This document shows positions 1-64,000 of a stretch of 64,000 nucleotides of DNA, piece by piece (position 1 is the first letter of the stretch; each line of letters begins with the position of its first letter). This DNA is from Solirubrobacteraceae bacterium (GTDB lineage Bacteria; Actinomycetota; Thermoleophilia; Solirubrobacterales; Solirubrobacteraceae). Below the pieces are notes generated by a model. It saw only the letters and a list, made by a program, of their open reading frames with translations, was not told where the DNA came from and ran no database searches. The stretch covers positions 62,001 through 126,000 of the forward strand of contig JANWIP010000003.1 in NCBI GenBank assembly GCA_025449845.1. The letters are read 5' to 3'. A program made the translations under genes and the position numbers.

Positions 1-220
1 TTGTTCCTCTTCACTTGAGCGAATGTGATCTAGACCACATCATTATTTCCGATCGGAATAAGAGAGGCACGGCTCGTCGGCCTGCGGCCGAGACTGCACA
101 CCCTCTATGTCTCACCTTACACGAATACCCAATCTTGCCAACCGTATGCAAGGTTACGTCCATGTTAGAACGCGATTCAGACGACTATTTAGAGACGGTT
201 AAGTGTCTTGACGCATGCTG
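1..220. other. Intergenic stretch with a 12-bp palindrome
   Basis: No convincing gene is seen here. A small open frame at 15-224 has no recognisable motif, no ribosome binding site and lower GC than the genes around it, so I did not call it. Positions 47-58 hold the perfect palindrome TTCCGATCGGAA in an AT-richer setting. This could be an operator for a gene left of the window. The stretch faces the 3' end of the SRPBCC gene on the minus strand. Confidence 0.3.
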
Positions 221-676
221 CTAAGCGTCAGCACCCTCCAACAAGGCACGTAGGCGCTCAAGCGTACGCGTGGCCTCGCGTTCGGGCATACCCCCAACCA
301 AGGCGCGACTGGCAAGCGCACCGATAGGCCCCAAAGGAGGACGGAAGTCATTGGCGTAATCAAAGCGAGTGCAACCATCTGCCAACCCCTCAAGCGTGTA
401 CTCGGTACGGGCACGCGAGCGAGCCGGACCGCGGCCCTCCCAGACGGCCCGTTTTTCGCTCTGGCACTCGATAAGTCGCCAATGAACATCGAGGCTGACG
501 CCGCGCAGATGCACGCGTTGATCCATCTCAAACCCAACCTGCACGGGCCCATCATCGGCATGGCGCAGGGCGCGGTGAATGGTGACCCAGTCCCCTAAAC
601 GCGCGGGGTCCATGACCGTCTTCCACACCTCGGCGGGCGACGCGGCAATGCGAATCGATGCTGTGACGGTGCTCAT
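221..676 (-). CDS. SRPBCC (START-like/polyketide cyclase) family protein
   Basis: This 151-residue cytosolic protein has no signal peptide. It opens with a beta strand followed by the SPAEVWKTVMDP pattern typical of SRPBCC helix-grip proteins. Alternating strands (VGFEMDQRVHLRG, LDVHWRLIE) and a C-terminal helix complete the fold at about the family's usual length. SRPBCC proteins bind hydrophobic ligands in an internal cavity, and the ligand here cannot be read from the sequence. It lies 42 bp downstream of the epimerase-like gene on the same strand, and the two are probably co-transcribed. Confidence 0.75.
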   Translation of the reverse strand: MSTVTASIRIAASPAEVWKTVMDPARLGDWVTIHRALRHADDGPVQVGFEMDQRVHLRGVSLDVHWRLIECQSEKRAVWEGRGPARSRARTEYTLEGLADGCTRFDYANDFRPPLGPIGALASRALVGGMPEREATRTLERLRALLEGADA

Positions 677-718
677 GCGCAGGTGACTGTACTCATGTCA
701 TCTCGTACTGGCGCGAAC

Positions 719-1648
719 TCAGCGCGCGCGTAGCGGCTCGACGGCCTCCCACTCGGCCAAGGCGTGCTCGACGGCGGCATCGAATGAATGCAGCCGCACG
801 CCGAGCAACTCAGGTGCGTGATCATCAGCAGGCAGCAGATCGCTGCCGAGGCTCTCCATCAGCGGCAAAACCAGCTCGGGGTCCTCGGAGGCAATGGCGG
901 CGGCAACGCGCGCCGCGATCGGAGTAGCGCTCAGCGGCAGAGCGATGGCAGGACGCCCCACAAGCATGAGCTCAGCGATGCGCTCGATGATCGTTCCGTA
1001 ACTCAATACCTCAGGCCCGCCGATATCCAAGGCACGCCCGGCAACGGCCGGCACATGCGCGGCGGCAGCGAGCATGTCGGTGACATCGCGCGCATCGATG
1101 GGCTGTGTGCGATAGCGCTGCCAAGCCGGCAGGGTAAGCACGGGCATACGCTCGATGAGGCGCACGAGAAAGCGAAAAGAACGCGAGCCGGCACCGATCA
1201 CGATGGAGGCGCGCAGCGCAACAGAATCGGGCACGGCCTGCAGCAGAATGCTCTCGACCGCGAGGCGACTGGCGAGGTGACGCGATGCCGATTCGGCGCC
1301 TCCCCGCGGCAGCGGCCCGCCGAGGTAAACGATGCGCTTTACGCCTGCGGCGCGGGCGGCAGCAGCGAAGTTGACAGCGGCAAGGCGCTCCTGCTCAGGG
1401 AAGTCGCGCCCGGCGGCGCCATCCATGGAATGGATGAGGTAATAGGCAACCTCGATCTCCTCCAGTGCCTCCGTCAGCCCGGCGCCACTGATAACGTCGC
1501 CGCGCACAGTCTCGACGTGCCAGGCGATGGGGATACGCAGCCGGGCGGGGTCGCGCACGAAAGCCCGAAGCTGATGCCCATCGCGGCGCAGACGAGGGAT
1601 AAGCAGCGAGCCGGCGAAGCCAGAGGCGCCGGTAACGAGCACACGCAT
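719..1648 (-). CDS. NAD(P)-binding atypical SDR / epimerase-like protein
   Basis: The 309-residue product begins MRVLVTGASGFAGSLL, a TGxxGxxG Rossmann dinucleotide motif typical of extended or atypical short-chain dehydrogenases. A YYLIHSM stretch near residue 70, RDV near residue 190 and an IGGPEVLSY motif near residue 210 fit the NmrA/ComplexI-NDUFA9-like SDR group. The canonical YxxxK catalytic pair is not evident, so it may bind the nucleotide without classical dehydrogenase chemistry. It is divergent from the oxidase gene at 1686, only 37 bp away, and upstream of the SRPBCC gene. Substrate unknown. Confidence 0.75.
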   Translation of the reverse strand: MRVLVTGASGFAGSLLIPRLRRDGHQLRAFVRDPARLRIPIAWHVETVRGDVISGAGLTEALEEIEVAYYLIHSMDGAAGRDFPEQERLAAVNFAAAARAAGVKRIVYLGGPLPRGGAESASRHLASRLAVESILLQAVPDSVALRASIVIGAGSRSFRFLVRLIERMPVLTLPAWQRYRTQPIDARDVTDMLAAAAHVPAVAGRALDIGGPEVLSYGTIIERIAELMLVGRPAIALPLSATPIAARVAAAIASEDPELVLPLMESLGSDLLPADDHAPELLGVRLHSFDAAVEHALAEWEAVEPLRAR

Positions 1649-1685
1649 ATGTGAGGATGATGACTGGTGTCAACTAAAAGTCCCA

Positions 1686-2957
1686 ATGGGTAGCGCGGAT
1701 GAGCGTCCCGGCCAGGCGCCGGTCCTGACCCCAGGATTGGCCTCCCAGCCCCCCACCCGCTGTGACGTGGCGATCGTCGGCGGCGGCATCCTGGGCCTGG
1801 CGGTCGCGCGTGAGTTACTGAGCCGCAAGCCGGATATGTCGCTGTGCGTGCTGGAGCGCGAGCAAGAGGTGGCAACCCACCAGACAGGCCACAACTCAGG
1901 CGTGGTGCACGCGGGCATCTATTACACCCCCGGCTCGCTGAAGGCGCGCCTGTGCGTGCAAGGCGCACGCGAGCTGTATGAGTACTGCAACGAGCGCGGG
2001 ATTCCGTATGAGCAGTGCGGCAAGGTGATCGTGGCAACGGACGCCTCGGAGCTGCAACGCCTGGACGAGCTGGAGCGCCGCGGCAAGGCCAACCGCGTGC
2101 AGGGCCTGGTGCGCCTGGACGCGCAGGGCATCCGCGCCCTAGAGCCCCACGCGGTAGGCATCGCCGGCCTGCACTCTCCCGCGACGGGGATCGTGAGCTT
2201 CCCGGCGGTGGCGCGCTCCTACGCGCAGGACGTGGCGCAGGCGGGCGGCACGGTGGTGGGCGGCTGTGAGGTACAGGCGGTGAGCGCGGGCCCGCGCACG
2301 GTGCGCCTGGAACACAGCCATGGCGCGACCGAAGCCGGCCACGCGATCTTCTGCGCCGGCGCATGGGCCGACCGCCTGGCGGTGGCGGCAGGCGCGGACC
2401 CCGACCCGCGCATCGTCCCCTTCCGCGGCGCGTACCTGCGCTTGTCCCCAGAGCGCAGAGACCTGGTGCGCTCGCTGATCTACCCGGTCCCCGACCCCAC
2501 GCTCCCCTTCCTGGGCGTGCATCTGACGAAGCACATCGACGGTGACATCCTGATCGGCCCCACGGCGCTGCTGGCCGGCGCACGCGACGCCTATAGCCTC
2601 GCGCGTATCCGCCCGGGCGACATTCGTGACACGCTCGCATGGCCGGGCTCGTGGCGGATGTTCGCGCGCTGGTGGCGCACGGGCATAACGGAGATGCGCC
2701 ACGCGGCAGTGCGAGCCGCCTTCGTGCGCGCCGCGGCGCGCTACGTCCCCGAGCTGCGCCTGCGCGACGTGGAGCCGGCGTTCGCCGGCGTGCGCGCCCA
2801 GGCGCTGGCACGCGACGGCCGCCTGGTGGACGATTTCGTGTTCTCGGCGACGGACCGCGCGCTGCACGTGCGCAACGCCCCCTCACCGGCCGCGACCTCC
2901 TCGCTGGCGATCGCCCGCCACGTGGTGGACCACGCGCAGCGAGCGTTCGATCTGTGA
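1686..2957 (+). CDS. lhgO: L-2-hydroxyglutarate oxidase-type FAD-dependent oxidoreductase
   Basis: The 423-residue product has the FAD-binding Rossmann motif VAIVGGGILGLAVAREL at about residues 29-45 and a downstream ExE ending (VLERE). The segment THQTGHNSGVVHAGIYY is the signature region of LhgO/L2HGDH proteins of the DAO superfamily. Family members oxidise L-2-hydroxyglutarate to 2-oxoglutarate and clear this metabolic by-product. The C-terminal FAGVRAQ segment followed by DDFVF matches the DAO flavin-closing region. The first 25 residues are a non-homologous extension, so the true start could be slightly downstream. It stands alone and is divergent from the SDR gene. Confidence 0.85.
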   Translation: MGSADERPGQAPVLTPGLASQPPTRCDVAIVGGGILGLAVARELLSRKPDMSLCVLEREQEVATHQTGHNSGVVHAGIYYTPGSLKARLCVQGARELYEYCNERGIPYEQCGKVIVATDASELQRLDELERRGKANRVQGLVRLDAQGIRALEPHAVGIAGLHSPATGIVSFPAVARSYAQDVAQAGGTVVGGCEVQAVSAGPRTVRLEHSHGATEAGHAIFCAGAWADRLAVAAGADPDPRIVPFRGAYLRLSPERRDLVRSLIYPVPDPTLPFLGVHLTKHIDGDILIGPTALLAGARDAYSLARIRPGDIRDTLAWPGSWRMFARWWRTGITEMRHAAVRAAFVRAAARYVPELRLRDVEPAFAGVRAQALARDGRLVDDFVFSATDRALHVRNAPSPAATSSLAIARHVVDHAQRAFDL

Positions 2958-3138
2958 CCGTCGTGGTGGCTCGCCGCGACCCACTGCTCTCCCGAGCTGG
3001 GTAAAACCCCGCAAAGTGCAGGATGACCGCAACGCTTGTCACAAGAAAGTGACTAGCCGGCGGGTATTTCCGGGAAGCATTTCTTTTCCCTGCGATTTGC
3101 GGGAACGCGCCGTGCGTGGCCGGCCGCGCGGTGCTTTG

Positions 3139-3381
3139 ATGCATGCTGTGCCGGCCACGAAGAACAAGCGCGCGACGCGCAAGGTGACATGCGAGGAATG
3201 CTTCTTCAAGAAAAACATGCTGTGCGCCCTGGATCTGGCCGAGCCATGCGCGACGTTCCGCCCGCATGAGGCGCAGTTGAAGCCGCCGCCGCAGTTGCGC
3301 TTCGTGTTCCGCCAGGAGCGCCGTTCGCGCTCCGCCTGGGCTTTCCCGACAGCCCAGGAGCAGGCCGCGCTGCACGCCTAG
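3139..3381 (+). CDS. Small Cys-rich protein, possible zinc-binding
   Basis: An 80-residue basic protein. The start at 3139 (MHAVPATKNK) is preferred because the in-frame upstream extension has no ribosome binding site. Residues 16-36 contain four cysteines spaced C-x2-C-x7-C-x7-C (TCEEC...MLC...EPC), which looks like a small metal-binding knuckle. An FRPHEAQLKPP segment and a basic C-terminus follow. I do not recognise a named family. The codon usage and compact composition support a real gene. It has no obvious operon partner. Confidence 0.5.
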   Translation: MHAVPATKNKRATRKVTCEECFFKKNMLCALDLAEPCATFRPHEAQLKPPPQLRFVFRQERRSRSAWAFPTAQEQAALHA

Positions 3382-3384
3382 CGA

Positions 3385-3537
3385 CTAGCGCCCCAGCATC
3401 TGACGCCAGCGTGCGATGCCTCCACTGCGGCTCGCTGCCGCATACAGGTCACCATGTCCGGCGGCGCGAAACTCCGCTGGGCGCGGCCAGTCGGTGCGGC
3501 CATCGAGATACGCCCGCAGTTCGCGCTCGATGATGCG
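3385..3537 (-). pseudogene. C-terminal fragment of an unrecognised protein
   Basis: On the minus strand an open frame of 50 codons without a start reads RIIERELRAYLDGR, then WPRPAEFRAAG, then a run ending ARWRQMLGR and TAG at 3385. A stop (TGA at 3538-3540) closes it immediately upstream. The WPxxxEFxxAGxxxLYxAxxRxGG pattern looks like a genuine protein repeat and not like chance. I read it as the decayed tail of a gene. The rest of the interval to 3708 is AT-richer than its surroundings and holds nothing I can support. Confidence 0.4.
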
Positions 3538-3708
3538 TCAGTGTTTGCGGCGTCCATCGCTGGAAACGCGCGTTGAACTCAATCATGACATGAGCTCGCA
3601 GGAACAGAAATCAGCCCGGTTAGGAACAAAAATATAGCATGATTCTAAGGGTTTTTGGGCCTATCAGACATCTAAGAGCATAATAGCGTCTGGGCCTGTA
3701 CGTCAGTG

Positions 3709-4956
3709 TTATCTACTGCTCATATCGGCTTCTCCTCTCTTCCCGGCCTCCTCGGCCTCCTCGGCATGCCGAGCGATCCAATTCGCCCCCGGCGTGTCGG
3801 TCAAGCCGTGGACGATGATCGAGGTGAAGACGACGAGTGCGGTGAGGTCGAAGATGCGCTGACCCGAAGGGATGCCCTGGTCAAGGACGATCAGCGAGAA
3901 GGTCATGGTGGCAACGCCCTTGGGCCCGAACCAGCCCATAAAGAGCCGCGTGCCGCGATCGGTTGAGGTCCCCATCAAGGCGATCCAGACGGCGAGAGGA
4001 CGCGCGATGAGGAAGGTAACGAACACGAGCCCGACGGCGGCCCAGCCATCATTGAAAAGCGCATGCAAGGTCAGCAGCGAGCCAAAGACGAGAAAGACGC
4101 CGAGCTTGACGATCTCGACGATCTCATCGGCGCGCTGCTCGAAGTGCCGGCGCAGGTCGGGCCGGCGAATGCCGAGCACGATGGCGGCGACGAAGACGGC
4201 GATGAAGCCATTGCCGCTCGGCGCGAGCACGGTGACGCCAAAGGTCCCGAAGGCCACCCCAAGCGCGTAGAGCGACTTCTGGTGTGAGGGGATGGAGTGC
4301 TCAAGCGATTGCTTGCTATCGCGCGGCATCAGCAGCGAGGCGATCCAGCCGCAGGCGAGCCCGTAGAGGAAGCCGAGCCCGATGTCCTGCACGACGAAGC
4401 GCCACCAGACGAAGTTTTCGGAGTCGACGGTGAGCGCGGCGAGCAGCGCGAGCACGGCGGGCAGCGCGAGCCCATCGTTGAGCCCTGACTCGAGGTTCAG
4501 CGAATGCCTGACGAGCCGCGGCACGCGCGGGTTGGTGACGATGCTCGATGTCAAGACGGGGTCGGTGGGTGAGAGCAGCGCCCCGAGCAGGAAGGCCTCG
4601 GTCCAGCTGAGCCCGATCAGCGCGCGCCCGGCGAGCGCGATGATCAGCGCGGTGATCGGCATCGCCACGACGAGCTTGCGCAGCGGCAGGCGCCACTCGC
4701 GCTGGAGCATCTCGCTCTCGACCTCGAGGCCATCGCGGAAGAGGATCACGATCAGCGCGCAGTAGGCGAGATCCTTGACGAAGCCGGACTGGGCGCTGAA
4801 GGAGATCCACTGGAAACCCCCGTCGCCGACGAGGAAGCCGGCGAGCACGAATAGCGCGGTGAGCGAGAGGAAGCTGCGCCGCGCGAGCCCGGACAGCAGC
4901 GCCCCCAGGATCAAGAGCCCGCCGAGCACGGCTACGGTCGCCTGGAAGGAGGGCAC
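3709..4956 (-). CDS. Cation:proton antiporter (Na+/H+ exchanger, CPA family)
   Basis: An integral membrane protein of about 415 residues with 11-12 hydrophobic segments. Family landmarks are LILFRDGLEVE (membrane acidic residue of the exchanger core), LLSPTDPVLTSSIV (the TDP motif of helix 5) and NLESGLNDGLALP (the ND motif), as in NhaP/CPA1 exchangers. It exchanges cytoplasmic Na+ or K+ for protons. The frame is open to 5403, but that extension is shuffled, non-membrane sequence overlapping the divergent gene. I therefore place the start at the GTG at 4956, just before SFQATVAVLGG. The C-terminus is short, rich in Glu/Ala (EEAEEAGK), without a TrkA domain. Confidence 0.8.
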   Translation of the reverse strand: MPSFQATVAVLGGLLILGALLSGLARRSFLSLTALFVLAGFLVGDGGFQWISFSAQSGFVKDLAYCALIVILFRDGLEVESEMLQREWRLPLRKLVVAMPITALIIALAGRALIGLSWTEAFLLGALLSPTDPVLTSSIVTNPRVPRLVRHSLNLESGLNDGLALPAVLALLAALTVDSENFVWWRFVVQDIGLGFLYGLACGWIASLLMPRDSKQSLEHSIPSHQKSLYALGVAFGTFGVTVLAPSGNGFIAVFVAAIVLGIRRPDLRRHFEQRADEIVEIVKLGVFLVFGSLLTLHALFNDGWAAVGLVFVTFLIARPLAVWIALMGTSTDRGTRLFMGWFGPKGVATMTFSLIVLDQGIPSGQRIFDLTALVVFTSIIVHGLTDTPGANWIARHAEEAEEAGKRGEADMSSR

Positions 4957-5012
4957 GAAGGGAGGGTATATTGGGTATACCCCGAACAGCCCCCAGCGAA
5001 GGCGGTGCCAAG

Positions 5013-5285
5013 ATGGCGAGAAAGAACAAGGACAGCGATCAGGAGATGGATGCGAGCCGCAACGGCTCGATGGCCGACACGGCCCCATCCACGGAGGAGT
5101 CCTCCGGCGGAGGTGCCGGCAGGCTGCTGCTCCTGCTGATCGTGGCGGCAATGCTGGCGATGGTGCTGAGCAAGGACGTGCGCTCCAAGGTGCTGGACAT
5201 GCTGTTCGGCAGCGAGGAGGAGTTCGACTACAGCTCGACGACGATGCCGGCCACGGACGCGCCGGTCGGCGCGACAGCCTCCTGA
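5013..5285 (+). CDS. Small single-pass membrane protein, unknown function
   Basis: A 90-residue protein. A charged N-terminus (MARKNKDSDQEMD) and a Ser/Gly linker lead into one hydrophobic helix, LLLLLIVAAMLAMVL, at residues 38-52. An amphipathic segment with SKDVRSKVLDMLFG and a Ser/Thr-rich tail follow. The ATG at 5013 follows a weak AAGGCGG ribosome binding site and is preferred to the TTG at 4971. It precedes the TetR gene by 48 bp on the same strand and is divergent from the antiporter, so it may share the TetR operon. No named family recognised. Confidence 0.6.
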   Translation: MARKNKDSDQEMDASRNGSMADTAPSTEESSGGGAGRLLLLLIVAAMLAMVLSKDVRSKVLDMLFGSEEEFDYSSTTMPATDAPVGATAS

Positions 5286-5333
5286 GCGCAGCCGGCCTCA
5301 CCCAGCCGCAAACGAGCAAAACGAGATGAGCAG

Positions 5334-5993
5334 ATGAACGTAACCGCGGAGCGCAAGGGTCCGCCCCAGCCCCTGTCGGGCGAGCAGGCGGAGCGCAAGC
5401 CACCGCCCAAGTCGCTGTCGGGCGAGAAGGCTCAGCGCATCATCGAGGCGATGCGCGCAAGCGTGGCCAAACGCGGCACGGCCGGCTCGACCTTCGATCG
5501 TGTCTCGCGCGAGGCCGGCGTCTCGCGCGGCCTCTTGCACTACTACTTCGGCACCAAGGAGCAGCTGCTGGTGGAGGCTGTGCGCCGCGACTGCGAGCTG
5601 CGCCTGGAGCGCCTGCAGCAACAGCTCCTGGGCGCCCAGACCGCCGAGGCCTTCATCAACCTGGCGGCGGAGCACCTGCAGCAGAGCGTGCGCGATGACC
5701 CGCAGGGCGTGACATTGATCTTCGAGCTGTTCACGCTGTCGCGTCGCAACGAGGACATCGCGGCCGAGTACGCGGCGCTGATGCGCACGACGCGCGACCA
5801 GGTGGCAAGCATGCTCGCGGCCGCACAGCGCGAAGGCGTGCTGCGCCTGCACGCCTCCCCCGAGGCGGTCGCGGAAATCCTCTTCTCGCTGACGGACGGC
5901 TTCGCGTTGCGGATGCTGACCGAGCCCGAGCGTGACTTCGCCGAGACGGTGCAGGCGGGGATCGTCTGCGCGCGAGCGCTGCTGGCTGACTAA
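5334..5993 (+). CDS. TetR/AcrR family transcriptional regulator
   Basis: The 219-residue product has a 30-residue Pro/Lys-rich N-terminal extension with a duplicated motif (PPQPLSGEQAERK and PPPKSLSGEKAQR). The HTH follows: GSTFDRVSREAGVSRGLLHYYFGTKEQ at about residues 52-78, where GVSRGLLHYYF is the recognition helix. The all-helical C-terminal half (residues 85-219) is the ligand/dimer domain and resembles BetI-type regulators. It lacks the extra winged helix found in the three cassette TetR proteins. Likely targets are the small membrane gene before it or the FmdB-like gene 112 bp after it, whose promoter carries a perfect inverted repeat. Confidence 0.85.
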   Translation: MNVTAERKGPPQPLSGEQAERKPPPKSLSGEKAQRIIEAMRASVAKRGTAGSTFDRVSREAGVSRGLLHYYFGTKEQLLVEAVRRDCELRLERLQQQLLGAQTAEAFINLAAEHLQQSVRDDPQGVTLIFELFTLSRRNEDIAAEYAALMRTTRDQVASMLAAAQREGVLRLHASPEAVAEILFSLTDGFALRMLTEPERDFAETVQAGIVCARALLAD

Positions 5994-6080
5994 ACGCGTT
6001 CGAGCCCTGCGGGCCGACTTGAAACGCGCCCCGAGCCTGCTGGCGTACTGAAACAGCCCCGAATCTGGCGCCCTGAACCT

Positions 6081-6103
6081 GGCACTCGTATAATCCGAGT
6101 GCC
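6081..6103 (+). promoter_or_regulatory. Perfect inverted repeat enclosing a TATAAT box
   Basis: GGCACTCG at 6081-6088 and CGAGTGCC at 6096-6103 are exact inverted repeats. The 7-nt spacer contains TATAAT (6089-6094). The ATG of the next gene is 10 nt downstream of the box, so the transcript should be leaderless or nearly so. A repressor dimer bound here would cover the -10 element directly. The TetR protein encoded just upstream is one candidate binder. Confidence 0.65.
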
Positions 6104-6104
6104 A

Positions 6105-6491
6105 ATGCCGATATACGAGTACAAACGCCCCGACGGCAGCACCTTCGAGGTGATGCAGTCCTTCAGCGACGACCCCCTGAAGAAGGACCCCGAGACCGGC
6201 GTGAAGGTCCAGCGAGTCCTGCACGCCCCCACGATCCATTTCAAGGGCAAGGGCTTCTACAACACCGACTACGGCACGCGCAAGCGCCAGCGCGAGACCG
6301 CGGCGGCAGGCGAAGGCTCTTCCAACGGCGCCTCCAAGGACGGCGGCTCCTCCGATAGCTCGTCCTCGTCAGATGGCAAGTCCTCATCGGAGGGCAAGTC
6401 CGAGACCAAGTCCGGCGGCGAGAAGACATCCAAGGATGCGTCCACCGCCAAGCCCAAGTCCGACTCCAAGCCGGTCGGCTCAACCAAGTAG
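6105..6491 (+). CDS. FmdB-like protein lacking zinc ligands
   Basis: This 128-residue product starts MPIYEYKRPDGSTFEV, the canonical opening of FmdB-family zinc ribbons, and continues to APTIHFKGKGFYNTDYG, also typical of the family. FmdB proteins carry two CxxC pairs, and this one has no cysteine at all. RPDGS replaces the first pair and KDPETGVKV the second. From residue 65 on it is a low-complexity Ser/Lys/Gly/Glu tail, probably disordered. The start at 6105 matches the family and sits just after the palindromic promoter. Function unknown; it cannot bind zinc in the usual way. Confidence 0.75.
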   Translation: MPIYEYKRPDGSTFEVMQSFSDDPLKKDPETGVKVQRVLHAPTIHFKGKGFYNTDYGTRKRQRETAAAGEGSSNGASKDGGSSDSSSSSDGKSSSEGKSETKSGGEKTSKDASTAKPKSDSKPVGSTK

Positions 6492-6654
6492 CCGCCTCTC
6501 ACGGCTATGTCCTCCTAGGCCGTCGCATGCTGGGCGGCGTGCGGCGCCGCGCAGCAGGTCGGTAACTACCTCGTCGTGCCGGGCGACTCGACCTGACGGC
6601 GAGTCATAAGCCAGTCCCGCACCGCCCCTCGTGGGCGCTCCTGTGGTGAGGGAC

Positions 6655-6684
6655 TTGACAAGAGCCATCACTTGTGCCTATAGT
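6655..6684 (+). promoter_or_regulatory. Cassette 1 promoter (TTGACA-18-TATAGT)
   Basis: TTGACA at 6655-6660 and TATAGT at 6679-6684 are 18 bp apart, close to the sigma-70 consensus. The sequence before the -10 box (CTTGTGCC) recurs in cassette 2 and nearly so in cassette 3 (CTTGTGCG). The promoters of cassettes 1 and 2 are identical over more than 40 bp. The interval 6492-6654 before it holds no gene I can support. Confidence 0.8.
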
Positions 6685-6785
6685 CATCCTGTGATCGCGT
6701 CCTGTCATGGGGTGCCTTCACACAGATAGGTCGGGTCAAGGGTTCTGCCCGCGTTATTTGCGGGGTCCATGGGACCGCAAGGGAA

Positions 6786-6958
6786 TGTCGGAGAGGGATT
6801 TCGATCGCTTTATGAGGGATGTTGAGATGAGTGATCTTCTTTTCACCGCGCCTAGCGCGGCCAATGGTCTTACGACCCCAATCGGGGGTCCAACTAGATG
6901 CGTCAGCATCACTGACGCATCTCTCTCTCTCTCTCTCTCTCTTGGCCCGGCTCTCTAG
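6786..6958 (+). CDS. Possible leader peptide in cassette 1 5' UTR
   Basis: An open frame of 57 codons starts MSERDFDRFMRDVEMSDLL, with an AGGGA stretch immediately before the ATG. It runs through the P1-P3 stems and the CT repeat, which encodes Ser-Leu repeats, to a TAG at 6958. Cassette 2 has an almost identical N-terminal half (22648-22830). Cassette 3 has only a 15-codon relic (MQWERD...). Conservation there may reflect RNA structure or recent duplication more than coding. Confidence 0.25.
6896..6942 (+). repeat. Invariant 11-bp hairpin followed by (CT)11
   Basis: AGATGCGTCAG (6896-6906) pairs perfectly with CTGACGCATCT (6912-6922) across a CATCA loop. Eleven CT units run from 6921 to 6942. 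The hairpin is base-for-base identical in all three cassettes while flanking sequence differs, and the CT number differs (11, 12, 13). The run is a simple-sequence repeat prone to slippage. Its RNA can pair with the GGGAGGGG ribosome binding site using G-C, A-U and G-U pairs only. Confidence 0.85.
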
Positions 6959-7145
6959 CTTCTAGGGCCTTTCGCCGCCTCGTTTCGGCGGCTCGCTTCG
7001 GCCACGAGGGCCGGGTTGGTCTTTCTCGCGCGTTGGGCGCGTTTCACGTTTCTGCCGTCTCGGGCTGGGTGCCCGCGGCGGTTTTGTGCCGCCCGGGCCT
7101 CCCGGGCGGTCGTGTTCTCGATTGCTCCGGGAGGGGATGGGTTTG

Positions 7146-10100
7146 ATGCGTATTCGTGGGCTGCTTGTGAGTATGCTGGGTGTGTTGTGTGCGGTGCTTG
7201 CGCTGGGTGTGGGGTCAGCGTCCGCGGCGCTCACGTACCCGTTTGACGGGCAGTTCGGGCCGGCAAGCGGCGCGTTTGGTGCTCTCGACGTGGGCAGTGT
7301 CGCGGTGAACGACTCCAACGACGATACGTATGTCGCGGATTCAGAAACGGGTGTAGTCGATGTGTTCGACTCCTCCGGCACGCAGCTTGCAAGTCTCGAC
7401 AGCTCGTTGACACCGGCGGGTTCCTTCGGGCGCGGGGAAGTCGCGGTCGCGGCGAACAACGGGACGGGCCGGGTGTATGTGCTGGACCCGGTGCACGATG
7501 TCGTCGACGCATTTGATCCTTCAGGAAATTATGTGTGTCAGATCACCGCCAGCGCGACACCGTCGGCGAGCGAGTGCAACGGTCCGGCTGGAAGCGCCAC
7601 CCCCGCTGGCGGCTTCAGCACGCCACGCGGGATCACGGTCGACCAGGCAACTGGCGAGGTCTATGTCGCGGACGCAAATAACGGCGTGATCGACATCTTC
7701 AGCGCGGGCGGTGAATATCTGCGGCAGATCCTGCTCAGCTCAATCCCCGGCGGCTTCGACAGTTTCTACACGCGTGGCATCGCGGTTGATGACTTCAACG
7801 ACCATGTATATATATCGTCGAGTGCATCCGGCATTTACGAGTTTGATGCCTCCGGCAGCTATGTCACACGTTGGACCGGATCGAATACTCCGGCAGGCTC
7901 ATTCGAAGGCTATCTCAGTGTCGCCGCCGACAACGCGACCGGCGAAATCTATGTCACCAGCTCATATCCCACCCCGATCACCAATGTCTTTGCATCTTCG
8001 GGTGAATACCTGAGGCAGTTCAGCCATTCTTACACGCGCCCCAAGGGCACCACGGTCGACCAGGCGACTGGCAGGGTCTATGTCTCGGACACCGAACCCT
8101 CCATCGTCGACGTCTTCGATCCCGCCACGGTTCTCCCTGATGTCACGACCGGGCCGGCCTCGAACGTGCATCCTACGAGCGCGACGGTCGAAGGCACGGT
8201 CAATCCCGACGCGGTCCAGTTGAGCGACTGTCACTTTGACTACGGGATCAGCACCGCCTACGGGCAGAGCGCGCCGTGCGTGCCCGCCGCTGCATCGCTC
8301 CCCGCGGACTCGAGCGCTCATGCCGTGACCGCGAACCTTACGGGGCTTGCGGCAGGGACGACCTATCACTTCCGACTGGAGGCTTCCAACGCGACCTGCG
8401 CACACTGTACGAGCTTCGCCGAAGACGCAACCCTCGCCACGCCGCCACCGCCTTCCATCGAAAGTGCATCGGCCGCGAACGTGACAGGCACATCGGCGGA
8501 CCTGACGGCACGGATTGACCCGAACGGCTCGGACACCACTTACCACTTCCAGTGGGGCACCAGCAGTTCCTACGGCGCCACTGTGCCCGTCCCCGCCGCT
8601 GATATCGGCACCGGGAGCGGCGCGGTATCGCAGCACATCACCGGTTTGAGCGCGGGCACGACCTATCACTGGCGGGCTGTCGCGACGAACGCCAACGGGA
8701 CGACCACCACCGCGGACTATACCTTCGTCTACGACACGGCAGGTGCGGGCCTCCCGGATAATCGTACATATGAAATGGTGACGCCGTCGCACAAGAACGG
8801 CGCGTTGATCGGCGATGAGGTTTTTGCCCCTCGCCCCGATTTATCGGAAGACGGTTCGCGTGTGATTCTCACGAGTATCCAGTGCTTCGCAGGTGCCGAA
8901 TCGTGCAACGCGGATCGTTATAACGAGGGTCAGCCGTACCTGTCTACGCGTACGAGCGGCGGCTGGGTGACGACTGCGCTTGCGCCCCCGGCGAGCCAAT
9001 TTGAAGCCAATGCCAATTGGCTGGTGAGCGCGGAAGCAGATGCCGCGTTGTTCAGCATGCCGACGGCACCTGCCGGAGAGGACGACTGGTATGCGCGTGA
9101 ACCCAACGGGTCATTTGTGGATGTCGGTCCGGTGACTCCGCCTGCGTCAGGACCATTGAGCATAAATCCGTTTGCTTCCAGTGTCCACCTGGCAACGGCC
9201 GATCTGTCACACGTCGTCTGGGCTACCGATACCGATGCTGGTGAACCTGTCTGGCCTTTCGATGCGACGACGCCAAACAGCATACGACAGACTGTCTATG
9301 AGTATGCGGGGAGGGGCAGCTCGCAGCCGATCTTGGTCGGGGTGACTGGCGCTAGGGGCAGCACCGACCTGGTCAGCGAGTGTGGGACCGAAGTGGAAGC
9401 GGGTAGAGTCTCTGGATCTTTGTCGGATGATGGCCGCACGGTTTATTTCACGGCGCAGCCGTGCTCGTCGGGGTCGGGTGCCAATGCGGGTACTCCGGTG
9501 CCAGTTAGTGAGTTGTTCGCGCGTATCGACGAGTCGCGAACGGTTGCGCTCTCTGCCCACGCGCCGGCATCGGAATGTGACGCTGCCTGCCAGACTTCGC
9601 CTCTCGCCGGTGCTCAGTTTCGGGGTGCCTACGCGGATGGATCGAAGGCGTTCTTCACGAGCACCCAGCAGCTCACGAACGGCGCAAGTGAGGACAACCA
9701 CAGCGGCGATAGCCCATCCGGAGAAGGCTGCACCCGAACGACTGGTGTGAATGGTTGCAACCTATATGAGTACGATTTCGCCAACCCCGCCGGCCATCGT
9801 CTGCTGGCGGTCTCGGCCGGCGATACGAGCGGCGGCGGACCGCGGGTGCAGGGGTTGGTCGCGATCTCCCAAGACGGGTCGCACGTCTACTTCGTCGCCA
9901 AAGGCGTGTTGACCGGTTCAGCGAATAGCCAAGGTCAGCTCGCGCGGGACGGCGCTGAGAACTTGTACGTGTTCGTGCGTGACGCCGGCCGCACGCAAGG
10001 CCAAGTGGCGTTCATCGCCCCGCTCTCTGTCTCTGACGACGAGGAGTGGATTGAAAGTAACAAGGCGAATGTGACCCCCGATGGCCGTTTCCTGGTGTTT

Positions 10101-10904
10101 ACGAGCCACGCGTCGTTGACGCCCGACGATACGAGCATCGCCGGTGGGCGGCAGGTGTTTCGCTATGACGCCCGGACGGCTGAGCTTGTGCGGATCTCGA
10201 TCGGTCAGGATGGTTTTAACGACAACGGCAACGTGGGTGTCGGCAACGCCAGCATCGTGCCGCCTGAAAACTTCACTTTCCGGGCCGGCCCGGTGCGGTC
10301 TGACCCGACGATGTCCCACGATGGTTCCTATGTCTTCTTTCAGAGCCCGATCGGATTGACGCCGGGGGCGCTCGACGATGTTCAGACCGGGTTTGAAGAA
10401 GGCAGTCCGCTCTACGCACAGAACGTGTATGAGTGGCATGACGGGCACGTGTATCTGATCTCCGACGGGCATGATGTGAGTACCGACCGGTTTGCCTCTT
10501 GCGAAGGACGTTATCCGTCGTCGGTGTGCCTGGTCGGTACCGATGCCACGGGCGCGAACGTATTCTTCACGACCGCAGATCCGCTGGTGGCACAGGACAC
10601 CGATACGGAGGTGGACTTCTACGACGCGCGGATCTGCACCGCGAGCGAGCCGTGCGTGGCATCCTTACCCCCGACGGCTGCGTGTCAGAGTGAAGCATGT
10701 CATGGCGCTCCGGGTATTGCGCCGTCGTCGCCTGAGGCGGCGACGGTGACATTCGGTGGCCCCGGCAACCTCGCATCACCGGTCGTATCGAAGGCGAAGG
10801 CCAAACCCAAGCACAGGGTCAGGCCGATGAAACGCAAGCGCAAGCACCGGCGGGGCCCCAAGCAGCGTAAACGTCATGGTCACACCACAGCAGGGGGTAA
10901 GTGA
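7146..10904 (+). CDS. Cassette 1 gene A: exported NHL/Fn3-like/TolB-like propeller protein
   Basis: A 1252-residue exported protein. Signal peptide at residues 1-27 (LLVSMLGVLCAVLALG, then SASA). Six NHL-like blades follow at about 35-325 (patterns such as ATGEVYVADANNGVIDIF), then two Fn3-like domains at about 330-530 with LTGLAAGTTYHFRL endings. A motif LPDNRTYEMVTPSHKNGA near 535 starts a large PD40/TolB-like propeller to about 1180. The last 38 residues are Lys/Arg-rich. The ATG at 7146 is chosen because it is 9 nt after GGGAGGGG; the ATG at 7137 touches that site. Probably envelope-bound or surface-exposed. It overlaps gene B by one base (TGATG). Biochemical role unknown. Confidence 0.75.
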   Translation: MRIRGLLVSMLGVLCAVLALGVGSASAALTYPFDGQFGPASGAFGALDVGSVAVNDSNDDTYVADSETGVVDVFDSSGTQLASLDSSLTPAGSFGRGEVAVAANNGTGRVYVLDPVHDVVDAFDPSGNYVCQITASATPSASECNGPAGSATPAGGFSTPRGITVDQATGEVYVADANNGVIDIFSAGGEYLRQILLSSIPGGFDSFYTRGIAVDDFNDHVYISSSASGIYEFDASGSYVTRWTGSNTPAGSFEGYLSVAADNATGEIYVTSSYPTPITNVFASSGEYLRQFSHSYTRPKGTTVDQATGRVYVSDTEPSIVDVFDPATVLPDVTTGPASNVHPTSATVEGTVNPDAVQLSDCHFDYGISTAYGQSAPCVPAAASLPADSSAHAVTANLTGLAAGTTYHFRLEASNATCAHCTSFAEDATLATPPPPSIESASAANVTGTSADLTARIDPNGSDTTYHFQWGTSSSYGATVPVPAADIGTGSGAVSQHITGLSAGTTYHWRAVATNANGTTTTADYTFVYDTAGAGLPDNRTYEMVTPSHKNGALIGDEVFAPRPDLSEDGSRVILTSIQCFAGAESCNADRYNEGQPYLSTRTSGGWVTTALAPPASQFEANANWLVSAEADAALFSMPTAPAGEDDWYAREPNGSFVDVGPVTPPASGPLSINPFASSVHLATADLSHVVWATDTDAGEPVWPFDATTPNSIRQTVYEYAGRGSSQPILVGVTGARGSTDLVSECGTEVEAGRVSGSLSDDGRTVYFTAQPCSSGSGANAGTPVPVSELFARIDESRTVALSAHAPASECDAACQTSPLAGAQFRGAYADGSKAFFTSTQQLTNGASEDNHSGDSPSGEGCTRTTGVNGCNLYEYDFANPAGHRLLAVSAGDTSGGGPRVQGLVAISQDGSHVYFVAKGVLTGSANSQGQLARDGAENLYVFVRDAGRTQGQVAFIAPLSVSDDEEWIESNKANVTPDGRFLVFTSHASLTPDDTSIAGGRQVFRYDARTAELVRISIGQDGFNDNGNVGVGNASIVPPENFTFRAGPVRSDPTMSHDGSYVFFQSPIGLTPGALDDVQTGFEEGSPLYAQNVYEWHDGHVYLISDGHDVSTDRFASCEGRYPSSVCLVGTDATGANVFFTTADPLVAQDTDTEVDFYDARICTASEPCVASLPPTAACQSEACHGAPGIAPSSPEAATVTFGGPGNLASPVVSKAKAKPKHRVRPMKRKRKHRRGPKQRKRHGHTTAGGK

Positions 10905-13900
10905 TGCGAGGCAAAGACATTTCCAACCGCACGACGCATAGTCATGCGTACATATCGCGTGCTGGTGTGCTTACGGGCCTTACCGCTGTGCTGGTGGCGC
11001 TGATGCTGGCGGCCGGCACTGCCACGGCCGCAATCCCGGCAGCGGGCTTCGCGATTCACTCGTTCGCGATACCGAGTGACTTTTCCGTCGCCAAGAATGC
11101 CGACTGTGCCCGCGTCGTCAGTGAAGATTCGACGAACCCTGCCCCGCCCTGTGATGCCTACCAGGTAACGGTGCGCAACGCCGGCAGTCAAGCGACGGAT
11201 GGCAGCACGATCACGCTCGCCGACACCCTGCCGGCGGGCGTGGCGCTCCAAAGCATCAGCTTTAACTGGTCGGGTGCGAACGTGAATCTGAGCGAAGAAT
11301 TCTGCAGCGTCGTGTCGGGGCGGGCGCAGTGTCGTTGGCCGGAAACACTGCGACCCGACGAAACGCTTGAGATGAAGATCTTCGTGACGGTGGAACCGGG
11401 CGCCTTGGGTGACGTTGAGAACACTGCAACGGTCTCAGGCGGCGGCGCCCTGCAAGCCGCCTCGAGCATGCGCAACCCGATTGGCTCGATGCTGACGGTG
11501 TTTGGTGTGGGGAGTTTGACCTCCGATATCGCGGGAGTGGATGGTGCGCCTGACACCCAGGCTGGTTCCCACCCGTATGGGTTCACGACACGGCTCGACT
11601 TCAACACCGGGTTCAGGATCCCCCCCAACGCCTTTGGCGGGAGAGAGGAACCTACGAGCGTTCGCGATGTCAAAGATGTCGTGGTGGATCTCCCGCTCGG
11701 GTTCGTCGGCAGTGCCTTGGCGGCGCCGAAGTGCACCCTGACGCAGCTCTCCGCACTGGAGCAGGGGAATGAAGGAGCCATCAGGGGCGCCTGTCCCGCC
11801 GATACGACGCTCGGTCACATCCGCTCCGAGCCATCCGGCACGGATTCGGTGGACGCGCCGTTGTACAACATGGTGCCTGAGCACGGCGTCGCAGCGGAGT
11901 TCGGCTACGTGGACGCGGTGGAAGGGGCACATGTTCTCTATGCGAGCGTCGTGCCGAGCCCCTCGGGATATGTGCTGCGCACTACGAGCACCGATGTGCC
12001 ACAGGTCGCCATAACCAACATCGAAGTGACGCTCTTTGGCGATCCCGCTGCTGCGGACGGGAGCGGCAACACCCAGGTCGCGCTCTTCACGAACCCGTCG
12101 GACTGCTCGGGGGAACCGTTGGTGACTTCGGTCCACATGGACTCCTGGCAGAGCCCGGGGCGCTTCAACGCGGATGGTACCCCGGACTTCACGGACCCGA
12201 GCTGGGTGGGGGGGGTTTCGGAATCCCCGCCGGTGACGGGCTGCAATCAGCTGCGGTTTGACCCGTCGTTGAGTGCACGGCCGGATACGACGGCTGCCGA
12301 CAGCCCGTCGGGGCTGGATGTCGACTTGAAGATCCCGCAGAGCGAGGAACCGGGCACGTTGGCGACGCCGCCGCTCAGGAACGCGGCTGTAACGCTTCCG
12401 GCTGGTTTGACGCTTGACCCGTCGGCGGCGGCCGGGCTGGGGGCGTGCAACTTGGCGCAGATCGACTTGGCTGGCGCGGGCGAGCCGTCGTGCCCCGAAT
12501 CGTCGAAGATCGGGACAGTCGAACTGTCGACGCCGCTGTTGGATGGCACGCTGACAGGCTCGATCTACCTCGCGACGCAGGGTGAAAACCCGTTCCACAG
12601 TCTCCTCGCGGGGTACATCGTGGTCGATGACCCGACGACAGGTGCGGTCATCAAGATTCCGGGCAACCTCACGCCGGACCCGAATACCGGTCAGATCACG
12701 GGGGTGTTCGACAATAACCCGCAGTTCCCGTTCAGCGATCTGAAGCTGCACTTCTTCGGTGGTGCGCGTGGTGAGCTGGCGACCCCCGCGGGCTGTGGCA
12801 CGTACACGACGACCTCGGATCTGATGCCGTGGTCCGCCCCAGACTCTGGTCCGGATGCGATGCCGTCGGACAGCTTCCCGATCGATACGGGTTGTATGAG
12901 TGGGTTCGCGCCGAGTTTCACGGCGGGGAGCGAGAACCCGCAGGCGGGTGGCTACTCTCCGTTCACGCTGTCCCTCTCAAGGACCGACGGCGACCAGAAC
13001 CTCTCGGGCCTGTCTGTGTCGTTGCCGCCTGGGTCTCTGGCGAAGGTTGCGGGTGTCCCGCTGTGCCCCGACGCGAACGCGAATGGGGGCACGTGCCCTG
13101 AAGCCTCGCAGGTGGGGACGATGCAGGTCGGCGCGGGTGTCGGTCCCAATCCGTTGTTCGTGTCGGGGAAGGTGTACCTGACGGGCCCGTACAAAGGTGG
13201 CCCATATGGCTTAGTGGTGGAGGTCCCCGCGATCGCGGGGCCGTTCAACTTGGGGACGGTGGTTGTGCGCCAGTCGCTGCGGATTGACCCCACCGATGCG
13301 CACGTCACGGCGGTGTCTGATCCGCTGCCGACGATCCTGGACGGCATACCGCTAAGAGTGCGCAGGGTGGATGTGACGTTGGACCGTGCGGGGTTCACGT
13401 TTAACCCCACGAACTGCACCCCGATGGCTGTCACGGGCACAATGACCTCCACCGAAGGCGTAAGCACGAACGTGTCCTCACGGTTTCAGGCGGGAGGGTG
13501 TGGTGAACTGCCGTTCAACCCGAAGTTCACCGTGAGTACGCAGGCGAGGACGAGTAAGAAGAACGGTGCGAGCCTGGACGTGAAGGTGGGCTACCCCCAG
13601 GGGCCTGAGGCGAACATCCACTCGGTCGCGGTGGTTCTTCCCAAGCAGTTGCCCTCAAGGCTCTCGACGATCCAGCAGGCGTGCCCCGAGGCGACGTTCG
13701 ACTCAAATCCGGCGTCGTGTCCGGCGGGCTCGAACATCGGGATAGGGACCGCCAGGACACCGGTTCTCTCAAACCCGCTGACGGGCCCGGCGTACCTGGT
13801 GTCTCACGGTGGCGCGGGATTCCCCGACCTGGTGTTGATCCTCCAAGGCGAAGGCGTGACGCTGAACCTGGTCGGCAGCATCGACATCAAGCACAGCATC

Positions 13901-14170
13901 ACGAGCAGCACCTTCGCGAATGTCCCCGACGCCCCGATCAGCTCGTTCGAGTTGAGCCTCCCCGAGGGCCCGCACTCCGGTCTCGGAGCGGTCGTCCCCG
14001 CGAAGGCGAAAGGCAACCTCTGTGGCCAGGTTCTGACGATGCCCACGACGATCACGGGCCAGAACGGCGCGCAGGTCAAGCAGAGCACGAAGATCACAGT
14101 CACTGGTTGCCCGAAGGCGAAGAAGAAGGCGAAGGCGAAGAGGCACGCCAAGAAGGGCGGGAAGAAGTAG
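10904..14170 (+). CDS. Cassette 1 gene B: exported DUF11-like multi-module protein
   Basis: A 1088-residue exported protein. A charged N-terminus is followed by the hydrophobic signal VLTGLTAVLVALMLAAG, ending near residue 44. A DUF11-like domain follows (TLADTLPAGVALQSIS, then VENTATVSGGG) to about 185. Four related modules begin near residues 275, 510, 715 and 924. Each carries a Cys, then a CPxxSxIG-type motif, then a PLYN/IYLA/VYLTGP/AYLVSHGG strand. The protein ends KAKKKAKAKRHAKKGGKK. The start overlaps the gene A stop, which implies translational coupling. The fold suggests a wall-associated or adhesive partner of protein A. That is inference. Confidence 0.7.
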   Translation: MRGKDISNRTTHSHAYISRAGVLTGLTAVLVALMLAAGTATAAIPAAGFAIHSFAIPSDFSVAKNADCARVVSEDSTNPAPPCDAYQVTVRNAGSQATDGSTITLADTLPAGVALQSISFNWSGANVNLSEEFCSVVSGRAQCRWPETLRPDETLEMKIFVTVEPGALGDVENTATVSGGGALQAASSMRNPIGSMLTVFGVGSLTSDIAGVDGAPDTQAGSHPYGFTTRLDFNTGFRIPPNAFGGREEPTSVRDVKDVVVDLPLGFVGSALAAPKCTLTQLSALEQGNEGAIRGACPADTTLGHIRSEPSGTDSVDAPLYNMVPEHGVAAEFGYVDAVEGAHVLYASVVPSPSGYVLRTTSTDVPQVAITNIEVTLFGDPAAADGSGNTQVALFTNPSDCSGEPLVTSVHMDSWQSPGRFNADGTPDFTDPSWVGGVSESPPVTGCNQLRFDPSLSARPDTTAADSPSGLDVDLKIPQSEEPGTLATPPLRNAAVTLPAGLTLDPSAAAGLGACNLAQIDLAGAGEPSCPESSKIGTVELSTPLLDGTLTGSIYLATQGENPFHSLLAGYIVVDDPTTGAVIKIPGNLTPDPNTGQITGVFDNNPQFPFSDLKLHFFGGARGELATPAGCGTYTTTSDLMPWSAPDSGPDAMPSDSFPIDTGCMSGFAPSFTAGSENPQAGGYSPFTLSLSRTDGDQNLSGLSVSLPPGSLAKVAGVPLCPDANANGGTCPEASQVGTMQVGAGVGPNPLFVSGKVYLTGPYKGGPYGLVVEVPAIAGPFNLGTVVVRQSLRIDPTDAHVTAVSDPLPTILDGIPLRVRRVDVTLDRAGFTFNPTNCTPMAVTGTMTSTEGVSTNVSSRFQAGGCGELPFNPKFTVSTQARTSKKNGASLDVKVGYPQGPEANIHSVAVVLPKQLPSRLSTIQQACPEATFDSNPASCPAGSNIGIGTARTPVLSNPLTGPAYLVSHGGAGFPDLVLILQGEGVTLNLVGSIDIKHSITSSTFANVPDAPISSFELSLPEGPHSGLGAVVPAKAKGNLCGQVLTMPTTITGQNGAQVKQSTKITVTGCPKAKKKAKAKRHAKKGGKK

Positions 14171-14184
14171 AGGTGGCGGTTCTG

Positions 14185-15147
14185 ATGCCACCTCGTCAGA
14201 CAGCGGCCGCAGCGCCTGCGCCTGGCCTGCCGCGCGAGCATGTCAGTGAGATCCAGCGGATGCGGATTCTGGCGGCGATGGCGGAGGTCGCCAGCGAGCG
14301 CGGCGCGGGGTCGGTGACGGTGGCGCATGTGGTTGGTCGTGCGGGTGTGTCACGCCGTACGTTCTATGACCTGTTCGCGGATCGCGAGGAGTGCTTTCTG
14401 GCGGCGTTCGAGGAGGCGATAGGCCGCGTCGGCGCGCAGGTGATCGAGTCTTATGAGCAGGAGCACGCCTGGCGGGAGCGGATCAGGGCGGGCCTGTGGG
14501 CGCTGCTGGTGTTCCTGGATGAAGAGCCGGCGACGGCGAAGCTTTGTGTCGTTGAGTCGCTTGCGGCGGGCCCGCGTGTGCTTGAGCATCGCGCGAGAGT
14601 GCTGCGTGCATTGGTGCGGGCGGTCGATGAGGGCCGTGCGGCGATGCCCAAGAAGGCCTCGCAGTTGCCGCCGTTGACGGCGGAGGGTGTGGTGGGCGCG
14701 GTGTTGTCGGTGATCCACACACGGCTGTCAGACCCGAACTCCAGGCCCCTGACGGGCCTGCTGGGTGAGCTGATGGGCATGATCGTACTGCCCTACCTCG
14801 GCCAGGCGGCGGCACAGAAGGAGTTGCACAAACCAACCCCCAAACTCCAAACAAAAACGAGTCCGGGGCAGCGTGACCCGTTTGACGGCCTGGATATGCG
14901 CATCACCTATCGCACGGTGCGCGTGCTGATGGTGATCGCTGGCAACCCCGACGCGAGCAACCGCAGGATCGCGACCGAGGCGGGCATCAGCGACCAAGGC
15001 CAGGTCTCGAAGCTGCTGGCGCGCTTGGAGCACCTCGGCCTCGTCTACAACCGCGGCATCGGCCCCGTCAAAGGAGCCCCGAACGCCTGGCAGCTGACAG
15101 CCCGCGGCCGCCATGTCGAGCAGGCGATCCGCGTACAGACGGGGTGA
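14185..15147 (+). CDS. Cassette 1 gene C: TetR regulator with C-terminal winged helix
   Basis: A 320-residue protein with two DNA-binding regions. Residues 20-75 are a TetR HTH (GSVTVAHVVGRAGVSRRTF, then YDLFADREE). Residues 80-210 are the helical TetR core, closing with LTAEGVVGAVLSVIHTRLS and LGELMGMIVLPYLG. Residues 230-318 are a MarR/ArsR-like winged helix (ISDQGQVSKLLARLEHLGLV, then KGAPNAWQLTARG). The ATG at 14185 lies 14 nt after the gene B stop, with AGAGGTGG before it. The longer in-frame extension to 13681 only shadows gene B. It probably controls its own cassette. Confidence 0.85.
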   Translation: MPPRQTAAAAPAPGLPREHVSEIQRMRILAAMAEVASERGAGSVTVAHVVGRAGVSRRTFYDLFADREECFLAAFEEAIGRVGAQVIESYEQEHAWRERIRAGLWALLVFLDEEPATAKLCVVESLAAGPRVLEHRARVLRALVRAVDEGRAAMPKKASQLPPLTAEGVVGAVLSVIHTRLSDPNSRPLTGLLGELMGMIVLPYLGQAAAQKELHKPTPKLQTKTSPGQRDPFDGLDMRITYRTVRVLMVIAGNPDASNRRIATEAGISDQGQVSKLLARLEHLGLVYNRGIGPVKGAPNAWQLTARGRHVEQAIRVQTG

Positions 15148-15223
15148 GCCGGCGCCGGCGGCGCAACATGGCACTTTGAAATAGGCAGCGTCTTTGCTGC
15201 TGGCTCTAGGTTCCGTAGCCATC

Positions 15224-15244
15224 TGGCTCTATAATCCAGAGCCA
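15224..15244 (+). promoter_or_regulatory. Inverted repeat over the ATPase -10 box
   Basis: TGGCTCT (15224-15230) and AGAGCCA (15238-15244) are exact inverted repeats around ATAATCC, so TATAAT at 15230-15235 is covered. The ATG at 15244 is 8 nt after the box, predicting a leaderless transcript. The layout copies that of the FmdB-like gene at 6081. Confidence 0.6.
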
Positions 15245-16359
15245 TGGCAAATCCATTTCGCTACAGCAATCCGGTCGACCGCGAGGACCTGATCGGCCGG
15301 GAGCAGGAGCTGACGGAGCTGCTGGATCTCGCCGAGGGTGCCCATAACAGCCGCCTGGTCGCTCCTCGCCGATACGGGAAGAGCTCATTGCTGCATGCCC
15401 TGCGCGTGAAGGCGCGGGACATTGGGATGGTCCCGGTGTACGTCAATTTCTTCGGCGTGGTGACCGCCGGTGATATTGCTGAGCGCATTGAGGCGGCCTA
15501 CGCCGAGCAGCTGAGCGGTTCGCTGGCGCGCTGGTTCGAGGGGGTCAGGGCGACCTTCCGGCTCGGCGGCGGGTTGCTCCCGGCGAGTGCCGAGGTTGGC
15601 ATGGACGCTCGTCTGCAGCAGCCGCTGCTGGAGCGCCTGGCGCTGCCGCGGCGGCTGTTCGAGAAGCACGGCAAGCGCTGCCTTATCGCGTTTGACGAGT
15701 TCCAGGACGCCCTTACGGCAAACAATCGCATCGACGCCGTGATCCGTAGCGAGATCGAGCGCCACGGAGACGCTGCCAGTTACGTCTTTGCTGGCTCGCA
15801 CGTCGGCATGATGCGCGAGCTCTTCACAGACAAACGGCGTGCTTTCTATGCCCAGGCGCGGCAGATCAATCTGCCGCCGCTCGACCAGGAGGATGTCGCG
15901 GCGTTCCTTTCGGCACGCTTCCGCGACAGTGGCAAGAGTCCCGGCGAGGCGCTGGAGCCGCTGTTGGTGCTTGCCGCGGGACACCCCCAGCGCTCGATGC
16001 TGCTCGCGCACTTCCTCTGGGAGCAGACCCCGCCGCGCGCTGAGGCGAGCGGACGGACCTGGACAGCCACGCTCGCCCGGGTCCTTGAAATCGAGGCCGC
16101 GGAGGAGCTGCGCGCGGCATGGGCGGCGCTGAAAGTCGGCGAGCGGCGTGCGCTGCTGGCGGTCTCCCATCACCTGCCGCCCTATTCGCGCAAGACCCAG
16201 CGTTGGGTTGGGGGTTCTCGCGGCGGCAGCATGGAGCATGCCATCCGCTCCCTCATAGACGCTGGCGAGCTCGCCGAGAATCCGCACACGCTCAACGGCT
16301 ATCGCGTCGTGGACCCGCTGCTTGCCCACTGGGTGCGCACCGGCAGGCACAGCTCATAG
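15244..16359 (+). CDS. P-loop ATPase of the archaeal-ATPase/AAA type
   Basis: The 371-residue cytosolic protein begins NPFRYSNPVDREDLIGREQEL, the usual opening of stand-alone STAND/archaeal-type ATPases. Walker A appears as APRRYGKSSL at about residues 40-49, with Ala in place of the first Gly. Walker B is RCLIAFDEFQDA near 145. A sensor-like FAGSHVGMMRELF follows near 180, and the C-terminal third resembles a winged helix (LIDAGELAENPHTLNGYRVVDPLLAHW). The role is unknown; relatives occur near mobile and defence genes. It is monocistronic with its own palindromic promoter. Confidence 0.75.
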   Translation: MANPFRYSNPVDREDLIGREQELTELLDLAEGAHNSRLVAPRRYGKSSLLHALRVKARDIGMVPVYVNFFGVVTAGDIAERIEAAYAEQLSGSLARWFEGVRATFRLGGGLLPASAEVGMDARLQQPLLERLALPRRLFEKHGKRCLIAFDEFQDALTANNRIDAVIRSEIERHGDAASYVFAGSHVGMMRELFTDKRRAFYAQARQINLPPLDQEDVAAFLSARFRDSGKSPGEALEPLLVLAAGHPQRSMLLAHFLWEQTPPRAEASGRTWTATLARVLEIEAAEELRAAWAALKVGERRALLAVSHHLPPYSRKTQRWVGGSRGGSMEHAIRSLIDAGELAENPHTLNGYRVVDPLLAHWVRTGRHSS

Positions 16360-16405
16360 GGCGTTGTGCAGCCGCTCGCCGGGCGTGCCGCTGCCCAGGC
16401 GGCGC

Positions 16406-17662
16406 TCACCCCGCCTGAAAGCGCGCGGCCGCCGCGCGACGTTCGGCTTCGGAGACGCTGAGCCCCACCTCGCCGTCGGGCAAGGTGACGCTCCCCGCAG
16501 GCTTGAGCAGCCGCGTCGGCGGCGTGCCACTGGTGCCAAGCGCGGCGAAGAGACTCAGCAGCGTAGGCCCGCTCATGTCCGAGACGATCGCGGGCGGCGC
16601 GCTCCAGGCGATCCAGGGCAGGCGCAGAAAGCTCGACGGCGAGAGCAGCCGCGACTTCATGTCCTGAAAGAGGGCCTGCTGATGCTTGGCGCGATCCAGA
16701 TCGGTCTCGTTCGGCGCGCAGAGGTTCTCGCGCGTGCGCGCCAGCGCGAGCGCCTGCTTGCCGTTGAGGTGATGCGTGCCCGCGGGCAAGTGCAGCGTAT
16801 AGCCGCCGCGGCTGAAGCCGCCGTCCAGGCGCGAGATGATGCAGCCGCCGGTGTAGTCAACCCCGCCCATGGCGTCGATCAGCTGCGGAAAGTTTTCGAA
16901 GTTGACTTCGACGATGTGATTGATGGGGACGCCTAGATAGCGCTTGATTATTGAGATGGAGAGGGCCGGCCCTCCGAATGCATAGGCCGCATTGATCTTC
17001 TGCAGGCCGTGCCCGGGGATTTCGACGACGGTGTCGCGCGGGATCGACAGCCGCGCAGCGTGCCCGCCGCCGGTGCGGATCAGCATGATCGAGTCCGAGC
17101 GACTGGGCCCCGAGGTGTTGGCCCCCGGTTCCTTGCTGCCCTTGGGGCGCCGGTCACTGCCCAGCACGAGGATGTTGTTGGCGGAGGTGAGCGGCCAGCC
17201 CGCCGGGTCGAGCACGCCCTGCACGTCGCCGGGCGGCGAGTTGCGCCCGAACTGCGCGCTCACCAGGAACAGCACGAGCGAGAGCAGCAGCCAGCCGGCC
17301 ACGAGCGCCAAGACGCCCACAACGATGCGCCTCCGCGTCAGGCGCGGTCGGCGACGCGGGCCCTGTCCCGGAGGCGGAGCGCCGATGAGCGTCCCGCCAT
17401 CGCCGCCACTACCGCCATCGCCTCCGCGCAGATGCCGCCGCGCGCGGTAGCGCTTGTATTGCGGCGGTTCCTCGGTGCCTGCCGTGCGCGGCGTGCGCGC
17501 GGGGGCCGCGGCGGGCGCGGCTGTACGCGGGGCCTTCGCGGGCGCGGCTGTACGCGGGGCCTTCGCGGGCGCGCGCGGGGTCTTCGCCGGGGCCCGCGGT
17601 GTCCGCGCCGTCGGGGTGGCGGCGGGCGCAGGCGGCAGGCGCGGGCGGCGCGGCTCGGCCAT
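16406..17662 (-). CDS. LCP (LytR-CpsA-Psr) family cell-wall glycopolymer transferase
   Basis: A 418-residue type II membrane protein. An Ala/Pro/Lys/Arg repeat-rich cytoplasmic N-terminus (APAKAPRTA repeats) spans residues 1-100, and a membrane helix (VVGVLALVAGWLLLSLVLF) about 110-130. The LCP domain follows: NNILVLGSDRRP, DSIMLIRT, LSIPRDTVVEIPG, KINAAYAFGG and the Arg-rich LARTREN. LCP enzymes transfer lipid-linked glycopolymers to peptidoglycan. The ATG at 17662 overlaps the VapC stop as TGATG, so it is translationally coupled to the Phd-VapC pair. That is an unusual setting for a wall enzyme. Confidence 0.9.
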   Translation of the reverse strand: MAEPRRPRLPPAPAATPTARTPRAPAKTPRAPAKAPRTAAPAKAPRTAAPAAAPARTPRTAGTEEPPQYKRYRARRHLRGGDGGSGGDGGTLIGAPPPGQGPRRRPRLTRRRIVVGVLALVAGWLLLSLVLFLVSAQFGRNSPPGDVQGVLDPAGWPLTSANNILVLGSDRRPKGSKEPGANTSGPSRSDSIMLIRTGGGHAARLSIPRDTVVEIPGHGLQKINAAYAFGGPALSISIIKRYLGVPINHIVEVNFENFPQLIDAMGGVDYTGGCIISRLDGGFSRGGYTLHLPAGTHHLNGKQALALARTRENLCAPNETDLDRAKHQQALFQDMKSRLLSPSSFLRLPWIAWSAPPAIVSDMSGPTLLSLFAALGTSGTPPTRLLKPAGSVTLPDGEVGLSVSEAERRAAAARFQAG

Positions 17663-18036
17663 CACCACACCACCGGTACGCCATAGGCGGCGAAGGCAGG
17701 GTCCCGGGTGACGATCGCACAGCCTTCGAGCCGGGCCTGCGCGATCAGCAGACGGTCGAAGGGATCACGGTGGTGAACGGGAAGATCGGCGACGGCGTTG
17801 GCGTGCCGCGCGGTTATCGACAGCAGCTCAGCGCCCGCTTCGCTGACGCGCTCGATTAGGTTTTTCGGGGCCGTCAATTTGCCGACTGAGCGCTTGATCG
17901 CGATCTCCCAGACGTTCACGGCGCTGGCAATCAACTCCGCGTCGGGCCGTTCCATCGCCGTCTGGGCCTCGCGGGAAAGGGGAAAGTCCGTCGAAAGCAG
18001 CGCCAGCAGAGTGTGGGTGTCGAGCAGGAGCCTCAC
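17662..18036 (-). CDS. PIN-domain toxin (VapC-like ribonuclease)
   Basis: A 124-residue protein starting MRLLLDTHTLLALL with the first catalytic Asp at residue 6. NVWEIAIKRSVGKL gives the conserved Glu near 44, and HHRDPFDRLLIAQA the third and fourth acidic residues near 90. This matches the PIN subgroup that pairs with Phd/YefM antitoxins. It should cleave RNA when released. It overlaps the antitoxin gene by 4 bp upstream and the LCP gene start downstream. Confidence 0.85.
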   Translation of the reverse strand: MRLLLDTHTLLALLSTDFPLSREAQTAMERPDAELIASAVNVWEIAIKRSVGKLTAPKNLIERVSEAGAELLSITARHANAVADLPVHHRDPFDRLLIAQARLEGCAIVTRDPAFAAYGVPVVW

Positions 18037-18278
18037 TCGTCGATCATGCCGAAGGCGCTCTGGAGGTCCTCCGGCAGCTCGTCGAAGTCATCGGCGATCT
18101 CCACCTGGCCCTTCCAGATGCCCCTGAGCGCCAAGAGGCCGCGCGGGGGCTCGTCATAGGGGACGATCTTGGCCACAGGGCGCCCCGAACGCTCGACGAT
18201 CACGTCCTCGCCACGACGCGCGCTGTCGACCAGGCGCGAGAAGTTGGTCTTCGCCTCGTGCATTCCCACTCGTGTCAT
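18033..18278 (-). CDS. Phd/YefM-type antitoxin
   Basis: An 81-residue antitoxin. MTRVGMHEAKTNFSRLVDSA and GEDVIVERSGRPVAKIVP form the YefM/Phd DNA-binding fold, and the acidic C-terminus (DDFDELPEDL) is the toxin-neutralising segment. I chose the ATG at 18278 over the one at 18287. A TAGAAT box lies at 18291-18286 on the minus strand, 7 nt before that ATG, giving a leaderless message. It likely represses its own promoter together with VapC. Confidence 0.8.
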   Translation of the reverse strand: MTRVGMHEAKTNFSRLVDSARRGEDVIVERSGRPVAKIVPYDEPPRGLLALRGIWKGQVEIADDFDELPEDLQSAFGMIDE

Positions 18279-18285
18279 GTGGCGC

Positions 18286-18291
18286 ATTCTA
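18286..18291 (-). promoter_or_regulatory. -10 box of the leaderless phd-vapC-LCP operon
   Basis: TAGAAT on the minus strand lies 7 nt before the antitoxin ATG. No Shine-Dalgarno fits in that space. The -35 region is not clear. Confidence 0.45.
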
Positions 18292-18408
18292 GCATTGCTT
18301 AGCTAGCCTAGTCCTATCGCTGGTCTCGCGGCTCGGCGCGTCCAGCACCGCGGTGCGTCCTCGCCCCGCGCACGCAGGGCGCTTGCTCGATGGCCATATA
18401 TTGGCGCG

Positions 18409-19296
18409 ATGAGCCCCGAGCATGCGCCGGCAGGCCGCCCGACCGCAGGCCGGCTGAACGCAGGCCGGCTGATCGTCTGTCCCACGCCGCTCGGCAACCT
18501 GCAGGACATCACGCTGCGCGTGCTTGAGATGCTCGCTTCTGCTGACGTGCTCGCCTGCGAGGACACGCGGCGCACGCGCGTGCTGCTTGAGCGCCATGGG
18601 ATCGCGGGGCCGGAACTCGTCTCCTTCCACGAGCACAACGAACGCGCTCGCGCCGAGCAGCTCGTGGCGCGCATGTGGGCTGGGGTCAGCGTGGCGCTCG
18701 TCTCAGACGCCGGCATGCCGCTCGTCTCAGACCCCGGCTTCGCTCTGATCCAGCAGGCGCTCGCCGCCGGGCTGCAGGTCGAGGTTCTGCCGGGGCCGAG
18801 CGCGGTCATTACGGCGCTCGTCGCCTCGGGCCTGCCGGCTGAGCGCTTCCGCTTCGTGGGTTTTCTGCCGCGCAAGCGCGGGGAGCTGGAGCGGCTGCTC
18901 GGCGGGGTGGGCGGAGTGGGAGGGGTGGGCGGGACCTTGGATACCCTCGTCGCCTTCGAGTCCCCCGGCCGCCTCGCCGCGACGCTCGCGATCCTCGCGG
19001 CGCTCGATCCCGAGCGGCCGGCCGCCGTCTGCCGTGAGCTGACCAAGCTGCATGAGGAAGTCCGCCGCGGATCGGCCGCCGAGCTTGCCGCCTACTACGG
19101 CGAGCACGCGCCGCGGGGCGAGATAGTGCTGGTGCTCGGCGCCTCTTCGCCGGAGCGCGCCACTCACGAGGAGGCGATGGCCGCGCTGCGCGCCCTGATC
19201 GATGCAGGTGCCCGTGCCCGCCCGGCCGCGGGAGTGCTCGCCAAGCTCACAGGCATCAGTGCCAATGAGTTGTACCGGGGGCTGACGGGTTCCTGA
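18409..19296 (+). CDS. rsmI: 16S rRNA (cytidine-1402-2'-O)-methyltransferase
   Basis: The 295-residue product has the RsmI opening GRLIVCPTPLGNLQDITLRVLEML and the diagnostic CEDTRRTRVLLERHG, VSDAGMPLVSDPGF and VEVLPGPSAVITALVASGLP motifs of this tetrapyrrole-methylase-fold family. It 2'-O-methylates C1402 in the ribosomal decoding centre using S-adenosylmethionine. A GGVGGVGGVGG insert near residue 165 replaces a surface loop and comes from a GC-rich short repeat. In many Gram-positive genomes rsmI lies next to metG. Here the two are separated by about 10 kb of accessory DNA. Confidence 0.9.
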   Translation: MSPEHAPAGRPTAGRLNAGRLIVCPTPLGNLQDITLRVLEMLASADVLACEDTRRTRVLLERHGIAGPELVSFHEHNERARAEQLVARMWAGVSVALVSDAGMPLVSDPGFALIQQALAAGLQVEVLPGPSAVITALVASGLPAERFRFVGFLPRKRGELERLLGGVGGVGGVGGTLDTLVAFESPGRLAATLAILAALDPERPAAVCRELTKLHEEVRRGSAAELAAYYGEHAPRGEIVLVLGASSPERATHEEAMAALRALIDAGARARPAAGVLAKLTGISANELYRGLTGS

Positions 19297-19450
19297 GGCA
19301 TGCCAGGCGCGCGCAGGTGGAGCTTGTGGAGCGCCCCCATAGCCATCATCGAGATGCGCCCGCAGCTGCCGCACCCGGCCGATCAGCAGTGGTTCTGGAG
19401 TGAGCGCTGGCGTCCGGTCGGGACGCACGGCATATTCAAGAGCTCTTGAT

Positions 19451-19505
19451 TCAAGGGTTCAGGGGCAGCAACTGAAGTGCCTCGACGTGCTTGAGGGCCA
19501 CGCCG
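19451..19505 (-). pseudogene. Possible VapC C-terminal remnant
   Basis: Directly downstream of the orphan antitoxin, the minus strand reads GVALKHVEALQLLPLNP and then stops (TGA at 19453-19451). This resembles the closing segment of VapC toxins that partner such antitoxins (xxHVEAxxLLP). Only about 17 codons survive. The remaining interval 19297-19450 shows no gene. Confidence 0.25.
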
Positions 19506-19739
19506 TTAGGACGGCGGTTCGGCCACCGGTTCTACCGTCAGCTCGGCGGCTGACAGGCCGTCGGTGGATCGCCCGAGTCCCAAGCGCGGGCGCCGCGAGG
19601 TGCGCGGCGCGGCTGCCTTCTCATCGACCGCCTCGGCCAGCACCACCGTCAATGCAACGCCGCGCCTGTGGGCCTCAGCCTCAAGCGTTTCGAGCGAGGA
19701 CCGTCTCGCGCTCACCGTTGTCCTGCGAGTCTGATTCAT
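19506..19739 (-). CDS. Orphan VapB-like antitoxin
   Basis: A 77-residue protein, MNQTRRTTVSARRSSLETLEAEA then RRGVALTVVLAEAVDEKA, a ribbon-helix-helix-like N-terminus with a flexible C-terminus ending EPVAEPPS. It is typical of actinobacterial VapB-like antitoxins. No intact toxin follows on this strand; only a possible VapC tail is left. It may still act as a regulator or anti-addiction factor. Confidence 0.6.
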   Translation of the reverse strand: MNQTRRTTVSARRSSLETLEAEAHRRGVALTVVLAEAVDEKAAAPRTSRRPRLGLGRSTDGLSAAELTVEPVAEPPS

Positions 19740-19833
19740 GATTCACGATGCTAATAGGCCATTGCTCCACGGCGATTCCAGCGCCCACGCTCCACGATTC
19801 CAGCGCCAACGTAGTAGTCCCCTTACGTATCTT

Positions 19834-19886
19834 ATGACGATCTTTTCGTCATTATCCTTGTCTTACAACGAAGATTTCGCCATAAT
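19834..19886 (+). promoter_or_regulatory. Promoter and operator of the first fic gene
   Basis: TTGTCT (19858-19863) and CATAAT (19881-19886) are exactly 17 bp apart, and the ATG at 19895 is 8 nt after the -10 box. Just upstream ATGACGA (19834-19840) and TCGTCAT (19846-19852) form a 7-bp inverted repeat, a likely operator. The protein's own N-terminal AbiEi-like winged helix is a candidate binder. Confidence 0.6.
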
Positions 19887-19894
19887 GGTCGGGC

Positions 19895-21415
19895 ATGACA
19901 CGTCCTACGACGACTTTCTCGCTTGCCGAGCAGCCTGAGGTCTTCTTCTCGAGCACCCGCACCTCGCGGGCGATCAGACGCCATCTCGCGGCCGGCGAGG
20001 TGCGCCATATCGCCGGCCGTCTCTACACCCGAAACACGAGCGATTCGCTCCAGGATGTGGTGCGGCGCCGGGTCTGGGAGGTCGCGGCAGGCTATTTTCC
20101 GGGGGCCGTGATCGTGGATCGCACGGCATTTGAGATGCGGCCGTCCGGGCCCGAGGGGTCGATCTTCCTGTCCGGCGACACGCGTCGCGTGGTGCGACTG
20201 CCGGGGGTCGTGCTCAACAGCCGCCGTGGGCTGGGCCCCGTGAGCGGCGACCAGCCTTTCATGCAGGGCCTCTTCCTCAGCTCCTGGCCGCGGCGGTTCC
20301 TGGAGAACATGCGCCCTTCTCGTACGCGCACCGGAGTCAGTCGCACCTTGAGCCGGGCCGAGATGGAGCAGCGCCTGCAGGCGATTCTCGTCAACCAGGG
20401 CGAGTCCCAGCTCGGGGTGCTGCGCGATGAAGCGCGCCGGCTGGCCCCTGAGCTTGAGGCCGAGCCACAAAGCGCGCGTCTGGACTCGTTGATCGGCGCG
20501 CTACTGGGCACGCGTGTTGACAAGCACCTGCTCACAGCCGCCGGGCGGGCGACTCGCGCGGGGCGTGGCTGGGACGAAGCGCGTCTGCCTCTCTTCGATG
20601 AGCTGCTGGCCGCATTGAGCGAGTACGTGCCGTTCGAGCGCACTGAGCGCCCAGCGCACGCGGGCGCTCCCTTCGCGTTTTTCGAGGCGTACTTCTCGAA
20701 CTTCATCGAGGGCACCGAGTTTCTCGTGAGCGAGGCGCGGGACATCGTCTTCGCCGGCGCGATCCCCGCCGCGCGACCGCAGGACGCGCACGACATCCTG
20801 GGCAGCTATGACGCGGTGTCCGATCCCGCGATGCGTGCGGCGACGCCGCACGACCCCGCCGCGCTGGACGGTCTGCTGAGAACAGCCCACGCTCGCATGC
20901 TCGCGGGGCGCCCCGGGGTCGACCCGGGGCGGTACAAGAGCAGTCCCAACCGCGCCGGCGAAACCGAGTTCGTCGCGCCGCTGCTCGTGCGTGGCACGCT
21001 GGAGCGGGGCCTTGAGCGCCAGCTCGCGCTGCCTCCGGGCTTTCAGCGCGCGGTGTTCACGATGTTCCTCGTATCCGAGGTCCACCCCTTCGCCGATGGC
21101 AACGGCCGCGTCGCGCGGCTGTTGGCCAACGCCGAGTTGACCGCCGCCGCCCAGCAGCGCCTGATCGTTCCCACGGTGCTGCGAGACGACTACCTGCAGG
21201 CGCTGCGCGCCATGTCACGCCAGGCGAACGCAGCGCCGCTGATCGCTGTGCTCGACCGTGCTCAGCAGCTCTGCGCGCAGATTGACTGGGCCGACCTTCA
21301 TGGCGCGGAGGCTCAGCTGCGTGCGACGCATGCGTTTGACACGCCGGCCGAGGCGGAGGAAGCCGGGGTCATACTGCGGCTTCCGAGCGAATTGCAAGGC
21401 GCGGCACAATCGTGA
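19895..21415 (+). CDS. Fic protein with N-terminal AbiEi-like domain and inhibitory motif
   Basis: The 506-residue cytosolic protein has an AbiEi-antitoxin-like DNA-binding N-terminus (about 1-160, VFFSSTRTSRAIRRHLAAG and IAGRLYTRN). The Fic domain carries the full catalytic motif HPFADGNGRVAR at about residues 398-409. A helix upstream has SNFIEG near 268, matching the (S/T)xxxE(G/N) inhibition motif, so activity should be self-restrained. Fic enzymes usually transfer AMP to Ser, Thr or Tyr of target proteins. The fusion combines a regulator-like head and a toxin-like body. It is followed closely by a second fic gene. Confidence 0.85.
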   Translation: MTRPTTTFSLAEQPEVFFSSTRTSRAIRRHLAAGEVRHIAGRLYTRNTSDSLQDVVRRRVWEVAAGYFPGAVIVDRTAFEMRPSGPEGSIFLSGDTRRVVRLPGVVLNSRRGLGPVSGDQPFMQGLFLSSWPRRFLENMRPSRTRTGVSRTLSRAEMEQRLQAILVNQGESQLGVLRDEARRLAPELEAEPQSARLDSLIGALLGTRVDKHLLTAAGRATRAGRGWDEARLPLFDELLAALSEYVPFERTERPAHAGAPFAFFEAYFSNFIEGTEFLVSEARDIVFAGAIPAARPQDAHDILGSYDAVSDPAMRAATPHDPAALDGLLRTAHARMLAGRPGVDPGRYKSSPNRAGETEFVAPLLVRGTLERGLERQLALPPGFQRAVFTMFLVSEVHPFADGNGRVARLLANAELTAAAQQRLIVPTVLRDDYLQALRAMSRQANAAPLIAVLDRAQQLCAQIDWADLHGAEAQLRATHAFDTPAEAEEAGVILRLPSELQGAAQS

Positions 21416-22460
21416 TGCCGCCGGTTTTCCCTTTCAAAGTCTCACCGGCTCCGTAAGCATAGAGAGCTATCCTTACAAAGCCCGCAATCTGCTGCGCTCC
21501 GAGAGCGCCGCGTCATCGCGCATCGAGGGTGTGCGGATTACGCACAAGCGCCTCGCGCGCGCCGCATACACCCGGGCCGACGCTCGGGCCGGCCGGCAGC
21601 GTGGGGACGGCCGCGCCGCCGAAGTGCTCGGCAACGTGGAAGCGATGGAGCGCGCCATCGAGCTCGGCGGCAGCTCCGAGTCGCTCACGGTGGCAGGCAT
21701 CCGGGACATCCATCGCACGCTCCTGCGCTTCACCGAGGATCGCGACATAGCCGGTGCCCTGCGCACCAAGCAGAGCTGGATCGGCGGCAACGACTACCAC
21801 CCCATCGGCGCTCCCTACGTCGCCCCTCCGCACGAGCTGGTGCCCGGGCTGCTGGAGGACCTCTGCCGGTTCATCGCGCGCACCGACATCGCCGCTGTCG
21901 CGCAGGCGGCGATCGCGCACGCGCAGTTCGAGAACATCCACCCCTTCTCCGATGGCAACGGCCGCACGGGGCGAGCGCTCATATATGTCGTCCTGTGCCG
22001 CCGCGGTGAGGCGGGCAACTACATTCCCCCCATCAGCCTGGTGCTGGCCGGCCAGCCCAAGAGCTACATCGGCGGTCTCGGCGCCTACAGCCAGGGCCGT
22101 GTCAGCAGCTGGTGCGAGCGCTTCGCGCATGCCACCGCGCGTACCGCCGGCGAGGCTGAGCAGCTCGCCTGGGGCATCGAAGATCTCCAGGCCGGCTGGC
22201 TGGCGCTCCTGGGCAACCCCCGCCGCGACGCCGCGGTGCGCGAACTCGTCAGCGTCCTACCAGCCCAACCCGTGATTGATGTCGCCGCTGCCCAGCGCCT
22301 GACCGGCAAGTCTCACGTTGCCGTCGGCAACGCCATCGCCAAGCTGGAGCACGCCGGCATTCTCACCCGCCTGAACCAGCGCAAGTGGGGGCGCGTCTGG
22401 GAGTGCGCCGAGCTGCTGGCGCTTGTCGACGCCTTTGAGAAGACCGTCTCCACGCCCTAG
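21330..22460 (+). CDS. Second Fic protein, 5' end uncertain or truncated
   Basis: Recognisable homology starts near 21470 (LLRSESAASSRIEG, which contains an SxxxEG inhibition motif) and runs to the stop at 22460. The catalytic motif HPFSDGNGRTGR is intact near 21940. A C-terminal winged helix reads VIDVAAAQRLTGKSHVAVGN. Between the stop of the first fic gene and the homologous part there is no in-frame ATG, GTG or TTG. The nearest in-frame starts lie inside the upstream gene, and 21330 is given as one option. The N-terminal part may be lost, or the gene may rely on an unusual start. Confidence 0.65.
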   Translation: MRLTRRPRRRKPGSYCGFRANCKARHNRDAAGFPFQSLTGSVSIESYPYKARNLLRSESAASSRIEGVRITHKRLARAAYTRADARAGRQRGDGRAAEVLGNVEAMERAIELGGSSESLTVAGIRDIHRTLLRFTEDRDIAGALRTKQSWIGGNDYHPIGAPYVAPPHELVPGLLEDLCRFIARTDIAAVAQAAIAHAQFENIHPFSDGNGRTGRALIYVVLCRRGEAGNYIPPISLVLAGQPKSYIGGLGAYSQGRVSSWCERFAHATARTAGEAEQLAWGIEDLQAGWLALLGNPRRDAAVRELVSVLPAQPVIDVAAAQRLTGKSHVAVGNAIAKLEHAGILTRLNQRKWGRVWECAELLALVDAFEKTVSTP

Positions 22461-22518
22461 CTCTGCTCGGATTCACACCTCGACCTGGCGCCCGAGTCCG
22501 CCCTTCTTGCCAAGGGAC

Positions 22519-22548
22519 TTGACAAGAGCCATCACTTGTGCCTATAGT
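22519..22548 (+). promoter_or_regulatory. Cassette 2 promoter (TTGACA-18-TATAGT)
   Basis: TTGACA at 22519-22524, 18 bp, TATAGT at 22543-22548. The box and at least 15 bp on either side match the cassette 1 promoter almost exactly, which suggests a fairly recent duplication. It starts 59 bp after the second fic gene. Confidence 0.8.
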
Positions 22549-22647
22549 CATCCTGTGATGGCGTCCTGTCATGGGGTGCCTTCGCAAGGATAGGTCGGGT
22601 CAGGGTTCTTCCCGTGTTGTTTGCGGGGTCCATGGAGCCGTAAGGGA

Positions 22648-22830
22648 ATGTCGGAGAGGGATTTCGATCGCTTTATGAGGGATGTTGAGATGAGTGATCT
22701 TCTTTATAACCGCACCTTGCGGTCCAATGGTCTTACGGCTCCGTTCGGGGTTGTAACTAGATGCGTCAGCATCACTGACGCATCTCTCTCTCTCTCTCTC
22801 TCTCTCTTGGCCGGGTCGGCTAGCTTCTAG
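22648..22830 (+). CDS. Possible leader peptide in cassette 2 5' UTR
   Basis: An open frame of 60 codons begins MSERDFDRFMRDVEMSDLLY and passes through the stems and the CT repeat to a TAG at 22830. It matches the cassette 1 frame in its first 19 residues, then diverges because P1 and P2 differ. Since cassette 3 does not keep the frame, translation is doubtful. Confidence 0.25.
   Translation: MSERDFDRFMRDVEMSDLLYNRTLRSNGLTAPFGVVTRCVSITDASLSLSLSLLAGSASF
22759..22807 (+). repeat. Invariant 11-bp hairpin followed by (CT)12
   Basis: The hairpin arms and CATCA loop at 22759-22785 are identical to those of cassettes 1 and 3. The CT run covers 22784-22807, twelve units, one more than cassette 1 and one fewer than cassette 3. 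Confidence 0.85.
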
Positions 22831-23010
22831 GCCTGTTCTCCGCCGCCACCCGGCGGCTCGCTCCGGCCACAGGCGCCGGGTTGGTCACTCTCGCGCGTTA
22901 AGCGCGATTTGTGTTTCTACCGTCTCGGGCTGGGTGCCCAGGGCGGGTTTCTGCTGCCCGGGTGCGGTGGGTGGTCTTGTTCTCGATCGTTTTGGGAGGG
23001 GATGGCTTTG

Positions 23011-25164
23011 ATGCTGCGTCGATGCTTGGTCTTGCTGGTCGGGCTGGTTGTGTTGGGGTTGCCCGCGCGGGCCTCCGCTGATGAAAGGTGTCCCAACGAA
23101 GCGCAGCGTCCCGCCGGGTCCTACTCCTCGCGGCTGCCGGATTGCCGGGCGTTCGAGCAGGCCTCGCCGGTGGACAAGGGCGGGGCGACCATGTCGGGTT
23201 ATGAAGGTGTGGTTCATGCCTCGCCGTCGGGAGATCGCATCGTGTTTGAAGTGCCGTCGAACATGCCCGGCGCCGAAGGCGGGTACAGTCCGCAGCTGTT
23301 CCTCGCCAGTCGGAAGGAAGAAGCCTGGTCAAGCCGAGGATTACCGATGCCGTTTCAGCCGCATGGGTTCAGCTCGGTGGTAGGTTGGAGCGACGATCTG
23401 TCTGAGGTGCTCGACCAGACAGTTGACTATACACCGGGGTCCGGTGATGGCCTGTATATGCGCGATGGTGCGACCGGTGCTCTGCACGTGCTTGTGTCCC
23501 CATTTGGTAATGGTGAGGAACAGGCTCATCCGGCGGGCTTCAGTGCGGACGGGTCTCGTCTGATCTTTGAGTCATCAGAACCCTTGTTACCAAGTGCTCC
23601 GGCGGGTCATGTGAATCTTTATGAACTGCATGCGGGTGTGTTGAGTCTCGCGGGTGTGTTACCTGATGGGAGCTCGCCGCCAGGCGGGTCGTTCGCGGGT
23701 CCGTACGACTGGGGCAATGGACATACCGAACAAGGGGGCGCAACCCGGGAATATTTTACGCAGAACACGATTTCGAGCGATGGGTCGCGTGTGTTCTTTA
23801 CTGCTGGAGGCACCGATCAGATTTATGTTCGTGAGAATGGCGAACGCACGGTGCAGGTGTCTGCATCGCAAAGGTCAGTTCCCGATCCCAATGGTGTCAA
23901 GCCGGCGGTGTTCCTTGGCGCGACCTCGGATGGTTCGTTTGTCTTTTTCATGAGCTGCGAGAAGTTGACCAACGACTCCACGGCGGTATCCACTGCCGAA
24001 CCGTCCTGCAGCGAACGCGGCGAAGGTGAGGATCTCTATGAGTACAGTGTCGACAGCGGCGCCTTGAGCGATCTCACCGTTGACAGGAATCCCGCCGACA
24101 CGGTCGGCGCTGCCGTGCAGGGCGTGCTGGGCATGGACAGCGGTCCCAACGGCGAGTATGTATATTTTGCGGCTGAGGGTGCGTTGGCCCCGGGCGCCTC
24201 GCCGGACACCGGCCCCTGCGAACCCTGCAACCTTTATGTCTGGCATGACGGAGAAACCCGTTTCATAGCCAACTTGCCGGGCAATCGCGCAAAGTTTAAC
24301 TGGTGGCCCGAGCACGTGCCAGTGGAAACATTTGAGGGTCTCCACGCGGAGGTCGCGGCGTCTGGTGGGAGTCTGTTGTTTTCTTCGGAAGGTAGGCTGA
24401 CGGGTTACGACAATGCTGGGATGAATGAGCTCTACCGTTATGACGCGGGAAGCGGTCGTTTGGCCTGCGTGTCGTGTGATCCGAGTGGTTTGGTCCCCGT
24501 GGGCGACGCGAGACTGCAAAGCATCAATGTTGGCTTCAACCATGCTACAGAGCCAGAGGCGTTGCTGCGGAATCTTTCGTCGGATGGCAGCCGGGCGTTC
24601 TTTGAGTCGCCTGACGCGCTTGTGCCGCAGGACACGAACGGTGTTCAGGATGTGTACGAGTGGGAGCAGGCTGGTGCGGGGAGCTGTCGGGAATCGAGCG
24701 AAAGCTTCAGCGCCAGCTCTGATGGCTGTCTGTATCTGATCTCGACCGGTCGCAGCCCCGACAAGTCGTTTTTTGCCGATGCGGCCGCGAGTGGGAACGA
24801 TGTGTTCTTCTTCACCGACCAGCCGTTGGTAGGCCAGGACCAGGATGGTCTGGTGGATGTGTATGACGCGCGTGTGGGTGGAGGGATCGCTGCGCAGAGC
24901 CCCGTGGTGTCGTCGCCGTGTGGTGGCGAAGCGTGCCGGGGTCCTGTGGGTTCGCCGCCGCTGTTCGGTGTGCCGTCCAGCGCGGCGCTCACCGGTGCCG
25001 GGAATCTCACGTCCGCGGTGTCCGTGCCACCGGTGAAGACCAAGGCGAAGAAGCCCAAGCCCAAGAAGAAGCGGCACGTACGAAAGCGCAGGAAGGCAAA
25101 GAAGGCCACCGTGAGCCACGGGAGCGCGAAAAGGGCGCACAAGACGACGAGGAGGGGTAAGTGA
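23011..25164 (+). CDS. Cassette 2 gene A: exported TolB-like propeller protein (short form)
   Basis: A 717-residue exported protein. Signal peptide at residues 1-26 (CLVLLVGLVVLGLPARASA). It lacks the NHL and Fn3-like regions of the cassette 1 and 3 homologues and begins directly with the shared motif (SRLPDCRAFEQASPVDKGGA), then the PD40/TolB-like propeller. Repeated patterns include SSDGSRVFFTAGG, DLYEYSVDSG and GNDVFFFTDQPLVGQD. The last 42 residues are strongly basic. The ATG at 23011 lies 9 nt after GGGAGGGG. The stop overlaps gene B (TGATG). It shows that the TolB-like part is the conserved core of protein A. Confidence 0.75.
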   Translation: MLRRCLVLLVGLVVLGLPARASADERCPNEAQRPAGSYSSRLPDCRAFEQASPVDKGGATMSGYEGVVHASPSGDRIVFEVPSNMPGAEGGYSPQLFLASRKEEAWSSRGLPMPFQPHGFSSVVGWSDDLSEVLDQTVDYTPGSGDGLYMRDGATGALHVLVSPFGNGEEQAHPAGFSADGSRLIFESSEPLLPSAPAGHVNLYELHAGVLSLAGVLPDGSSPPGGSFAGPYDWGNGHTEQGGATREYFTQNTISSDGSRVFFTAGGTDQIYVRENGERTVQVSASQRSVPDPNGVKPAVFLGATSDGSFVFFMSCEKLTNDSTAVSTAEPSCSERGEGEDLYEYSVDSGALSDLTVDRNPADTVGAAVQGVLGMDSGPNGEYVYFAAEGALAPGASPDTGPCEPCNLYVWHDGETRFIANLPGNRAKFNWWPEHVPVETFEGLHAEVAASGGSLLFSSEGRLTGYDNAGMNELYRYDAGSGRLACVSCDPSGLVPVGDARLQSINVGFNHATEPEALLRNLSSDGSRAFFESPDALVPQDTNGVQDVYEWEQAGAGSCRESSESFSASSDGCLYLISTGRSPDKSFFADAAASGNDVFFFTDQPLVGQDQDGLVDVYDARVGGGIAAQSPVVSSPCGGEACRGPVGSPPLFGVPSSAALTGAGNLTSAVSVPPVKTKAKKPKPKKKRHVRKRRKAKKATVSHGSAKRAHKTTRRGK

Positions 25165-28100
25165 TGCTGCGCAAGGGTTTGCTTTCGCTGTTCGTTGTCT
25201 GCACGTTCCTCGCGGTACCCGCCGTGGCCGGTGCGGTGGCAGCGCGGCCGGCGCTGACGTTGACGGTTGTGTCCGCCCCAACGAACTTCGCTCCAGGGGA
25301 CGGAACCGAAAACCTGAACGAGTTTATGGTCCAGGTGACCAATAGTGGTGGCGCGCCGACGGATGGTACGCCAATCGTGATCAGCGACGCGGTTCCCGCG
25401 CCTCTGGTATATGACCCTGTCGGTGGGTTTGGGGGTGTGGGTGCAGAAGGCCACGACAATCACAGTCGCGAACTGTCCTGTAACGCAGGGCCGCCTGTGA
25501 CATGCAGGTATGAAGGCGTGTTGCAGCCGGGTGAGTCGTTGGTGATGTGGGTCCCGGTGGATGTACCGTTGGGAGCGCCGGCGAGCGTCGTTGACCAGGC
25601 GAGCGTGAGCGGTGGCGGCGCTGACGGTGTGTCGGCTGGTACTGCGACGATGCTTACGGCGGTGCAGCCGGGGTTTGGTTTTCAGGCGTTTGATGGGTCG
25701 ATCGTGGGCGCCGATGGGCGGCCCGACACGCAGGCCGGAGCGCACCCCTACGCACTGAATCTCAACTTCAATCTCAACACTCTGCGACCCACTCGAACTC
25801 TTGGACGCTATCCGCGATTGGATCCGGCGGGGAACCCGAAGCGGATCGTGACGAATTTGCCTGCGGGTGTTGTCGCGAATCCTGGTGCGACTTTGACGCG
25901 TTGCACGGAGACGCAGCTCGAGAACGACGGCAACGGTGAAGAAAGCGCAACTACCAGGGGCTGCCCTGATTCGTCTGCGGTTGGTACGGCTACGGCTGTG
26001 ATCGGGATCCTCGGTTTTCCAGCGGGTATCCCGATGGCGCTTTACAACATGGTTCCGCCTGCGGGTGTGCCGGCCGAGTTCGCCTTCGATGCCGGTCACC
26101 TTAGCGTATACGTGCATCTGTTTGGCGGTGTGCGTACGGGCGGAGATTACGGGTTGTCTTCGACCGCGAGCGACATCTTGCAGTTAGGGGCAACTCAGGC
26201 GGTTCGGGTTGAATTGTGGGGCGATCCGTCCGATCCGAGCCATGACGGAATGCGTGGACGGTGCGCCAACGGTAACTATGAAGGTCCGCGGCCGTGTTCG
26301 GGTGTGGGTTCGGGCAGGCCGTTCTTGACGTTGCCGAGTGCCTGCTCGGGGCCGCTGACGATGTCGGTGAGCACGAACTCGTGGCAGGAACCGGATAACT
26401 TCGTCAGCGACAGTTTCGCGACGCACGACGCGAGCGGAAACCCTGTTGGTGTGACGGGTTGCGCCTCGCTTGATTTCAGCCCCTCGTTGAGCGTGCAGCC
26501 CGATACACAGGCTGCTGGTTCGCCGACCGGGCTTGGTGTGGATTTGCGTGTCCCGCAGAACGAAAGCCCCGAAGGGTTGGCGGAGGCGAACCTGGAGAAG
26601 GCCGTCGTCACACTGCCGGAGGGGATGGTCATCTCTCCCTCCGCGGCGAACGGGCTGGGCGCGTGTTCTGAAGCGCAGATCGGGTTGGATAACGCCGGTA
26701 AGCCCTCATGCCCTGACTCCTCGAAGGTGGGGTCTGCGGAAGTCATCACGCCGTTGCTGGATCACCCGTTGCAGGGTTCGGTGTTTGTCGCGCAGCAGGG
26801 CAGCAACCCGTTCGGTTCGCTCCTCGCTTTGTATCTGGTCGTGGAAGCCGACGGGGCGATCATCAAGCTCCCCGGCGAGGTGTCCCTGAACCCTCTCACG
26901 GGCCAGGTCACCACCACGTTCGACAAGAGCCCGCAGCTGCCGTTCAGCGAGTTGAAGCTCAACCTCTTCGGCGGACCCAGGGCAGCATTGGTCACACCGT
27001 CCGGGTGTGGGTCCTACACGACGACGTCCAGGTTGACGCCGTGGAGCAGCGAAACGCCCGTGGAACCCAGCAGCTCGTTCCAGGTCACCTCGGGGTGTGG
27101 TGGGCAACGGTTCAGCCCCTCGTTCACGGCGGGGACCGTGAGTAACCAGGCTGGTGGGTTCAGTCCGTTCAGCGTCACCTTCTCCCGCTCCGACCAGGAA
27201 CAGGGGTTGGGTGCGGTGACGGTCAAGACCCCGCCGGGCCTGTTGGGGTTGCTGAAGAGCGTGGAGCGGTGTGGGGAGCCGCAGGCCAGCCAGGGGACTT
27301 GTGGCGCGGGGAGCCTGATCGGGCACACCACCGCCACCGCCGGCCCCGGGTCCGATCCGGTGAGTGTCACGGGCCAGGTGTTCCTCACGGGCCCGTACAA
27401 GGGTGCCCCGTTCGGGTTGAGCATCGTCGTCCCGGCGGCCGTCGGCCCGTTCAACCTCGGGACCGTCGTCGTCAGATCCGCGGTGAGCGTCGATCCGCAC
27501 ACGGCGCAGATCACCGTCACGAGCGATCCGCTGCCGACGATCCTGCAAGGCGTCCCGTTGCAGATCAGGACGGTGAACGTCACCATCGACAGGGAAGGCT
27601 TCATGTTCAACCCCACCAGCTGCGAACCGTTGTCGGTTGGTGGGACCTTGTCGAGCACGCAGGGCGCCACCGCCGGTGTGTCCTCGCGTTTCCAGGCGGC
27701 GAACTGCACTGCCCTGCCGTTCAAGCCGGCGTTCACCGTCTCCACCCAGGCGGGCACCAGCAAGAAGAACGGCGCCAGCCTCGATGTGAAGGTCGGCTAC
27801 CCAAGTGGGGCGCAGGCGAACATCCGCAGTGTCGCGGTCACTTTGCCGAAGCAGCTGCCCTCGCGGCTCTCCACGATCCAGCAGGCGTGTCCTGAGGCGA
27901 CGTTCAACGCGAACCCCGCCTCCTGCCCCGCCGGGTCGAACATCGGGATCGGGACGGCCCACACCCCGGTTCTCGCGAACCCGCTGACGGGTCCGGCGTT
28001 CCTCGTGTCTCACGGTGGCGCCGGGTTCCCCGACCTCGTCCTCATCCTGCAGGGTGAAGGCGTCACGCTCGATCTCGTCGGCAGCATCGACATCAAGCAC

Positions 28101-28385
28101 GGGATCACCAGCAGTACCTTCGCGACCGTTCCCGACGCGCCGATCAGCAGCTTCGAGCTGAACCTCCCCGAGGGGCCGCACTCCGGGCTCGCTGCCGTGC
28201 TCCCCGCGAAGGCGAAGGGCAACCTGTGTGGGACGAGCCTCACGATGCCCACCATCCTCACCGGGCAGAACGGCGCGGTCGTCAAGCAGGCCACGAAGAT
28301 CAAGGTCAGCGGCTGCAGCAAGGCAAAGAAGAAGGCGAAGAAGAGGGCGAAACGCAAGCACGTCAAGAAGGCGCAGGGGAAGTAG
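25164..28385 (+). CDS. Cassette 2 gene B: exported DUF11-like multi-module protein
   Basis: A 1073-residue exported protein with signal LSLFVVCTFLAVPAVAGAVA (residues about 5-24). The DUF11-like domain (VQVTNSGGAPTDGTPIVISD) is followed by the same series of modules as cassettes 1 and 3, with CPDSSKVG, CGAGSLIGH and CPAGSNIGIG marking their starts. The tail is KAKKKAKKRAKRKHVKKAQGK-like, polybasic. GGAGGGG lies 6 nt before the ATG at 25164, inside the end of gene A, so the two genes are coupled. The last 300 residues are nearly identical to those of the other two B proteins, more so than the N-terminal part. Confidence 0.7.
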   Translation: MLRKGLLSLFVVCTFLAVPAVAGAVAARPALTLTVVSAPTNFAPGDGTENLNEFMVQVTNSGGAPTDGTPIVISDAVPAPLVYDPVGGFGGVGAEGHDNHSRELSCNAGPPVTCRYEGVLQPGESLVMWVPVDVPLGAPASVVDQASVSGGGADGVSAGTATMLTAVQPGFGFQAFDGSIVGADGRPDTQAGAHPYALNLNFNLNTLRPTRTLGRYPRLDPAGNPKRIVTNLPAGVVANPGATLTRCTETQLENDGNGEESATTRGCPDSSAVGTATAVIGILGFPAGIPMALYNMVPPAGVPAEFAFDAGHLSVYVHLFGGVRTGGDYGLSSTASDILQLGATQAVRVELWGDPSDPSHDGMRGRCANGNYEGPRPCSGVGSGRPFLTLPSACSGPLTMSVSTNSWQEPDNFVSDSFATHDASGNPVGVTGCASLDFSPSLSVQPDTQAAGSPTGLGVDLRVPQNESPEGLAEANLEKAVVTLPEGMVISPSAANGLGACSEAQIGLDNAGKPSCPDSSKVGSAEVITPLLDHPLQGSVFVAQQGSNPFGSLLALYLVVEADGAIIKLPGEVSLNPLTGQVTTTFDKSPQLPFSELKLNLFGGPRAALVTPSGCGSYTTTSRLTPWSSETPVEPSSSFQVTSGCGGQRFSPSFTAGTVSNQAGGFSPFSVTFSRSDQEQGLGAVTVKTPPGLLGLLKSVERCGEPQASQGTCGAGSLIGHTTATAGPGSDPVSVTGQVFLTGPYKGAPFGLSIVVPAAVGPFNLGTVVVRSAVSVDPHTAQITVTSDPLPTILQGVPLQIRTVNVTIDREGFMFNPTSCEPLSVGGTLSSTQGATAGVSSRFQAANCTALPFKPAFTVSTQAGTSKKNGASLDVKVGYPSGAQANIRSVAVTLPKQLPSRLSTIQQACPEATFNANPASCPAGSNIGIGTAHTPVLANPLTGPAFLVSHGGAGFPDLVLILQGEGVTLDLVGSIDIKHGITSSTFATVPDAPISSFELNLPEGPHSGLAAVLPAKAKGNLCGTSLTMPTILTGQNGAVVKQATKIKVSGCSKAKKKAKKRAKRKHVKKAQGK

Positions 28386-28406
28386 GCAGGAGCGGTGGCT
28401 GCTCTC

Positions 28407-29402
28407 ATGGCACCTCGTGACACCACGGCCGGGACGCGTGAACGCGCGCGCCCGGCCAGGGACGGCCTGCCCCGTGAGCATGTGAGTGAGATCCAGCGGA
28501 TGCGGATCTTGGCGGCGATGGCGGAGGTCGCCTCCGAACGGGGTGCGGGTTCGGTGACGGTCGCGCATGTGGTTGCCCGCGCTGGTGTCTCACGCCGCAC
28601 GTTCTATGACCTGTTCGCGGACCGCGAGGAGTGCTTCCTGGCGGCGTTTGAGGAGGCGGTCGGCCGCGTCGGCGCGCGGGTGATCGCGGCCTGCGAGCGC
28701 GAGTCCGCGTGGCGGGAGCGGATCAGGGCGGGCCTGTGGGAGTTGCTTGTTTGGCTGGATGAGGAGCCTGCGCAGGCTCGGCTGTGTGTGGTGGAGTCGC
28801 TGGCGGCGGGCCCGCTTGTGCTGGAGCGTCGTGCGGTAGTGGTGCGAGCGCTGGTGCACGCGATCGATGAGGGTCGGCAAGCCGCGCCGTCAAGTACACG
28901 CAAGCCGTCGCGGTTGCCCCCGTTGACGGCGGAGGGTGTGGTGGGTGCGGTGTTGTCGGTGATCCACACCCGTCTCTCGGACCCGAAGGCCAACCCGCTC
29001 AGGGGTTTGTTGGGTGAGTTGATGAGCGTCATCGTGATGCCCTACCTCGGCCAAGCGGCGGCACAGAAGGAGCTGGGCAGACCGGCACCCCAACTCAAAA
29101 CAAAAACTACGCCCGCGCGCCGCGACCCGTTGGATGGTCTGGACATGCGGATCACGTACCGCACCGTGCGCGTGCTGATGACGATCGCCGCGAACCCCGA
29201 CGCGAGCAACCGCAAGATCGCGAGCGAGGCGGGCATCGGCGACCAGGGGCAGGTGTCGAAGCTGCTCGCGCGCCTTGAGCACCTGGGTCTGATCCACAAC
29301 ACCGGCGTCGGCCCCGCCAAGGGGGCGCCCAACGCGTGGGCGCTGACCGCGCGCGGGCAGCAGGTCGAGCAGGCCATCACCGTGCAGACGGCCCCGCGCT
29401 GA
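28407..29402 (+). CDS. Cassette 2 gene C: TetR regulator with C-terminal winged helix
   Basis: A 331-residue homologue of the cassette 1 regulator. The TetR HTH (GSVTVAHVVARAGVSRRTF) is at about residues 40-75. The C-terminal winged helix (IGDQGQVSKLLARLEHLGLI, then KGAPNAWALTARG) covers about 240-325. Start 28407 (MAPRDTTAG) aligns with the cassette 1 start; a GTG at 28395 is possible but is only 2 nt from the GGAG. It ends 48 bp before metG, so cassette transcription could run into metG. Confidence 0.85.
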   Translation: MAPRDTTAGTRERARPARDGLPREHVSEIQRMRILAAMAEVASERGAGSVTVAHVVARAGVSRRTFYDLFADREECFLAAFEEAVGRVGARVIAACERESAWRERIRAGLWELLVWLDEEPAQARLCVVESLAAGPLVLERRAVVVRALVHAIDEGRQAAPSSTRKPSRLPPLTAEGVVGAVLSVIHTRLSDPKANPLRGLLGELMSVIVMPYLGQAAAQKELGRPAPQLKTKTTPARRDPLDGLDMRITYRTVRVLMTIAANPDASNRKIASEAGIGDQGQVSKLLARLEHLGLIHNTGVGPAKGAPNAWALTARGQQVEQAITVQTAPR

Positions 29403-29450
29403 AAGGGTCCACGCCCCTCGGTCCGTCCCTCGCCCGGTAGCCTGGCAAGC

Positions 29451-30941
<1,491 letters not shown>

Positions 30942-30961
30942 AGCAATGCCAAGCCGGCAAA

Positions 30962-30997
30962 GGTAGAATGGTGCCTAGTCATGGTAGAATGGCACCC
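30962..30997 (+). promoter_or_regulatory. Promoter with tandem and inverted repeats before VapB
   Basis: GGTAGAATGG occurs twice (30962-30971 and 30983-30992), 21 bp apart, two helical turns. GGTGCC and GGCACC also form an inverted repeat spanning the second copy. TAGAAT at 30985-30990 lies 7 nt before the GTG at 30998, giving a leaderless message. This is a likely VapBC autorepression site. Confidence 0.55.
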
Positions 30998-31252
30998 GTG
31001 TCTTTGAACGTGAAGAATCCAGAAGCTCACGAGCTGGCACGCGAGCTGGCCGAGCTGACAGGGGAGAGCATGAGCGCGGCCGTCACGATCGCGGTGCGGG
31101 AGCGGCGTGACAGGGTGCTTGCCGATCGCTCAGGCGGCCTAGCGCAGCGGATGCTCGAGATCGGCAAGGACTGCGCGGGGCGGCTGCCGGAGAAGGTGCG
31201 GAGGATCGACCACGGCGAGCTGCTCTACGACGAGCGCGGCCTGCCGGCATGA
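30998..31252 (+). CDS. VapB-type antitoxin (Rv0623-like)
   Basis: An 84-residue antitoxin, MSLNVKNPEAHELARELAEL then TGESMSAAVTIAVRER, a standard RHH-like opening of the PSK/VapB group. The C-terminus (VRRIDHGELLYDERGLPA) is the toxin-binding part. The GTG at 30998 is preferred over an ATG at 30968 because it matches the family and the -10 box. The stop overlaps the VapC start as ATGA. Confidence 0.8.
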   Translation: MSLNVKNPEAHELARELAELTGESMSAAVTIAVRERRDRVLADRSGGLAQRMLEIGKDCAGRLPEKVRRIDHGELLYDERGLPA

Positions 31253-31656
31253 TCATCGACACCTCGGCCCTCGTCGCGATCCTGCGCGCCGAGCCAGAGG
31301 CGGCGGCGTGCGCGGATGCGATCGAGTCTGCCGGCACGCGCCGGCTGTCGGCGGCGAGTTACGTAGAGGTCGGAGCCGTGATCGACCGCGCGGGCGACGC
31401 GATCGCCAGCCGCCGCGTCGAGGAGCTGCTGTCCGTCTCGGGCATCGAGATCGAGGCCGTGAGCGCGAGCCAGGCGCGGATCGCGCGCGAGGCCTATCGC
31501 GATTTCGGCAAGGGCAGCGGACACCCCGCCGGGCTGAACTTCGGCGACTGCTTCTCCTACGCGCTGGCCAAGGTCACGGCAGAGCCGCTGCTGTTCAAAG
31601 GCGAGGACTTCCGGCACACCGACATCGCCCCTGCCCTCGTGGACCCTGGGATATAG
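31249..31656 (+). CDS. VapC-type PIN-domain ribonuclease
   Basis: A 135-residue toxin. MIIDTSALVAILRAEPEA carries the first catalytic Asp, ASYVEVGAVID the conserved Glu, and LNFGDCFSYALAKVTAEPLLFKGEDF the C-terminal acidic and Lys/Gly motifs of the VapC30-like group. It is expected to cleave tRNA or rRNA. The gene overlaps its antitoxin by 4 bp and ends 28 bp before tatD. Confidence 0.88.
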   Translation: MIIDTSALVAILRAEPEAAACADAIESAGTRRLSAASYVEVGAVIDRAGDAIASRRVEELLSVSGIEIEAVSASQARIAREAYRDFGKGSGHPAGLNFGDCFSYALAKVTAEPLLFKGEDFRHTDIAPALVDPGI

Positions 31657-31684
31657 CCGGCGCTCTGAAGAGCTGGATGCGGCC

Positions 31685-32434
31685 ATGATCGACAGCCACA
31701 CCCACCTGCACCTGTGCGAGGGCACGCCGGCCGAGCTGGTGGAGCGCGCCGTGGCGGCGGGCGTCACGAAGCTGCTCACGGTAGGCACCGACGGCGCCTC
31801 CTGCCGCGCGGCGCTTGCGGCGGCCGAGGCCTTCCCGCAGGTGTACGCGGCGGTCGGCCGCCACCCCACCAACGCGCACGGCTTCGACGCCGCCGACCTG
31901 GCCGAGCTGAAGGCGCTGGCGGCGCACCCGCGCTGCCTGGCGATCGGCGAGACGGGCCTTGACTTCTACCGCGAGGGCCCCACGCGCGAGGACCAGGAAC
32001 GCGCGTTCAGCGCGCAGATCGAGCTGGCGCGCGAGCTGGGCAAGCCGCTGATCATCCACACGCGCGCGGCCGACGAGGCAACCATGACCCATCTGGCGCG
32101 CGAGGCCGACGGCGTGAGCGTCGTGATGCACTGCTTCTCGATGCCCGAGCAGCTAGATGAGTGCCTGGAGCGCGGCTACGCGATCAGCTTTGCCGGCAAC
32201 GTCACCTACAAGAGCGCCCAGGACCTCGCGCGCGCCGCGCGCTGCGTCCCGGCGGATCGCCTGCTGGTCGAGACGGACGCCCCCTACCTGACCCCCCAGA
32301 AGGTGCGCAAGTACAAGAACGAACCGGCCTTCGTGGCTCATACGCTGAGTTTTTTGGAGGAGTTGAGAGGGGTATCGCACCTCGAGCTAGAGGCCGCGAC
32401 AGAGGCCACGGCGGCGCGCGTGTTTGGCTGGTAG
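31685..32434 (+). CDS. tatD: TatD-family metal-dependent hydrolase
   Basis: The 249-residue TIM-barrel protein has the metal-binding motif MIDSHTHLHL, the GETGLDFYRE motif near residue 90 (conserved Glu), PLIIHTRAADEAT with its His, MHCFSMPEQ and LVETDAPYLTP, all as in TatD DNases. It probably acts as a 3'-5' exonuclease or related phosphoesterase in nucleic acid repair. It is normally followed by rsmA (ksgA). Here a MazF pair and cassette 3 intervene. Confidence 0.92.
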   Translation: MIDSHTHLHLCEGTPAELVERAVAAGVTKLLTVGTDGASCRAALAAAEAFPQVYAAVGRHPTNAHGFDAADLAELKALAAHPRCLAIGETGLDFYREGPTREDQERAFSAQIELARELGKPLIIHTRAADEATMTHLAREADGVSVVMHCFSMPEQLDECLERGYAISFAGNVTYKSAQDLARAARCVPADRLLVETDAPYLTPQKVRKYKNEPAFVAHTLSFLEELRGVSHLELEAATEATAARVFGW

Positions 32435-32445
32435 GGCCGCGGCGT

Positions 32446-32475
32446 TTGGCGTAGCACGATTTGTGTTACGGTGCT
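32446..32475 (+). promoter_or_regulatory. Promoter with inverted repeat before the RHH-MazF pair
   Basis: TTGGCG (32446-32451) and TACGGT (32467-32472) are 15 bp apart. AGCAC (32453-32457) and GTGCT (32471-32475) form an inverted repeat bracketing the -10 box. The ATG at 32482 is 9 nt downstream. The boxes are weak matches, and the arrangement mirrors other leaderless modules in the window. Confidence 0.35.
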
Positions 32476-32481
32476 CAGGCG

Positions 32482-32730
32482 ATGGCCCGTGCCCTGCACG
32501 TCCGCCTGGACGCCGATTCCGAAGCCGCGTTGACGGTGCTGCGCGCCGAAGGGATGAACGACTCCCAGGCGGTGCGCCGCGCGCTGAGCGAGGCTCGTGC
32601 GCAACGCCGCCGCCGCTCCTCGCTGCGTCAAGAGGCGAGTCGGCTCGCGAGCGATCCGGCGGACCGCGGGGAGCTGGCACGGCTGCGCGAGGAGCTCGAC
32701 GAGCTCTCCCCGCCGTGGCCCGCCGAGTGA
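32482..32730 (+). CDS. Ribbon-helix-helix antitoxin of a MazF pair
   Basis: An 82-residue protein: MARALHVRLDADSEAALTVL then AEGMNDSQAVRRALSEA, a classic RHH DNA-binding fold. An Arg-rich linker and an acidic end (ARLREELDELSPPWPAE) that should neutralise the toxin complete it. The stop TGA shares its last base with the toxin ATG (TGATG). Confidence 0.75.
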   Translation: MARALHVRLDADSEAALTVLRAEGMNDSQAVRRALSEARAQRRRRSSLRQEASRLASDPADRGELARLREELDELSPPWPAE

Positions 32731-33053
32731 TGGTCCGCGGCGAGATCGTGCGCCTGAGCGCGCCGCGCCGAACCCGTGGTCACGAGCAGAAGGGAGCGCG
32801 CGCGGGGGTGATCGTGCAGGCCGATGAGCTGCTGGGGTTGAGCACGGTGATCATCGCTCCCACATCGCGCTCCGCGGCGCCAGCCAGCTTCCGCCCGCTG
32901 ATCGAAGTGGCGCAGACGCCCACTCGCGTCCTCACCGACCAGCTGCGCGTGTGCGATGTCCAGGCGATCGCCGGGACCCTCGGCCATCTCGCGCACAGCG
33001 AGCTTGAGGCCTTGGACGACGCGCTGGCGCTGGTCCTCGGCCTGCGCGTCTGA
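32730..33053 (+). CDS. MazF/PemK-type endoribonuclease toxin
   Basis: A 107-residue protein starting MVRGEIVRLSAPRRTRGHEQ. ARAGVIVQADEL, STVIIAPTSRSA, TRVLTDQLRVCD and LGHLAHSELEALDDALALVLGL match the SH3-like PemK/MazF barrel, including the TDQLR motif. It is predicted to cut single-stranded mRNA. It ends 19 bp before the cassette 3 promoter. Confidence 0.85.
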   Translation: MVRGEIVRLSAPRRTRGHEQKGARAGVIVQADELLGLSTVIIAPTSRSAAPASFRPLIEVAQTPTRVLTDQLRVCDVQAIAGTLGHLAHSELEALDDALALVLGLRV

Positions 33054-33072
33054 CGCCGATCCACCTCAGGGG

Positions 33073-33102
33073 TTGACATGGCGGGCGCCTTGTGCGTATA
33101 GT
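33073..33102 (+). promoter_or_regulatory. Cassette 3 promoter (TTGACA-18-TATAGT)
   Basis: TTGACA at 33073-33078 and TATAGT at 33097-33102 with 18 bp between. The spacer differs from those of cassettes 1 and 2 except for the CTTGTGCG stretch just before the -10 box, so this element is selectively conserved. Confidence 0.8.
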
Positions 33103-33109
33103 GCTCGGG

Positions 33110-33507
33110 TCGGGCTTGTCTTTCTGACTCAGTGGGCGAGCGCGACATCAAATAGGTCCGGTTTTGGGGTTCGCCTTCGGGTTGGGCTTCAGCGCTGACG
33201 AGGGATGCAATGGGAGAGGGACTTGATCGCCTTGGGAAGAGATGAGCGATGAGCGTTAAAGCTTGCACCGCGCGCGGCGCGGACGGTGATCGTACGCCCC
33301 CTTCAGGGGGCCTAGCTAGATGCGTCAGCATCACTGACGCATCTCTCTCTCTCTCTCTCTCTCTCTCTTGGCGGGGTTATCGGCCAGTTGGCTAGGTAGC
33401 AGTCCCCGCCGTCTTTCTGCCGCTCTGCGCTTTCGGCGCAGGGTGGCTTTGTGCTGCTCGGGCCTCCCGGGTGGTCGTGTTCTCTATTGCTCCGGGAGGG
33501 GATGTTG
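33110..33507 (+). promoter_or_regulatory. Cassette 3 structured 5' leader
   Basis: This is the most diverged leader. It keeps P1 CCGCGC/GCGCGG with a GCG loop (33268-33282), P2 GCCCCC/GGGGGC (33296-33311), P3 identical (33318-33344) and P4 CTGCGC/GCGCAG (33445-33450 with 33456-33461, or nearest equivalent at the CTGCGCTTTCGGCGCAG segment). A hairpin around CGGGCCTCCCG precedes the ribosome binding site GGGAGGGG (33494-33501). P2 and P4 differ in sequence from cassette 1 but stay fully paired. That is the main argument for a conserved RNA fold. Confidence 0.7.
33318..33368 (+). repeat. Invariant 11-bp hairpin followed by (CT)13
   Basis: The hairpin at 33318-33344 is identical to the other two copies, although the sequence on both sides is diverged. 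The CT run spans 33343-33368, thirteen units. Confidence 0.85.
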
Positions 33508-36500
33508 ATGGTGCGCTTGGTGTTGGCTGGGCAGGGGTTGGCGCGGGTGGTCCTGGTTTCGCTGTGTGTTGTGGTCTGCGGGGCTGTGGTGGGTGTGGCG
33601 CCGGCGTTGGCGGTTGTGAGCCGGTTCGGCAATGGTGAAGGTCCGGGGGCGGGGCAGTTCCGGGAGCCGCACGGTGTGACGGTGGAGCAGGAAAGCGGCG
33701 ATGTGTATGTCGCCGATAAGGAAAACGAGCGGGTGGACAAGTTTGGGCCGGGTGGTGAATTCCTGTTTGCGTGGGGTTGGGGTGTGGCGGATGGGCATAC
33801 CGAAGCGTTGCAGAGGTGTACGAGCGTGTGTTTCACGGGGGTCTACGGCGGGGGTTCGGGTGAGCTCCGGTTCCCGGAAGGTGTGGCGGTCGATAACGAT
33901 CCGTTGAGCGCGTCCCATGGCGATGTGTACGTGGTCGACGCCGGCAACAGTCGTGTGCAGAAGTTCGATTCGGCTGGGAACTTTCTGCTGATGTTCGGCG
34001 GGGAAGTCAATGCGACGACCAAGGGGAATGTGTGTCTGGCGGGCGAAGCGTGCCAGGCGGGGGTGGAAGGGTCCGGCCCGGGGCAGTTCGTGGGTTCGCG
34101 GGGTGATCGTATCGCGGTGGATTCCTCCGGCACGGTGTTCGTGGGCGATGCGAACCGGGTGCAGGAGTTCAGTCCCGAAGGGGTGTATGAAGGGCAGATC
34201 GCGATCCCTGGCGCCGGGGAAGTCATCGCGCTGGCCGTGGATTCCAGCGGCGATGTGTATGTCGAGGGTCGCGAACTGGGCGGGGTGCACGAGTACAACG
34301 GGGCAGGTGTGGAATTGGGTGAACCGCGAGACCCGTCGAGCCACCCGTACTCCGGCAACGCGATCGCTGTGGGTCCCTCCGATGAACTGTTCATCGACAG
34401 CGGTGAAGGATCGCATCGTCTCCTGCAGTTCGATCCCGCGGGTGGCGAGGTCGCGAGCTTCGACGCGGGTCCCGAACCCGGCAATCGTGGTATCGCGTTC
34501 GGTAACGGTATCGGCGGGTTGTATGTGCTGGAGGCCGGTGCGGTGCGGTTGGTGAGCCCGCCGCCGGCGGGGCCGCTAGTGCCGGCGGGCAGCGAGTCGG
34601 CCGGGGAACTGCAGCCTACGGCCGCGACGGTCAACGCGACCGTCAACCCCGAGGGTCATGAAACGAGCTACAGCTTCGAATACGGCACGAGCGAAGCGTA
34701 CGGGGCGAGCACCACGCCGGTCGCGCTGACGGGGGAAAGCTTCGAAGACCAACCCGCGAGCGCCGCCTTGAGCGAACTGCAGCCGCGCACCCTGTATCAC
34801 TTCCGGGTCGTAGCGACGGATAACGCGAGTCCCACGCCGCATACCACGTTTGGGCCGGATGAGACGTTCACGACCCTCCCGCCGGTGTTGATCGACAGCG
34901 AGTCGGTGTCGGGGGTGACGGCCAGGAGCGCGACGCTCGCGGCGCAGCTGAACCCGCTGGGGCGGGACACCAGGTTTCGTTTTGAGTACGGCTCCACCAC
35001 AGCGTATGGGACGAGCGTGCCCGTACCGGACGGCGATGCTGGCGCGGGCACTGCGGATGTCGCGTTGAGCGCGTTGGTCGAGGGTCTCTCGCCGGGCACT
35101 GTCTACCACTATCGTGTGGTGGCGTATAACTCGCTCGACGCTCCCGGTACGGTGGTGGAAGGCTCCGATCGAACCTTCACGACGCAGGCTGGGGAAGCGC
35201 CGGGTTTGTTGGATGGTCGTGCGTGGGAGTTGGTGTCTCCGCCGGATAAGCATGGTGCGGCGTTGGAAGCTCTCGGTGTCAGTCAGGCCGCTGGGGGGGC
35301 TTTGATCCAGGCGGCGCGGGGTGGTGGTGCGGTTACGTATGTGGCGAACGGCCCGGTGGATCCCAATCCGGCGGGCAACCGCAATGTCGAGTTTACGCAG
35401 GTCTTGGCGGCTCGTGGGGTGGGTGGCTGGTCCTCGCGTGGTATCGCGACGCCGCTGGAACCCCCGGTGGTCGGTTTTGTTGCCCAGAGTACGTCTGAGT
35501 ACCGGTGGTTCTCGGATGATCTGTCGGTTGGTCTGGTCGAACCGGCGGGTGTGACGCCGCTTTCGCCGGCTGCGTCGGAAAGGACGATTTACCGGCGTGA
35601 GGCCGATGGTGAATACACGCCTTTGGTGGATGCCGCGAATGTGCCGCCGGGCACCGAATTCGGCAAGAGTCCCGAAGAAGTCCACTTCGTTGGTGCCAAT
35701 CCTGATTTGAGTCATGCCGTTCTCAGCTCGAAGCGGGCGTTGACGCCTGGTTTCCTCAGTGGTGGGCTTTCGAGCGTGTATGAGTGGGCCGGTGGGTCTT
35801 TGCGGCTTGTCAGTGTGCTGCCCGGTAGTGGCAAGCCGGCGGCGGAAGAAGGTGAGGGAGCCCTCGTTGGGACCGACCAAAACAACGCCAGGCATGCGGT
35901 GTCTGACGATGGTTCGCGTATCGTCTGGTCTACTCTTAATTCTGGTGGAGAAGTCCATCTCTACGTGACCGATATGGGTCTGGGGCGGTCGGTGCAGCTA
36001 GATGTCGTCGGGGAAGGCGCGCAGGGCGGCAGCGGGGAACCTGTCTTCCAGACGGCGAGCGGTGATGGGTCCAAGGTGTTCTTCACGGATGGGAGCAGGT
36101 TGACGGCGGACGCCACGAGCGATCAAGTCAAGCCCGACCTGTATATGTGTGAAGTTGGTGTGGCGGCGGGTAAGCCGACGTGCCGGTTGAAGGATCTCAC
36201 GGCCGATGAACACGCGGGTGAAGCCGCGGATGTGCAGGGTGTGGCGATGGGCGCCGGTGAAGACGGCAGGTATGTTTACTTCGTCGCCAATGGTGCTCTC
36301 GCCCCGGGCGCGGCGCCCGGGAATTGCAATGGGGAGGCGCATACTGGGATGTGCAATCTCTATGTGGTTGACACCGTGACGGGTGAGAGGAAGCTCGTCG
36401 CGGCGCTCTCAGGTGAAGATCACAACGATTGGGTAGCGGAAGGACCCGGTGGTACCACGGGTCTTCTTGTTCGGTTGTCGTCGAGGGTGTCGCCGAATGG

Positions 36501-37416
36501 TCGGTATCTGACGTTCATGTCGGAGAGGAGTCTGACTGGGTATGACAATATCGACGTGCATAGCGGCCAGGCGGATGAGGAGGTTTTCGTGTATGACGTC
36601 GGTACGGGTCGTGTGGTGTGCGCGTCGTGTAACCCGTCGGGTGCGCGTCCATCCGGCGTGTTCGACCCTGGCGCGTCCCGGACGTTGCTTGTCGACCGCC
36701 CGGGTGCGTGGGAGGGTCGTTGGTTGGCTGCGTCGATCCCGGGGTTGACGAATGCCTCGGGTAACAGCGCGTGGTATCAGTCTCGTTACCTGTCCGATAG
36801 TGGCCGGTTGTTCTTCAACGCGGCGGATGCGCTTGTGGGGCGGGACACCAACGGCCGGGAGGATGTGTATGAGTATGAGCCCGGTGGGGTCGGTGGGTGC
36901 GCCCGGCCGGCTGGGTGTGTCGGTTTGATCTCCTCCGGCACGTCGGGTGTGGAATCGGCGTTCATGGACGCGAGCGAATCGGGCGATGAAGTGTTCTTCC
37001 TCACCGCTTCGCAATTGGTGGGGCAGGATGTGGATGGGGCGCTTGATCTGTATGACGCGCGGGTGTGCTCTGTTGCCTCGCCGTGCCTGGGCAGCCCGCC
37101 CGCGGTGGTTGCCCCTGCGTGTTCCAGCAGCGAGTCGTGCCGGGGTATCGCGCCGGGGCAGCCGCAGGCGTTCGCCTCGCCGTCGAGCATGAGCGCGTCG
37201 GGTGGGGGGAATCTGGTCCCGCCTGCTGGTGGCCCTGTGGTCAGGGGCAGGGGTTTGAGTAGGGCGCAGAAGCTCGCGGGGGCACTGCGGGTGTGTAGGA
37301 GGAAGCCGGTGCGGGTGCGTGCGTTGTGTAGGGCGCGGGCGCGGCGGTTGTATGGATCGGGCGTGCGGGCGAAGCGGGCCGGTAGCGCTGGGGCGAGCAG
37401 GAAGGGCAAGGGGTGA
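33508..37416 (+). CDS. Cassette 3 gene A: exported NHL/Fn3-like/TolB-like propeller protein
   Basis: A 1302-residue exported protein. A long hydrophobic signal (VVLVSLCVVVCGAVVGVAPALA) ends near residue 34. Six NHL-like blades cover about 38-350 (for example GDVYVVDAGNSRVQKFDSAG), then two Fn3-like domains about 360-560 (LQPRTLYHFRVVATDN, VEGLSPGTVYHYRV). The shared motif GLLDGRAWELVSPPDKHGAAL lies near 566 and the TolB-like propeller runs to about 1240. A basic Arg-rich tail with two cysteines closes it. The ATG at 33508 is 6 nt after GGGAGGGG; 33502 is an alternative. Same architecture as cassette 1 with clear sequence divergence. Confidence 0.75.
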   Translation: MVRLVLAGQGLARVVLVSLCVVVCGAVVGVAPALAVVSRFGNGEGPGAGQFREPHGVTVEQESGDVYVADKENERVDKFGPGGEFLFAWGWGVADGHTEALQRCTSVCFTGVYGGGSGELRFPEGVAVDNDPLSASHGDVYVVDAGNSRVQKFDSAGNFLLMFGGEVNATTKGNVCLAGEACQAGVEGSGPGQFVGSRGDRIAVDSSGTVFVGDANRVQEFSPEGVYEGQIAIPGAGEVIALAVDSSGDVYVEGRELGGVHEYNGAGVELGEPRDPSSHPYSGNAIAVGPSDELFIDSGEGSHRLLQFDPAGGEVASFDAGPEPGNRGIAFGNGIGGLYVLEAGAVRLVSPPPAGPLVPAGSESAGELQPTAATVNATVNPEGHETSYSFEYGTSEAYGASTTPVALTGESFEDQPASAALSELQPRTLYHFRVVATDNASPTPHTTFGPDETFTTLPPVLIDSESVSGVTARSATLAAQLNPLGRDTRFRFEYGSTTAYGTSVPVPDGDAGAGTADVALSALVEGLSPGTVYHYRVVAYNSLDAPGTVVEGSDRTFTTQAGEAPGLLDGRAWELVSPPDKHGAALEALGVSQAAGGALIQAARGGGAVTYVANGPVDPNPAGNRNVEFTQVLAARGVGGWSSRGIATPLEPPVVGFVAQSTSEYRWFSDDLSVGLVEPAGVTPLSPAASERTIYRREADGEYTPLVDAANVPPGTEFGKSPEEVHFVGANPDLSHAVLSSKRALTPGFLSGGLSSVYEWAGGSLRLVSVLPGSGKPAAEEGEGALVGTDQNNARHAVSDDGSRIVWSTLNSGGEVHLYVTDMGLGRSVQLDVVGEGAQGGSGEPVFQTASGDGSKVFFTDGSRLTADATSDQVKPDLYMCEVGVAAGKPTCRLKDLTADEHAGEAADVQGVAMGAGEDGRYVYFVANGALAPGAAPGNCNGEAHTGMCNLYVVDTVTGERKLVAALSGEDHNDWVAEGPGGTTGLLVRLSSRVSPNGRYLTFMSERSLTGYDNIDVHSGQADEEVFVYDVGTGRVVCASCNPSGARPSGVFDPGASRTLLVDRPGAWEGRWLAASIPGLTNASGNSAWYQSRYLSDSGRLFFNAADALVGRDTNGREDVYEYEPGGVGGCARPAGCVGLISSGTSGVESAFMDASESGDEVFFLTASQLVGQDVDGALDLYDARVCSVASPCLGSPPAVVAPACSSSESCRGIAPGQPQAFASPSSMSASGGGNLVPPAGGPVVRGRGLSRAQKLAGALRVCRRKPVRVRALCRARARRLYGSGVRAKRAGSAGASRKGKG

Positions 37417-37421
37417 TCGCG

Positions 37422-40400
37422 ATGGCATCGGCCAAGATGAGTGTTCGTTGGGTTGTGGCGGTGTGTGCGCTGGTGGCAGCGTGTGCGGTGAGCGTGCCGG
37501 CGTATGCGTCCTCGCCGTGGTGGACCCTGTCTTCGGGTGCGCGTCCGGCGAATCTCCCGCCGGGTGGGGAAGGCACGATCGTGGCGCGCGCGGTCAACGC
37601 GGGCGATGCGGCGAGCACGGGCAGTGTGACGCTCAGCGATACGTTGCCGGTGGGTGTGAGCGCGCAGAGCGTGTCGTTCTACGCGTTTACCCTCGGGGGC
37701 GGGAAGATCGACCTGAGTGGCATTCCGGGTGCGTGCGAAACGACCCCTGGTCGTGTGCAGTGTGTCTATCCGGGGGAACCGTCGGGGTTCCTGCCTGTAC
37801 TGAACCCGTATGAATGGGTCGAGATGCGGATCGCGGTGAAGGTGGGAGCGGGCGCGGTGTCCGGTGGGAACCGTGTGGAAGCGACGGGCGGCGGCGCCGG
37901 CGGCGCGTCGTTGCAGCAGCCGGTTGTGGTGGATGGTGCGCCGGCGCCGTTTGGTGTGGAAGATTTCCGGTTCGTCCCTGAAGACGAGGGTGGGGCGGTC
38001 GATACGCGGGCGGGTTCGCACCCGTTTCAGTTGACGGCGTCGCTCGCGCTGAACCAGGGCACCGATCTGACGAGGCCCCCGGCGCTGCCGAGGGATCTGC
38101 GGTTCCTGTTACCGCCGGGTCTCGTGGGTAACGCGACCGCGGTCGCGCAGTGCAGCGAACTCGACTTCGTGCCCGCAAGCACCGGCCCCCCCACCAATCG
38201 CTGTGCGGCGAATACCGCGATCGGGGTCGCGACGGTGACAATCGAAGAACCCTTCGGCATTCACTTGGTCACGTTGCCTGTGCCGTTGTTCAACCTGGTG
38301 CCGGGGCCGGGTGAGCCGGCGCGGTTCGGGTTCGAGGTCGAGAAGAGCCCCGTGATCCTCGATACCTCGGTACGCGCGGGCCGCGACTACGGTGTCCTCA
38401 CCAGCGCGAGCAACATCACGCAGCTCGCATCGTTCATCTCCAGCCAGGTCACGTTCTGGGGTGTCCCGGGTGACCCGCGCCACGACCAGTCACGCGGCTG
38501 GAGCTGTGTGGCGAACAACTTCTGGGGAAGCGCTGGGGCTCCTCCTTGCGTCGCTCAGGCCCAGGGCAACCCTCCGCCGCTCCTGACGCTTCCCACGTCG
38601 TGTGCGATCCCGTTCCGGGCGGGTGTGCAAGGCGACGCGTGGCCGACGAAGAGCGACCCGCAGGGCCTCACGCTCCCTGCGCGTGAATACCAGCTCGCGG
38701 ACAGCCTCGGCCGGGAACTGGCGTTGACGGGTTGTGAGCAGTTGCCGTTCTCCCCGTCGATCCAGGTGACCCCGGAAACACACTCCGCGAGCACCCCGAC
38801 CGGCCTTGACGTACACGTCCACCTCCCCCAGGACACGACCGCGACTGCGGAAGGGTTGGCGGAGGCCGCGATCAGGGACGCGACCGTCACGCTGCCCGAA
38901 GGGATGGCCTTGAACCCCTCTGGTGCGGGTGGCCTTGAAGCCTGCACGGAGACCCAGATCGGGTTTCAGGGGACCGCCGTGGACGGCACGCAGCTGTTCT
39001 CCCCGGATCTCCCCGAACCGTTCTGCCCCGACGCATCGAAGGTCGGGACGGTGAAGGTCAGGCTGCCGATCATTCCGAACCCGTTGGAAGGCGCGGTGTA
39101 TGTCGCCTCACAGAACGCGAACCCGTTCAGTTCATTGGTCGCGTTGTACATCGTCGCGAAGGACCCCGTGTCGGGGATCCTTGCGAAGGTTCCCGCGGAA
39201 GTCGCCTTGGACCCGGTGTCGGGGCGGTTGACGACGACGATCCACAATACGCCGCAGGCCCCGATCGAAGACATCGAACTGCACTTCTTCGGTGGTGGCC
39301 GTGGCCCGTTGGCGACTCCCGCGATGTGCGGGACGTACACCACCACTGGGTCGTTCTCGCCGTGGTCTGAAACCCCGGCGGTGAACACCACGGCGTCGTT
39401 TGACATCACCAGCGGCCCGGGCGGTGGGCCGTGTCAGAGCCCCGCGCCGTTCGCGCCCACGTTGACGGCGGGCATGGTCAACAGCCAGGCCGCGACGTTC
39501 AGCCCGTTCACCGCGACGTTCTCCCGCAGCGATGCGGACCAGGGCATCTCGGGTGTGACGGTCACGACCCCACCCGGCTTGTTGGGGATCCTCAAGGGTG
39601 TGGAACGCTGCGGCGAACCGCAGGCCGGCCAGGGGACGTGTGCGCCTGGGAGCCTCATCGGGCACGTCACCGCGGCTGCGGGCGCCGGCCCCGAACCGTA
39701 TGTGCTGCAGGGCGGCAAGGTGTTCCTCACCGGGCCCTACAAGGGTGCCCCGTTCGGCCTCTCGATCGTGGTGCCTGCTGTGGCGGGCCCGTACAACCTG
39801 GGGAACATCACGGTTCGCGCGGCGATTCACGTGGACCCGCACAGCGCGCAGATCACTGTGACGAGCGACCCGTTGCCCACGATCTGGAAGGGCATCCCGT
39901 TGCAGGTGAGGAAGGTGAACGTCACGATCGACCGGAAGGGGTTCACGTTCAACCCGACCAACTGCGAACCCCTCAGCGTGGGTGGGACGCTGACCAGCAC
40001 ACAGGGCGCCAAGGCAAATGCCTCAAGCCATTTCCAGGCGGTGAACTGCGCGAGCCTCCCGTTCAAACCCAGGTTCACGGTGTCCACGCAGGCGAAGACG
40101 AGCAAGAAGAACGGTGCCAGCCTCGACGTGAGGGTCGGGTACCCCTCAGGGGCTCAGGCGAACATCCGCTCGGTTGCGGTGACGTTGCCCAAGGCGTTGC
40201 CGTCGCGGTTGACGACGATCCAGCAGGCCTGCCCGGCGGCGACGTTCAACGCGAACCCCGCGTCGTGCCCGGCGGGCTCGAACATCGGGACGGCAGTCGC
40301 CAGTACCCCGGTCCTCTCAAGCCCCGTATCGGGTCCGGTGTACCTGGTGTCCCACGGTGGCGCGGCGTTCCCCGATCTCGTGCTGCTCCTCCAGGGTGAA

Positions 40401-40736
40401 GGCGTCACTCTCGAACTCATCGGCAGCATCAACATCAAGAAGCAGGTGACGAGCAGCGCGTTCAACGCCATCCCCGACGCTCCGATCAGCAGCTTCGAGC
40501 TGAAGCTGCCCGAGGGCCCGCACTCCGGTCTAGCGGCCGTCGTCCCCGCGAAGGCCAAGGGCAACCTCTGCGGCCAGTCCCTGGTCATGCCGACCACCAT
40601 CACCGGGCAGAACGGTGCGCAGATCAAGCAGAACACCAAGATCGCCGTCACGGGCTGCACCAAAGCCAAGAAGAAGCCCAAGGCCAAGCGCACCCGGAGG
40701 GCGCATGGCAAGAAGGCGAAGGCCGGGAAAGGCTAG
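37422..40736 (+). CDS. Cassette 3 gene B: exported DUF11-like multi-module protein
   Basis: An 1104-residue exported protein with signal VVAVCALVAACAVSVPAYAS. The DUF11-like region (TIVARAVNAGDAASTGSVTL) and four modules follow, marked by CAANTAIGVA, CPDASKVGTV, CAPGSLIGHV and CPAGSNIGT. The tail is KAKKKPKAKRTRRAHGKKAK-like. The ATG at 37422 has AAGGGG 8 nt upstream and lies 5 nt after the gene A stop. Its final G is the first base of the gene C GTG (TAGTG). Confidence 0.7.
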   Translation: MASAKMSVRWVVAVCALVAACAVSVPAYASSPWWTLSSGARPANLPPGGEGTIVARAVNAGDAASTGSVTLSDTLPVGVSAQSVSFYAFTLGGGKIDLSGIPGACETTPGRVQCVYPGEPSGFLPVLNPYEWVEMRIAVKVGAGAVSGGNRVEATGGGAGGASLQQPVVVDGAPAPFGVEDFRFVPEDEGGAVDTRAGSHPFQLTASLALNQGTDLTRPPALPRDLRFLLPPGLVGNATAVAQCSELDFVPASTGPPTNRCAANTAIGVATVTIEEPFGIHLVTLPVPLFNLVPGPGEPARFGFEVEKSPVILDTSVRAGRDYGVLTSASNITQLASFISSQVTFWGVPGDPRHDQSRGWSCVANNFWGSAGAPPCVAQAQGNPPPLLTLPTSCAIPFRAGVQGDAWPTKSDPQGLTLPAREYQLADSLGRELALTGCEQLPFSPSIQVTPETHSASTPTGLDVHVHLPQDTTATAEGLAEAAIRDATVTLPEGMALNPSGAGGLEACTETQIGFQGTAVDGTQLFSPDLPEPFCPDASKVGTVKVRLPIIPNPLEGAVYVASQNANPFSSLVALYIVAKDPVSGILAKVPAEVALDPVSGRLTTTIHNTPQAPIEDIELHFFGGGRGPLATPAMCGTYTTTGSFSPWSETPAVNTTASFDITSGPGGGPCQSPAPFAPTLTAGMVNSQAATFSPFTATFSRSDADQGISGVTVTTPPGLLGILKGVERCGEPQAGQGTCAPGSLIGHVTAAAGAGPEPYVLQGGKVFLTGPYKGAPFGLSIVVPAVAGPYNLGNITVRAAIHVDPHSAQITVTSDPLPTIWKGIPLQVRKVNVTIDRKGFTFNPTNCEPLSVGGTLTSTQGAKANASSHFQAVNCASLPFKPRFTVSTQAKTSKKNGASLDVRVGYPSGAQANIRSVAVTLPKALPSRLTTIQQACPAATFNANPASCPAGSNIGTAVASTPVLSSPVSGPVYLVSHGGAAFPDLVLLLQGEGVTLELIGSINIKKQVTSSAFNAIPDAPISSFELKLPEGPHSGLAAVVPAKAKGNLCGQSLVMPTTITGQNGAQIKQNTKIAVTGCTKAKKKPKAKRTRRAHGKKAKAGKG

Positions 40737-41689
40737 TGGCGGCCCAGGCTCTCAGCCCCGCCGAGCACCCGGCGCGCAGCAGGGTCTCGGAGATTCAGCG
40801 CCAGCGGCTGCTGGGGGCAATGGCGGAGGTGACGGCGGAGCGGGGCGTGGGGTCGGTGACCGTGGCGCACATCGTGGGGCGCTCGGGCGTGTCGCGGCGG
40901 ACGTTCTACGAACTGTTCTCCGATCGCGAAGACTGCCTGCTGGCGGCCCTGGACCAGGCGGTGGCGCGGGCGAGCGCGGCGGTTCTGCCGGCGTATGCGG
41001 GCGAGCGGCGCTGGCGGGAGCGGATACGCGCGGCGCTGGGCGCGCTGCTGGCGTTCTTCGACGAGGAGCCGTCGATGGCCCGCTTGTGCGTGGTGGAGTC
41101 GCTGGGCGCGGGGCCGGGAGCGCTGGAGCGCAGGACGGGCATCGTGCAGATCCTGATCCGCGCGATCGACGAGGGCCGGGGGGAAGCGAGACCGGGGAAG
41201 GACGCGCCACCGCTGACGGGGGAGGGCGTGGTGGGCGCCGTCCTGGCCGTCATCCACGCGCGGCTGGTGGCGCCCAATCGCAAGCCGCTGTCCCCGCTGA
41301 CACCGGCCTTGATGAGCATGATCGTGCATCCTTACCTCGGCCAGGCGGCGGCCGAGAAGGAGCTGCACAAACCGGCCCCCCAACTCAAAACAAAATCCCG
41401 TCCTCGGCGGGACCCGCTCGACGGGCTCGACATGCGCCTCACTTACCGCACCGTCAGGGTCCTCGTAGCGATCGGCGCGAACCCACGTGCGAGCAACCGG
41501 GGCGTCGCGGCCGCCGCGGGCATCGCCGACCAAGGCCAGATCTCGAAGCTGCTCACGCGGCTGCAGAACCTCGGCTTGATTCGCAACGAGGGTGAGGGGC
41601 AGGCCAAGGGCGCGCCGAATGCCTGGGGGCTGACGCCCAAAGGCCAGGAGGTCGAGCGTTCGATTCGCCTGGAGGGCGCCAGCGGCTAG
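40736..41689 (+). CDS. Cassette 3 gene C: TetR regulator with C-terminal winged helix
   Basis: A 317-residue regulator starting with GTG (MAAQALSPAEHPARSRVSEIQ). The TetR HTH (GSVTVAHIVGRSGVSRRTF) and helical core resemble the other two. The C-terminal winged helix (IADQGQISKLLTRLQNLGLI, then KGAPNAWGLTPKG) is kept. The one-base overlap with gene B implies strict translational coupling. It ends 27 bp before rsmA. It is the closest relative of the short winged-helix remnant at 44797. Confidence 0.85.
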   Translation: MAAQALSPAEHPARSRVSEIQRQRLLGAMAEVTAERGVGSVTVAHIVGRSGVSRRTFYELFSDREDCLLAALDQAVARASAAVLPAYAGERRWRERIRAALGALLAFFDEEPSMARLCVVESLGAGPGALERRTGIVQILIRAIDEGRGEARPGKDAPPLTGEGVVGAVLAVIHARLVAPNRKPLSPLTPALMSMIVHPYLGQAAAEKELHKPAPQLKTKSRPRRDPLDGLDMRLTYRTVRVLVAIGANPRASNRGVAAAAGIADQGQISKLLTRLQNLGLIRNEGEGQAKGAPNAWGLTPKGQEVERSIRLEGASG

Positions 41690-41716
41690 CATCGTCGGCG
41701 TGCGCGGGTTTCGGCG

Positions 41717-42544
41717 GTGAGCGGCTTGGGTGTGCGCCCCAACCGGGAGCTGGGGCAGAACTTCCTGCGCGACCGCAACATCCTGGGCGTCATCGGCCGT
41801 CTCGCCGAGCTTGAGCGAGAGGACGTGGTGCTGGAGATCGGGGGAGGGGGAGGGGTGTTGTCGGCCTACCTGGCATCGCGCGTGGCGCAGGTGCACGTGG
41901 TGGAGGTGGACGAACGGTTGCGTGAGGCTCTGGGCGAGGCGCTGGCGCCGTTCGCGAACGTGAGCGTGCTGTGGGGCGACGCGATGCGCATCGATCTGAG
42001 CGCCCTGCGCCCGCCTCCGGGCAAGGTGGTGGCGAACCTGCCCTATGGGATCGCGGCCGGCGTCGTGCTGCGCACGATCGAAGAGCTGCCGAGCGTGCGC
42101 ATGTGGCTGGTGATGGTGCAGCGCGAGGTGGGCGAGCGTCTGGCGGCGGCGCCGGGCAGCGGCGTCTACGGGATCACCTCGGTGCTGGCGCAGTTGGCGG
42201 GCGAGGTGCGCGTGGTGCGCCATATCCCGCGCACGGTCTTCCAGCCGGTGCCGAATGTGGACTCGGTGCTGGTGAGGATCGAGCGCACCGGCCCCGCGCC
42301 TGGAGCGGCGGTGCGCCGTCTGGTGCACGGAGGGTTCGCCCACCGCCGCAAGGCGATGGCCCGCTCGCTGGTGCTGGCGGGCTTCGAGCGCAATCGCGAG
42401 CAGATCCGCGCGGCGCTCCTGGCCTTGGGTCACCCCGCCGACGAGCGCGCCGAGCGCTTGGCGCCGCGCGAGTTCGAAGCGCTGGCGCGGGAGCTGCGGT
42501 TGGTAGAGCCTGAGCGGGCGTCCGAAGGGTCGCTCCCACAATGA
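41717..42544 (+). CDS. rsmA: 16S rRNA dimethyladenosine transferase
   Basis: The 275-residue product dimethylates A1518 and A1519 of 16S rRNA. The SAM-binding motif EIGGGGGVLSAYLA is near residues 40-53, VHVVEVDERL gives the acidic ribose ligand, and VVANLPYGIAAGVV is the catalytic NLPY motif. RTVFQPVPNVDSVLV and GFAHRRKAMARSL match the RNA-binding C-terminus. The start is a GTG at 41717 (MSGLGVRPNRELGQNFL). It overlaps ispE by 4 bp. Confidence 0.94.
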   Translation: MSGLGVRPNRELGQNFLRDRNILGVIGRLAELEREDVVLEIGGGGGVLSAYLASRVAQVHVVEVDERLREALGEALAPFANVSVLWGDAMRIDLSALRPPPGKVVANLPYGIAAGVVLRTIEELPSVRMWLVMVQREVGERLAAAPGSGVYGITSVLAQLAGEVRVVRHIPRTVFQPVPNVDSVLVRIERTGPAPGAAVRRLVHGGFAHRRKAMARSLVLAGFERNREQIRAALLALGHPADERAERLAPREFEALARELRLVEPERASEGSLPQ

Positions 42545-43476
42545 CCCCTGCGCCAAAGGTGCCCCTGCAAGCCCTGGCTCCGGCCAAGATCAACCTGGGC
42601 CTGTTCGTCGGCCCGCCGCGCGCGGACGGGCGCCACGAGCTGGTGAGCGTGATGCAGTCGATCTCCCTCGCCGATGAGCTGACGCTGGAAGCGGCGCCGG
42701 CAGATGCGACGGGAGATGAAGTGCTGTGCCCGGGCGTCGCAGGCGCGCCCGCCGAGAACCTCGCGGCCCGTGCCTTGGCGGCGTTCCGCGCGGCGACCGG
42801 CTGGGACGCCCCGCCGCTGCGGCTGAAGATCGACAAGCGCATCCCGGTGGCAGCCGGCCTGGGCGGAGGCTCAGCCGACGCGGCCGCCGCGTTGCGCTTG
42901 GCCACGGCCGCCTCGGGTCTCGGTGATGAGTCGCTGCTGCTCGAGCTGGCGGCGGACCTCGGCGCCGACGTGCCCGCCCAGGTGCGCCCCGGCCGCTGGC
43001 TGGCCACGGGCGCGGGCGAGATCCTTGAGGCGCTGCCGGACCCCGTCGCCCCGATCGGCGTGCTGGTGCTCCCGCTCGCGCAGGGGCTCTCCACGGCCGC
43101 GGTGTACGCCGAGGCCGACCGTCGCGGCAAGCTCCGCTCGGCAGCCTTCCTCGGGGAGCGCCGCGGGGCGCTGCACCAGGCGTTCGACCTCGGCATGTCC
43201 TTGCACACCGACCCCGAGCTGCTGCGCAACGACCTGGAGGCGTCGGCCCGCGCGCTGTGCCCTGAGATCCGCACGGCCCTCAAGGAAGCCCGCGAAGTAG
43301 GCGCCGAGCCGGCCTTCCTGAGCGGTAGCGGCCCGACGACGATCGGCCTGTTCCCCCGCACAAATGGCCTCGCCGCCGCCGAGCGCGCCGTGGCCGGGCT
43401 GGCCGGCCGCAGCCCGATGCCCGTCGCGGCTCATACGGTTGGCGCGGACTTCGCGGGAGTGCGTGGCCTGACGTGA
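42541..43476 (+). CDS. ispE: 4-diphosphocytidyl-2-C-methyl-D-erythritol kinase
   Basis: The 311-residue GHMP kinase phosphorylates CDP-methylerythritol in the MEP isoprenoid pathway. APAKINLGLFVG near the N-terminus contains the substrate-binding Lys, RIPVAAGLGGGSADAAAAL near 100-120 is the ATP-binding loop, and FLSGSGPTTIGLF near 258 is the C-terminal GHMP motif. It shares ATGA with rsmA, so the two are coupled. Confidence 0.93.
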   Translation: MTPAPKVPLQALAPAKINLGLFVGPPRADGRHELVSVMQSISLADELTLEAAPADATGDEVLCPGVAGAPAENLAARALAAFRAATGWDAPPLRLKIDKRIPVAAGLGGGSADAAAALRLATAASGLGDESLLLELAADLGADVPAQVRPGRWLATGAGEILEALPDPVAPIGVLVLPLAQGLSTAAVYAEADRRGKLRSAAFLGERRGALHQAFDLGMSLHTDPELLRNDLEASARALCPEIRTALKEAREVGAEPAFLSGSGPTTIGLFPRTNGLAAAERAVAGLAGRSPMPVAAHTVGADFAGVRGLT

Positions 43477-43539
43477 GGTCTGGCCCGAGGGCCGATATGA
43501 GGGCTGGTGGAGGCTTCGGGTGAGGTCTGCCCGCGAATC

Positions 43540-43568
43540 TTGTCCTATGTATCGATACATGGTACGAT
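43540..43568 (+). promoter_or_regulatory. Promoter with palindromic operator before the AbiE-like pair
   Basis: TTGTCC (43540-43545), 17 bp and TACGAT (43563-43568) form a promoter. The spacer contains the perfect 14-bp palindrome ATGTATCGATACAT (43547-43560). The ATG at 43575 is 6 nt after the -10 box. This is a strong candidate operator for the winged-helix antitoxin encoded first in the operon. Confidence 0.65.
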
Positions 43569-43574
43569 GGCTTG

Positions 43575-44102
43575 ATGCTGAGGCCTGTAGACATCGTGGT
43601 GCTGCTCCAGCTGCTGCGTCACCGGGGGGCAGATTGGACTGTGCGTTCGCTCGCTGAGGAGCTGCGCCTGCCCTCGGCGAGCGTGCAGCGCTCGCTGGAG
43701 CGGCTAGGGTCCACGCCGGCCTATGATGCCGGCCGCCGCCGTGTGAGCCTCTCAGGCTGTACGGAGCTTTTCGAGCACGCGTTGCGCTTCATCGCACCGG
43801 TCCTCAGAGGCGGCGAAACGCGAGGGCTGCCAACCGCATGGGCTGTGCCGCCGCTGTCCCAGCACATTGCGCCAGTGGATGAGCTGCCGCCGGTCTGGCC
43901 GGACCCGCGCGGTGAGCAGCGTGGCCTGGAGGTCCAGCCGCTGCACTCCGCGGTCGTCTCGCTCGCCCGGGCCGACCCCGAGATGTACGAACTGCTCGCG
44001 CTCGTGGACGCGCTGCGCGTCGGGGACGCGCGCACGCGCGGAGTGGCGGCGGAGCTGCTGCGCGAACGCATTCGGACTTCAGCGGCGGCGAGGGCGGCGT
44101 GA
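43575..44102 (+). CDS. AbiEi-like winged-helix antitoxin
   Basis: A 175-residue cytosolic protein. LRPVDIVVLLQLLRHRGADW and VRSLAEELRLPSASVQRSLERL form a winged HTH at residues 1-55. YDAGRRRVSLSGCTELFEHALRF and a C-terminal helical part (ADPEMYELLALVDALRVGDARTRG) follow. It overlaps the next gene as GTGA. The arrangement (DNA-binding protein followed by a nucleotidyltransferase) fits AbiE-type type IV systems, although similarity to the classical AbiEi is distant. Confidence 0.65.
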   Translation: MLRPVDIVVLLQLLRHRGADWTVRSLAEELRLPSASVQRSLERLGSTPAYDAGRRRVSLSGCTELFEHALRFIAPVLRGGETRGLPTAWAVPPLSQHIAPVDELPPVWPDPRGEQRGLEVQPLHSAVVSLARADPEMYELLALVDALRVGDARTRGVAAELLRERIRTSAAARAA

Positions 44103-44812
44103 GCATCGCGATGCTGGAGCAGGCGGCCGGCGTCCTCGGGCCGCTGCTTTGCGAGGAGATCGTCTTCATTGGCGGTGCCTGTATCGGACTGTGGCTCACC
44201 GACCCAAGCTCGCCAAAACCCCGCCCGACCAAGGACGTGGATGTAGTCGTCGAAGTCAGGAGCCGTCTGGGTTACGAACAATTCTCCGAGAGGATGCGTG
44301 CGCGGGGGTTCTCCGAGGACATGCAGAGCACCGTCATATGCCGCTGGCACCACCAACGCACCGAACTGCTGCTCGATGCGATGCCCGCCAACCCCGCGAT
44401 CTTGGGGTTCTTCAACCGCTGGCAGGTGGAAGCGCTGCAACACGCCGTCAAGCGCGAGCTGCCTTCTGGCGCCGTCATCCGCGCCGCCTCGGCGCCCTAC
44501 CTGCTTGCGACCAAGCTTGAGGCGTTCGATGGTCGTGGTCGACACGACGTAATTGCGAGCCGAGATTTTGAAGATGTCATCACCCTCATTGATGGGCGCT
44601 CCGAGCTCTTCGATGAGATTCAGGCGGCCCCCACCGATGTCCGCGCTTACCTCACCGGCCGGCTCGCCGAGTTGCGAATGATCCCCGACTTTCTTCTCAA
44701 CGTGGCCGCGATGCTGCGTCCAGACTCGGCGAGCCAGGCTCGCGCCGAGGCGGTCGTGCTCCCGCGCATCGATCGCATCATCACAGCCTCAGGTGGATCT
44801 CAAAGCTCCTAA
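44099..44812 (+). CDS. AbiEii-like nucleotidyltransferase toxin
   Basis: A 237-residue protein. IVFIGGACIGLWLTD and RPTKDVDVVVE give the GG and DxD motifs of the DNA polymerase beta-like nucleotidyltransferase fold, at about residues 21-50. YLLATKLEAFDGRGRHDVIASRDFEDV near 145-170 is the conserved Lys/Asp region of AbiEii/MNT proteins. It is expected to transfer nucleotides to RNA or protein targets. Its last 16 codons overlap a remnant of a cassette regulator in another frame, so its 3' end may have been reshaped by a recombination event. Confidence 0.75.
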   Translation: MSIAMLEQAAGVLGPLLCEEIVFIGGACIGLWLTDPSSPKPRPTKDVDVVVEVRSRLGYEQFSERMRARGFSEDMQSTVICRWHHQRTELLLDAMPANPAILGFFNRWQVEALQHAVKRELPSGAVIRAASAPYLLATKLEAFDGRGRHDVIASRDFEDVITLIDGRSELFDEIQAAPTDVRAYLTGRLAELRMIPDFLLNVAAMLRPDSASQARAEAVVLPRIDRIITASGGSQSS

Positions 44813-44862
44813 GGCGCCTGCAGAACCTCGGCCTGATCGAGGATCGACTCCCCAGTAGGTAA
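44797..44862 (+). pseudogene. Winged-helix remnant of a cassette TetR regulator
   Basis: Reading from 44797: ISKLLRRLQNLGLIEDRLPSR and then TAA. The first 14 residues match the cassette 3 regulator (ISKLLTRLQNLGLI) with one substitution, and the DNA is similarly close. Upstream homology stops abruptly at the codon before ISKLL. This is too long a match for chance and suggests a lost fourth cassette or an aborted recombination between ispE and glmU. Confidence 0.6.
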
Positions 44863-44901
44863 CAATTAGGCAATGATCGAGCGGATGACAGGGACGCGAT
44901 C

Positions 44902-45114
44902 GTGAGCCGCGCTGCAGTATCCGAGCTTGTGGCAGTCTGCGCGGGCGTCTTCGGCCTGGCGCTATACGCCGGATTGATCCTGGTGCCAGCGTGGACCTCA
45001 TACACGCGGACGTGGGAACGGCTGACGGCGATGGTGCTGTCGCTATATGTGCTGGCGGTGTTTGTGGGCATCGGCGTAGCCGGCGCGCTCATCGTCATCT
45101 ACAACTGGGGTTGA
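44902..45114 (+). CDS. Small two-helix membrane protein
   Basis: A 70-residue protein. ELVAVCAGVFGLALYAGLILV and MVLSLYVLAVFVGIGVAGALIVIY are two membrane helices joined by a short charged loop (TRTWER). The start is a GTG at 44902 after AGGGAC. It lies 5 bp before the PucR-type regulator on the same strand. Function unknown; similar small proteins accompany this regulator in related actinobacteria, to my recollection. Confidence 0.65.
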   Translation: MSRAAVSELVAVCAGVFGLALYAGLILVPAWTSYTRTWERLTAMVLSLYVLAVFVGIGVAGALIVIYNWG

Positions 45115-45119
45115 GCGCC

Positions 45120-46472
45120 GTGAGCGCCAAAGAAGGGGAGAGGGAGGGGGCTGCGGCACCCGGAGCGGGCGCTGAGGATGTGGCCGAAGGCGCCGCTGGC
45201 GAGGGCGCTACAAGCGAGGGCGCTGCGGGCGAGCGGCCCTTGAGCGACCTCGAGGCGCTGGACCTTGTCACCGAGGCCGTCGAGTCCGGCGCGGGCCTGC
45301 CGGAGGTGGTGCGGGCCGCCGCGAAGGCTTTGCAGGCGAGCCTGGCGGTGAGCGACGCGTGGGGCGCCACGCTGGCGGTCGCCGCGCGCTCCCCGGCGGA
45401 GGAGCGCTCGCTGCTGGCGGGGGGCAAAGGGGTCATCAGCATCCCCCTGCGCGTTGCGGATGTGGTGGTGGGCGCGCTGCACATGCGCGCGCGTGCCGAG
45501 CCGAGCGCCTCGGTGCGCAGGCTGCTGGTGACGATGATCGCCTCGGAGGTCGAGCGCGTGCGGGCACCCGAGCGCGCCTCGGAAACGGCGGCGGCGGACT
45601 TCCTGCGCGGGGTACTGAACCGCGAGCTGAGCGAGCGCGAGGAGCTGCTGGCGCGCGCGCGCCAGCTGTCTTTGGAGGTCGGCGACGGCGCCAGCATGAT
45701 CGTGGCGCGCGCGCGGCCCCAGACGCCCACCGAGGAGGGCTGGCGCGGGCGCATCCGAGCCGTTGCCGAGCGCGGCGCGCGGGCGGTGAGCAACCGCACG
45801 ATCGCGGCGCTCAGCGCACGCGATGGCATGGCGGGCGCCGAGGTGCTACTGCTGGTGCCCGGCGCGGACGAGCCCACGGCGGCGCGCGCCGCCGAGGGGG
45901 TGATGCGCGAGATGCAAGCGACGCTCGCCGGCTTCACCTTCGCCGTCGGTCGCAGCCGCATCGCCGAGGACCCCGCGGACCTGGGGCGCGCGGCCAGCGA
46001 GGCGCTGCTGGCGGCCAACGTCGCCGAGGGCGGCTCGCACGAGGGGCCCCTGGCGTTCGACCAGACCGGTGCCTACCGCCTGCTGCTCAGCGCCATGAGC
46101 GAGAACCCGCAGGAGCTGCAGCGCTTCTACAGCGAGACCGTCGAGCCACTGGTGGCCTACGACGAGCAGTACGAGACCGACCTGGTGGGCACCCTCGCGG
46201 CCTTCCTGGAGGCCGACGGCAACGTCGCGGGCACCGCGCAGCGTCTCTTCACGCATCGTCATACCATCTACTACCGCCTGGAGCGCATACGCGAGCTGTC
46301 GGGTCTGGACGTCAGCTCGAGCGATGGGCGCGAGAAGCTCAGCCTGGGGCTGAAGGCGATGCGCGTGCTCGGCATCGCCTCGGCCGTCGGCCCCGCCTCG
46401 GAGGCCGGGGCGGGCGGTGGACGCGTGCCGCGTGGCTCCAGCGGCGGCAGCGGGCGTGGTGGACGCGGCTGA
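45120..46472 (+). CDS. PucR/CdaR-type transcriptional regulator
   Basis: A 450-residue protein. An acidic Ala/Gly/Glu-rich head (residues 1-45) is followed by a GAF-like sensor region (45-165) and a central GGDEF-like/CdaR domain (about 195-310). The C-terminal PucR HTH reads LVGTLAAFLEADGNVAGTAQRLFTHRHTIYYRLERI near 365-402. The tail is Gly/Ser/Arg-rich and its last codons lie in the 37-bp tandem repeat. The GTG start at 45120 follows the small membrane gene. The ligand and targets are unknown; the lipoprotein gene downstream is one candidate. Confidence 0.8.
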   Translation: MSAKEGEREGAAAPGAGAEDVAEGAAGEGATSEGAAGERPLSDLEALDLVTEAVESGAGLPEVVRAAAKALQASLAVSDAWGATLAVAARSPAEERSLLAGGKGVISIPLRVADVVVGALHMRARAEPSASVRRLLVTMIASEVERVRAPERASETAAADFLRGVLNRELSEREELLARARQLSLEVGDGASMIVARARPQTPTEEGWRGRIRAVAERGARAVSNRTIAALSARDGMAGAEVLLLVPGADEPTAARAAEGVMREMQATLAGFTFAVGRSRIAEDPADLGRAASEALLAANVAEGGSHEGPLAFDQTGAYRLLLSAMSENPQELQRFYSETVEPLVAYDEQYETDLVGTLAAFLEADGNVAGTAQRLFTHRHTIYYRLERIRELSGLDVSSSDGREKLSLGLKAMRVLGIASAVGPASEAGAGGGRVPRGSSGGSGRGGRG

Positions 46473-46553
46473 AATGGCTGAAGGCAGCACGCGTGGTGGA
46501 CGCGGCTAAAACGGCTGAAGGCAGCACGCGTGGTGGACGCGGCTGAAATGGCG
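46455..46553 (+). repeat. 37-bp tandem repeat, about 2.7 copies
   Basis: Units start at 46455, 46492 and 46529 with CGTGGTGGACGCGGCT and differ at only a few bases (TGAAAT or TAAAAC). The first unit includes the stop codon of the PucR-type gene. A copy-number change here would not alter the protein except at its last residues. Confidence 0.85.
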
Positions 46554-46618
46554 GGGGCCAGGCCCTGGGGCTGGGGGCTCAAGCAGAAGCCCGCGCCAGC
46601 CGAGAAGAGGATGAGGCG

Positions 46619-47551
46619 ATGATGAAGCGCAAGCGCGGCAACACCAACGCAACCAGGGCCCTTGCCATGCTCGGCGCCTTGGCGGCCCTCGCCGGCGGCG
46701 GCGTGGCCATCAGCGGCTGTGGCGCCTCCGCGACGCTTGACCCCATCGCCCGTGCCGCCGAGGTGACCAGCCAGCAGTCGGGCGCGAAGATCGCCATGAC
46801 GATGCGCTTCTCAAGCGCGGCGCTGCCGGGCGGCAGCAACTTCGCCATCAGCGCCGCCGGCTACATCGACGAGCACGACCGCTCCGGCCAGCTGACGATG
46901 GACATGTCGGGCATCCCCGGCCTCGCCTCGCTGCCCGGGGGTGGCAGCTCGATACGCATGATCTTCAAGTACCCCCTGATCTACATGAACATGCCCTTCC
47001 TGGCGGGCAAGCTGCCGGAAGGCAAGACCTGGATGAAGCTCGACGTCTCCAAGGTGGCCCAGGCCGCCGGCCTGGGCGGCTCGCTCTCCTCGCTCGAAGA
47101 GACCGAGGACCCCACCAAGTTCCTCGACTACCTGCGCGCCAGCTCCGGCGTCGTTGTGAGCCTCGGCAAGGAAACCGTCGATGGCGTCAATACCACCCAC
47201 TACAGCGCCACGTTGCAGCTCAGCCGCATCCTCGACCGCCTCCCCGGCGATCAGCAGGCCGCGGCCAAGGCCGCCCTGGAAAAGCTTGGCTCGAGCACCG
47301 GCATCCCCGTCGAGGTATGGGTCGACACGCTTGGCCGGGTGCGTCGCATGCAGATGACCTTCGGCGCCTCTGGCGCCGCCGGCGGCTCAGCCGGCACGTC
47401 CGGGGCGGCCGCGCTCGCGGGCATCAGCGGCTCGGTCACGCTCGACTTCAAGAGCTATGGCGCGGTTCCCCCAATCGTCCCGCCGCCCGCGAATGAAGTC
47501 TTCGACGCCAGCGCCTTGGCCGCCAACGGCATACACAACAGCGCCGGCTGA
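46619..47551 (+). CDS. LppX/LprAFG-like lipoprotein
   Basis: A 310-residue protein with a twin-basic N-terminus (MMKRKRGN), hydrophobic stretch and lipobox ISGC at about residues 33-36, so it should be lipid-anchored outside the membrane. The mature part resembles LppX/LprG lipid-carrier folds: GYIDEHDRSGQLTMDMSG, MIFKYPLIYMNMPFL, GKTWMKLDVSKVAQ and PVEVWVDTLGRVRRMQMTF. These proteins shuttle lipids or lipoglycans to the outer envelope. It lies 146 bp after the PucR-type gene. Confidence 0.75.
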   Translation: MMKRKRGNTNATRALAMLGALAALAGGGVAISGCGASATLDPIARAAEVTSQQSGAKIAMTMRFSSAALPGGSNFAISAAGYIDEHDRSGQLTMDMSGIPGLASLPGGGSSIRMIFKYPLIYMNMPFLAGKLPEGKTWMKLDVSKVAQAAGLGGSLSSLEETEDPTKFLDYLRASSGVVVSLGKETVDGVNTTHYSATLQLSRILDRLPGDQQAAAKAALEKLGSSTGIPVEVWVDTLGRVRRMQMTFGASGAAGGSAGTSGAAALAGISGSVTLDFKSYGAVPPIVPPPANEVFDASALAANGIHNSAG

Positions 47552-47558
47552 CCGCGGA

Positions 47559-48323
47559 TTAGTGCTTCGTCGTCTTCGTCCTGGTCGTCTTCTTGGCCAC
47601 CTTGGCCGAGAAGACGCGCTGCCCTAGCTCCAGCGTGTAGGTGGCGCCTTCAAGCCCGTTGGCGAATGAGCTTGGCGCCGCGGGCGTGACGCCGACGCCG
47701 ATGTCGCGGAAGCGGGCCGTGAGGATGATTTCGCGGTGGGGCGGGGAGTGCATCCAGGCTTCGACCATCCCCGCTGGTGTGGCCAGCGGCCCGGTGGCCC
47801 AGCCGATGTTCTGCGCGCTGTTGACGCGCGCGGCGTGGCTCGGATAGGGCGTGGCGAGGATACGCTGCATGGGCGTCAGGCCCGAGATGCTGTTATCGCC
47901 GAAGTAGTCGCCCGCCACCATGTCCCGGGTCTGTCCCGTGGCCACGCTTTGCAGCGGGTAGCTGAAGCGCAGCGCGGGCAGGTGGTTGGCGGCTCGCACC
48001 TGCCCGATCAGGCAGAACGTGGCCGCGTCGATCGCCGCCAGGTTGGAGCGGGTGGGTTGCAGATTGGTATTCGCGCAGCTCGCGGGGGACTTGCTTGCCG
48101 GAAGCTTTGCCGGGGGCTTGCCTGCCAGGGGCTTGCCTGCCGGGGGCTTGCTCACCGGCGCTTTGACCGCCTTGCGATGACCCGCTGTGCGTGCCAGATG
48201 ACTGGCGGCGCGCGCCACCGAGGACCCCAGCAGGGTCAGAGCTAGAATGACCATGCCGCAGCATGCGGCTGCCGCACGGCCTTGTAGGCACAGATGCGAC
48301 TCTCGCCTGATGCTTATGTGCAT
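47559..48323 (-). CDS. CAP/SCP-domain exported protein
   Basis: A 254-residue exported protein. Signal peptide around residues 15-40 (AAAACCGMVILALTLLG). A Lys/Pro-rich repeat linker (KPPAGKPLAGKPPAK) is followed by a CAP domain: FCLIGQVRAANHLPALRFS, VATGQTRDMVAGDYFGD, NIGWATGPLATPAGMVEAWM, SPPHREIILTARFRDIGVGV. Bacterial CAP proteins are secreted and some bind wall or lipid; the catalytic role is unclear. The ATG at 48323, preceded by AGGGG, is preferred to a TTG at 48350. It converges with the lipoprotein gene. Confidence 0.82.
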   Translation of the reverse strand: MHISIRRESHLCLQGRAAAACCGMVILALTLLGSSVARAASHLARTAGHRKAVKAPVSKPPAGKPLAGKPPAKLPASKSPASCANTNLQPTRSNLAAIDAATFCLIGQVRAANHLPALRFSYPLQSVATGQTRDMVAGDYFGDNSISGLTPMQRILATPYPSHAARVNSAQNIGWATGPLATPAGMVEAWMHSPPHREIILTARFRDIGVGVTPAAPSSFANGLEGATYTLELGQRVFSAKVAKKTTRTKTTKH

Positions 48324-48450
48324 ATCCCCTAAGTGCTCCCCAGCGTTCAAGTGCAGGGATGGTTGCAGAATCGCTCCCTGGAAGTGTTATGGCGGAGTGA
48401 TTTGTCCCACAAGGGCGTCGACGGAGCCACATGCGAAGATCCACCTACCC

Positions 48451-48521
48451 TGGGGGGTCGTCCAATGGCAGGACATCAGGTTTTGGTCCTGAGAATCGGG
48501 GTTCGAATCCCTGCCCCCCAG
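48451..48521 (+). tRNA. tRNA-Gln (anticodon UUG)
   Basis: The cloverleaf reads fully. The acceptor stem is TGGGGGG with CCCCCCA and discriminator G; the D stem is GTCC/GGAC. The anticodon stem TCAGG/CCTGA encloses loop TTTTGGT with anticodon TTG, and the T arm is CGGGG-TTCGAAT-CCCTG. CCA is not encoded. Length is 71 nt. The sequence directly after it recurs in part at 49544 and 52920. Confidence 0.95.
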
Positions 48522-48524
48522 TGT

Positions 48525-48540
48525 TGTTGTTTTTACAACA
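48525..48540 (+). terminator. Hairpin after tRNA-Gln
   Basis: TGTTGT and ACAACA pair around TTTT just 3 nt after the tRNA. There is no T run after it, so it is a weak terminator candidate. It could instead be part of a recombination site, because similar CAACA/TGTTG hairpins follow CCCAG at 49544 and 52920. The stretch to 48643 shows no gene. Confidence 0.35.
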
Positions 48541-48643
48541 GGACTAGGTTGCTTCACCGGCGCTGGGCCCAGGGCATGGCACCGAAGCGGTTGCCGTGCC
48601 GTGTCGTGGCCCAGCTCGACCAGGCGCTTGCTTTGTCGCCGAA

Positions 48644-48907
48644 CTAGGCTGCCGCGGCGTGCTGCTGTGCGTGTGCGTATAGCGTCTCAGGGGCGATGTC
48701 GGCGTCGTTGGGCCAGACGATCGTGCCCGCCTCGGCGTCTGCGTGCAGCTGTGCGAAGTAGGCTGGGTCGCGTAACGGCTTGAACACACCGCCGTAGTCG
48801 AGCAGGTAGGAGAGATCGACATTGGCCGTCGTGCCGTCCTCGAACCGGACGTGCACGAGGTACCCGTCGAGCGGCTGAGCCTCAGTGAGGAAGGGCGTGC
48901 TGCGCAT
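48644..48907 (-). CDS. DUF2442 family protein
   Basis: An 87-residue protein: LDGYLVHVRFEDGTTANVDL, LLDYGGVFKPLRDPAYFAQL and GTIVWPNDADIAPETLY are the recognisable DUF2442 features. It is paired with a DUF4160 gene upstream on the same strand, 19 bp away. This two-gene unit is common in bacteria and has been suggested to act as a toxin-antitoxin or regulatory pair. Confidence 0.85.
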   Translation of the reverse strand: MRSTPFLTEAQPLDGYLVHVRFEDGTTANVDLSYLLDYGGVFKPLRDPAYFAQLHADAEAGTIVWPNDADIAPETLYAHAQQHAAAA

Positions 48908-48926
48908 CATTGCAATGGTAGTCCAC

Positions 48927-49196
48927 TCAGCGCAGTGGCTCAATCGGGACGAGCGGCTGATGGCTGCGCGCGCGGACCCAGTTCGCGCGCAGCTCCGGCT
49001 GGTGCGTTTGCGCCCACTCGGCGACGAGGCGCTGTCCGCGGGGTGGTAGTCCTCCGGCGAGGGTCGCCAGGCTCTCGATGTCGATGGTGGCCTCGTCTCC
49101 GCTGTAGCTGGCATGGAAGTGCGGGCGTCCGCCGTGGTGGGACTCATCGTGGTACATCCAGATGACTATGCCGTAGAAGGCGCTGATCCGTGGCAT
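48927..49196 (-). CDS. DUF4160 family protein
   Basis: An 89-residue protein beginning MPRISAFYGIVIWMYHDESH. The HGGRPHFHASYSGDEATIDI segment is diagnostic of DUF4160. The C-terminus has LVAEWAQTHQPELRANWVRA. It lies directly upstream of the DUF2442 gene on the same strand. The interval 49197-49420 holds no gene I can support. Confidence 0.85.
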   Translation of the reverse strand: MPRISAFYGIVIWMYHDESHHGGRPHFHASYSGDEATIDIESLATLAGGLPPRGQRLVAEWAQTHQPELRANWVRARSHQPLVPIEPLR

Positions 49197-49420
49197 CAGG
49201 CACGCCGCCCGTCGTGTTCGTGACTGGGTCGTGCGACCTGGATACCTTGCGTCTGGCGAATACGGCGCGATCGAGTATGGAGTCTCATCGCTTGGCAGGC
49301 TACTCACGACCCCCGTCGCGCACAGAGCCGCCACCTGTCGCGCCGCGCGAGGCTCCCTATTCTCAGCGCGAACTTCTGACGAGAGTGCTCGGCAGCGGCG
49401 GCTGACTCGCAGGCAAGCCG

Positions 49421-49780
49421 TCAGCGATCTGCTTGGCGGATCGCCTGTGCTGCACGCCGCCGTGCCTGCCGCCCAGCCGGCTCCATCAGGTTCGTCAGCA
49501 AAGCCTCAAGGTCGGCTGGAGGGTTCAAACCTCGTCCCGATTGCCCAGTGTTGTAATTTGCACAACAGTTGCCTCCGATGTACGCCCTTTGGCCCCGTGT
49601 GGGGCTGCGCTCCGTGAGTGCGGCGCGTAGGTTGCCGCGCAGTGCGTCGAGGTCGGCGGCGCCGGCGCGCTCGGGCTGCTTGTCGTCTTGTTGGGCGGCG
49701 AGTTTGCCGACCTCGATTCGAGTGCTTTGGCCTGCTCGCTGAGAGCGCTGCGCGTGCGAGCCGGCGCGCGTGTGACAGCC
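49421..49780 (-). pseudogene. Recombinase-like C-terminal remnant
   Basis: On the minus strand one frame reads STRIEVGKLAAQQDDKQPER, then ADLDALRGNLRAALTE, and ends LTNLMEPAGRQARRRAAQAI. A helical DLDALRxxLRAAL segment of this kind precedes the end of large serine recombinases. The match is weak and there is no catalytic domain. The end of the fragment (LMEPxGxxxxRRxxxAI) recurs in the fragments at 52020 and 52770. A tRNA T-arm-like GAGG-GTTCAAA-CCTC sits inside it on the plus strand. Confidence 0.35.
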
Positions 49781-49819
49781 GCAACTCTTGCGGATGGTCG
49801 CTGTTGCAGCATACGGAAC

Positions 49820-51376
49820 ATGCGCGGGGACGACATCCTTCACATGACGGTTGGCTTGGTAGCCCTGCTCAGCACGCTGGCGGGGGTATTCACGGGGAGC
49901 GCTGTCAGCGCGAGCGCCTACTCGCTCCCGGGGGTGGCGTGCCCGTCGGCGTCGCAGTGCACCGCGGTGGACAGCCGCGGACTGGAGGTGACCTTCAACC
50001 CGATCGCGCCCGGCACCCCGACGCCCGCCGCGATCGACGGCACGGAATACCTGAGGGCGGTGGCGTGCCCGTCCGTCTCGCAGTGCACCGCGGTCGGCGG
50101 CGACGGGCGGGAGGTGACCTTCGATCCAGCCGTGCTCGGTAGTCACACCCCAACCACGATCGACAGCGCCAGCCGCCCGTGGGCGGTGGCGTGCCCATCT
50201 GTCTCGCAGTGCACCGCTGTTGACGGCAAAGGCCGGGAGGTGACCTTCAATCCGGCCGCGCCCGGCATCCCCACCCCGACGACGATCGACTCCAGCGAAC
50301 CTGTGGCTGTGCCGTGCTCGGTTTTGTTGCCGTGCACCGCCGTCTATCACGGACTTGTGGCTGTGGCGTGCCCGTCCGTCTTCCAATGCACCGCCGTCGA
50401 TCAGGATGGCTGGGAGGTCACGTTCGACCCAACTGCGCCGGGCGCGCCGATCGGGGCCGTGGTCGACCAGCCCAGCTTCTGTGGATCGCACTGTCCCCAG
50501 GGTGCCGTAACCGGGGTCGCATGCCCGTCTGTCTCGCAGTGCACCGCCGTTGACGATGCCGGCCGGGAGGTCACGTTCGACCCGACCGCACCCGGCAAGC
50601 CGACCCGGATCTACGTCTCCCAGAACACTGTGTTCTTCGGTGGATTCAACGCGGTGGCGTGTCCCTCCGTCTCGTTGTGCACGGCGGTCGACTCTGCCGG
50701 CCGGGAGGTGACCTTCAATCCGGAGGCTCCCGGCAGCCCGACGCCGGCGCCGATCGACGCTGGCGTGGTACTCCATGACGTGGCGTGTCCCTCGGCTGCG
50801 CAGTGCACGGCGGTGGATGAGTCGGGCGCGGAGATCACGTTCAACCCAGGCGCTCCCGGCTCCGCCATGCGGACGATGATCGACGGGGACCAGTCGTCGA
50901 TCACCACCACTACTACCACCGCATCCAGCGGCATCGCTATGGTCGTCCGAGGGGTCGCGCCCGTGAAGCGAGGTGTGGCCACAATCGAGTTGACCTGCAC
51001 CGGCATGGGCGCGTGCACGGGGACAATCAAGCTGCTTGTCCATCTCGCCGTGAGCAAGCGTGTGGTTCACCGTCACGGCAGGCGACATATGGTGAAGCGC
51101 ACGCGCGCCGTTGTGATCGGCACCGCCACTTTCTCGATCGCCGCAGGCGCCAGCCAGGTGGTTCGCGTGCACCTGAGTAGACAGGGCAGGGCGCTAATGC
51201 TGAGGACCGGCAGGCGGGGCTTGCAGGTGAAGATCGGCGGCAGCGGCGTCAACGCGCGATTACTGCTGCGTCGTCAGTCAGCGTTGTGCAGCGACTCAAA
51301 CGCTTCGCCTTGGTCGAGTGGATGGGCGGTAATGTGTGGGGGCGATGGTGGAGTGCTCTCAGCGGCAGTCTCATGA
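49820..51376 (+). CDS. Exported Cys-repeat protein
   Basis: A 518-residue exported protein. The signal (MTVGLVALLSTLAGVFTGSA) is followed by about eight repeats of some 45 residues. The pattern is VACPSVSQCTAVD, then GREVTFNPxAPGxPTP and ID. Two Cys six residues apart in each repeat could form a small disulfide loop. One repeat is degenerate (VPCSVLLPCTAVY) and one carries an extra Cys pair (FCGSHCPQG). The last 150 residues form a beta-rich region with a basic stretch (HRHGRRHMVKRTR). The repeats could build a propeller or solenoid. Function unknown. Confidence 0.65.
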   Translation: MRGDDILHMTVGLVALLSTLAGVFTGSAVSASAYSLPGVACPSASQCTAVDSRGLEVTFNPIAPGTPTPAAIDGTEYLRAVACPSVSQCTAVGGDGREVTFDPAVLGSHTPTTIDSASRPWAVACPSVSQCTAVDGKGREVTFNPAAPGIPTPTTIDSSEPVAVPCSVLLPCTAVYHGLVAVACPSVFQCTAVDQDGWEVTFDPTAPGAPIGAVVDQPSFCGSHCPQGAVTGVACPSVSQCTAVDDAGREVTFDPTAPGKPTRIYVSQNTVFFGGFNAVACPSVSLCTAVDSAGREVTFNPEAPGSPTPAPIDAGVVLHDVACPSAAQCTAVDESGAEITFNPGAPGSAMRTMIDGDQSSITTTTTTASSGIAMVVRGVAPVKRGVATIELTCTGMGACTGTIKLLVHLAVSKRVVHRHGRRHMVKRTRAVVIGTATFSIAAGASQVVRVHLSRQGRALMLRTGRRGLQVKIGGSGVNARLLLRRQSALCSDSNASPWSSGWAVMCGGDGGVLSAAVS

Positions 51377-51512
51377 TCCGGAGGGTGAGCGGGTGCGGCG
51401 GTTGCGGCTGCGCGCGGATGGGCAGCGGCCGCTTGTCGTGAACCTCCAGGAGACGATTGCTTTGACACGCAAGCTGTTCGAGTTGCGCGACGCTGCGCGG
51501 CGTGCCCATTGA
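51345..51512 (+). CDS. Small protein coupled to a nucleotidyltransferase
   Basis: A 55-residue frame starting MVECSQRQSHDPEGERVRRL and ending LTRKLFELRDAARRAH. It is helical and basic. Its TGA overlaps the TTG start of the nucleotidyltransferase by 4 bp, and its 5' end overlaps the end of the Cys-repeat gene. The coupling suggests a two-gene toxin-antitoxin-like unit in which this would be the small partner. It was found by reading the frame, not by family match. Confidence 0.5.
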   Translation: MVECSQRQSHDPEGERVRRLRLRADGQRPLVVNLQETIALTRKLFELRDAARRAH

Positions 51513-51994
51513 GCGCACCGTCGTTCGACCAGCTCCTCGTCCGTCTCGTTCAGGCGGATGTGCGCTTCGTTGTCATTGGCGGCTTGGCGCTTGGGTCGTG
51601 GGGCGTCGTGCGGGGAACGAAGGATTGCGACATCGTGCCCGATCCGGCGCCAGAAAACCTCGATAGGCTTGCCAGCCTTGTAGCCGAGTGTGGTGGCCAT
51701 GTCCAGTTGGGTGAGTCGTTGCTCGGCTCGGAGCATTCCATCGCGGCCCTGCTTCGCGGCGGGGAACGGGCGTTGATCGCCACACAGCTCGGGGATTTGG
51801 ATGTGGTTCAGGGTCTCGATGGCGTCCTGTCGTACGCTGAGCTTCGCGCAAGGGCAATTGACGTCGAGATGGCGGGCGTGACGATTGCGATATGTGCGCT
51901 TGAGCATCTTCGATCGATGAAGCAGGCCGCAGGGCGCCCGCGTGACCTCGTTGATTTGGACGATCTCGACGCTGCTCAGCCAGATCGGGATTGA
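51509..51994 (+). CDS. MNT-type nucleotidyltransferase
   Basis: A 161-residue protein. DVRFVVIGGLALGSWGVVRG and TKDCDIV carry the GG and DxD motifs of minimal nucleotidyltransferases (DUF6036/MNT-like), and AICALEHLRSMKQAAGRPRDLVDLDDL is the usual end of this family. The start is a TTG at 51509, inferred from the overlap with the small gene. A role as a toxin or antitoxin-type AMPylating enzyme is plausible from the family. Confidence 0.75.
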   Translation: MSAPSFDQLLVRLVQADVRFVVIGGLALGSWGVVRGTKDCDIVPDPAPENLDRLASLVAECGGHVQLGESLLGSEHSIAALLRGGERALIATQLGDLDVVQGLDGVLSYAELRARAIDVEMAGVTIAICALEHLRSMKQAAGRPRDLVDLDDLDAAQPDRD

Positions 51995-52019
51995 GCCGAG
52001 AAGCTTGTCAACGATCTGC

Positions 52020-52130
52020 TTACCGGATGGCATTGGGCGCGCGTCGTTGCGCTTGCTGCTGTCCCACGGGCTCCATTAGCGCCTCCAGCAGCCTGTCCAG
52101 GGCCGCAAAGGGGTTTCGCGGATTGTTCCG
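52020..52130 (-). repeat. Tail-fragment repeat, second copy
   Basis: The minus strand encodes FAALDRLLEALMEPVGQQ, then QRRAPNAIR and a stop. On the plus strand GTCAACGATCTGCTTACCGG and CTCCATTAGCGCCTCCAGC match the copies at 49421 and 52770. It marks a degenerate repeat, probably the 3' end of a mobile-element gene. Confidence 0.45.
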
Positions 52131-52148
52131 AGTCCGCTGTGTGGATCT

Positions 52149-52178
52149 TTGATTGAGGTATGCTTGCTGCCTTCTACT
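52149..52178 (+). promoter_or_regulatory. Possible promoter for three tiny ORFs
   Basis: TTGATT at 52149-52154 and TCTACT at 52173-52178 are 18 bp apart, ahead of the ATG at 52207. A weak prediction. Confidence 0.25.
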
Positions 52179-52206
52179 GGGCGAGAGCGAAAGGTTTAGG
52201 GGAGAC

Positions 52207-52377
52207 ATGCGCGTAGGACGAGGTGCGGCCGGGTGGGTCGCCTCTGGGCTGCTGACTCTTGCCTTGAAGGGCAGAGCGTTCAGCCCGCGATCACCGAAGC
52301 AGGGGAAGAACTCGCCTCTGCCGGTCGCGTACTGCCGGTTGTGCGACTATTGGGAGTTGTTTCCACCCGCGAAATAA
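52207..52377 (+). CDS. Tiny ORF 1 of a possible three-gene unit
   Basis: A 56-residue frame (MRVGRGAAGWVASGLLTLAL, ending YCRLCDYWELFPPAK) with GGGGAG just before the ATG. It contains one CxxC pair. It is followed after 10 bp by another tiny frame. No family recognised. It could equally be a chance frame in a mosaic region. Confidence 0.3.
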   Translation: MRVGRGAAGWVASGLLTLALKGRAFSPRSPKQGKNSPLPVAYCRLCDYWELFPPAK

Positions 52378-52387
52378 GGCTAACGAG

Positions 52388-52543
52388 ATGATTGAGTACG
52401 TCATCACGAAAGACCTGAAACGCATCAGCGGCATTCGCGTCGCAGAGACAGGACAGTTGCATCACTTTACCCAGCCGGTGATGAAGCCTATGAAAATGTA
52501 CAGAGCGCTTCTAGTGGGGGGCCGGGAACATTGCGCGTGGTGA
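52388..52543 (+). CDS. Tiny ORF 2 of a possible three-gene unit
   Basis: A 51-residue frame (MIEYVITKDLKRISGIRVAE, ending LVGGREHCAW). Its TGA overlaps the GTG of the next frame by 4 bp, a hallmark of coupled genes. Lower GC than the surroundings. No family recognised. Confidence 0.3.
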   Translation: MIEYVITKDLKRISGIRVAETGQLHHFTQPVMKPMKMYRALLVGGREHCAW

Positions 52544-52755
52544 TCACTCTTCTCTATGTGTTCTCGGTCGCGTTTCTTGTGGCTGGTGTGGGGCTCGTCC
52601 TCCGAAACTATTGGCGGGATCGCATCGATCTCAGCGGAGCGATTTCGGGCTCTGAGTCCCCGACCTTCCCTCCATTGCCACTTATAGCTATAGGGCTGTT
52701 CCCGTACGCCTTTCCCAACGAGGACCAACATAAGCAGCTAGACGGCGCTCTTTAG
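52540..52755 (+). CDS. Tiny ORF 3: possible single-pass membrane protein
   Basis: A 71-residue frame. VITLLYVFSVAFLVAGVGLVL is a clear membrane helix, followed by RNYWRDR as a positive stop. A second, weaker hydrophobic stretch (PLPLIAIGLFPYAF) follows. The GTG at 52540 overlaps the preceding stop; a TTG at 52531 is also possible. The charge pattern supports a real membrane peptide. Confidence 0.4.
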   Translation: MITLLYVFSVAFLVAGVGLVLRNYWRDRIDLSGAISGSESPTFPPLPLIAIGLFPYAFPNEDQHKQLDGAL

Positions 52756-52769
52756 CGGCGCCACGAAGG

Positions 52770-52945
52770 CTACGCCGAGCGTCGATGAGCAGCGAGTTGG
52801 CGCTCTGCTTGGCGGATCGCCGCTGCCGCCCGCCGCCGCACCTCCTGTCCGCCCGGCTCCATTAGCGCCTCCAGCGGCCGGTCAAGGCCCAAAAAGAGGT
52901 CCGCAAGTCGTCCCGATCGCCCAGTTGCCGTTCTAACAACAGTCC
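52770..52945 (-). repeat. Tail-fragment repeat, third copy
   Basis: The minus strand reads GLDRPLEALMEPGGQEVRRR, then AAAIRQAERQLAAHRRSA and a stop at 52770. The plus strand contains CTGCTTGGCGGATCGCC, shared with 49421. It ends in CCCAGTTG...CAACAGTCCTA, which resembles the sequence following tRNA-Gln. Confidence 0.45.
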
Positions 52946-53026
52946 TACGCTACGGCAAGCCAAACGCGAGAGTTCCTAGCGGCTGGTGGCGGCCCCTGGG
53001 AATCTATCCCTACGGCCAAGATCGTT

Positions 53027-53401
53027 CTACACGGCCAAGATCGTGAAGCGTGGCCCCAGCAGCCTCCGCATGTCCCCCGCGTCTGAGGTCGCGATGGCAT
53101 CACCGCGCTTGCTGACCCCGACCGCAATGCACGCATCGACTGTGCCCACTACCGAGGTGGCTCTCCGCAGGCGACCGGCTTCTCGCGCCAGACGCTCGTC
53201 CACGGCCTCGATTGAGCACGCTTTGAGCAGTCGGGCGATGCGGGCGTCCTTCGCGTCGCCACGCCAGACCTCGGCAAGCGCGATGGCGGGAATGGTCGGC
53301 ACCAGGCCGCGCGCATACGCAACCGCAAGGATCTCTCGGATGCGCTGCCCGCCCCGCTCGTAGGCGATCAGCGCGCCGGCGTCGAGTGTCAGGCCGGCCA
53401 C
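53027..53401 (-). CDS. PIN-domain toxin (VapC-like)
   Basis: A 124-residue protein. MAGLTLDAGALIAYERGG has the first Asp, IPAIALAEVWRG the conserved Glu, and VDACIAVGVSKRGDAIATSDAGDM the distal acidic residues. This is the PIN subgroup paired with RHH antitoxins. It overlaps the end of the antitoxin gene by 13 bp. Confidence 0.85.
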   Translation of the reverse strand: MAGLTLDAGALIAYERGGQRIREILAVAYARGLVPTIPAIALAEVWRGDAKDARIARLLKACSIEAVDERLAREAGRLRRATSVVGTVDACIAVGVSKRGDAIATSDAGDMRRLLGPRFTILAV

Positions 53402-53613
53402 TCTGAGGCGACCTGGGTACGTACCTCCGCTGGCACTGGGCCGAACCGGGTGTCATCCTCGGCCAGCAGGTCAAGGCCACGGGCGACCCGTAGCTCGCGC
53501 AAGACCGCAGCATTCACGAACGCCGACAGGCTGCCACCAGACTCGGTCAGTCGCTCCTCGGCCTCGTGCAGGACTGACTCGTCGAATGAGATCGATCGCT
53601 TCTGGCTTGCCAT
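53389..53613 (-). CDS. Ribbon-helix-helix antitoxin
   Basis: A 74-residue protein, MASQKRSISFDESVLHEAEE then GGSLSAFVNAAVLRELRVAR, a CopG/VapB-like RHH fold. The C-terminus (VPAEVRTQVASEWPA) overlaps the toxin gene. The start is set by a -10 box 6 nt upstream. Confidence 0.8.
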   Translation of the reverse strand: MASQKRSISFDESVLHEAEERLTESGGSLSAFVNAAVLRELRVARGLDLLAEDDTRFGPVPAEVRTQVASEWPA

Positions 53614-53619
53614 AAGCCG

Positions 53620-53636
53620 ATCCTACCACGGTAGGA
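53620..53636 (-). promoter_or_regulatory. Palindromic operator over the RHH-PIN -10 box
   Basis: TCCTACC and GGTAGGA at 53621-53636 are perfect inverted repeats with 2 nt between them. Read on the minus strand, TAGGAT (53625-53620) lies within the palindrome and 6 nt before the ATG at 53613, so the message is leaderless and repression would be direct. Confidence 0.65.
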
Positions 53637-53782
53637 ATCGTATGTCCGACGCCAAGGGCCGCCCGAAAAAGCCATCCCACTCGTGAGGATGATGCAAGGC
53701 AAGGGCAGCCGAGATGCCGTTGACCGAGATGCCGTTGACAAACGCGAAGGCACAGACGGAGAAGGTGTTGCACCTACGGTGG

Positions 53783-53788
53783 TACACT
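53783..53788 (+). promoter_or_regulatory. -10 box of a leaderless antitoxin gene
   Basis: TACACT lies 6 nt before the GTG at 53795. GCACC and GGTGC arms flank it at a distance, and CACC/GGTG sits just upstream. No clear -35 box. Confidence 0.35.
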
Positions 53789-53794
53789 GAGCCG

Positions 53795-54112
53795 GTGCCC
53801 ACGAACCATCCACGAATAGCGGTCGTGCGGGACCCAGAGCTTGACGCTGCACTGGAACACGCGGCCCAAGTGCTGGGTGAAAAGCGTTCGACGGCAGCGC
53901 TGCTGCGTGAGCTGGCGTTGCTTGGGGTGCAGTCGCTGCCGAGCAGCGAGTGGGTTCGGACGATGGAAAGGATGCGCGCCCTGGGATTGCAGCCGGCGCA
54001 GCTGCCGCCGGGTGACGTGATGGGACGTATCGCCTCGATGGGACCGGTTGACCCGGAGAACCCAACGCCGGCTACCGACGCGCTTGAATACGTACGCGCC
54101 GATCGGATTTGA
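53795..54112 (+). CDS. VapB-like antitoxin
   Basis: A 105-residue protein starting MPTNHPRIAVVRDPELDAAL. EHAAQVLGEKRSTAALLREL resembles an RHH-type DNA-binding helix pair. The C-terminus (MGPVDPENPTPATDALEYVR) is long and flexible. The GTG at 53795 is chosen over an upstream ATG at 53714 because the upstream part duplicates LTEMPLT without similarity to the family. It is 9 bp before the PIN gene. Confidence 0.65.
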   Translation: MPTNHPRIAVVRDPELDAALEHAAQVLGEKRSTAALLRELALLGVQSLPSSEWVRTMERMRALGLQPAQLPPGDVMGRIASMGPVDPENPTPATDALEYVRADRI

Positions 54113-54121
54113 GAAGCAGGC

Positions 54122-54514
54122 ATGGGAATTGCCTACTTGGACGCCTCTGCCTTCTGCAAGCTGTTCAAGCCGGAGGTCGAGTCAGAGGCGCTCGGGCAAG
54201 CGTTGACTGGAGAGACATGGCTGGCGTCGGAGATCCTGGCTATTGAGGTGGGCAGGACTGCCCTACTGGCCGGCGGCGGTGCTCCCGAGCGCGCTCAGGG
54301 TGAACTGGCACGCGTCGTACTGGCCCCTCTGTCTGAGACGGTGCGCGCGAATGCTGCCACGGTCCCTCCCGCGCGGCTACGGGCACTCGACGCGATCCAT
54401 CTGGCAACCGCGCTTGAGTTACGCGCGGAGATCGATGCGGTGTATGCCTATGACGAACGCTTAGGCGAGGCAGCACGGGAGCACGGGTTGGAGGTTCGTA
54501 CGCCCGGCCGCTGA
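54122..54514 (+). CDS. PIN-domain toxin (VapC-like)
   Basis: A 130-residue protein. MGIAYLDASAFCKLFKPEVE has the first Asp, LASEILAIEVGRTAL the conserved Glu, and LRALDAIHLATALEL and YAYDERLGEAAREHG the distal acidic residues. This is the actinobacterial VapC pattern. It is the second gene of an antitoxin-toxin pair and ends 67 bp before glmU. Confidence 0.87.
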   Translation: MGIAYLDASAFCKLFKPEVESEALGQALTGETWLASEILAIEVGRTALLAGGGAPERAQGELARVVLAPLSETVRANAATVPPARLRALDAIHLATALELRAEIDAVYAYDERLGEAAREHGLEVRTPGR

Positions 54515-54581
54515 GGTACGCGCATCGGAGGGTTGTCGATTTGGCCTCGCCCCTCGCCTGCGTAGCACTAGAGTCCCGCAC

Positions 54582-55922
54582 ATGACCCCCCCCACAGTCC
54601 TAATCCTGGCCGCCGGCCAAGGCACACGCATGCGCTCAGCAATGCCGAAGGTCCTGCACGAGCTGTGCGGCCGCCCGATGGTGCTGTGGCCGGTGCACGC
54701 AGCCCTGGAGGCAGGCGCCGGCAAGGTCGTAGTGGTCGACTCCCCAGCCAAGGCGCTAGAGGCGATCCTGCCCGAAGGCGTAGGCCTGGTGGTCCAGCCC
54801 GAGTCAAACGGCACCGGAGGCGCAGTGCTGGCCGCCAGCGCCCAGATCGACCCGCAGGCAGCCGTGGTGATCCTGAGCGGAGACGTGCCGCTGGTAAGCG
54901 CCCAGGCAATCACGGAGCTGGTCGCGGCGCACATCGCCGCTGGCACCCCGGCGACGATGGCCACGACGATCCTCGCGGACCCGAGCGGCTACGGCCGCGT
55001 AGTGCGCGATGGCGCAGGCAACGTGCAGCGCGTGGTGGAGACCAAGAAAGCCGGCGATGCCACCTCCGAGGAGCTGCAGATAGACGAGGTCAACACCGGC
55101 ATCTACGTATTCAACGGCGAAGCCTTGCTGGCAACGCTGCCCCACCTGAGTGCCGACAATGCCCAAGCCGAGCTGTATCTGCCTCAGGTCCTGGACCTCC
55201 TGCGAGCAGAGGGCCAAGCGGTGGCGGCACACAAGGTCAACGACCCAGGCCTGGTCCTAGGCATCAACGACCGCGTAGCCCTAGCCGAGGTAACGGCGCT
55301 GGCCCAGCGCGCGATCCACGAGCGCCATATGCGCGCAGGCGTAACGATCGTGGACCCAGCGGCAACGGCGATCGACGTAGAAGTGGAGATCGGCCAAGAC
55401 ACGACGATCGAGCCGTTCACGACGATCAAGGGTGCGACCAAGATCGGCGCAGGCTGCACGATCAGGCACGCCTACATCATCGAGAGCACGATCGAGGACG
55501 GAGTAAGCGTGGGCCCCTTCGCCTACCTGCGCCCCGGCACGCACCTCCAGCAAGGCTCCAAGATCGGCACCTTCGTAGAGGTGAAGAACTCAGACATAGG
55601 CAGAGGCGCGAAAGTCCCGCACCTCTCCTACATAGGCGACGCGGACGTAGGCGAGCAGTCGAACCTGGGCGCAGGCACGATCACGGCCAACTACGACGGC
55701 AAGTCAAAGCACCGCACGACGATCGGCAAGCGCGTACGCGGCGGCGTCGATACCGCACTGGTAGCTCCGGTGACAGTAGGCGACGACGCCTGGACAGCAG
55801 CAGGCTCGACGATCACCGAAGACATCCCCCCCGGAGCCCTGGGCGTAGCCCGTGCGAGACAGCGCAACGTCGAGGACTACGCTGACCGACCCCGCGGCCC
55901 TTTAGACTCTGAAGAGAGATGA
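54582..55922 (+). CDS. glmU: Bifunctional GlcNAc-1-P uridyltransferase / glucosamine-1-P acetyltransferase
   Basis: The 446-residue enzyme makes UDP-GlcNAc for peptidoglycan. The pyrophosphorylase motif is LILAAGQGTRMRSAMPKVLH at residues 7-26, with GDVPLV near 108 and EVNTGIYVF near 170. The C-terminal half is a left-handed beta-helix of hexapeptide repeats (IEPFTTIKGATKIGAG, GPFAYLRPGTHL, ANYDGKSKHRTTIG). The end overlaps prs by 4 bp. The block glmU-prs-rplY-pth-mfd is tightly packed. Confidence 0.95.
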   Translation: MTPPTVLILAAGQGTRMRSAMPKVLHELCGRPMVLWPVHAALEAGAGKVVVVDSPAKALEAILPEGVGLVVQPESNGTGGAVLAASAQIDPQAAVVILSGDVPLVSAQAITELVAAHIAAGTPATMATTILADPSGYGRVVRDGAGNVQRVVETKKAGDATSEELQIDEVNTGIYVFNGEALLATLPHLSADNAQAELYLPQVLDLLRAEGQAVAAHKVNDPGLVLGINDRVALAEVTALAQRAIHERHMRAGVTIVDPAATAIDVEVEIGQDTTIEPFTTIKGATKIGAGCTIRHAYIIESTIEDGVSVGPFAYLRPGTHLQQGSKIGTFVEVKNSDIGRGAKVPHLSYIGDADVGEQSNLGAGTITANYDGKSKHRTTIGKRVRGGVDTALVAPVTVGDDAWTAAGSTITEDIPPGALGVARARQRNVEDYADRPRGPLDSEER

Positions 55923-56947
55923 GCAGCGCAATGGACACGCGCACGCAGTCCATGCAGACGAGCCTGCCGATCGACTACGACAAGCGGCTGATGCTGTTCG
56001 CCGGGCGGGCCAATCCGCAGCTGGCGTCCGACATCGCCACGAAGCTGAACGTCGATCTGGGCCCTGTGACGATCAAGACGTTCTCAAACGGCGAGGTGTA
56101 CTGCCGCTACGAGGAGTCGATCCGCGGCGCAGATGTATTCATCGTGCAGCCAACCTGCGGCAACCCGCAGACAGGAGTGACGGCCAATGACTCCCTGATG
56201 GAGCTGCTGTTCCTGATCGACGCGGCGGTAGGCGCCTCGGCCCACCGCGTCATAGCGGTGACCCCATGGTTCGGCTACTCGCGCCAGGACAAGAAGAGCG
56301 CTCCGCGCGAGCCGATCAGCGCGCGCTTGGTGGCCCGCATGCTCGAGGCAGCTGGCGCGGACCGGGTCCTGACAATGGACCTGCACGCAGGTCAGATCCA
56401 GGGTTTCTTCCAGAAGCCGGTGGATCACATGACGGCGCTGTTCATGCTGACGCAGTACTTCGATGACCTGGGCCTGAGCGACCTAGTGGTAGTAGCCCCC
56501 GATGCAGGCCGCGTGAAGCTGAACAAGAAGTTCGCCTCGAAGATCGGCGCGGAGCTGGCGATCCTCGACAAGGAGCGCCCGGCGCAGCAGGTGGCGGAGA
56601 TCGGTTACGTGATCGGCGATGTGCGCAACAAGACAGCAGTGATCGTGGACGACATGATCGACACTGCCGGCACCCTCGCGGCGGCAGCGCGCACGGTCCT
56701 AGAAGAGGGCGCAAGCAGCGTCTACGCGGCAGCCACCCATGGGGTGTTCTCGGGGGACGCGTTCGCGAACCTGGCAGACTCAGGCTTCAAGGAGATCGTA
56801 GTCACAGACACGATCCCGGTGCCCAAAGAGCGCCCGGCAAACATCCGCGTGCTCCCCTGTGCGGAGCTGCTGACGGACTCGATCCGGCGCATCTTCACCG
56901 ACGATTCGGTGAGCGAAGTGTTCGGCGGCGAGAACCAGCTGTTTTGA
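55919..56947 (+). CDS. prs: Ribose-phosphate pyrophosphokinase
   Basis: The 342-residue enzyme makes PRPP for nucleotide, His and Trp synthesis. Landmarks are LMLFAGRANPQLASDIA, FIVQPTCGNPQTGVTANDSL, TPWFGYSRQDKK, LTMDLHAGQIQGFF and the PRPP loop AVIVDDMIDTAGTLAAAA near 240-256. A 20-residue N-terminal extension precedes the core. It shares ATGA with glmU, and its stop overlaps the next gene's TTG. Confidence 0.95.
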   Translation: MSSAMDTRTQSMQTSLPIDYDKRLMLFAGRANPQLASDIATKLNVDLGPVTIKTFSNGEVYCRYEESIRGADVFIVQPTCGNPQTGVTANDSLMELLFLIDAAVGASAHRVIAVTPWFGYSRQDKKSAPREPISARLVARMLEAAGADRVLTMDLHAGQIQGFFQKPVDHMTALFMLTQYFDDLGLSDLVVVAPDAGRVKLNKKFASKIGAELAILDKERPAQQVAEIGYVIGDVRNKTAVIVDDMIDTAGTLAAAARTVLEEGASSVYAAATHGVFSGDAFANLADSGFKEIVVTDTIPVPKERPANIRVLPCAELLTDSIRRIFTDDSVSEVFGGENQLF

Positions 56948-57432
56948 GTACGGCGACGGGCATGCCGCCCGCATCGCCCCGATCTCCCAAGCGCTTGCGG
57001 CGCATCGGCTTGATCTTCACGGGCGTGCTGCTGTTCCTGGCGATCAGCGGCCTGCTGGCGCGCTTCTTGTCGGTGGAGAGCGAGGAACGCGAAGACCTGG
57101 TGAGGGTGCTACAGGCCGAGGCCAATGGCAACGCGCAGGCGATGCTGAGCAAGCTGAGCGCCTGCCGGGCGAGTCCGAAGTGCAGCGCGGCGGTGCAGTC
57201 AGACGTGGTCAAGCTGCGTCGCCATGGCCCGGTGAAGATCCTGACGCTGACCTCCCCAACGGCCTATTCGCTAACGGGCGCGACGGGCACGACACGCGTG
57301 GCATGGACGGTGATCGGCCACCTGCCGGTGGTGCAGTGCGTGAGCGTGAAGCGCAGCGGCAACGCCATCACAGGCATCAGCCTGAAGCTGCAAACGATCG
57401 GGGCGCAGATCCCAGGCGAAGCGGATTGCTAA
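56944..57432 (+). CDS. Membrane-anchored protein of unknown function
   Basis: A 162-residue protein. A basic N-terminus (PRSPKRLRRIG) leads into a membrane helix (LIFTGVLLFLAISGLLARFL) at residues 22-41. An extracytoplasmic domain with VRVLQAEANGNAQAMLSKL, CRASPKC and VVQCVSVKRSGNAITGISL follows, ending in Cys. Four cysteines may form two disulfides. The start is a TTG overlapping the prs stop, so it is coupled to prs. No named family recognised. Confidence 0.65.
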   Translation: MSTATGMPPASPRSPKRLRRIGLIFTGVLLFLAISGLLARFLSVESEEREDLVRVLQAEANGNAQAMLSKLSACRASPKCSAAVQSDVVKLRRHGPVKILTLTSPTAYSLTGATGTTRVAWTVIGHLPVVQCVSVKRSGNAITGISLKLQTIGAQIPGEADC

Positions 57433-57446
57433 AGTCCCCTCCCGCG

Positions 57447-58100
57447 ATGGCCACCAACGAGACAACCCAGCTGCAGGTCAAACGCCGCGAGCCCGACGGC
57501 TCGCGCTCGGCACGGCGCCTGCGCCGCGAGCAGCGTGTGCCCGGCGTGCTGTACGGCGGCGGCGATGAGCCGATGAGCTTCGACGTGGACGCGCGCGAGT
57601 TGCGCCTGGCCCTGGCCCGCTCAGGCGCGGTGCTGGACCTGAGCGTGGACGGCGGCAAAGCGACGCCGGTGGTCCTGAAGGAGGCCCAGCGTCACCCGGT
57701 GAGAGGCGAGACGACACACATCGACCTGCTGCGCGTGCGCCTGGATAAGGCGATCCACGCGGTGGTGCCGGTGGAACTGTCCGGCGTGGACGATGCGCCG
57801 GGCGTGAAGGAAGGCGGCGTACTGGAGCAGATCACGCGCGAGATCAACATCGAGGCGCTGCCGACGGCCATCCCCGAGGCGCTGGTGCACGACGTGAGCG
57901 CCCTGGAGATCGGCGACACGGTGATCCTTGAGGCTGTGCCTGTCCCCGAGGGCGTGACGGTGCTGGACGACCTGCAGGAGACCGTGATCGCAACCCTCTC
58001 GGCCCCCCGTTTACAGACAGAGGCAGAGACGGAGATCGAGGCCGAGACGGAGCTGGTGGGCGAGTCCGCCGAGAAGGACGAGGCGGCGTCAGAGGAGTGA
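57447..58100 (+). CDS. rplY: 50S ribosomal protein L25/general stress protein Ctc
   Basis: The 217-residue long-form L25 (TL5/CTC) binds 5S rRNA. KRREPDGSRSARRLRREQRVPGVLYGGG is the N-terminal RNA-binding part, and HIDLLRVRLDKAIHAVVPV joins the C-terminal Ctc domain, with LEIGDTVILEAVPVPEGVTVL. The acidic tail (ETEIEAETELVGESAEKDEA) is typical. It overlaps pth by 4 bp (GTGA). Confidence 0.92.
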   Translation: MATNETTQLQVKRREPDGSRSARRLRREQRVPGVLYGGGDEPMSFDVDARELRLALARSGAVLDLSVDGGKATPVVLKEAQRHPVRGETTHIDLLRVRLDKAIHAVVPVELSGVDDAPGVKEGGVLEQITREINIEALPTAIPEALVHDVSALEIGDTVILEAVPVPEGVTVLDDLQETVIATLSAPRLQTEAETEIEAETELVGESAEKDEAASEE

Positions 58101-58711
58101 TCCGGCCGTTTGGCGGCCGCGGGGCGGCCATCGACTGGCTGCTGGTAGGACTGGGCAACCCCGGCAAGGAGTACAAGGGGACGCGCCACAACGTGGGCTT
58201 CGCGATCGCCGATCTGCTGGCTGAGCGCTGGGAGCTGCCGACCCCGAAGCAGCGTTTCCGCGGCCGCGTAGCCGAGGGCCGCGTGGCCGTAGCGCCGCAG
58301 ATCGGCGCCCCGGCCGCGCCCCGCATAGCGATGCTGTGGCCACAGACGTACATGAACGAGGCGGGCCGCTCGGTGGGTCCAGCGAGAGGCTCGTACAAAC
58401 TCCCCCTGGATCGCCTGCTGGTGATGCACGACGAGATAGACCTGCCCTTCGGCGAGATCCGCACGCGCCTGGGCGGTGGCCTGGCGGGCCATAATGGCCT
58501 AAAGTCACTGAAGCGCGAGCTGGGCTCCCCCGACTTCTGGCGTACACGCGTAGGCGTAGGCCGCCCCGACTCGACGGACCCGGAGATAGTGAGCGCCCAC
58601 GTGCTGGGCCGCTTCAGCGAGCCGAAGGCGCAGATAGAAGAGCTCGTTACGCGCGCCGCCGATGAGGTCGAGCGGATGTTGCTGCAAGCGCAAGCCCCCG
58701 AAGGGCAATAG
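58097..58711 (+). CDS. pth: Peptidyl-tRNA hydrolase
   Basis: The 204-residue enzyme releases peptides from peptidyl-tRNA. Signatures: WLLVGLGNPGKEYKGTRHNVG with catalytic His near residue 34, PQTYMNEAGRSVGP, LLVMHDEIDLPFGEIRTRLG and GGLAGHNGLKSLKRELGSPDFWRTRVGVGRP. The start GTG at 58097 overlaps the rplY stop. It is directly followed by mfd with no gap. Confidence 0.94.
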   Translation: MIRPFGGRGAAIDWLLVGLGNPGKEYKGTRHNVGFAIADLLAERWELPTPKQRFRGRVAEGRVAVAPQIGAPAAPRIAMLWPQTYMNEAGRSVGPARGSYKLPLDRLLVMHDEIDLPFGEIRTRLGGGLAGHNGLKSLKRELGSPDFWRTRVGVGRPDSTDPEIVSAHVLGRFSEPKAQIEELVTRAADEVERMLLQAQAPEGQ

Positions 58712-61700
58712 ATGGCGCTGCGCTCTCTACTGGGCTTCATCGACCAGGACCCCGGCGCGGCGACGCTCACCGAGCAAGGCGGCCGCGCGTTCGTAAGCGC
58801 GTCGCTACGCCCGTATGTGATCGCGGCGCTGGCGGACAAGCACGAGCGCCCAACGCTGGTGGTGGTGGGCGATGACCGCGCGGCCCGCGATCTGGCGGCG
58901 GATCTGCGCGCATGGCTGACGCCGCGCCCGGTGCGCTACTACCCCTCGCGCGGCGTGGCCTACGAGTCCCACCTGAAGCCACCCCCTCACCTGGTGGGCC
59001 TGCGCGTGGCGGCGCTGGACGCGCTGCTGAATCCAAATGGCGAAGAGCCCCCGGTGGTGGTGGTCTCCGCTGTGGCCCTGTCGGAGAAGGTCCCCGACCC
59101 GTCGCTGCGCCCGCGGTCGTTCAAGCTGAAGGTAGGCGAGCTGCTGGACCTGGAGGAGTGCTCAGAGGAGCTGGTGGCAGCGGGCTACGAACGGGTGGAC
59201 CAGGTCGAGGAGCGCGGTCAGTTCGCGGTGCGCGGCGGCCTACTCGACGTGTTCCCGGCGACTGAGGAGCGGGCGGTGCGCGTGGACCTGTTCGACGTGC
59301 AGATCGAGAGCCTGCGCTGGTTCTCGACGTTCACGCAGCGCTCACTGGGCGATGCGCAAGAGGTCGAGATCGCCCCCGCGGCGGAGCTCGCGGCCGAGCA
59401 CCGAGAGCTGGCAGAGATAGCCGCCCTGGAGCACGAGGATGAGCGCCCCGACGTGGCGGAGCTGCTGCCGGTGGATCGCTTCGGCGCGCTGCTGGACCTG
59501 ATCCCTCCCAGCACCGAACTGGTGGTAGCCGCCGAGGAGGAGCTGCCCCCGGCGCTGGAGGACCACTGGAGCGACGTATGCGCGGCCTTCCACGACAAAG
59601 ACGCCCACCACCTATACGTGAAGCCGCAGGAAATCCAGCAGACGCTGAGTGAGCGCACGCGCGTATGGCTGTCCTCGCTGCAGAGCGACCAGCCGATCGA
59701 GCTACGCGCGCAGGCAGCGGACACGGCGGCGCGGACGCTGGCGGAAGCGGAGCCGGAGCTGGAGAAGCTGGTGCGCAGCGGCTACCGCACCGTCGTGGCG
59801 TTCCCCCGCAGGGGCGAAGGCGAGCGCGCGGCATACAACCTAGGTCGCATGAAGGTGCAGTGGTTGGAGGGGGAGGGGGATGGGGCCGGCCATACGGGGT
59901 CGGCTGTGGCTGGGTCGGATCGGGCGGGGCTGGGTACTTCCGCGGGTAGGGCCGCGCCTTTGGAGCCTTCACTGCGATTCGCGGCTGCCTCGCTGCGCGA
60001 GGGATTCCTCGCGCCGTCCCTGAAGCTGGCGGTCTTCCCGGAGCACCGACTGCTGCGACGGCGGCGAGCGGCGAAGCCCGAGCGCGACGGGGGCGCGGTG
60101 AGACGCGGCGCACTGCGCTCGTTCACGGACCTGCGCACAGGCGACATAGTGGTGCACGAGGACCACGGCGTGGCGCGCTTCGCGGGCTTTCAGACCCGCA
60201 CGGTGGCGGACATCACGCGGGACTACCTGTACCTGGAATACCAGGGCGACGATCGCGTATTCGTGCCGACGGATCAGCTGGCGAAGATCTCGCGCTATGT
60301 AGGCGCGGGCGGCGAGCACCCGCCCCTCTCCAAGCTCGGAGGCACGCGCTGGGAGACGATGAAGGCGCGTGCACGCAGGGCCGCGCAGGAGCTGGCAGGC
60401 GAGCTGCTGTCGCTGTACGCGGAGCGCCGGCGACGGAGCGGCCACGCGTTTGAGCCCGACAGCGATTGGCAGCGCGAATTCGAGGCACGCTTCCCGTATA
60501 CGGAGACGGCGGATCAGCGCGAGGCGATCGAACTGGTGAAGCTCGACATGGAAGCCCCCCGCCCGATGGACCGCCTGATCTGCGGCGACGTCGGCTACGG
60601 CAAGACGGAGGTGGCGCTGCGCGCGGCGTTCAAGGCGGCAGGCGCGGGCAAGCAGGTGCTGATGCTGGTGCCGACGACGATCCTGGCGCAGCAGCACTAC
60701 GGCACGTTCAGCGAGCGCCTGGGCGACTATCCGATCACGATCGACCACGTGTCGCGCTTTCGCAGCGCCGCCGAGCAGAAGGCGGCGATCAAAGGCTTCG
60801 CGGAAGGCAAGGTGGACATCCTGATCGGCACCCACCGCGTGCTGTCCCGCGATGTGCGCGCAAAGGACCTGGGCCTGTTGATCGTGGACGAGGAGCAGCG
60901 CTTTGGGGTCAAGCAGAAGGAGCTGCTGCGTCAGCTGAAGCTGAAGGTGGATGTGATCGCGATGAGCGCAACGCCGATCCCGCGCACGCTGCAGATGTCG
61001 CTGGCGGGCCTGCGCGACATCTCGGTGATCGAGACCCCGCCGGAAGGCCGGCGGCCAGTGAAGACCTATGTAGGCGAGTACGAGGAGGATCTGGTGAAAG
61101 GCGCGATCGTGCGCGAGCACGAGCGCGAGGGCCAGGCGTTCTTCCTGCACAACCGCATCGAGACGATCGAGGAGACGGCGGAGCGCCTGCGCGCGCTGTG
61201 CCCGGGCGTGCGCTTCATGGTGGCGCACGGCCAGATGGGCGAAGGCGAACTGGAGGCGGTGATGATGGACTACCTGCAGGGCAAGTCCGATGTGCTGGTG
61301 TGCACGTCGATCATCGAGTCGGGGATCGACATACCGCAGGCGAACACGCTGATCGTGGAGCACTCCGATGCGTTTGGCCTGGCGCAGCTCTACCAGATAC
61401 GCGGCCGCGTGGGCCGTAGCCGCGAGCGCGCATATGCGTATCTGCTGTACGACAGCGCGGCGGCATTGACGGCCGAGGCGGGCCAACGACTGTCAGCCCT
61501 GTCGGACTACACCGAGCTAGGCAGCGGCTTCAAGATCGCGATGCGCGACCTGGAGATCCGCGGCGCGGGCAATCTGCTGGGCGACGAGCAGTCGGGCCAT
61601 GTGGCGGCGCTGGGCTTTGAGCTGTACATGCAGATGCTCGATGAGGCGGTGCGCGCGGCAGGCCCCTCCGAGGAGGAGGGCGGGGCGCAGGAGCTGCCCG

Positions 61701-62143
61701 AGCCGGTGCGCCTGGACGTGAAGGTGGATGCCTACATCCCAACCGACTATGTCCCCTATGAGCAGGCGAAGATCGAGATCCACCGCCGCGTGGCCTCCTC
61801 GCTGGAGGTGGCGGACGTGGAGCGCCTGCGCGAGGATCTGGAGGACCGCTTCGGCCCGCCGCCGGAGCCGCTGGAGAACCTGCTGTCGTTGCAGCGAGCC
61901 AGGATCAAGTTCGGCGCGGCGGGGGCGCAGGCGGTGAGCTTCCGCGGCGATCGCCTGGCGGTGACGCCGATCGAGCTGGACTCCAAACGCGCGAAGCGTC
62001 TACGCGAGCAGTTGCCGGAGGCGCTGTATGAAGCGGCGAAGTCGCAGGTGATGGTGCGGGTGCCGAGCGACGGTCCGCAGCGTTTCCCGGCGGTGGTGGC
62101 AGCCGCGGATGCCTTGCTGGCAGTGGTGCGAGAGGCGGCCTGA
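58712..62143 (+). CDS. mfd: Transcription-repair coupling factor
   Basis: The 1143-residue ATPase removes stalled RNA polymerase and recruits UvrA. The UvrB-like N-terminus covers about 1-340. A Gly/Ala-rich insertion near 385-430 is unusually low in complexity. The RNA polymerase interaction domain begins DLRTGDIVVHEDHGVARFAG near 470. The helicase has Walker A GDVGYGKTE near 623, DEEQRFGVKQKE near 727 and SGIDIPQANT near 870. The D7 C-terminal domain follows. Its ATG directly abuts the pth stop codon. Confidence 0.95.
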   Translation: MALRSLLGFIDQDPGAATLTEQGGRAFVSASLRPYVIAALADKHERPTLVVVGDDRAARDLAADLRAWLTPRPVRYYPSRGVAYESHLKPPPHLVGLRVAALDALLNPNGEEPPVVVVSAVALSEKVPDPSLRPRSFKLKVGELLDLEECSEELVAAGYERVDQVEERGQFAVRGGLLDVFPATEERAVRVDLFDVQIESLRWFSTFTQRSLGDAQEVEIAPAAELAAEHRELAEIAALEHEDERPDVAELLPVDRFGALLDLIPPSTELVVAAEEELPPALEDHWSDVCAAFHDKDAHHLYVKPQEIQQTLSERTRVWLSSLQSDQPIELRAQAADTAARTLAEAEPELEKLVRSGYRTVVAFPRRGEGERAAYNLGRMKVQWLEGEGDGAGHTGSAVAGSDRAGLGTSAGRAAPLEPSLRFAAASLREGFLAPSLKLAVFPEHRLLRRRRAAKPERDGGAVRRGALRSFTDLRTGDIVVHEDHGVARFAGFQTRTVADITRDYLYLEYQGDDRVFVPTDQLAKISRYVGAGGEHPPLSKLGGTRWETMKARARRAAQELAGELLSLYAERRRRSGHAFEPDSDWQREFEARFPYTETADQREAIELVKLDMEAPRPMDRLICGDVGYGKTEVALRAAFKAAGAGKQVLMLVPTTILAQQHYGTFSERLGDYPITIDHVSRFRSAAEQKAAIKGFAEGKVDILIGTHRVLSRDVRAKDLGLLIVDEEQRFGVKQKELLRQLKLKVDVIAMSATPIPRTLQMSLAGLRDISVIETPPEGRRPVKTYVGEYEEDLVKGAIVREHEREGQAFFLHNRIETIEETAERLRALCPGVRFMVAHGQMGEGELEAVMMDYLQGKSDVLVCTSIIESGIDIPQANTLIVEHSDAFGLAQLYQIRGRVGRSRERAYAYLLYDSAAALTAEAGQRLSALSDYTELGSGFKIAMRDLEIRGAGNLLGDEQSGHVAALGFELYMQMLDEAVRAAGPSEEEGGAQELPEPVRLDVKVDAYIPTDYVPYEQAKIEIHRRVASSLEVADVERLREDLEDRFGPPPEPLENLLSLQRARIKFGAAGAQAVSFRGDRLAVTPIELDSKRAKRLREQLPEALYEAAKSQVMVRVPSDGPQRFPAVVAAADALLAVVREAA

Positions 62144-62247
62144 GGCGGCATGTTCCCCCCTTGGCGGGGTGCGCAAATCGTTCTTGAACCAGGATTTAGA
62201 AACTTCTTAAGCACAACACATGATGTTTCCGCTAGAGTGCCCGCGTC
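62144..62247. other. Intergenic region between mfd and the PpiC gene
   Basis: A C-run and G-run (CCCCCC, CGGGG) just after the mfd stop could form a weak hairpin. TAGAGT lies close to the ATG at 62248. The rest is AT-rich (TTTAGAAACTTCTTAAGC) compared with its flanks, consistent with a promoter, but no clear -35/-10 pair stands out. Confidence 0.3.
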
Positions 62248-63474
62248 ATGTTCAAGGGATCTCGGAAGGTCGCGGCGCTAGGCGCCGTTTTCTTTGCCTC
62301 GCTGGCGCTATACGCCTGCGGCAGCAGCGGCGTGCCCAGTAACGCCGTGGTGCAGGTCGGCGGCGAACCGATCTCGACGACGACCTTCAATCACTGGCTG
62401 GGCGTGGCGGCATCTTCAAGCGCACAGACGGCGGCGGGCAAGACTGCGCCCAAGCCGGTCGTGCCGGATCCGCCGTCCTACAGCGCATGCGTCGCCCATC
62501 TGCAGGCGACGGCCCCGAAGCCGGCAAAGGGCCAGTCGGCCCCCACGGCGGCGCAGCTGAAGTCGCAGTGCGAACAGCAGTACACGGCGCTCAAGCAGCA
62601 GGTGCTGGGCTTTCTGATCTCAGCCAACTGGGTAATCGGCGAGGCCAAGGACCAGAACATCAAGGTCAGCGACGCCGAAGTCGAAAAGAAGTTCAAGGAA
62701 CTTAAGACGCAGCAGTTCCCCAAGGAAGCCGACTTCCAGAAGTTTCTGGCAAGCACGGGCCAGAGCCCGGCGGACCTGCTGCTGCGCGTGAAGCTGAACC
62801 TGCTGTCGCAGAAGATTCAGCAGGCGGTGTCCAAGAAAGGCACGCCGACGACGGCGCAGATCGAAAAGTATTACAACGAAAACAAGCAGCGCTTCGGCCA
62901 GCCCGAAAAACGCGACGTGCAGCTGATCCTGACGAAGACGCAGGCAGAGGCCGAAGCGGCGAAGAAGGAAATCGAATCGGGCAAGAGCTTTGAAAGTGTC
63001 GCCAAGAAGTACTCGATCGACCCGGCCAGCAAGGCCAACGGCGGCAAACTCCCCGGTGTGGTCAAAGGCCAGGAGCAGAAGGCCCTGGACGCGGCGATCT
63101 TCAGCGCCAAGCCCAACACGCTGGAAGGCCCGGTCAAGACCCCCTTCGGCTACTACATCTTCGAGGTAACGGCAGTGCACCCGCCGAGCCAGCAGAGCCT
63201 GGCGCAGGTGAAGGAATCGATCAAGCAGCAGCTGACGGCGCAGCAGCAGCAGGGCGCGCTGACAAAGTTCGTGGCGAGCTTCAAAAAGAAGTGGGAAGGC
63301 CGCACGGAATGCCGCACGGGCTACGTGGTAATGGACTGCAAGGAGTACAAGGCTCCGAAGACGCCCGCGACTCCCACAGGCGCAACGCCCCCCACGGGCG
63401 GCGGCACGGCCACGGCCACGCCGCAGACCCCGCAGACAACCACCGCGCCGCCGGCAAGCACCACCAGCAAGTAG
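62248..63474 (+). CDS. PpiC/SurA-type peptidyl-prolyl isomerase lipoprotein
   Basis: A 408-residue exported foldase. The signal and lipobox LALYAC put the lipidated Cys at about residue 25. A SurA-like N-terminal chaperone region with a Lys/Ala/Pro insertion covers 35-210. The rotamase domain is at about 225-325 (RDVQLILTKTQAEAEAAKKE, FESVAKKYSIDPASK, KTPFGYYIFEVTAV). A C-terminal Thr/Pro tail follows. It helps exported proteins fold at the membrane face, possibly including the large cassette proteins. It lies 105 bp after mfd. Confidence 0.85.
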   Translation: MFKGSRKVAALGAVFFASLALYACGSSGVPSNAVVQVGGEPISTTTFNHWLGVAASSSAQTAAGKTAPKPVVPDPPSYSACVAHLQATAPKPAKGQSAPTAAQLKSQCEQQYTALKQQVLGFLISANWVIGEAKDQNIKVSDAEVEKKFKELKTQQFPKEADFQKFLASTGQSPADLLLRVKLNLLSQKIQQAVSKKGTPTTAQIEKYYNENKQRFGQPEKRDVQLILTKTQAEAEAAKKEIESGKSFESVAKKYSIDPASKANGGKLPGVVKGQEQKALDAAIFSAKPNTLEGPVKTPFGYYIFEVTAVHPPSQQSLAQVKESIKQQLTAQQQQGALTKFVASFKKKWEGRTECRTGYVVMDCKEYKAPKTPATPTGATPPTGGGTATATPQTPQTTTAPPASTTSK

Positions 63475-63493
63475 CCAACCCCTCGGGCTGGCC

Positions 63494-64000
<507 letters not shown>

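What the first reader, a model, noticed from the sequence alone, without database searches (positions are those of the whole stretch)
6655..41689. Three-copy cassette: structured leader, two exported giant proteins and a two-headed TetR regulator
The units 6655-15147, 22519-29402 and 33073-41689 share promoter, leader, gene order, overlap pattern and polybasic protein tails. Gene A has an NHL/Fn3/TolB-like (or TolB-only) propeller, gene B a DUF11-like domain plus four related modules, gene C a TetR with an extra winged helix. I know of no described system with this composition. A surface or wall-associated assembly under autoregulation is the likely reading. The sharing is seen in the sequence; the function is inference.
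Basis: partly seen in the sequence, partly recalled or inferred. Interest (0 to 1): 0.88.

Follow-up and report, generated by a model that had tools for sequence, protein, structure and literature searches.

The report
Repeat-tract switch on surface-protein operons
A soil actinobacterium seems to carry eighteen operons for large exported proteins, each behind a small leader gene with a run of repeated CT letters whose length appears to decide whether the operon is translated, so cells could switch these proteins on and off at random.

Summary
The three A-B-C units are real. Their "structured leader" is the main point: it holds a short reading frame that crosses a hairpin and a perfect (TC)11-13 tract. 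The window's genome has 18 such leaders, each before an A-B-C or C-A-B unit. A non-C base followed by (TC)8 occurs 18 times in the genome, only there, and in 6 of 150 other genomes searched. After the tract, two frames stop within 12-28 nt in 17 of 18 leaders. The third stays open 66-201 nt and its stop lies at the first gene's start in 17 of 18; in the 18th it runs into gene A. A related genome has 7 such tracts and a tract-less leader whose frame runs unbroken to gene A's start. Most likely this is a phase-variable, translationally coupled leader. As assembled, 1 of 25 copies is in the coupled frame. No tract has been seen to change. The nearest known mechanism is the GCAGA-repeat leader peptide of Streptococcus gallolyticus pil1. 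B is modelled as a chain of Ig-like domains; C is TetR plus a winged helix.

The parts
6655..6684 (+). Unit 1 promoter TTGACA-18-TATAGT
6790..6796 (+). Unit 1 GGAGAGG, invariant in 24 of 24 aligned leaders and complementary to the CT tract
6827..6958 (+). Unit 1 leader ORF as assembled (ends at TAG 6956, OFF)
6897..6921 (+). Unit 1 hairpin before the tract
6920..6942 (+). Unit 1 (TC) tract, n = 11
6943..7146 (+). Unit 1 coupled frame; its TGA 7144-7146 overlaps ATG 7146 of gene A; the other frames stop at TAG 6956 and TAG 6963
7146..10904 (+). Unit 1 gene A: NHL repeats, Fn3-like and PD40/TolB-like regions, basic tail
10901..14170 (+). Unit 1 gene B: DUF11 match plus beta domains, basic tail
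14182..15147 (+). Unit 1 gene C: TetR plus MarR-like winged helix
22519..22548 (+). Unit 2 promoter
22690..22830 (+). Unit 2 leader ORF as assembled (ends at TAG 22828, OFF)
22760..22784 (+). Unit 2 hairpin
22783..22807 (+). Unit 2 (TC) tract, n = 12
22808..23011 (+). Unit 2 coupled frame; TGA 23009-23011 overlaps ATG 23011 of gene A
23011..25164 (+). Unit 2 gene A: PD40/TolB-like only, basic tail
25161..28385 (+). Unit 2 gene B
28395..29402 (+). Unit 2 gene C
33073..33102 (+). Unit 3 promoter
33249..33395 (+). Unit 3 leader ORF as assembled (ends at TAG 33393, OFF)
33319..33343 (+). Unit 3 hairpin
33342..33368 (+). Unit 3 (TC) tract, n = 13
33371..33508 (+). Unit 3 coupled frame; TGA 33506-33508 overlaps ATG 33508 of gene A; this copy would couple at n = 12 or 15
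33508..37416 (+). Unit 3 gene A
37413..40736 (+). Unit 3 gene B: modelled as a chain of Ig-like beta domains
40736..41689 (+). Unit 3 gene C: modelled as a TetR body plus a winged helix

Best explanation
Each unit is driven by one sigma-70-type promoter and opens with a small translated leader ORF. Ribosomes start at a conserved ATG/GTG, cross a hairpin and enter a (TC)n tract in one fixed frame. Replication slippage changes n. For two of the three values of n modulo 3 the ribosome meets a stop shortly after the tract and does not reach the first gene (OFF). For the third value it stays in an open frame up to that gene's start, where its stop codon overlaps or abuts the start (TGATG, GTGA, TAGGTG), so that the gene, and with it the A-B-C row, is translated by coupling (ON). 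The products are large exported proteins, probably on the surface: B a rod of Ig-like domains, A a propeller protein, both with basic tails; C is a co-expressed regulator. Shown in sequence: the leader frame, the tract, the stops in the two other frames, the stop-start overlap, hairpin covariation, and a tract-less copy fixed in the coupled frame. Inferred: that n changes in living cells, that coupling or polarity sets expression, surface location, and the role of C.
For: 18 of 18 hairpin-tract leaders stand before such units. Of the 18, 17 have two frames stopping at 12-28 nt and a third whose stop lies -1 to +3 nt from the first gene's start, whether that gene is A (13) or C (4); the 18th (L017) runs in frame into A. 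Own-genome spacers differ in length (66-201 nt), yet the coupled frame has the same phase to the tract end in 15 of 17. Start-to-tract spacing is 93 nt in 9 and 84 nt in 13 of 25 leaders; 83 and 62 nt in two; one is cut by a contig end. Shuffles of 22 copies (left out: L017, L150, L152, which lack the two early stops or run into A): mean chance 0.023 per copy of a stop at the observed place; 2.5 copies expected with exactly two frames closed within 30 nt, 22 seen. Long TC tracts: 18 in the genome, all here; 6 of 150 others have any. Independent genome G007 (its loci match isolate palsa_744): 7 tract leaders, 5 with the full layout. A tract-less leader there runs 132 codons to a TGA overlapping the ATG of gene A. 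The own genome gives no MutS_I match and one NucS match; NucS repair is reported not to correct indels (PMC8228993, passages).
Against: No tract has been seen to vary within a population; the collections allowed no read-level test. The genomes are draft MAGs. The peptide is not conserved: pN/pS 0.77-1.12 before and 0.82 after the tract, while shifted frames give 0.71-1.18. The spacer is poor in stops in all frames (0 of 1231 coupled-frame codons, 21 of 1990 others; per-copy chance of an open frame 0.10-1.0), so openness alone is weak. Two of 7 leaders in G007 (L150, L152) close only one frame early, and in L151 and L153 the stop lies 11-12 nt from the start. L017 and L018 have deletions that shift the leader frame. 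Copies are related, so chances must not be multiplied. Gene A keeps a purine-rich stretch before its start, so uncoupled translation is possible. The leader is found in 2 of 24 genomes of the genus.
Confidence: 0.85

Rival explanations
1. The tract switches the leader frame, but the effect is on transcription: when ribosomes stop early, a terminator hairpin (or Rho) acts in the spacer; when they read on, it cannot, as in Streptococcus gallolyticus pil1.
For: A direct precedent exists (PMC3894217, passages). Terminator-like GC hairpins with a T-rich tail lie in the spacer of many long-spacer copies, one of them at 6997-7015 in unit 1.
Against: The unit 1 terminator-like site is no more than chance (shuffles mean 1.0). 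Two short-spacer C-first copies (L005, L006) have no such hairpin and the other two (L011, L014) only T-poor ones, yet they keep the stop-start overlap.
Confidence: 0.3
2. A fixed regulatory leader: hairpin, GGAGAGG and CU tract form an RNA element that responds to a signal or to protein C, and tract length is of no consequence.
For: Hairpin covariation: 3 of 9 pairs with changes on both sides, 11 cells, 0 of 500 shuffles as many cells; the count of such pairs was reached by 26 of 500, further pair types by 194 of 500, and one of the 9 pairs fails in 16 of 24. GGAGAGG is invariant and pairs with the tract in the consensus fold, 24 of 24. The peptide is not conserved.
Against: It does not explain stops in both wrong frames, stop-start overlap in the third, tract lengths 11-15, or the tract-less copy fixed in the coupled frame.
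Confidence: 0.1
3. The hairpin-CT element is a mobile or gene-converted repeat that happens to lie in these operons and does nothing.
For: Near-identical hairpin in 15 of 18 copies while A, B and C have diverged.
Against: 18 of 18 copies are in the same place before the same kind of unit and no long TC tract was found elsewhere in the genome. In G007 the hairpin differs but keeps its pairs.
Confidence: 0.03

Closest known systems
Streptococcus gallolyticus pil1 and pil3 leader-peptide phase variation (PMC3894217; abstract and passages seen)
   Same: A short repeat inside a leader-peptide gene before a surface-protein operon; repeat number sets the frame and so the length of the leader; a longer leader means ON.
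   Different: There the repeat is GCAGA, two loci are described and a terminator is the target. Here the repeat is TC, 18 loci, the stop overlaps the start of the first gene, two stops close the wrong frames, and the operon carries its own TetR-type regulator. No variation has been seen here.
Neisseria opa genes with CTCTT repeats (PMC11475388 passages; about 11 genes per genome in the abstract of PMC3745409 as listed)
   Same: Many dispersed paralogous surface genes, each with its own repeat that sets the reading frame.
   Different: The repeat lies inside the opa reading frame itself; here it lies in a separate leader ORF.
Bifidobacterium breve pilus G-tract switch (PMC9187656; abstract and passages seen)
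   Same: An actinobacterial frame switch by replication slippage for exported proteins; polarity is proposed for the downstream genes.
   Different: A homopolymer inside the first structural gene, two clusters in that strain, gut commensal.
PrgB Ig-like domains (PDB 8beg, best Foldseek match of the B model)
   Same: Chain of Ig-like beta domains (E 6.5e-13).
   Different: 8% identity and TM-score 0.12 over the whole query; a likeness of fold type only, shared with complement, integrin and mastigoneme chains.

Membership tests
Phase variation by slipped-strand change of a simple sequence repeat | A perfect short tandem repeat placed so that its length decides a reading frame | tested here: met
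   18 of 18 own-genome and 7 of 7 G007 leaders hold a (TC)11-15 tract inside the leader frame
Phase variation by slipped-strand change of a simple sequence repeat | Reversible change of repeat number within a population | not testable with these tools
   No reads or second isolates at hand; tract lengths differ between paralogues only (11 to 15)
Phase variation by slipped-strand change of a simple sequence repeat | Change of expression with repeat number | not testable with these tools
   needs reporter or RNA data
Leader-peptide repeat switch with attenuation (S. gallolyticus pil1 type) | Repeat inside a leader ORF before the operon | tested here: met
Leader-peptide repeat switch with attenuation (S. 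gallolyticus pil1 type) | Intrinsic terminator between leader and first gene | tested here: inconclusive
   hairpins with T-rich tails in many long-spacer copies; none in L005 and L006; unit 1 site not above chance
Translational coupling | Stop codon of the upstream frame at or over the start codon of the next gene | tested here: met
   17 of 18 own-genome copies within -1 to +3 nt, the 18th fused in frame; tract-less copy ATGA overlap
TetR family (protein C) | N-terminal TetR_N domain and helical ligand domain | tested here: met
   TetR_N above Pfam cut-off in 3 of 3; helical body at residues 12-210 in the model
MarR-like winged helix (C-terminal part of protein C) | MarR profile above cut-off | tested here: inconclusive
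   MarR_2 26.8, 27.3 and 23.6 bits against a cut-off of 27; winged-helix-like elements at 237-315 in the model
DUF11-containing wall proteins (protein B) | DUF11 domain | tested here: inconclusive
   met in unit 1 only; no Pfam match in units 2 and 3 at E 0.01

The most novel reading that the evidence does not exclude
A free-living soil actinobacterium runs a repertoire of 18 phase-variable operons for surface proteins of which few, perhaps one, is ON at a time, with the co-encoded regulator C silencing or permitting other copies: an antigenic-variation-like system aimed at phages, predators or competitors rather than at an immune system.
Probability: 0.2. Interest if true: 0.93.

Novelty: new variant of a known kind. 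Interest (0 to 1): 0.8.

Why it matters
Repeat-tract switching of large surface-gene families is best known from host-adapted bacteria (own knowledge; compare). Here sequence points to 18 switched loci in an uncultured Solirubrobacterales-type soil genome, with an unusual device: a separate leader ORF, stops in both wrong frames and stop-start coupling in the right one. It makes exact, cheap predictions: n = 1 mod 3 is ON for most copies, n = 0 mod 3 for L003 (unit 3) and L010. It suggests that bacteria without MutS may favour such switches. The excess of OFF states (1 ON of 25; P = 5e-4 if each frame were equally likely) hints that few copies are on at once.

Tried and rejected
Rfam at gathering threshold found only a tRNA in the window. 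The hairpin plus CT tract was not called a terminator in the scan of 6500-7200. A conserved functional peptide was tested by pN/pS and not supported. A genus-wide leader was tested with a sequence model (R1): 2 of 24 genomes. The exact hairpin-plus-tract pattern with up to 3 mismatches was found in 1 of 81 genomes, the own one; the related leaders were found through B homologues and a leader profile. The TC tracts in five other genomes (six loci looked at) have no A, B or C within the loci held. In the 12 stretches with further B genes only short repeats were seen. Four stretches with further C genes (L161-L164) gave no leader match at E 1. The VIA-align library was not available. Ribosomal slippage on the tract would need a 2-base slip; nothing supports it (reasoning only). 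Transcriptional slippage on the tract is not excluded and would give leaky ON. Not tested: MutL, signal-peptide prediction, C binding to DNA, structure of A.

Literature: searches found no paper with all terms; searches listed papers, of which the S. gallolyticus one (111) is the nearest. I saw nothing on this system in those listings. The library is open-access only, so absence is weak evidence.
Full report
What was given. I checked the sequence, then looked at the genome in which the window lies (G000, 3,274,599 bases in 36 contigs, 92.64% complete by the tool's figure) and at relatives.

Each unit has TTGACA-18-TATAGT, a leader of about 400-460 nt, gene A, gene B overlapping A by 4 nt, and gene C. 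Gene A has NHL repeats, Fn3-like and PD40/TolB-like regions in units 1 and 3, and PD40-like only in unit 2 (several of these matches are near or below Pfam's cut-off). DUF11 is matched only by the unit 1 B protein. Protein C has TetR_N above cut-off in 3 of 3 and a MarR_2 match at 23.6-27.3 bits against a cut-off of 27. A model of C shows a helical TetR body followed by winged-helix elements (mean pLDDT 82.8). A model of B (29 sequences, mean pLDDT 84.9) is a row of beta domains; its best Foldseek matches are PrgB Ig-like domains, mastigoneme proteins and complement chains, at whole-query TM-scores of about 0.1, so they show the kind of fold and not kinship.

There are 18 leaders, not three. 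The 27-base hairpin pattern with up to 3 mismatches has 18 matches in the genome (12 exact, 3 with one, 3 with three mismatches; control pattern 0). All 18 stand before a unit: 14 in A-B-C order, one of them cut by a contig end, and 4 in C-A-B order (L005, L006, L011, L014). The B profile gives 35 matches, which I read as 33 genes because two are split: 17 with the tract leader, one at a contig start with A, B and C (L161), one degenerate with A and C (L162), and 14 without tract leader. I looked at 13 of those 14: 11 have an A upstream, 2 have not, none has C.

The leader contains a reading frame. In all 18 a frame is open across hairpin and tract; in 16 the leader's own frame reads RC[VF]S[IV][TA][DE]A(SL)n, while deletions put L017 and L018 in another frame. 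Counting G007, the distance from leader start to tract is 93 nt in 9, 84 nt in 13, and 83 and 62 nt in two of 25 copies; one is cut by a contig end.

The tract decides the frame. After the tract, two frames stop at 12-28 nt in 17 of 18 own-genome copies (L017: 20 and 91 nt). The third stays open for 66-201 nt in 17, and its stop lies -1 to +3 nt from the start codon of the first gene, A or C. In L017 the third frame runs straight into gene A. The spacers differ in length, yet the coupled frame keeps the same phase to the tract end in 15 of 17 (frame 0; L003 and L010 use frame 2). Shuffles of 22 copies give a mean chance of 0.023 per copy of a stop at the observed place, and 2.5 copies expected with exactly two frames closed within 30 nt against 22 seen; the three copies left out (L017, L150, L152) do not meet that second criterion, so the count over all is 22 of 25. 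The copies are related; these chances must not be multiplied.

The tract is special to these leaders. A non-C base followed by (TC)8 occurs 18 times in the genome, only at the leaders; of 150 other genomes of genus, family and order 144 have none and six have at least one (tracts that begin after a C are not seen by this pattern). G007, of the same genus, has six on this pattern and a seventh that begins after a C.

A second genome shows the same layout. The G007 loci match contigs titled Solirubrobacterales bacterium isolate palsa_744: all 60-mers for L153/L051, L150/L082 and L200/L074, 98% for L154/L115, 65% for L152/L055, whose fetched stretch is shorter. Its hairpins differ from the window's but keep their pairs. 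Five of its 7 tract leaders have two frames closed within 30 nt and a third that runs to the first gene; the third frame's stop lies -1 to +4 nt from the start in three of the five and 11-12 nt away in L151 and L153. L150 and L152 close only one frame early. An eighth leader in this genome has no tract: its frame runs unbroken for 132 codons and its TGA overlaps the ATG of gene A, while the other two frames stop early (found, and again as L200, identical). That is what one expects if the coupled frame is the working state.

State of the copies. Following the leader's frame through the tract, 1 of 18 own-genome copies (L008, n = 13) and 0 of 7 in G007 are in the coupled frame (for L148 the leader start is cut off and the frame is taken from the conserved residues). 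With equal chances per frame, 1 or fewer of 25 has P = 5e-4, of 18 P = 0.007, of 16 (without L017 and L018) P = 0.014. All three units of the window are OFF as assembled (n = 11, 12 and 13; unit 3 would couple at 12 or 15). A MAG shows at best the commonest length, not the state of single cells.

What does not fit or is weak. The peptide is not conserved: pN/pS is 0.86, 1.12 and 0.77 before the tract in three groups and 0.82 after it; shifted frames give 0.71-1.18. I therefore read the leader as a path for ribosomes. Stops are rare in all frames of the spacer (0 of 1231 coupled-frame codons, 21 of 1990 others beyond the first 30 nt), so openness alone is weak evidence; the early stops and the overlap carry the case. 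Hairpin covariation is clear by cells (11, none of 500 shuffles) but less so by number of pairs (3, reached by 26 of 500), and one of the 9 pairs fails in 16 of 24. GGAGAGG is invariant in 24 of 24 aligned leaders and pairs with the tract in the consensus fold; its role is untested.

Mechanism. A MutS_I search of the own genome gives no match (11 of 14 control genomes do), and NucS_C gives one; the genome is about 93% complete and MutL was not searched. NucS-type repair is reported not to correct indels, though the same review notes that polymerase proofreading may remove most short indels in actinobacteria (PMC8228993, passages). The last step could be re-initiation at the overlapping start, relief of polarity, or prevention of a terminator. 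Terminator-like hairpins are seen in many long-spacer copies but not in L005 and L006, while the stop-start overlap is in 17 of 18.

Comparison. The closest described mechanism is the GCAGA-repeat leader peptide of Streptococcus gallolyticus pil1, where longer leader peptides prevent a terminator (PMC3894217, abstract and passages). Opa genes (PMC11475388, passages) and the Bifidobacterium pilus G-tract (PMC9187656, abstract and passages) are frame switches inside structural genes. Different here are the TC leader tract, stops in both wrong frames, stop-start coupling, and 18 loci in one environmental genome. I call it a new variant of a known kind.

Distribution of the proteins. B relatives came from 67 loci of named genomes, most titled Solirubrobacterales, Solirubrobacteraceae, Conexibacter or other actinobacteria; one record is titled Phenylobacterium and one Bifidobacterium breve, probably misplaced contigs (my inference). 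In 48 of 55 loci with enough upstream DNA an A gene precedes B; 11 of 67 hold a close C, ten of them from palsa_744. C has matches in 17 of 24 genomes of the genus, the leader in 2 of 24. The A-B pair is thus widespread, C less closely tied, and the tract leader known from two genomes.

Noticed in passing
L185 (G016:C71), L184 (G016:C25), L183 (G016:C17), L186 (G018:C13): In two other genomes of the genus a different leader ORF beginning ATGCGTAGT holds a (GA)6-9 tract; in L185 it runs in frame into a C gene, in L183 and L186 it stops just after the tract, L184 ends with the contig. Possibly a second repeat switch.
   Followed up: partly
L123, L124, L127 (G049, G052): (TC)8-9 tracts lie between TTGACA/TTGACG and TTTATT, where a length change would alter promoter spacing; no A, B or C within the loci held.
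   Followed up: no
window 18409-41717: Units 2 and 3 interrupt a housekeeping row: TP_methylase 18409, methionyl-tRNA synthetase 29451, TatD 31685, rRNA adenine dimethylase 41717.
   Followed up: no
window 19895-21415, 21258-22460 and 32424-33053: Two Fic-domain genes before unit 2 and a PemK/MazF-like gene before unit 3.
   Followed up: no
B proteins of the units, about the last 220 residues: The C-terminal part of B is far more alike between copies than the rest, which may reflect gene conversion between units.
   Followed up: no
L026:17989-18065 and beyond: A promoter-leader remnant (profile positions 5-81) stands before a truncated C gene.
   Followed up: no
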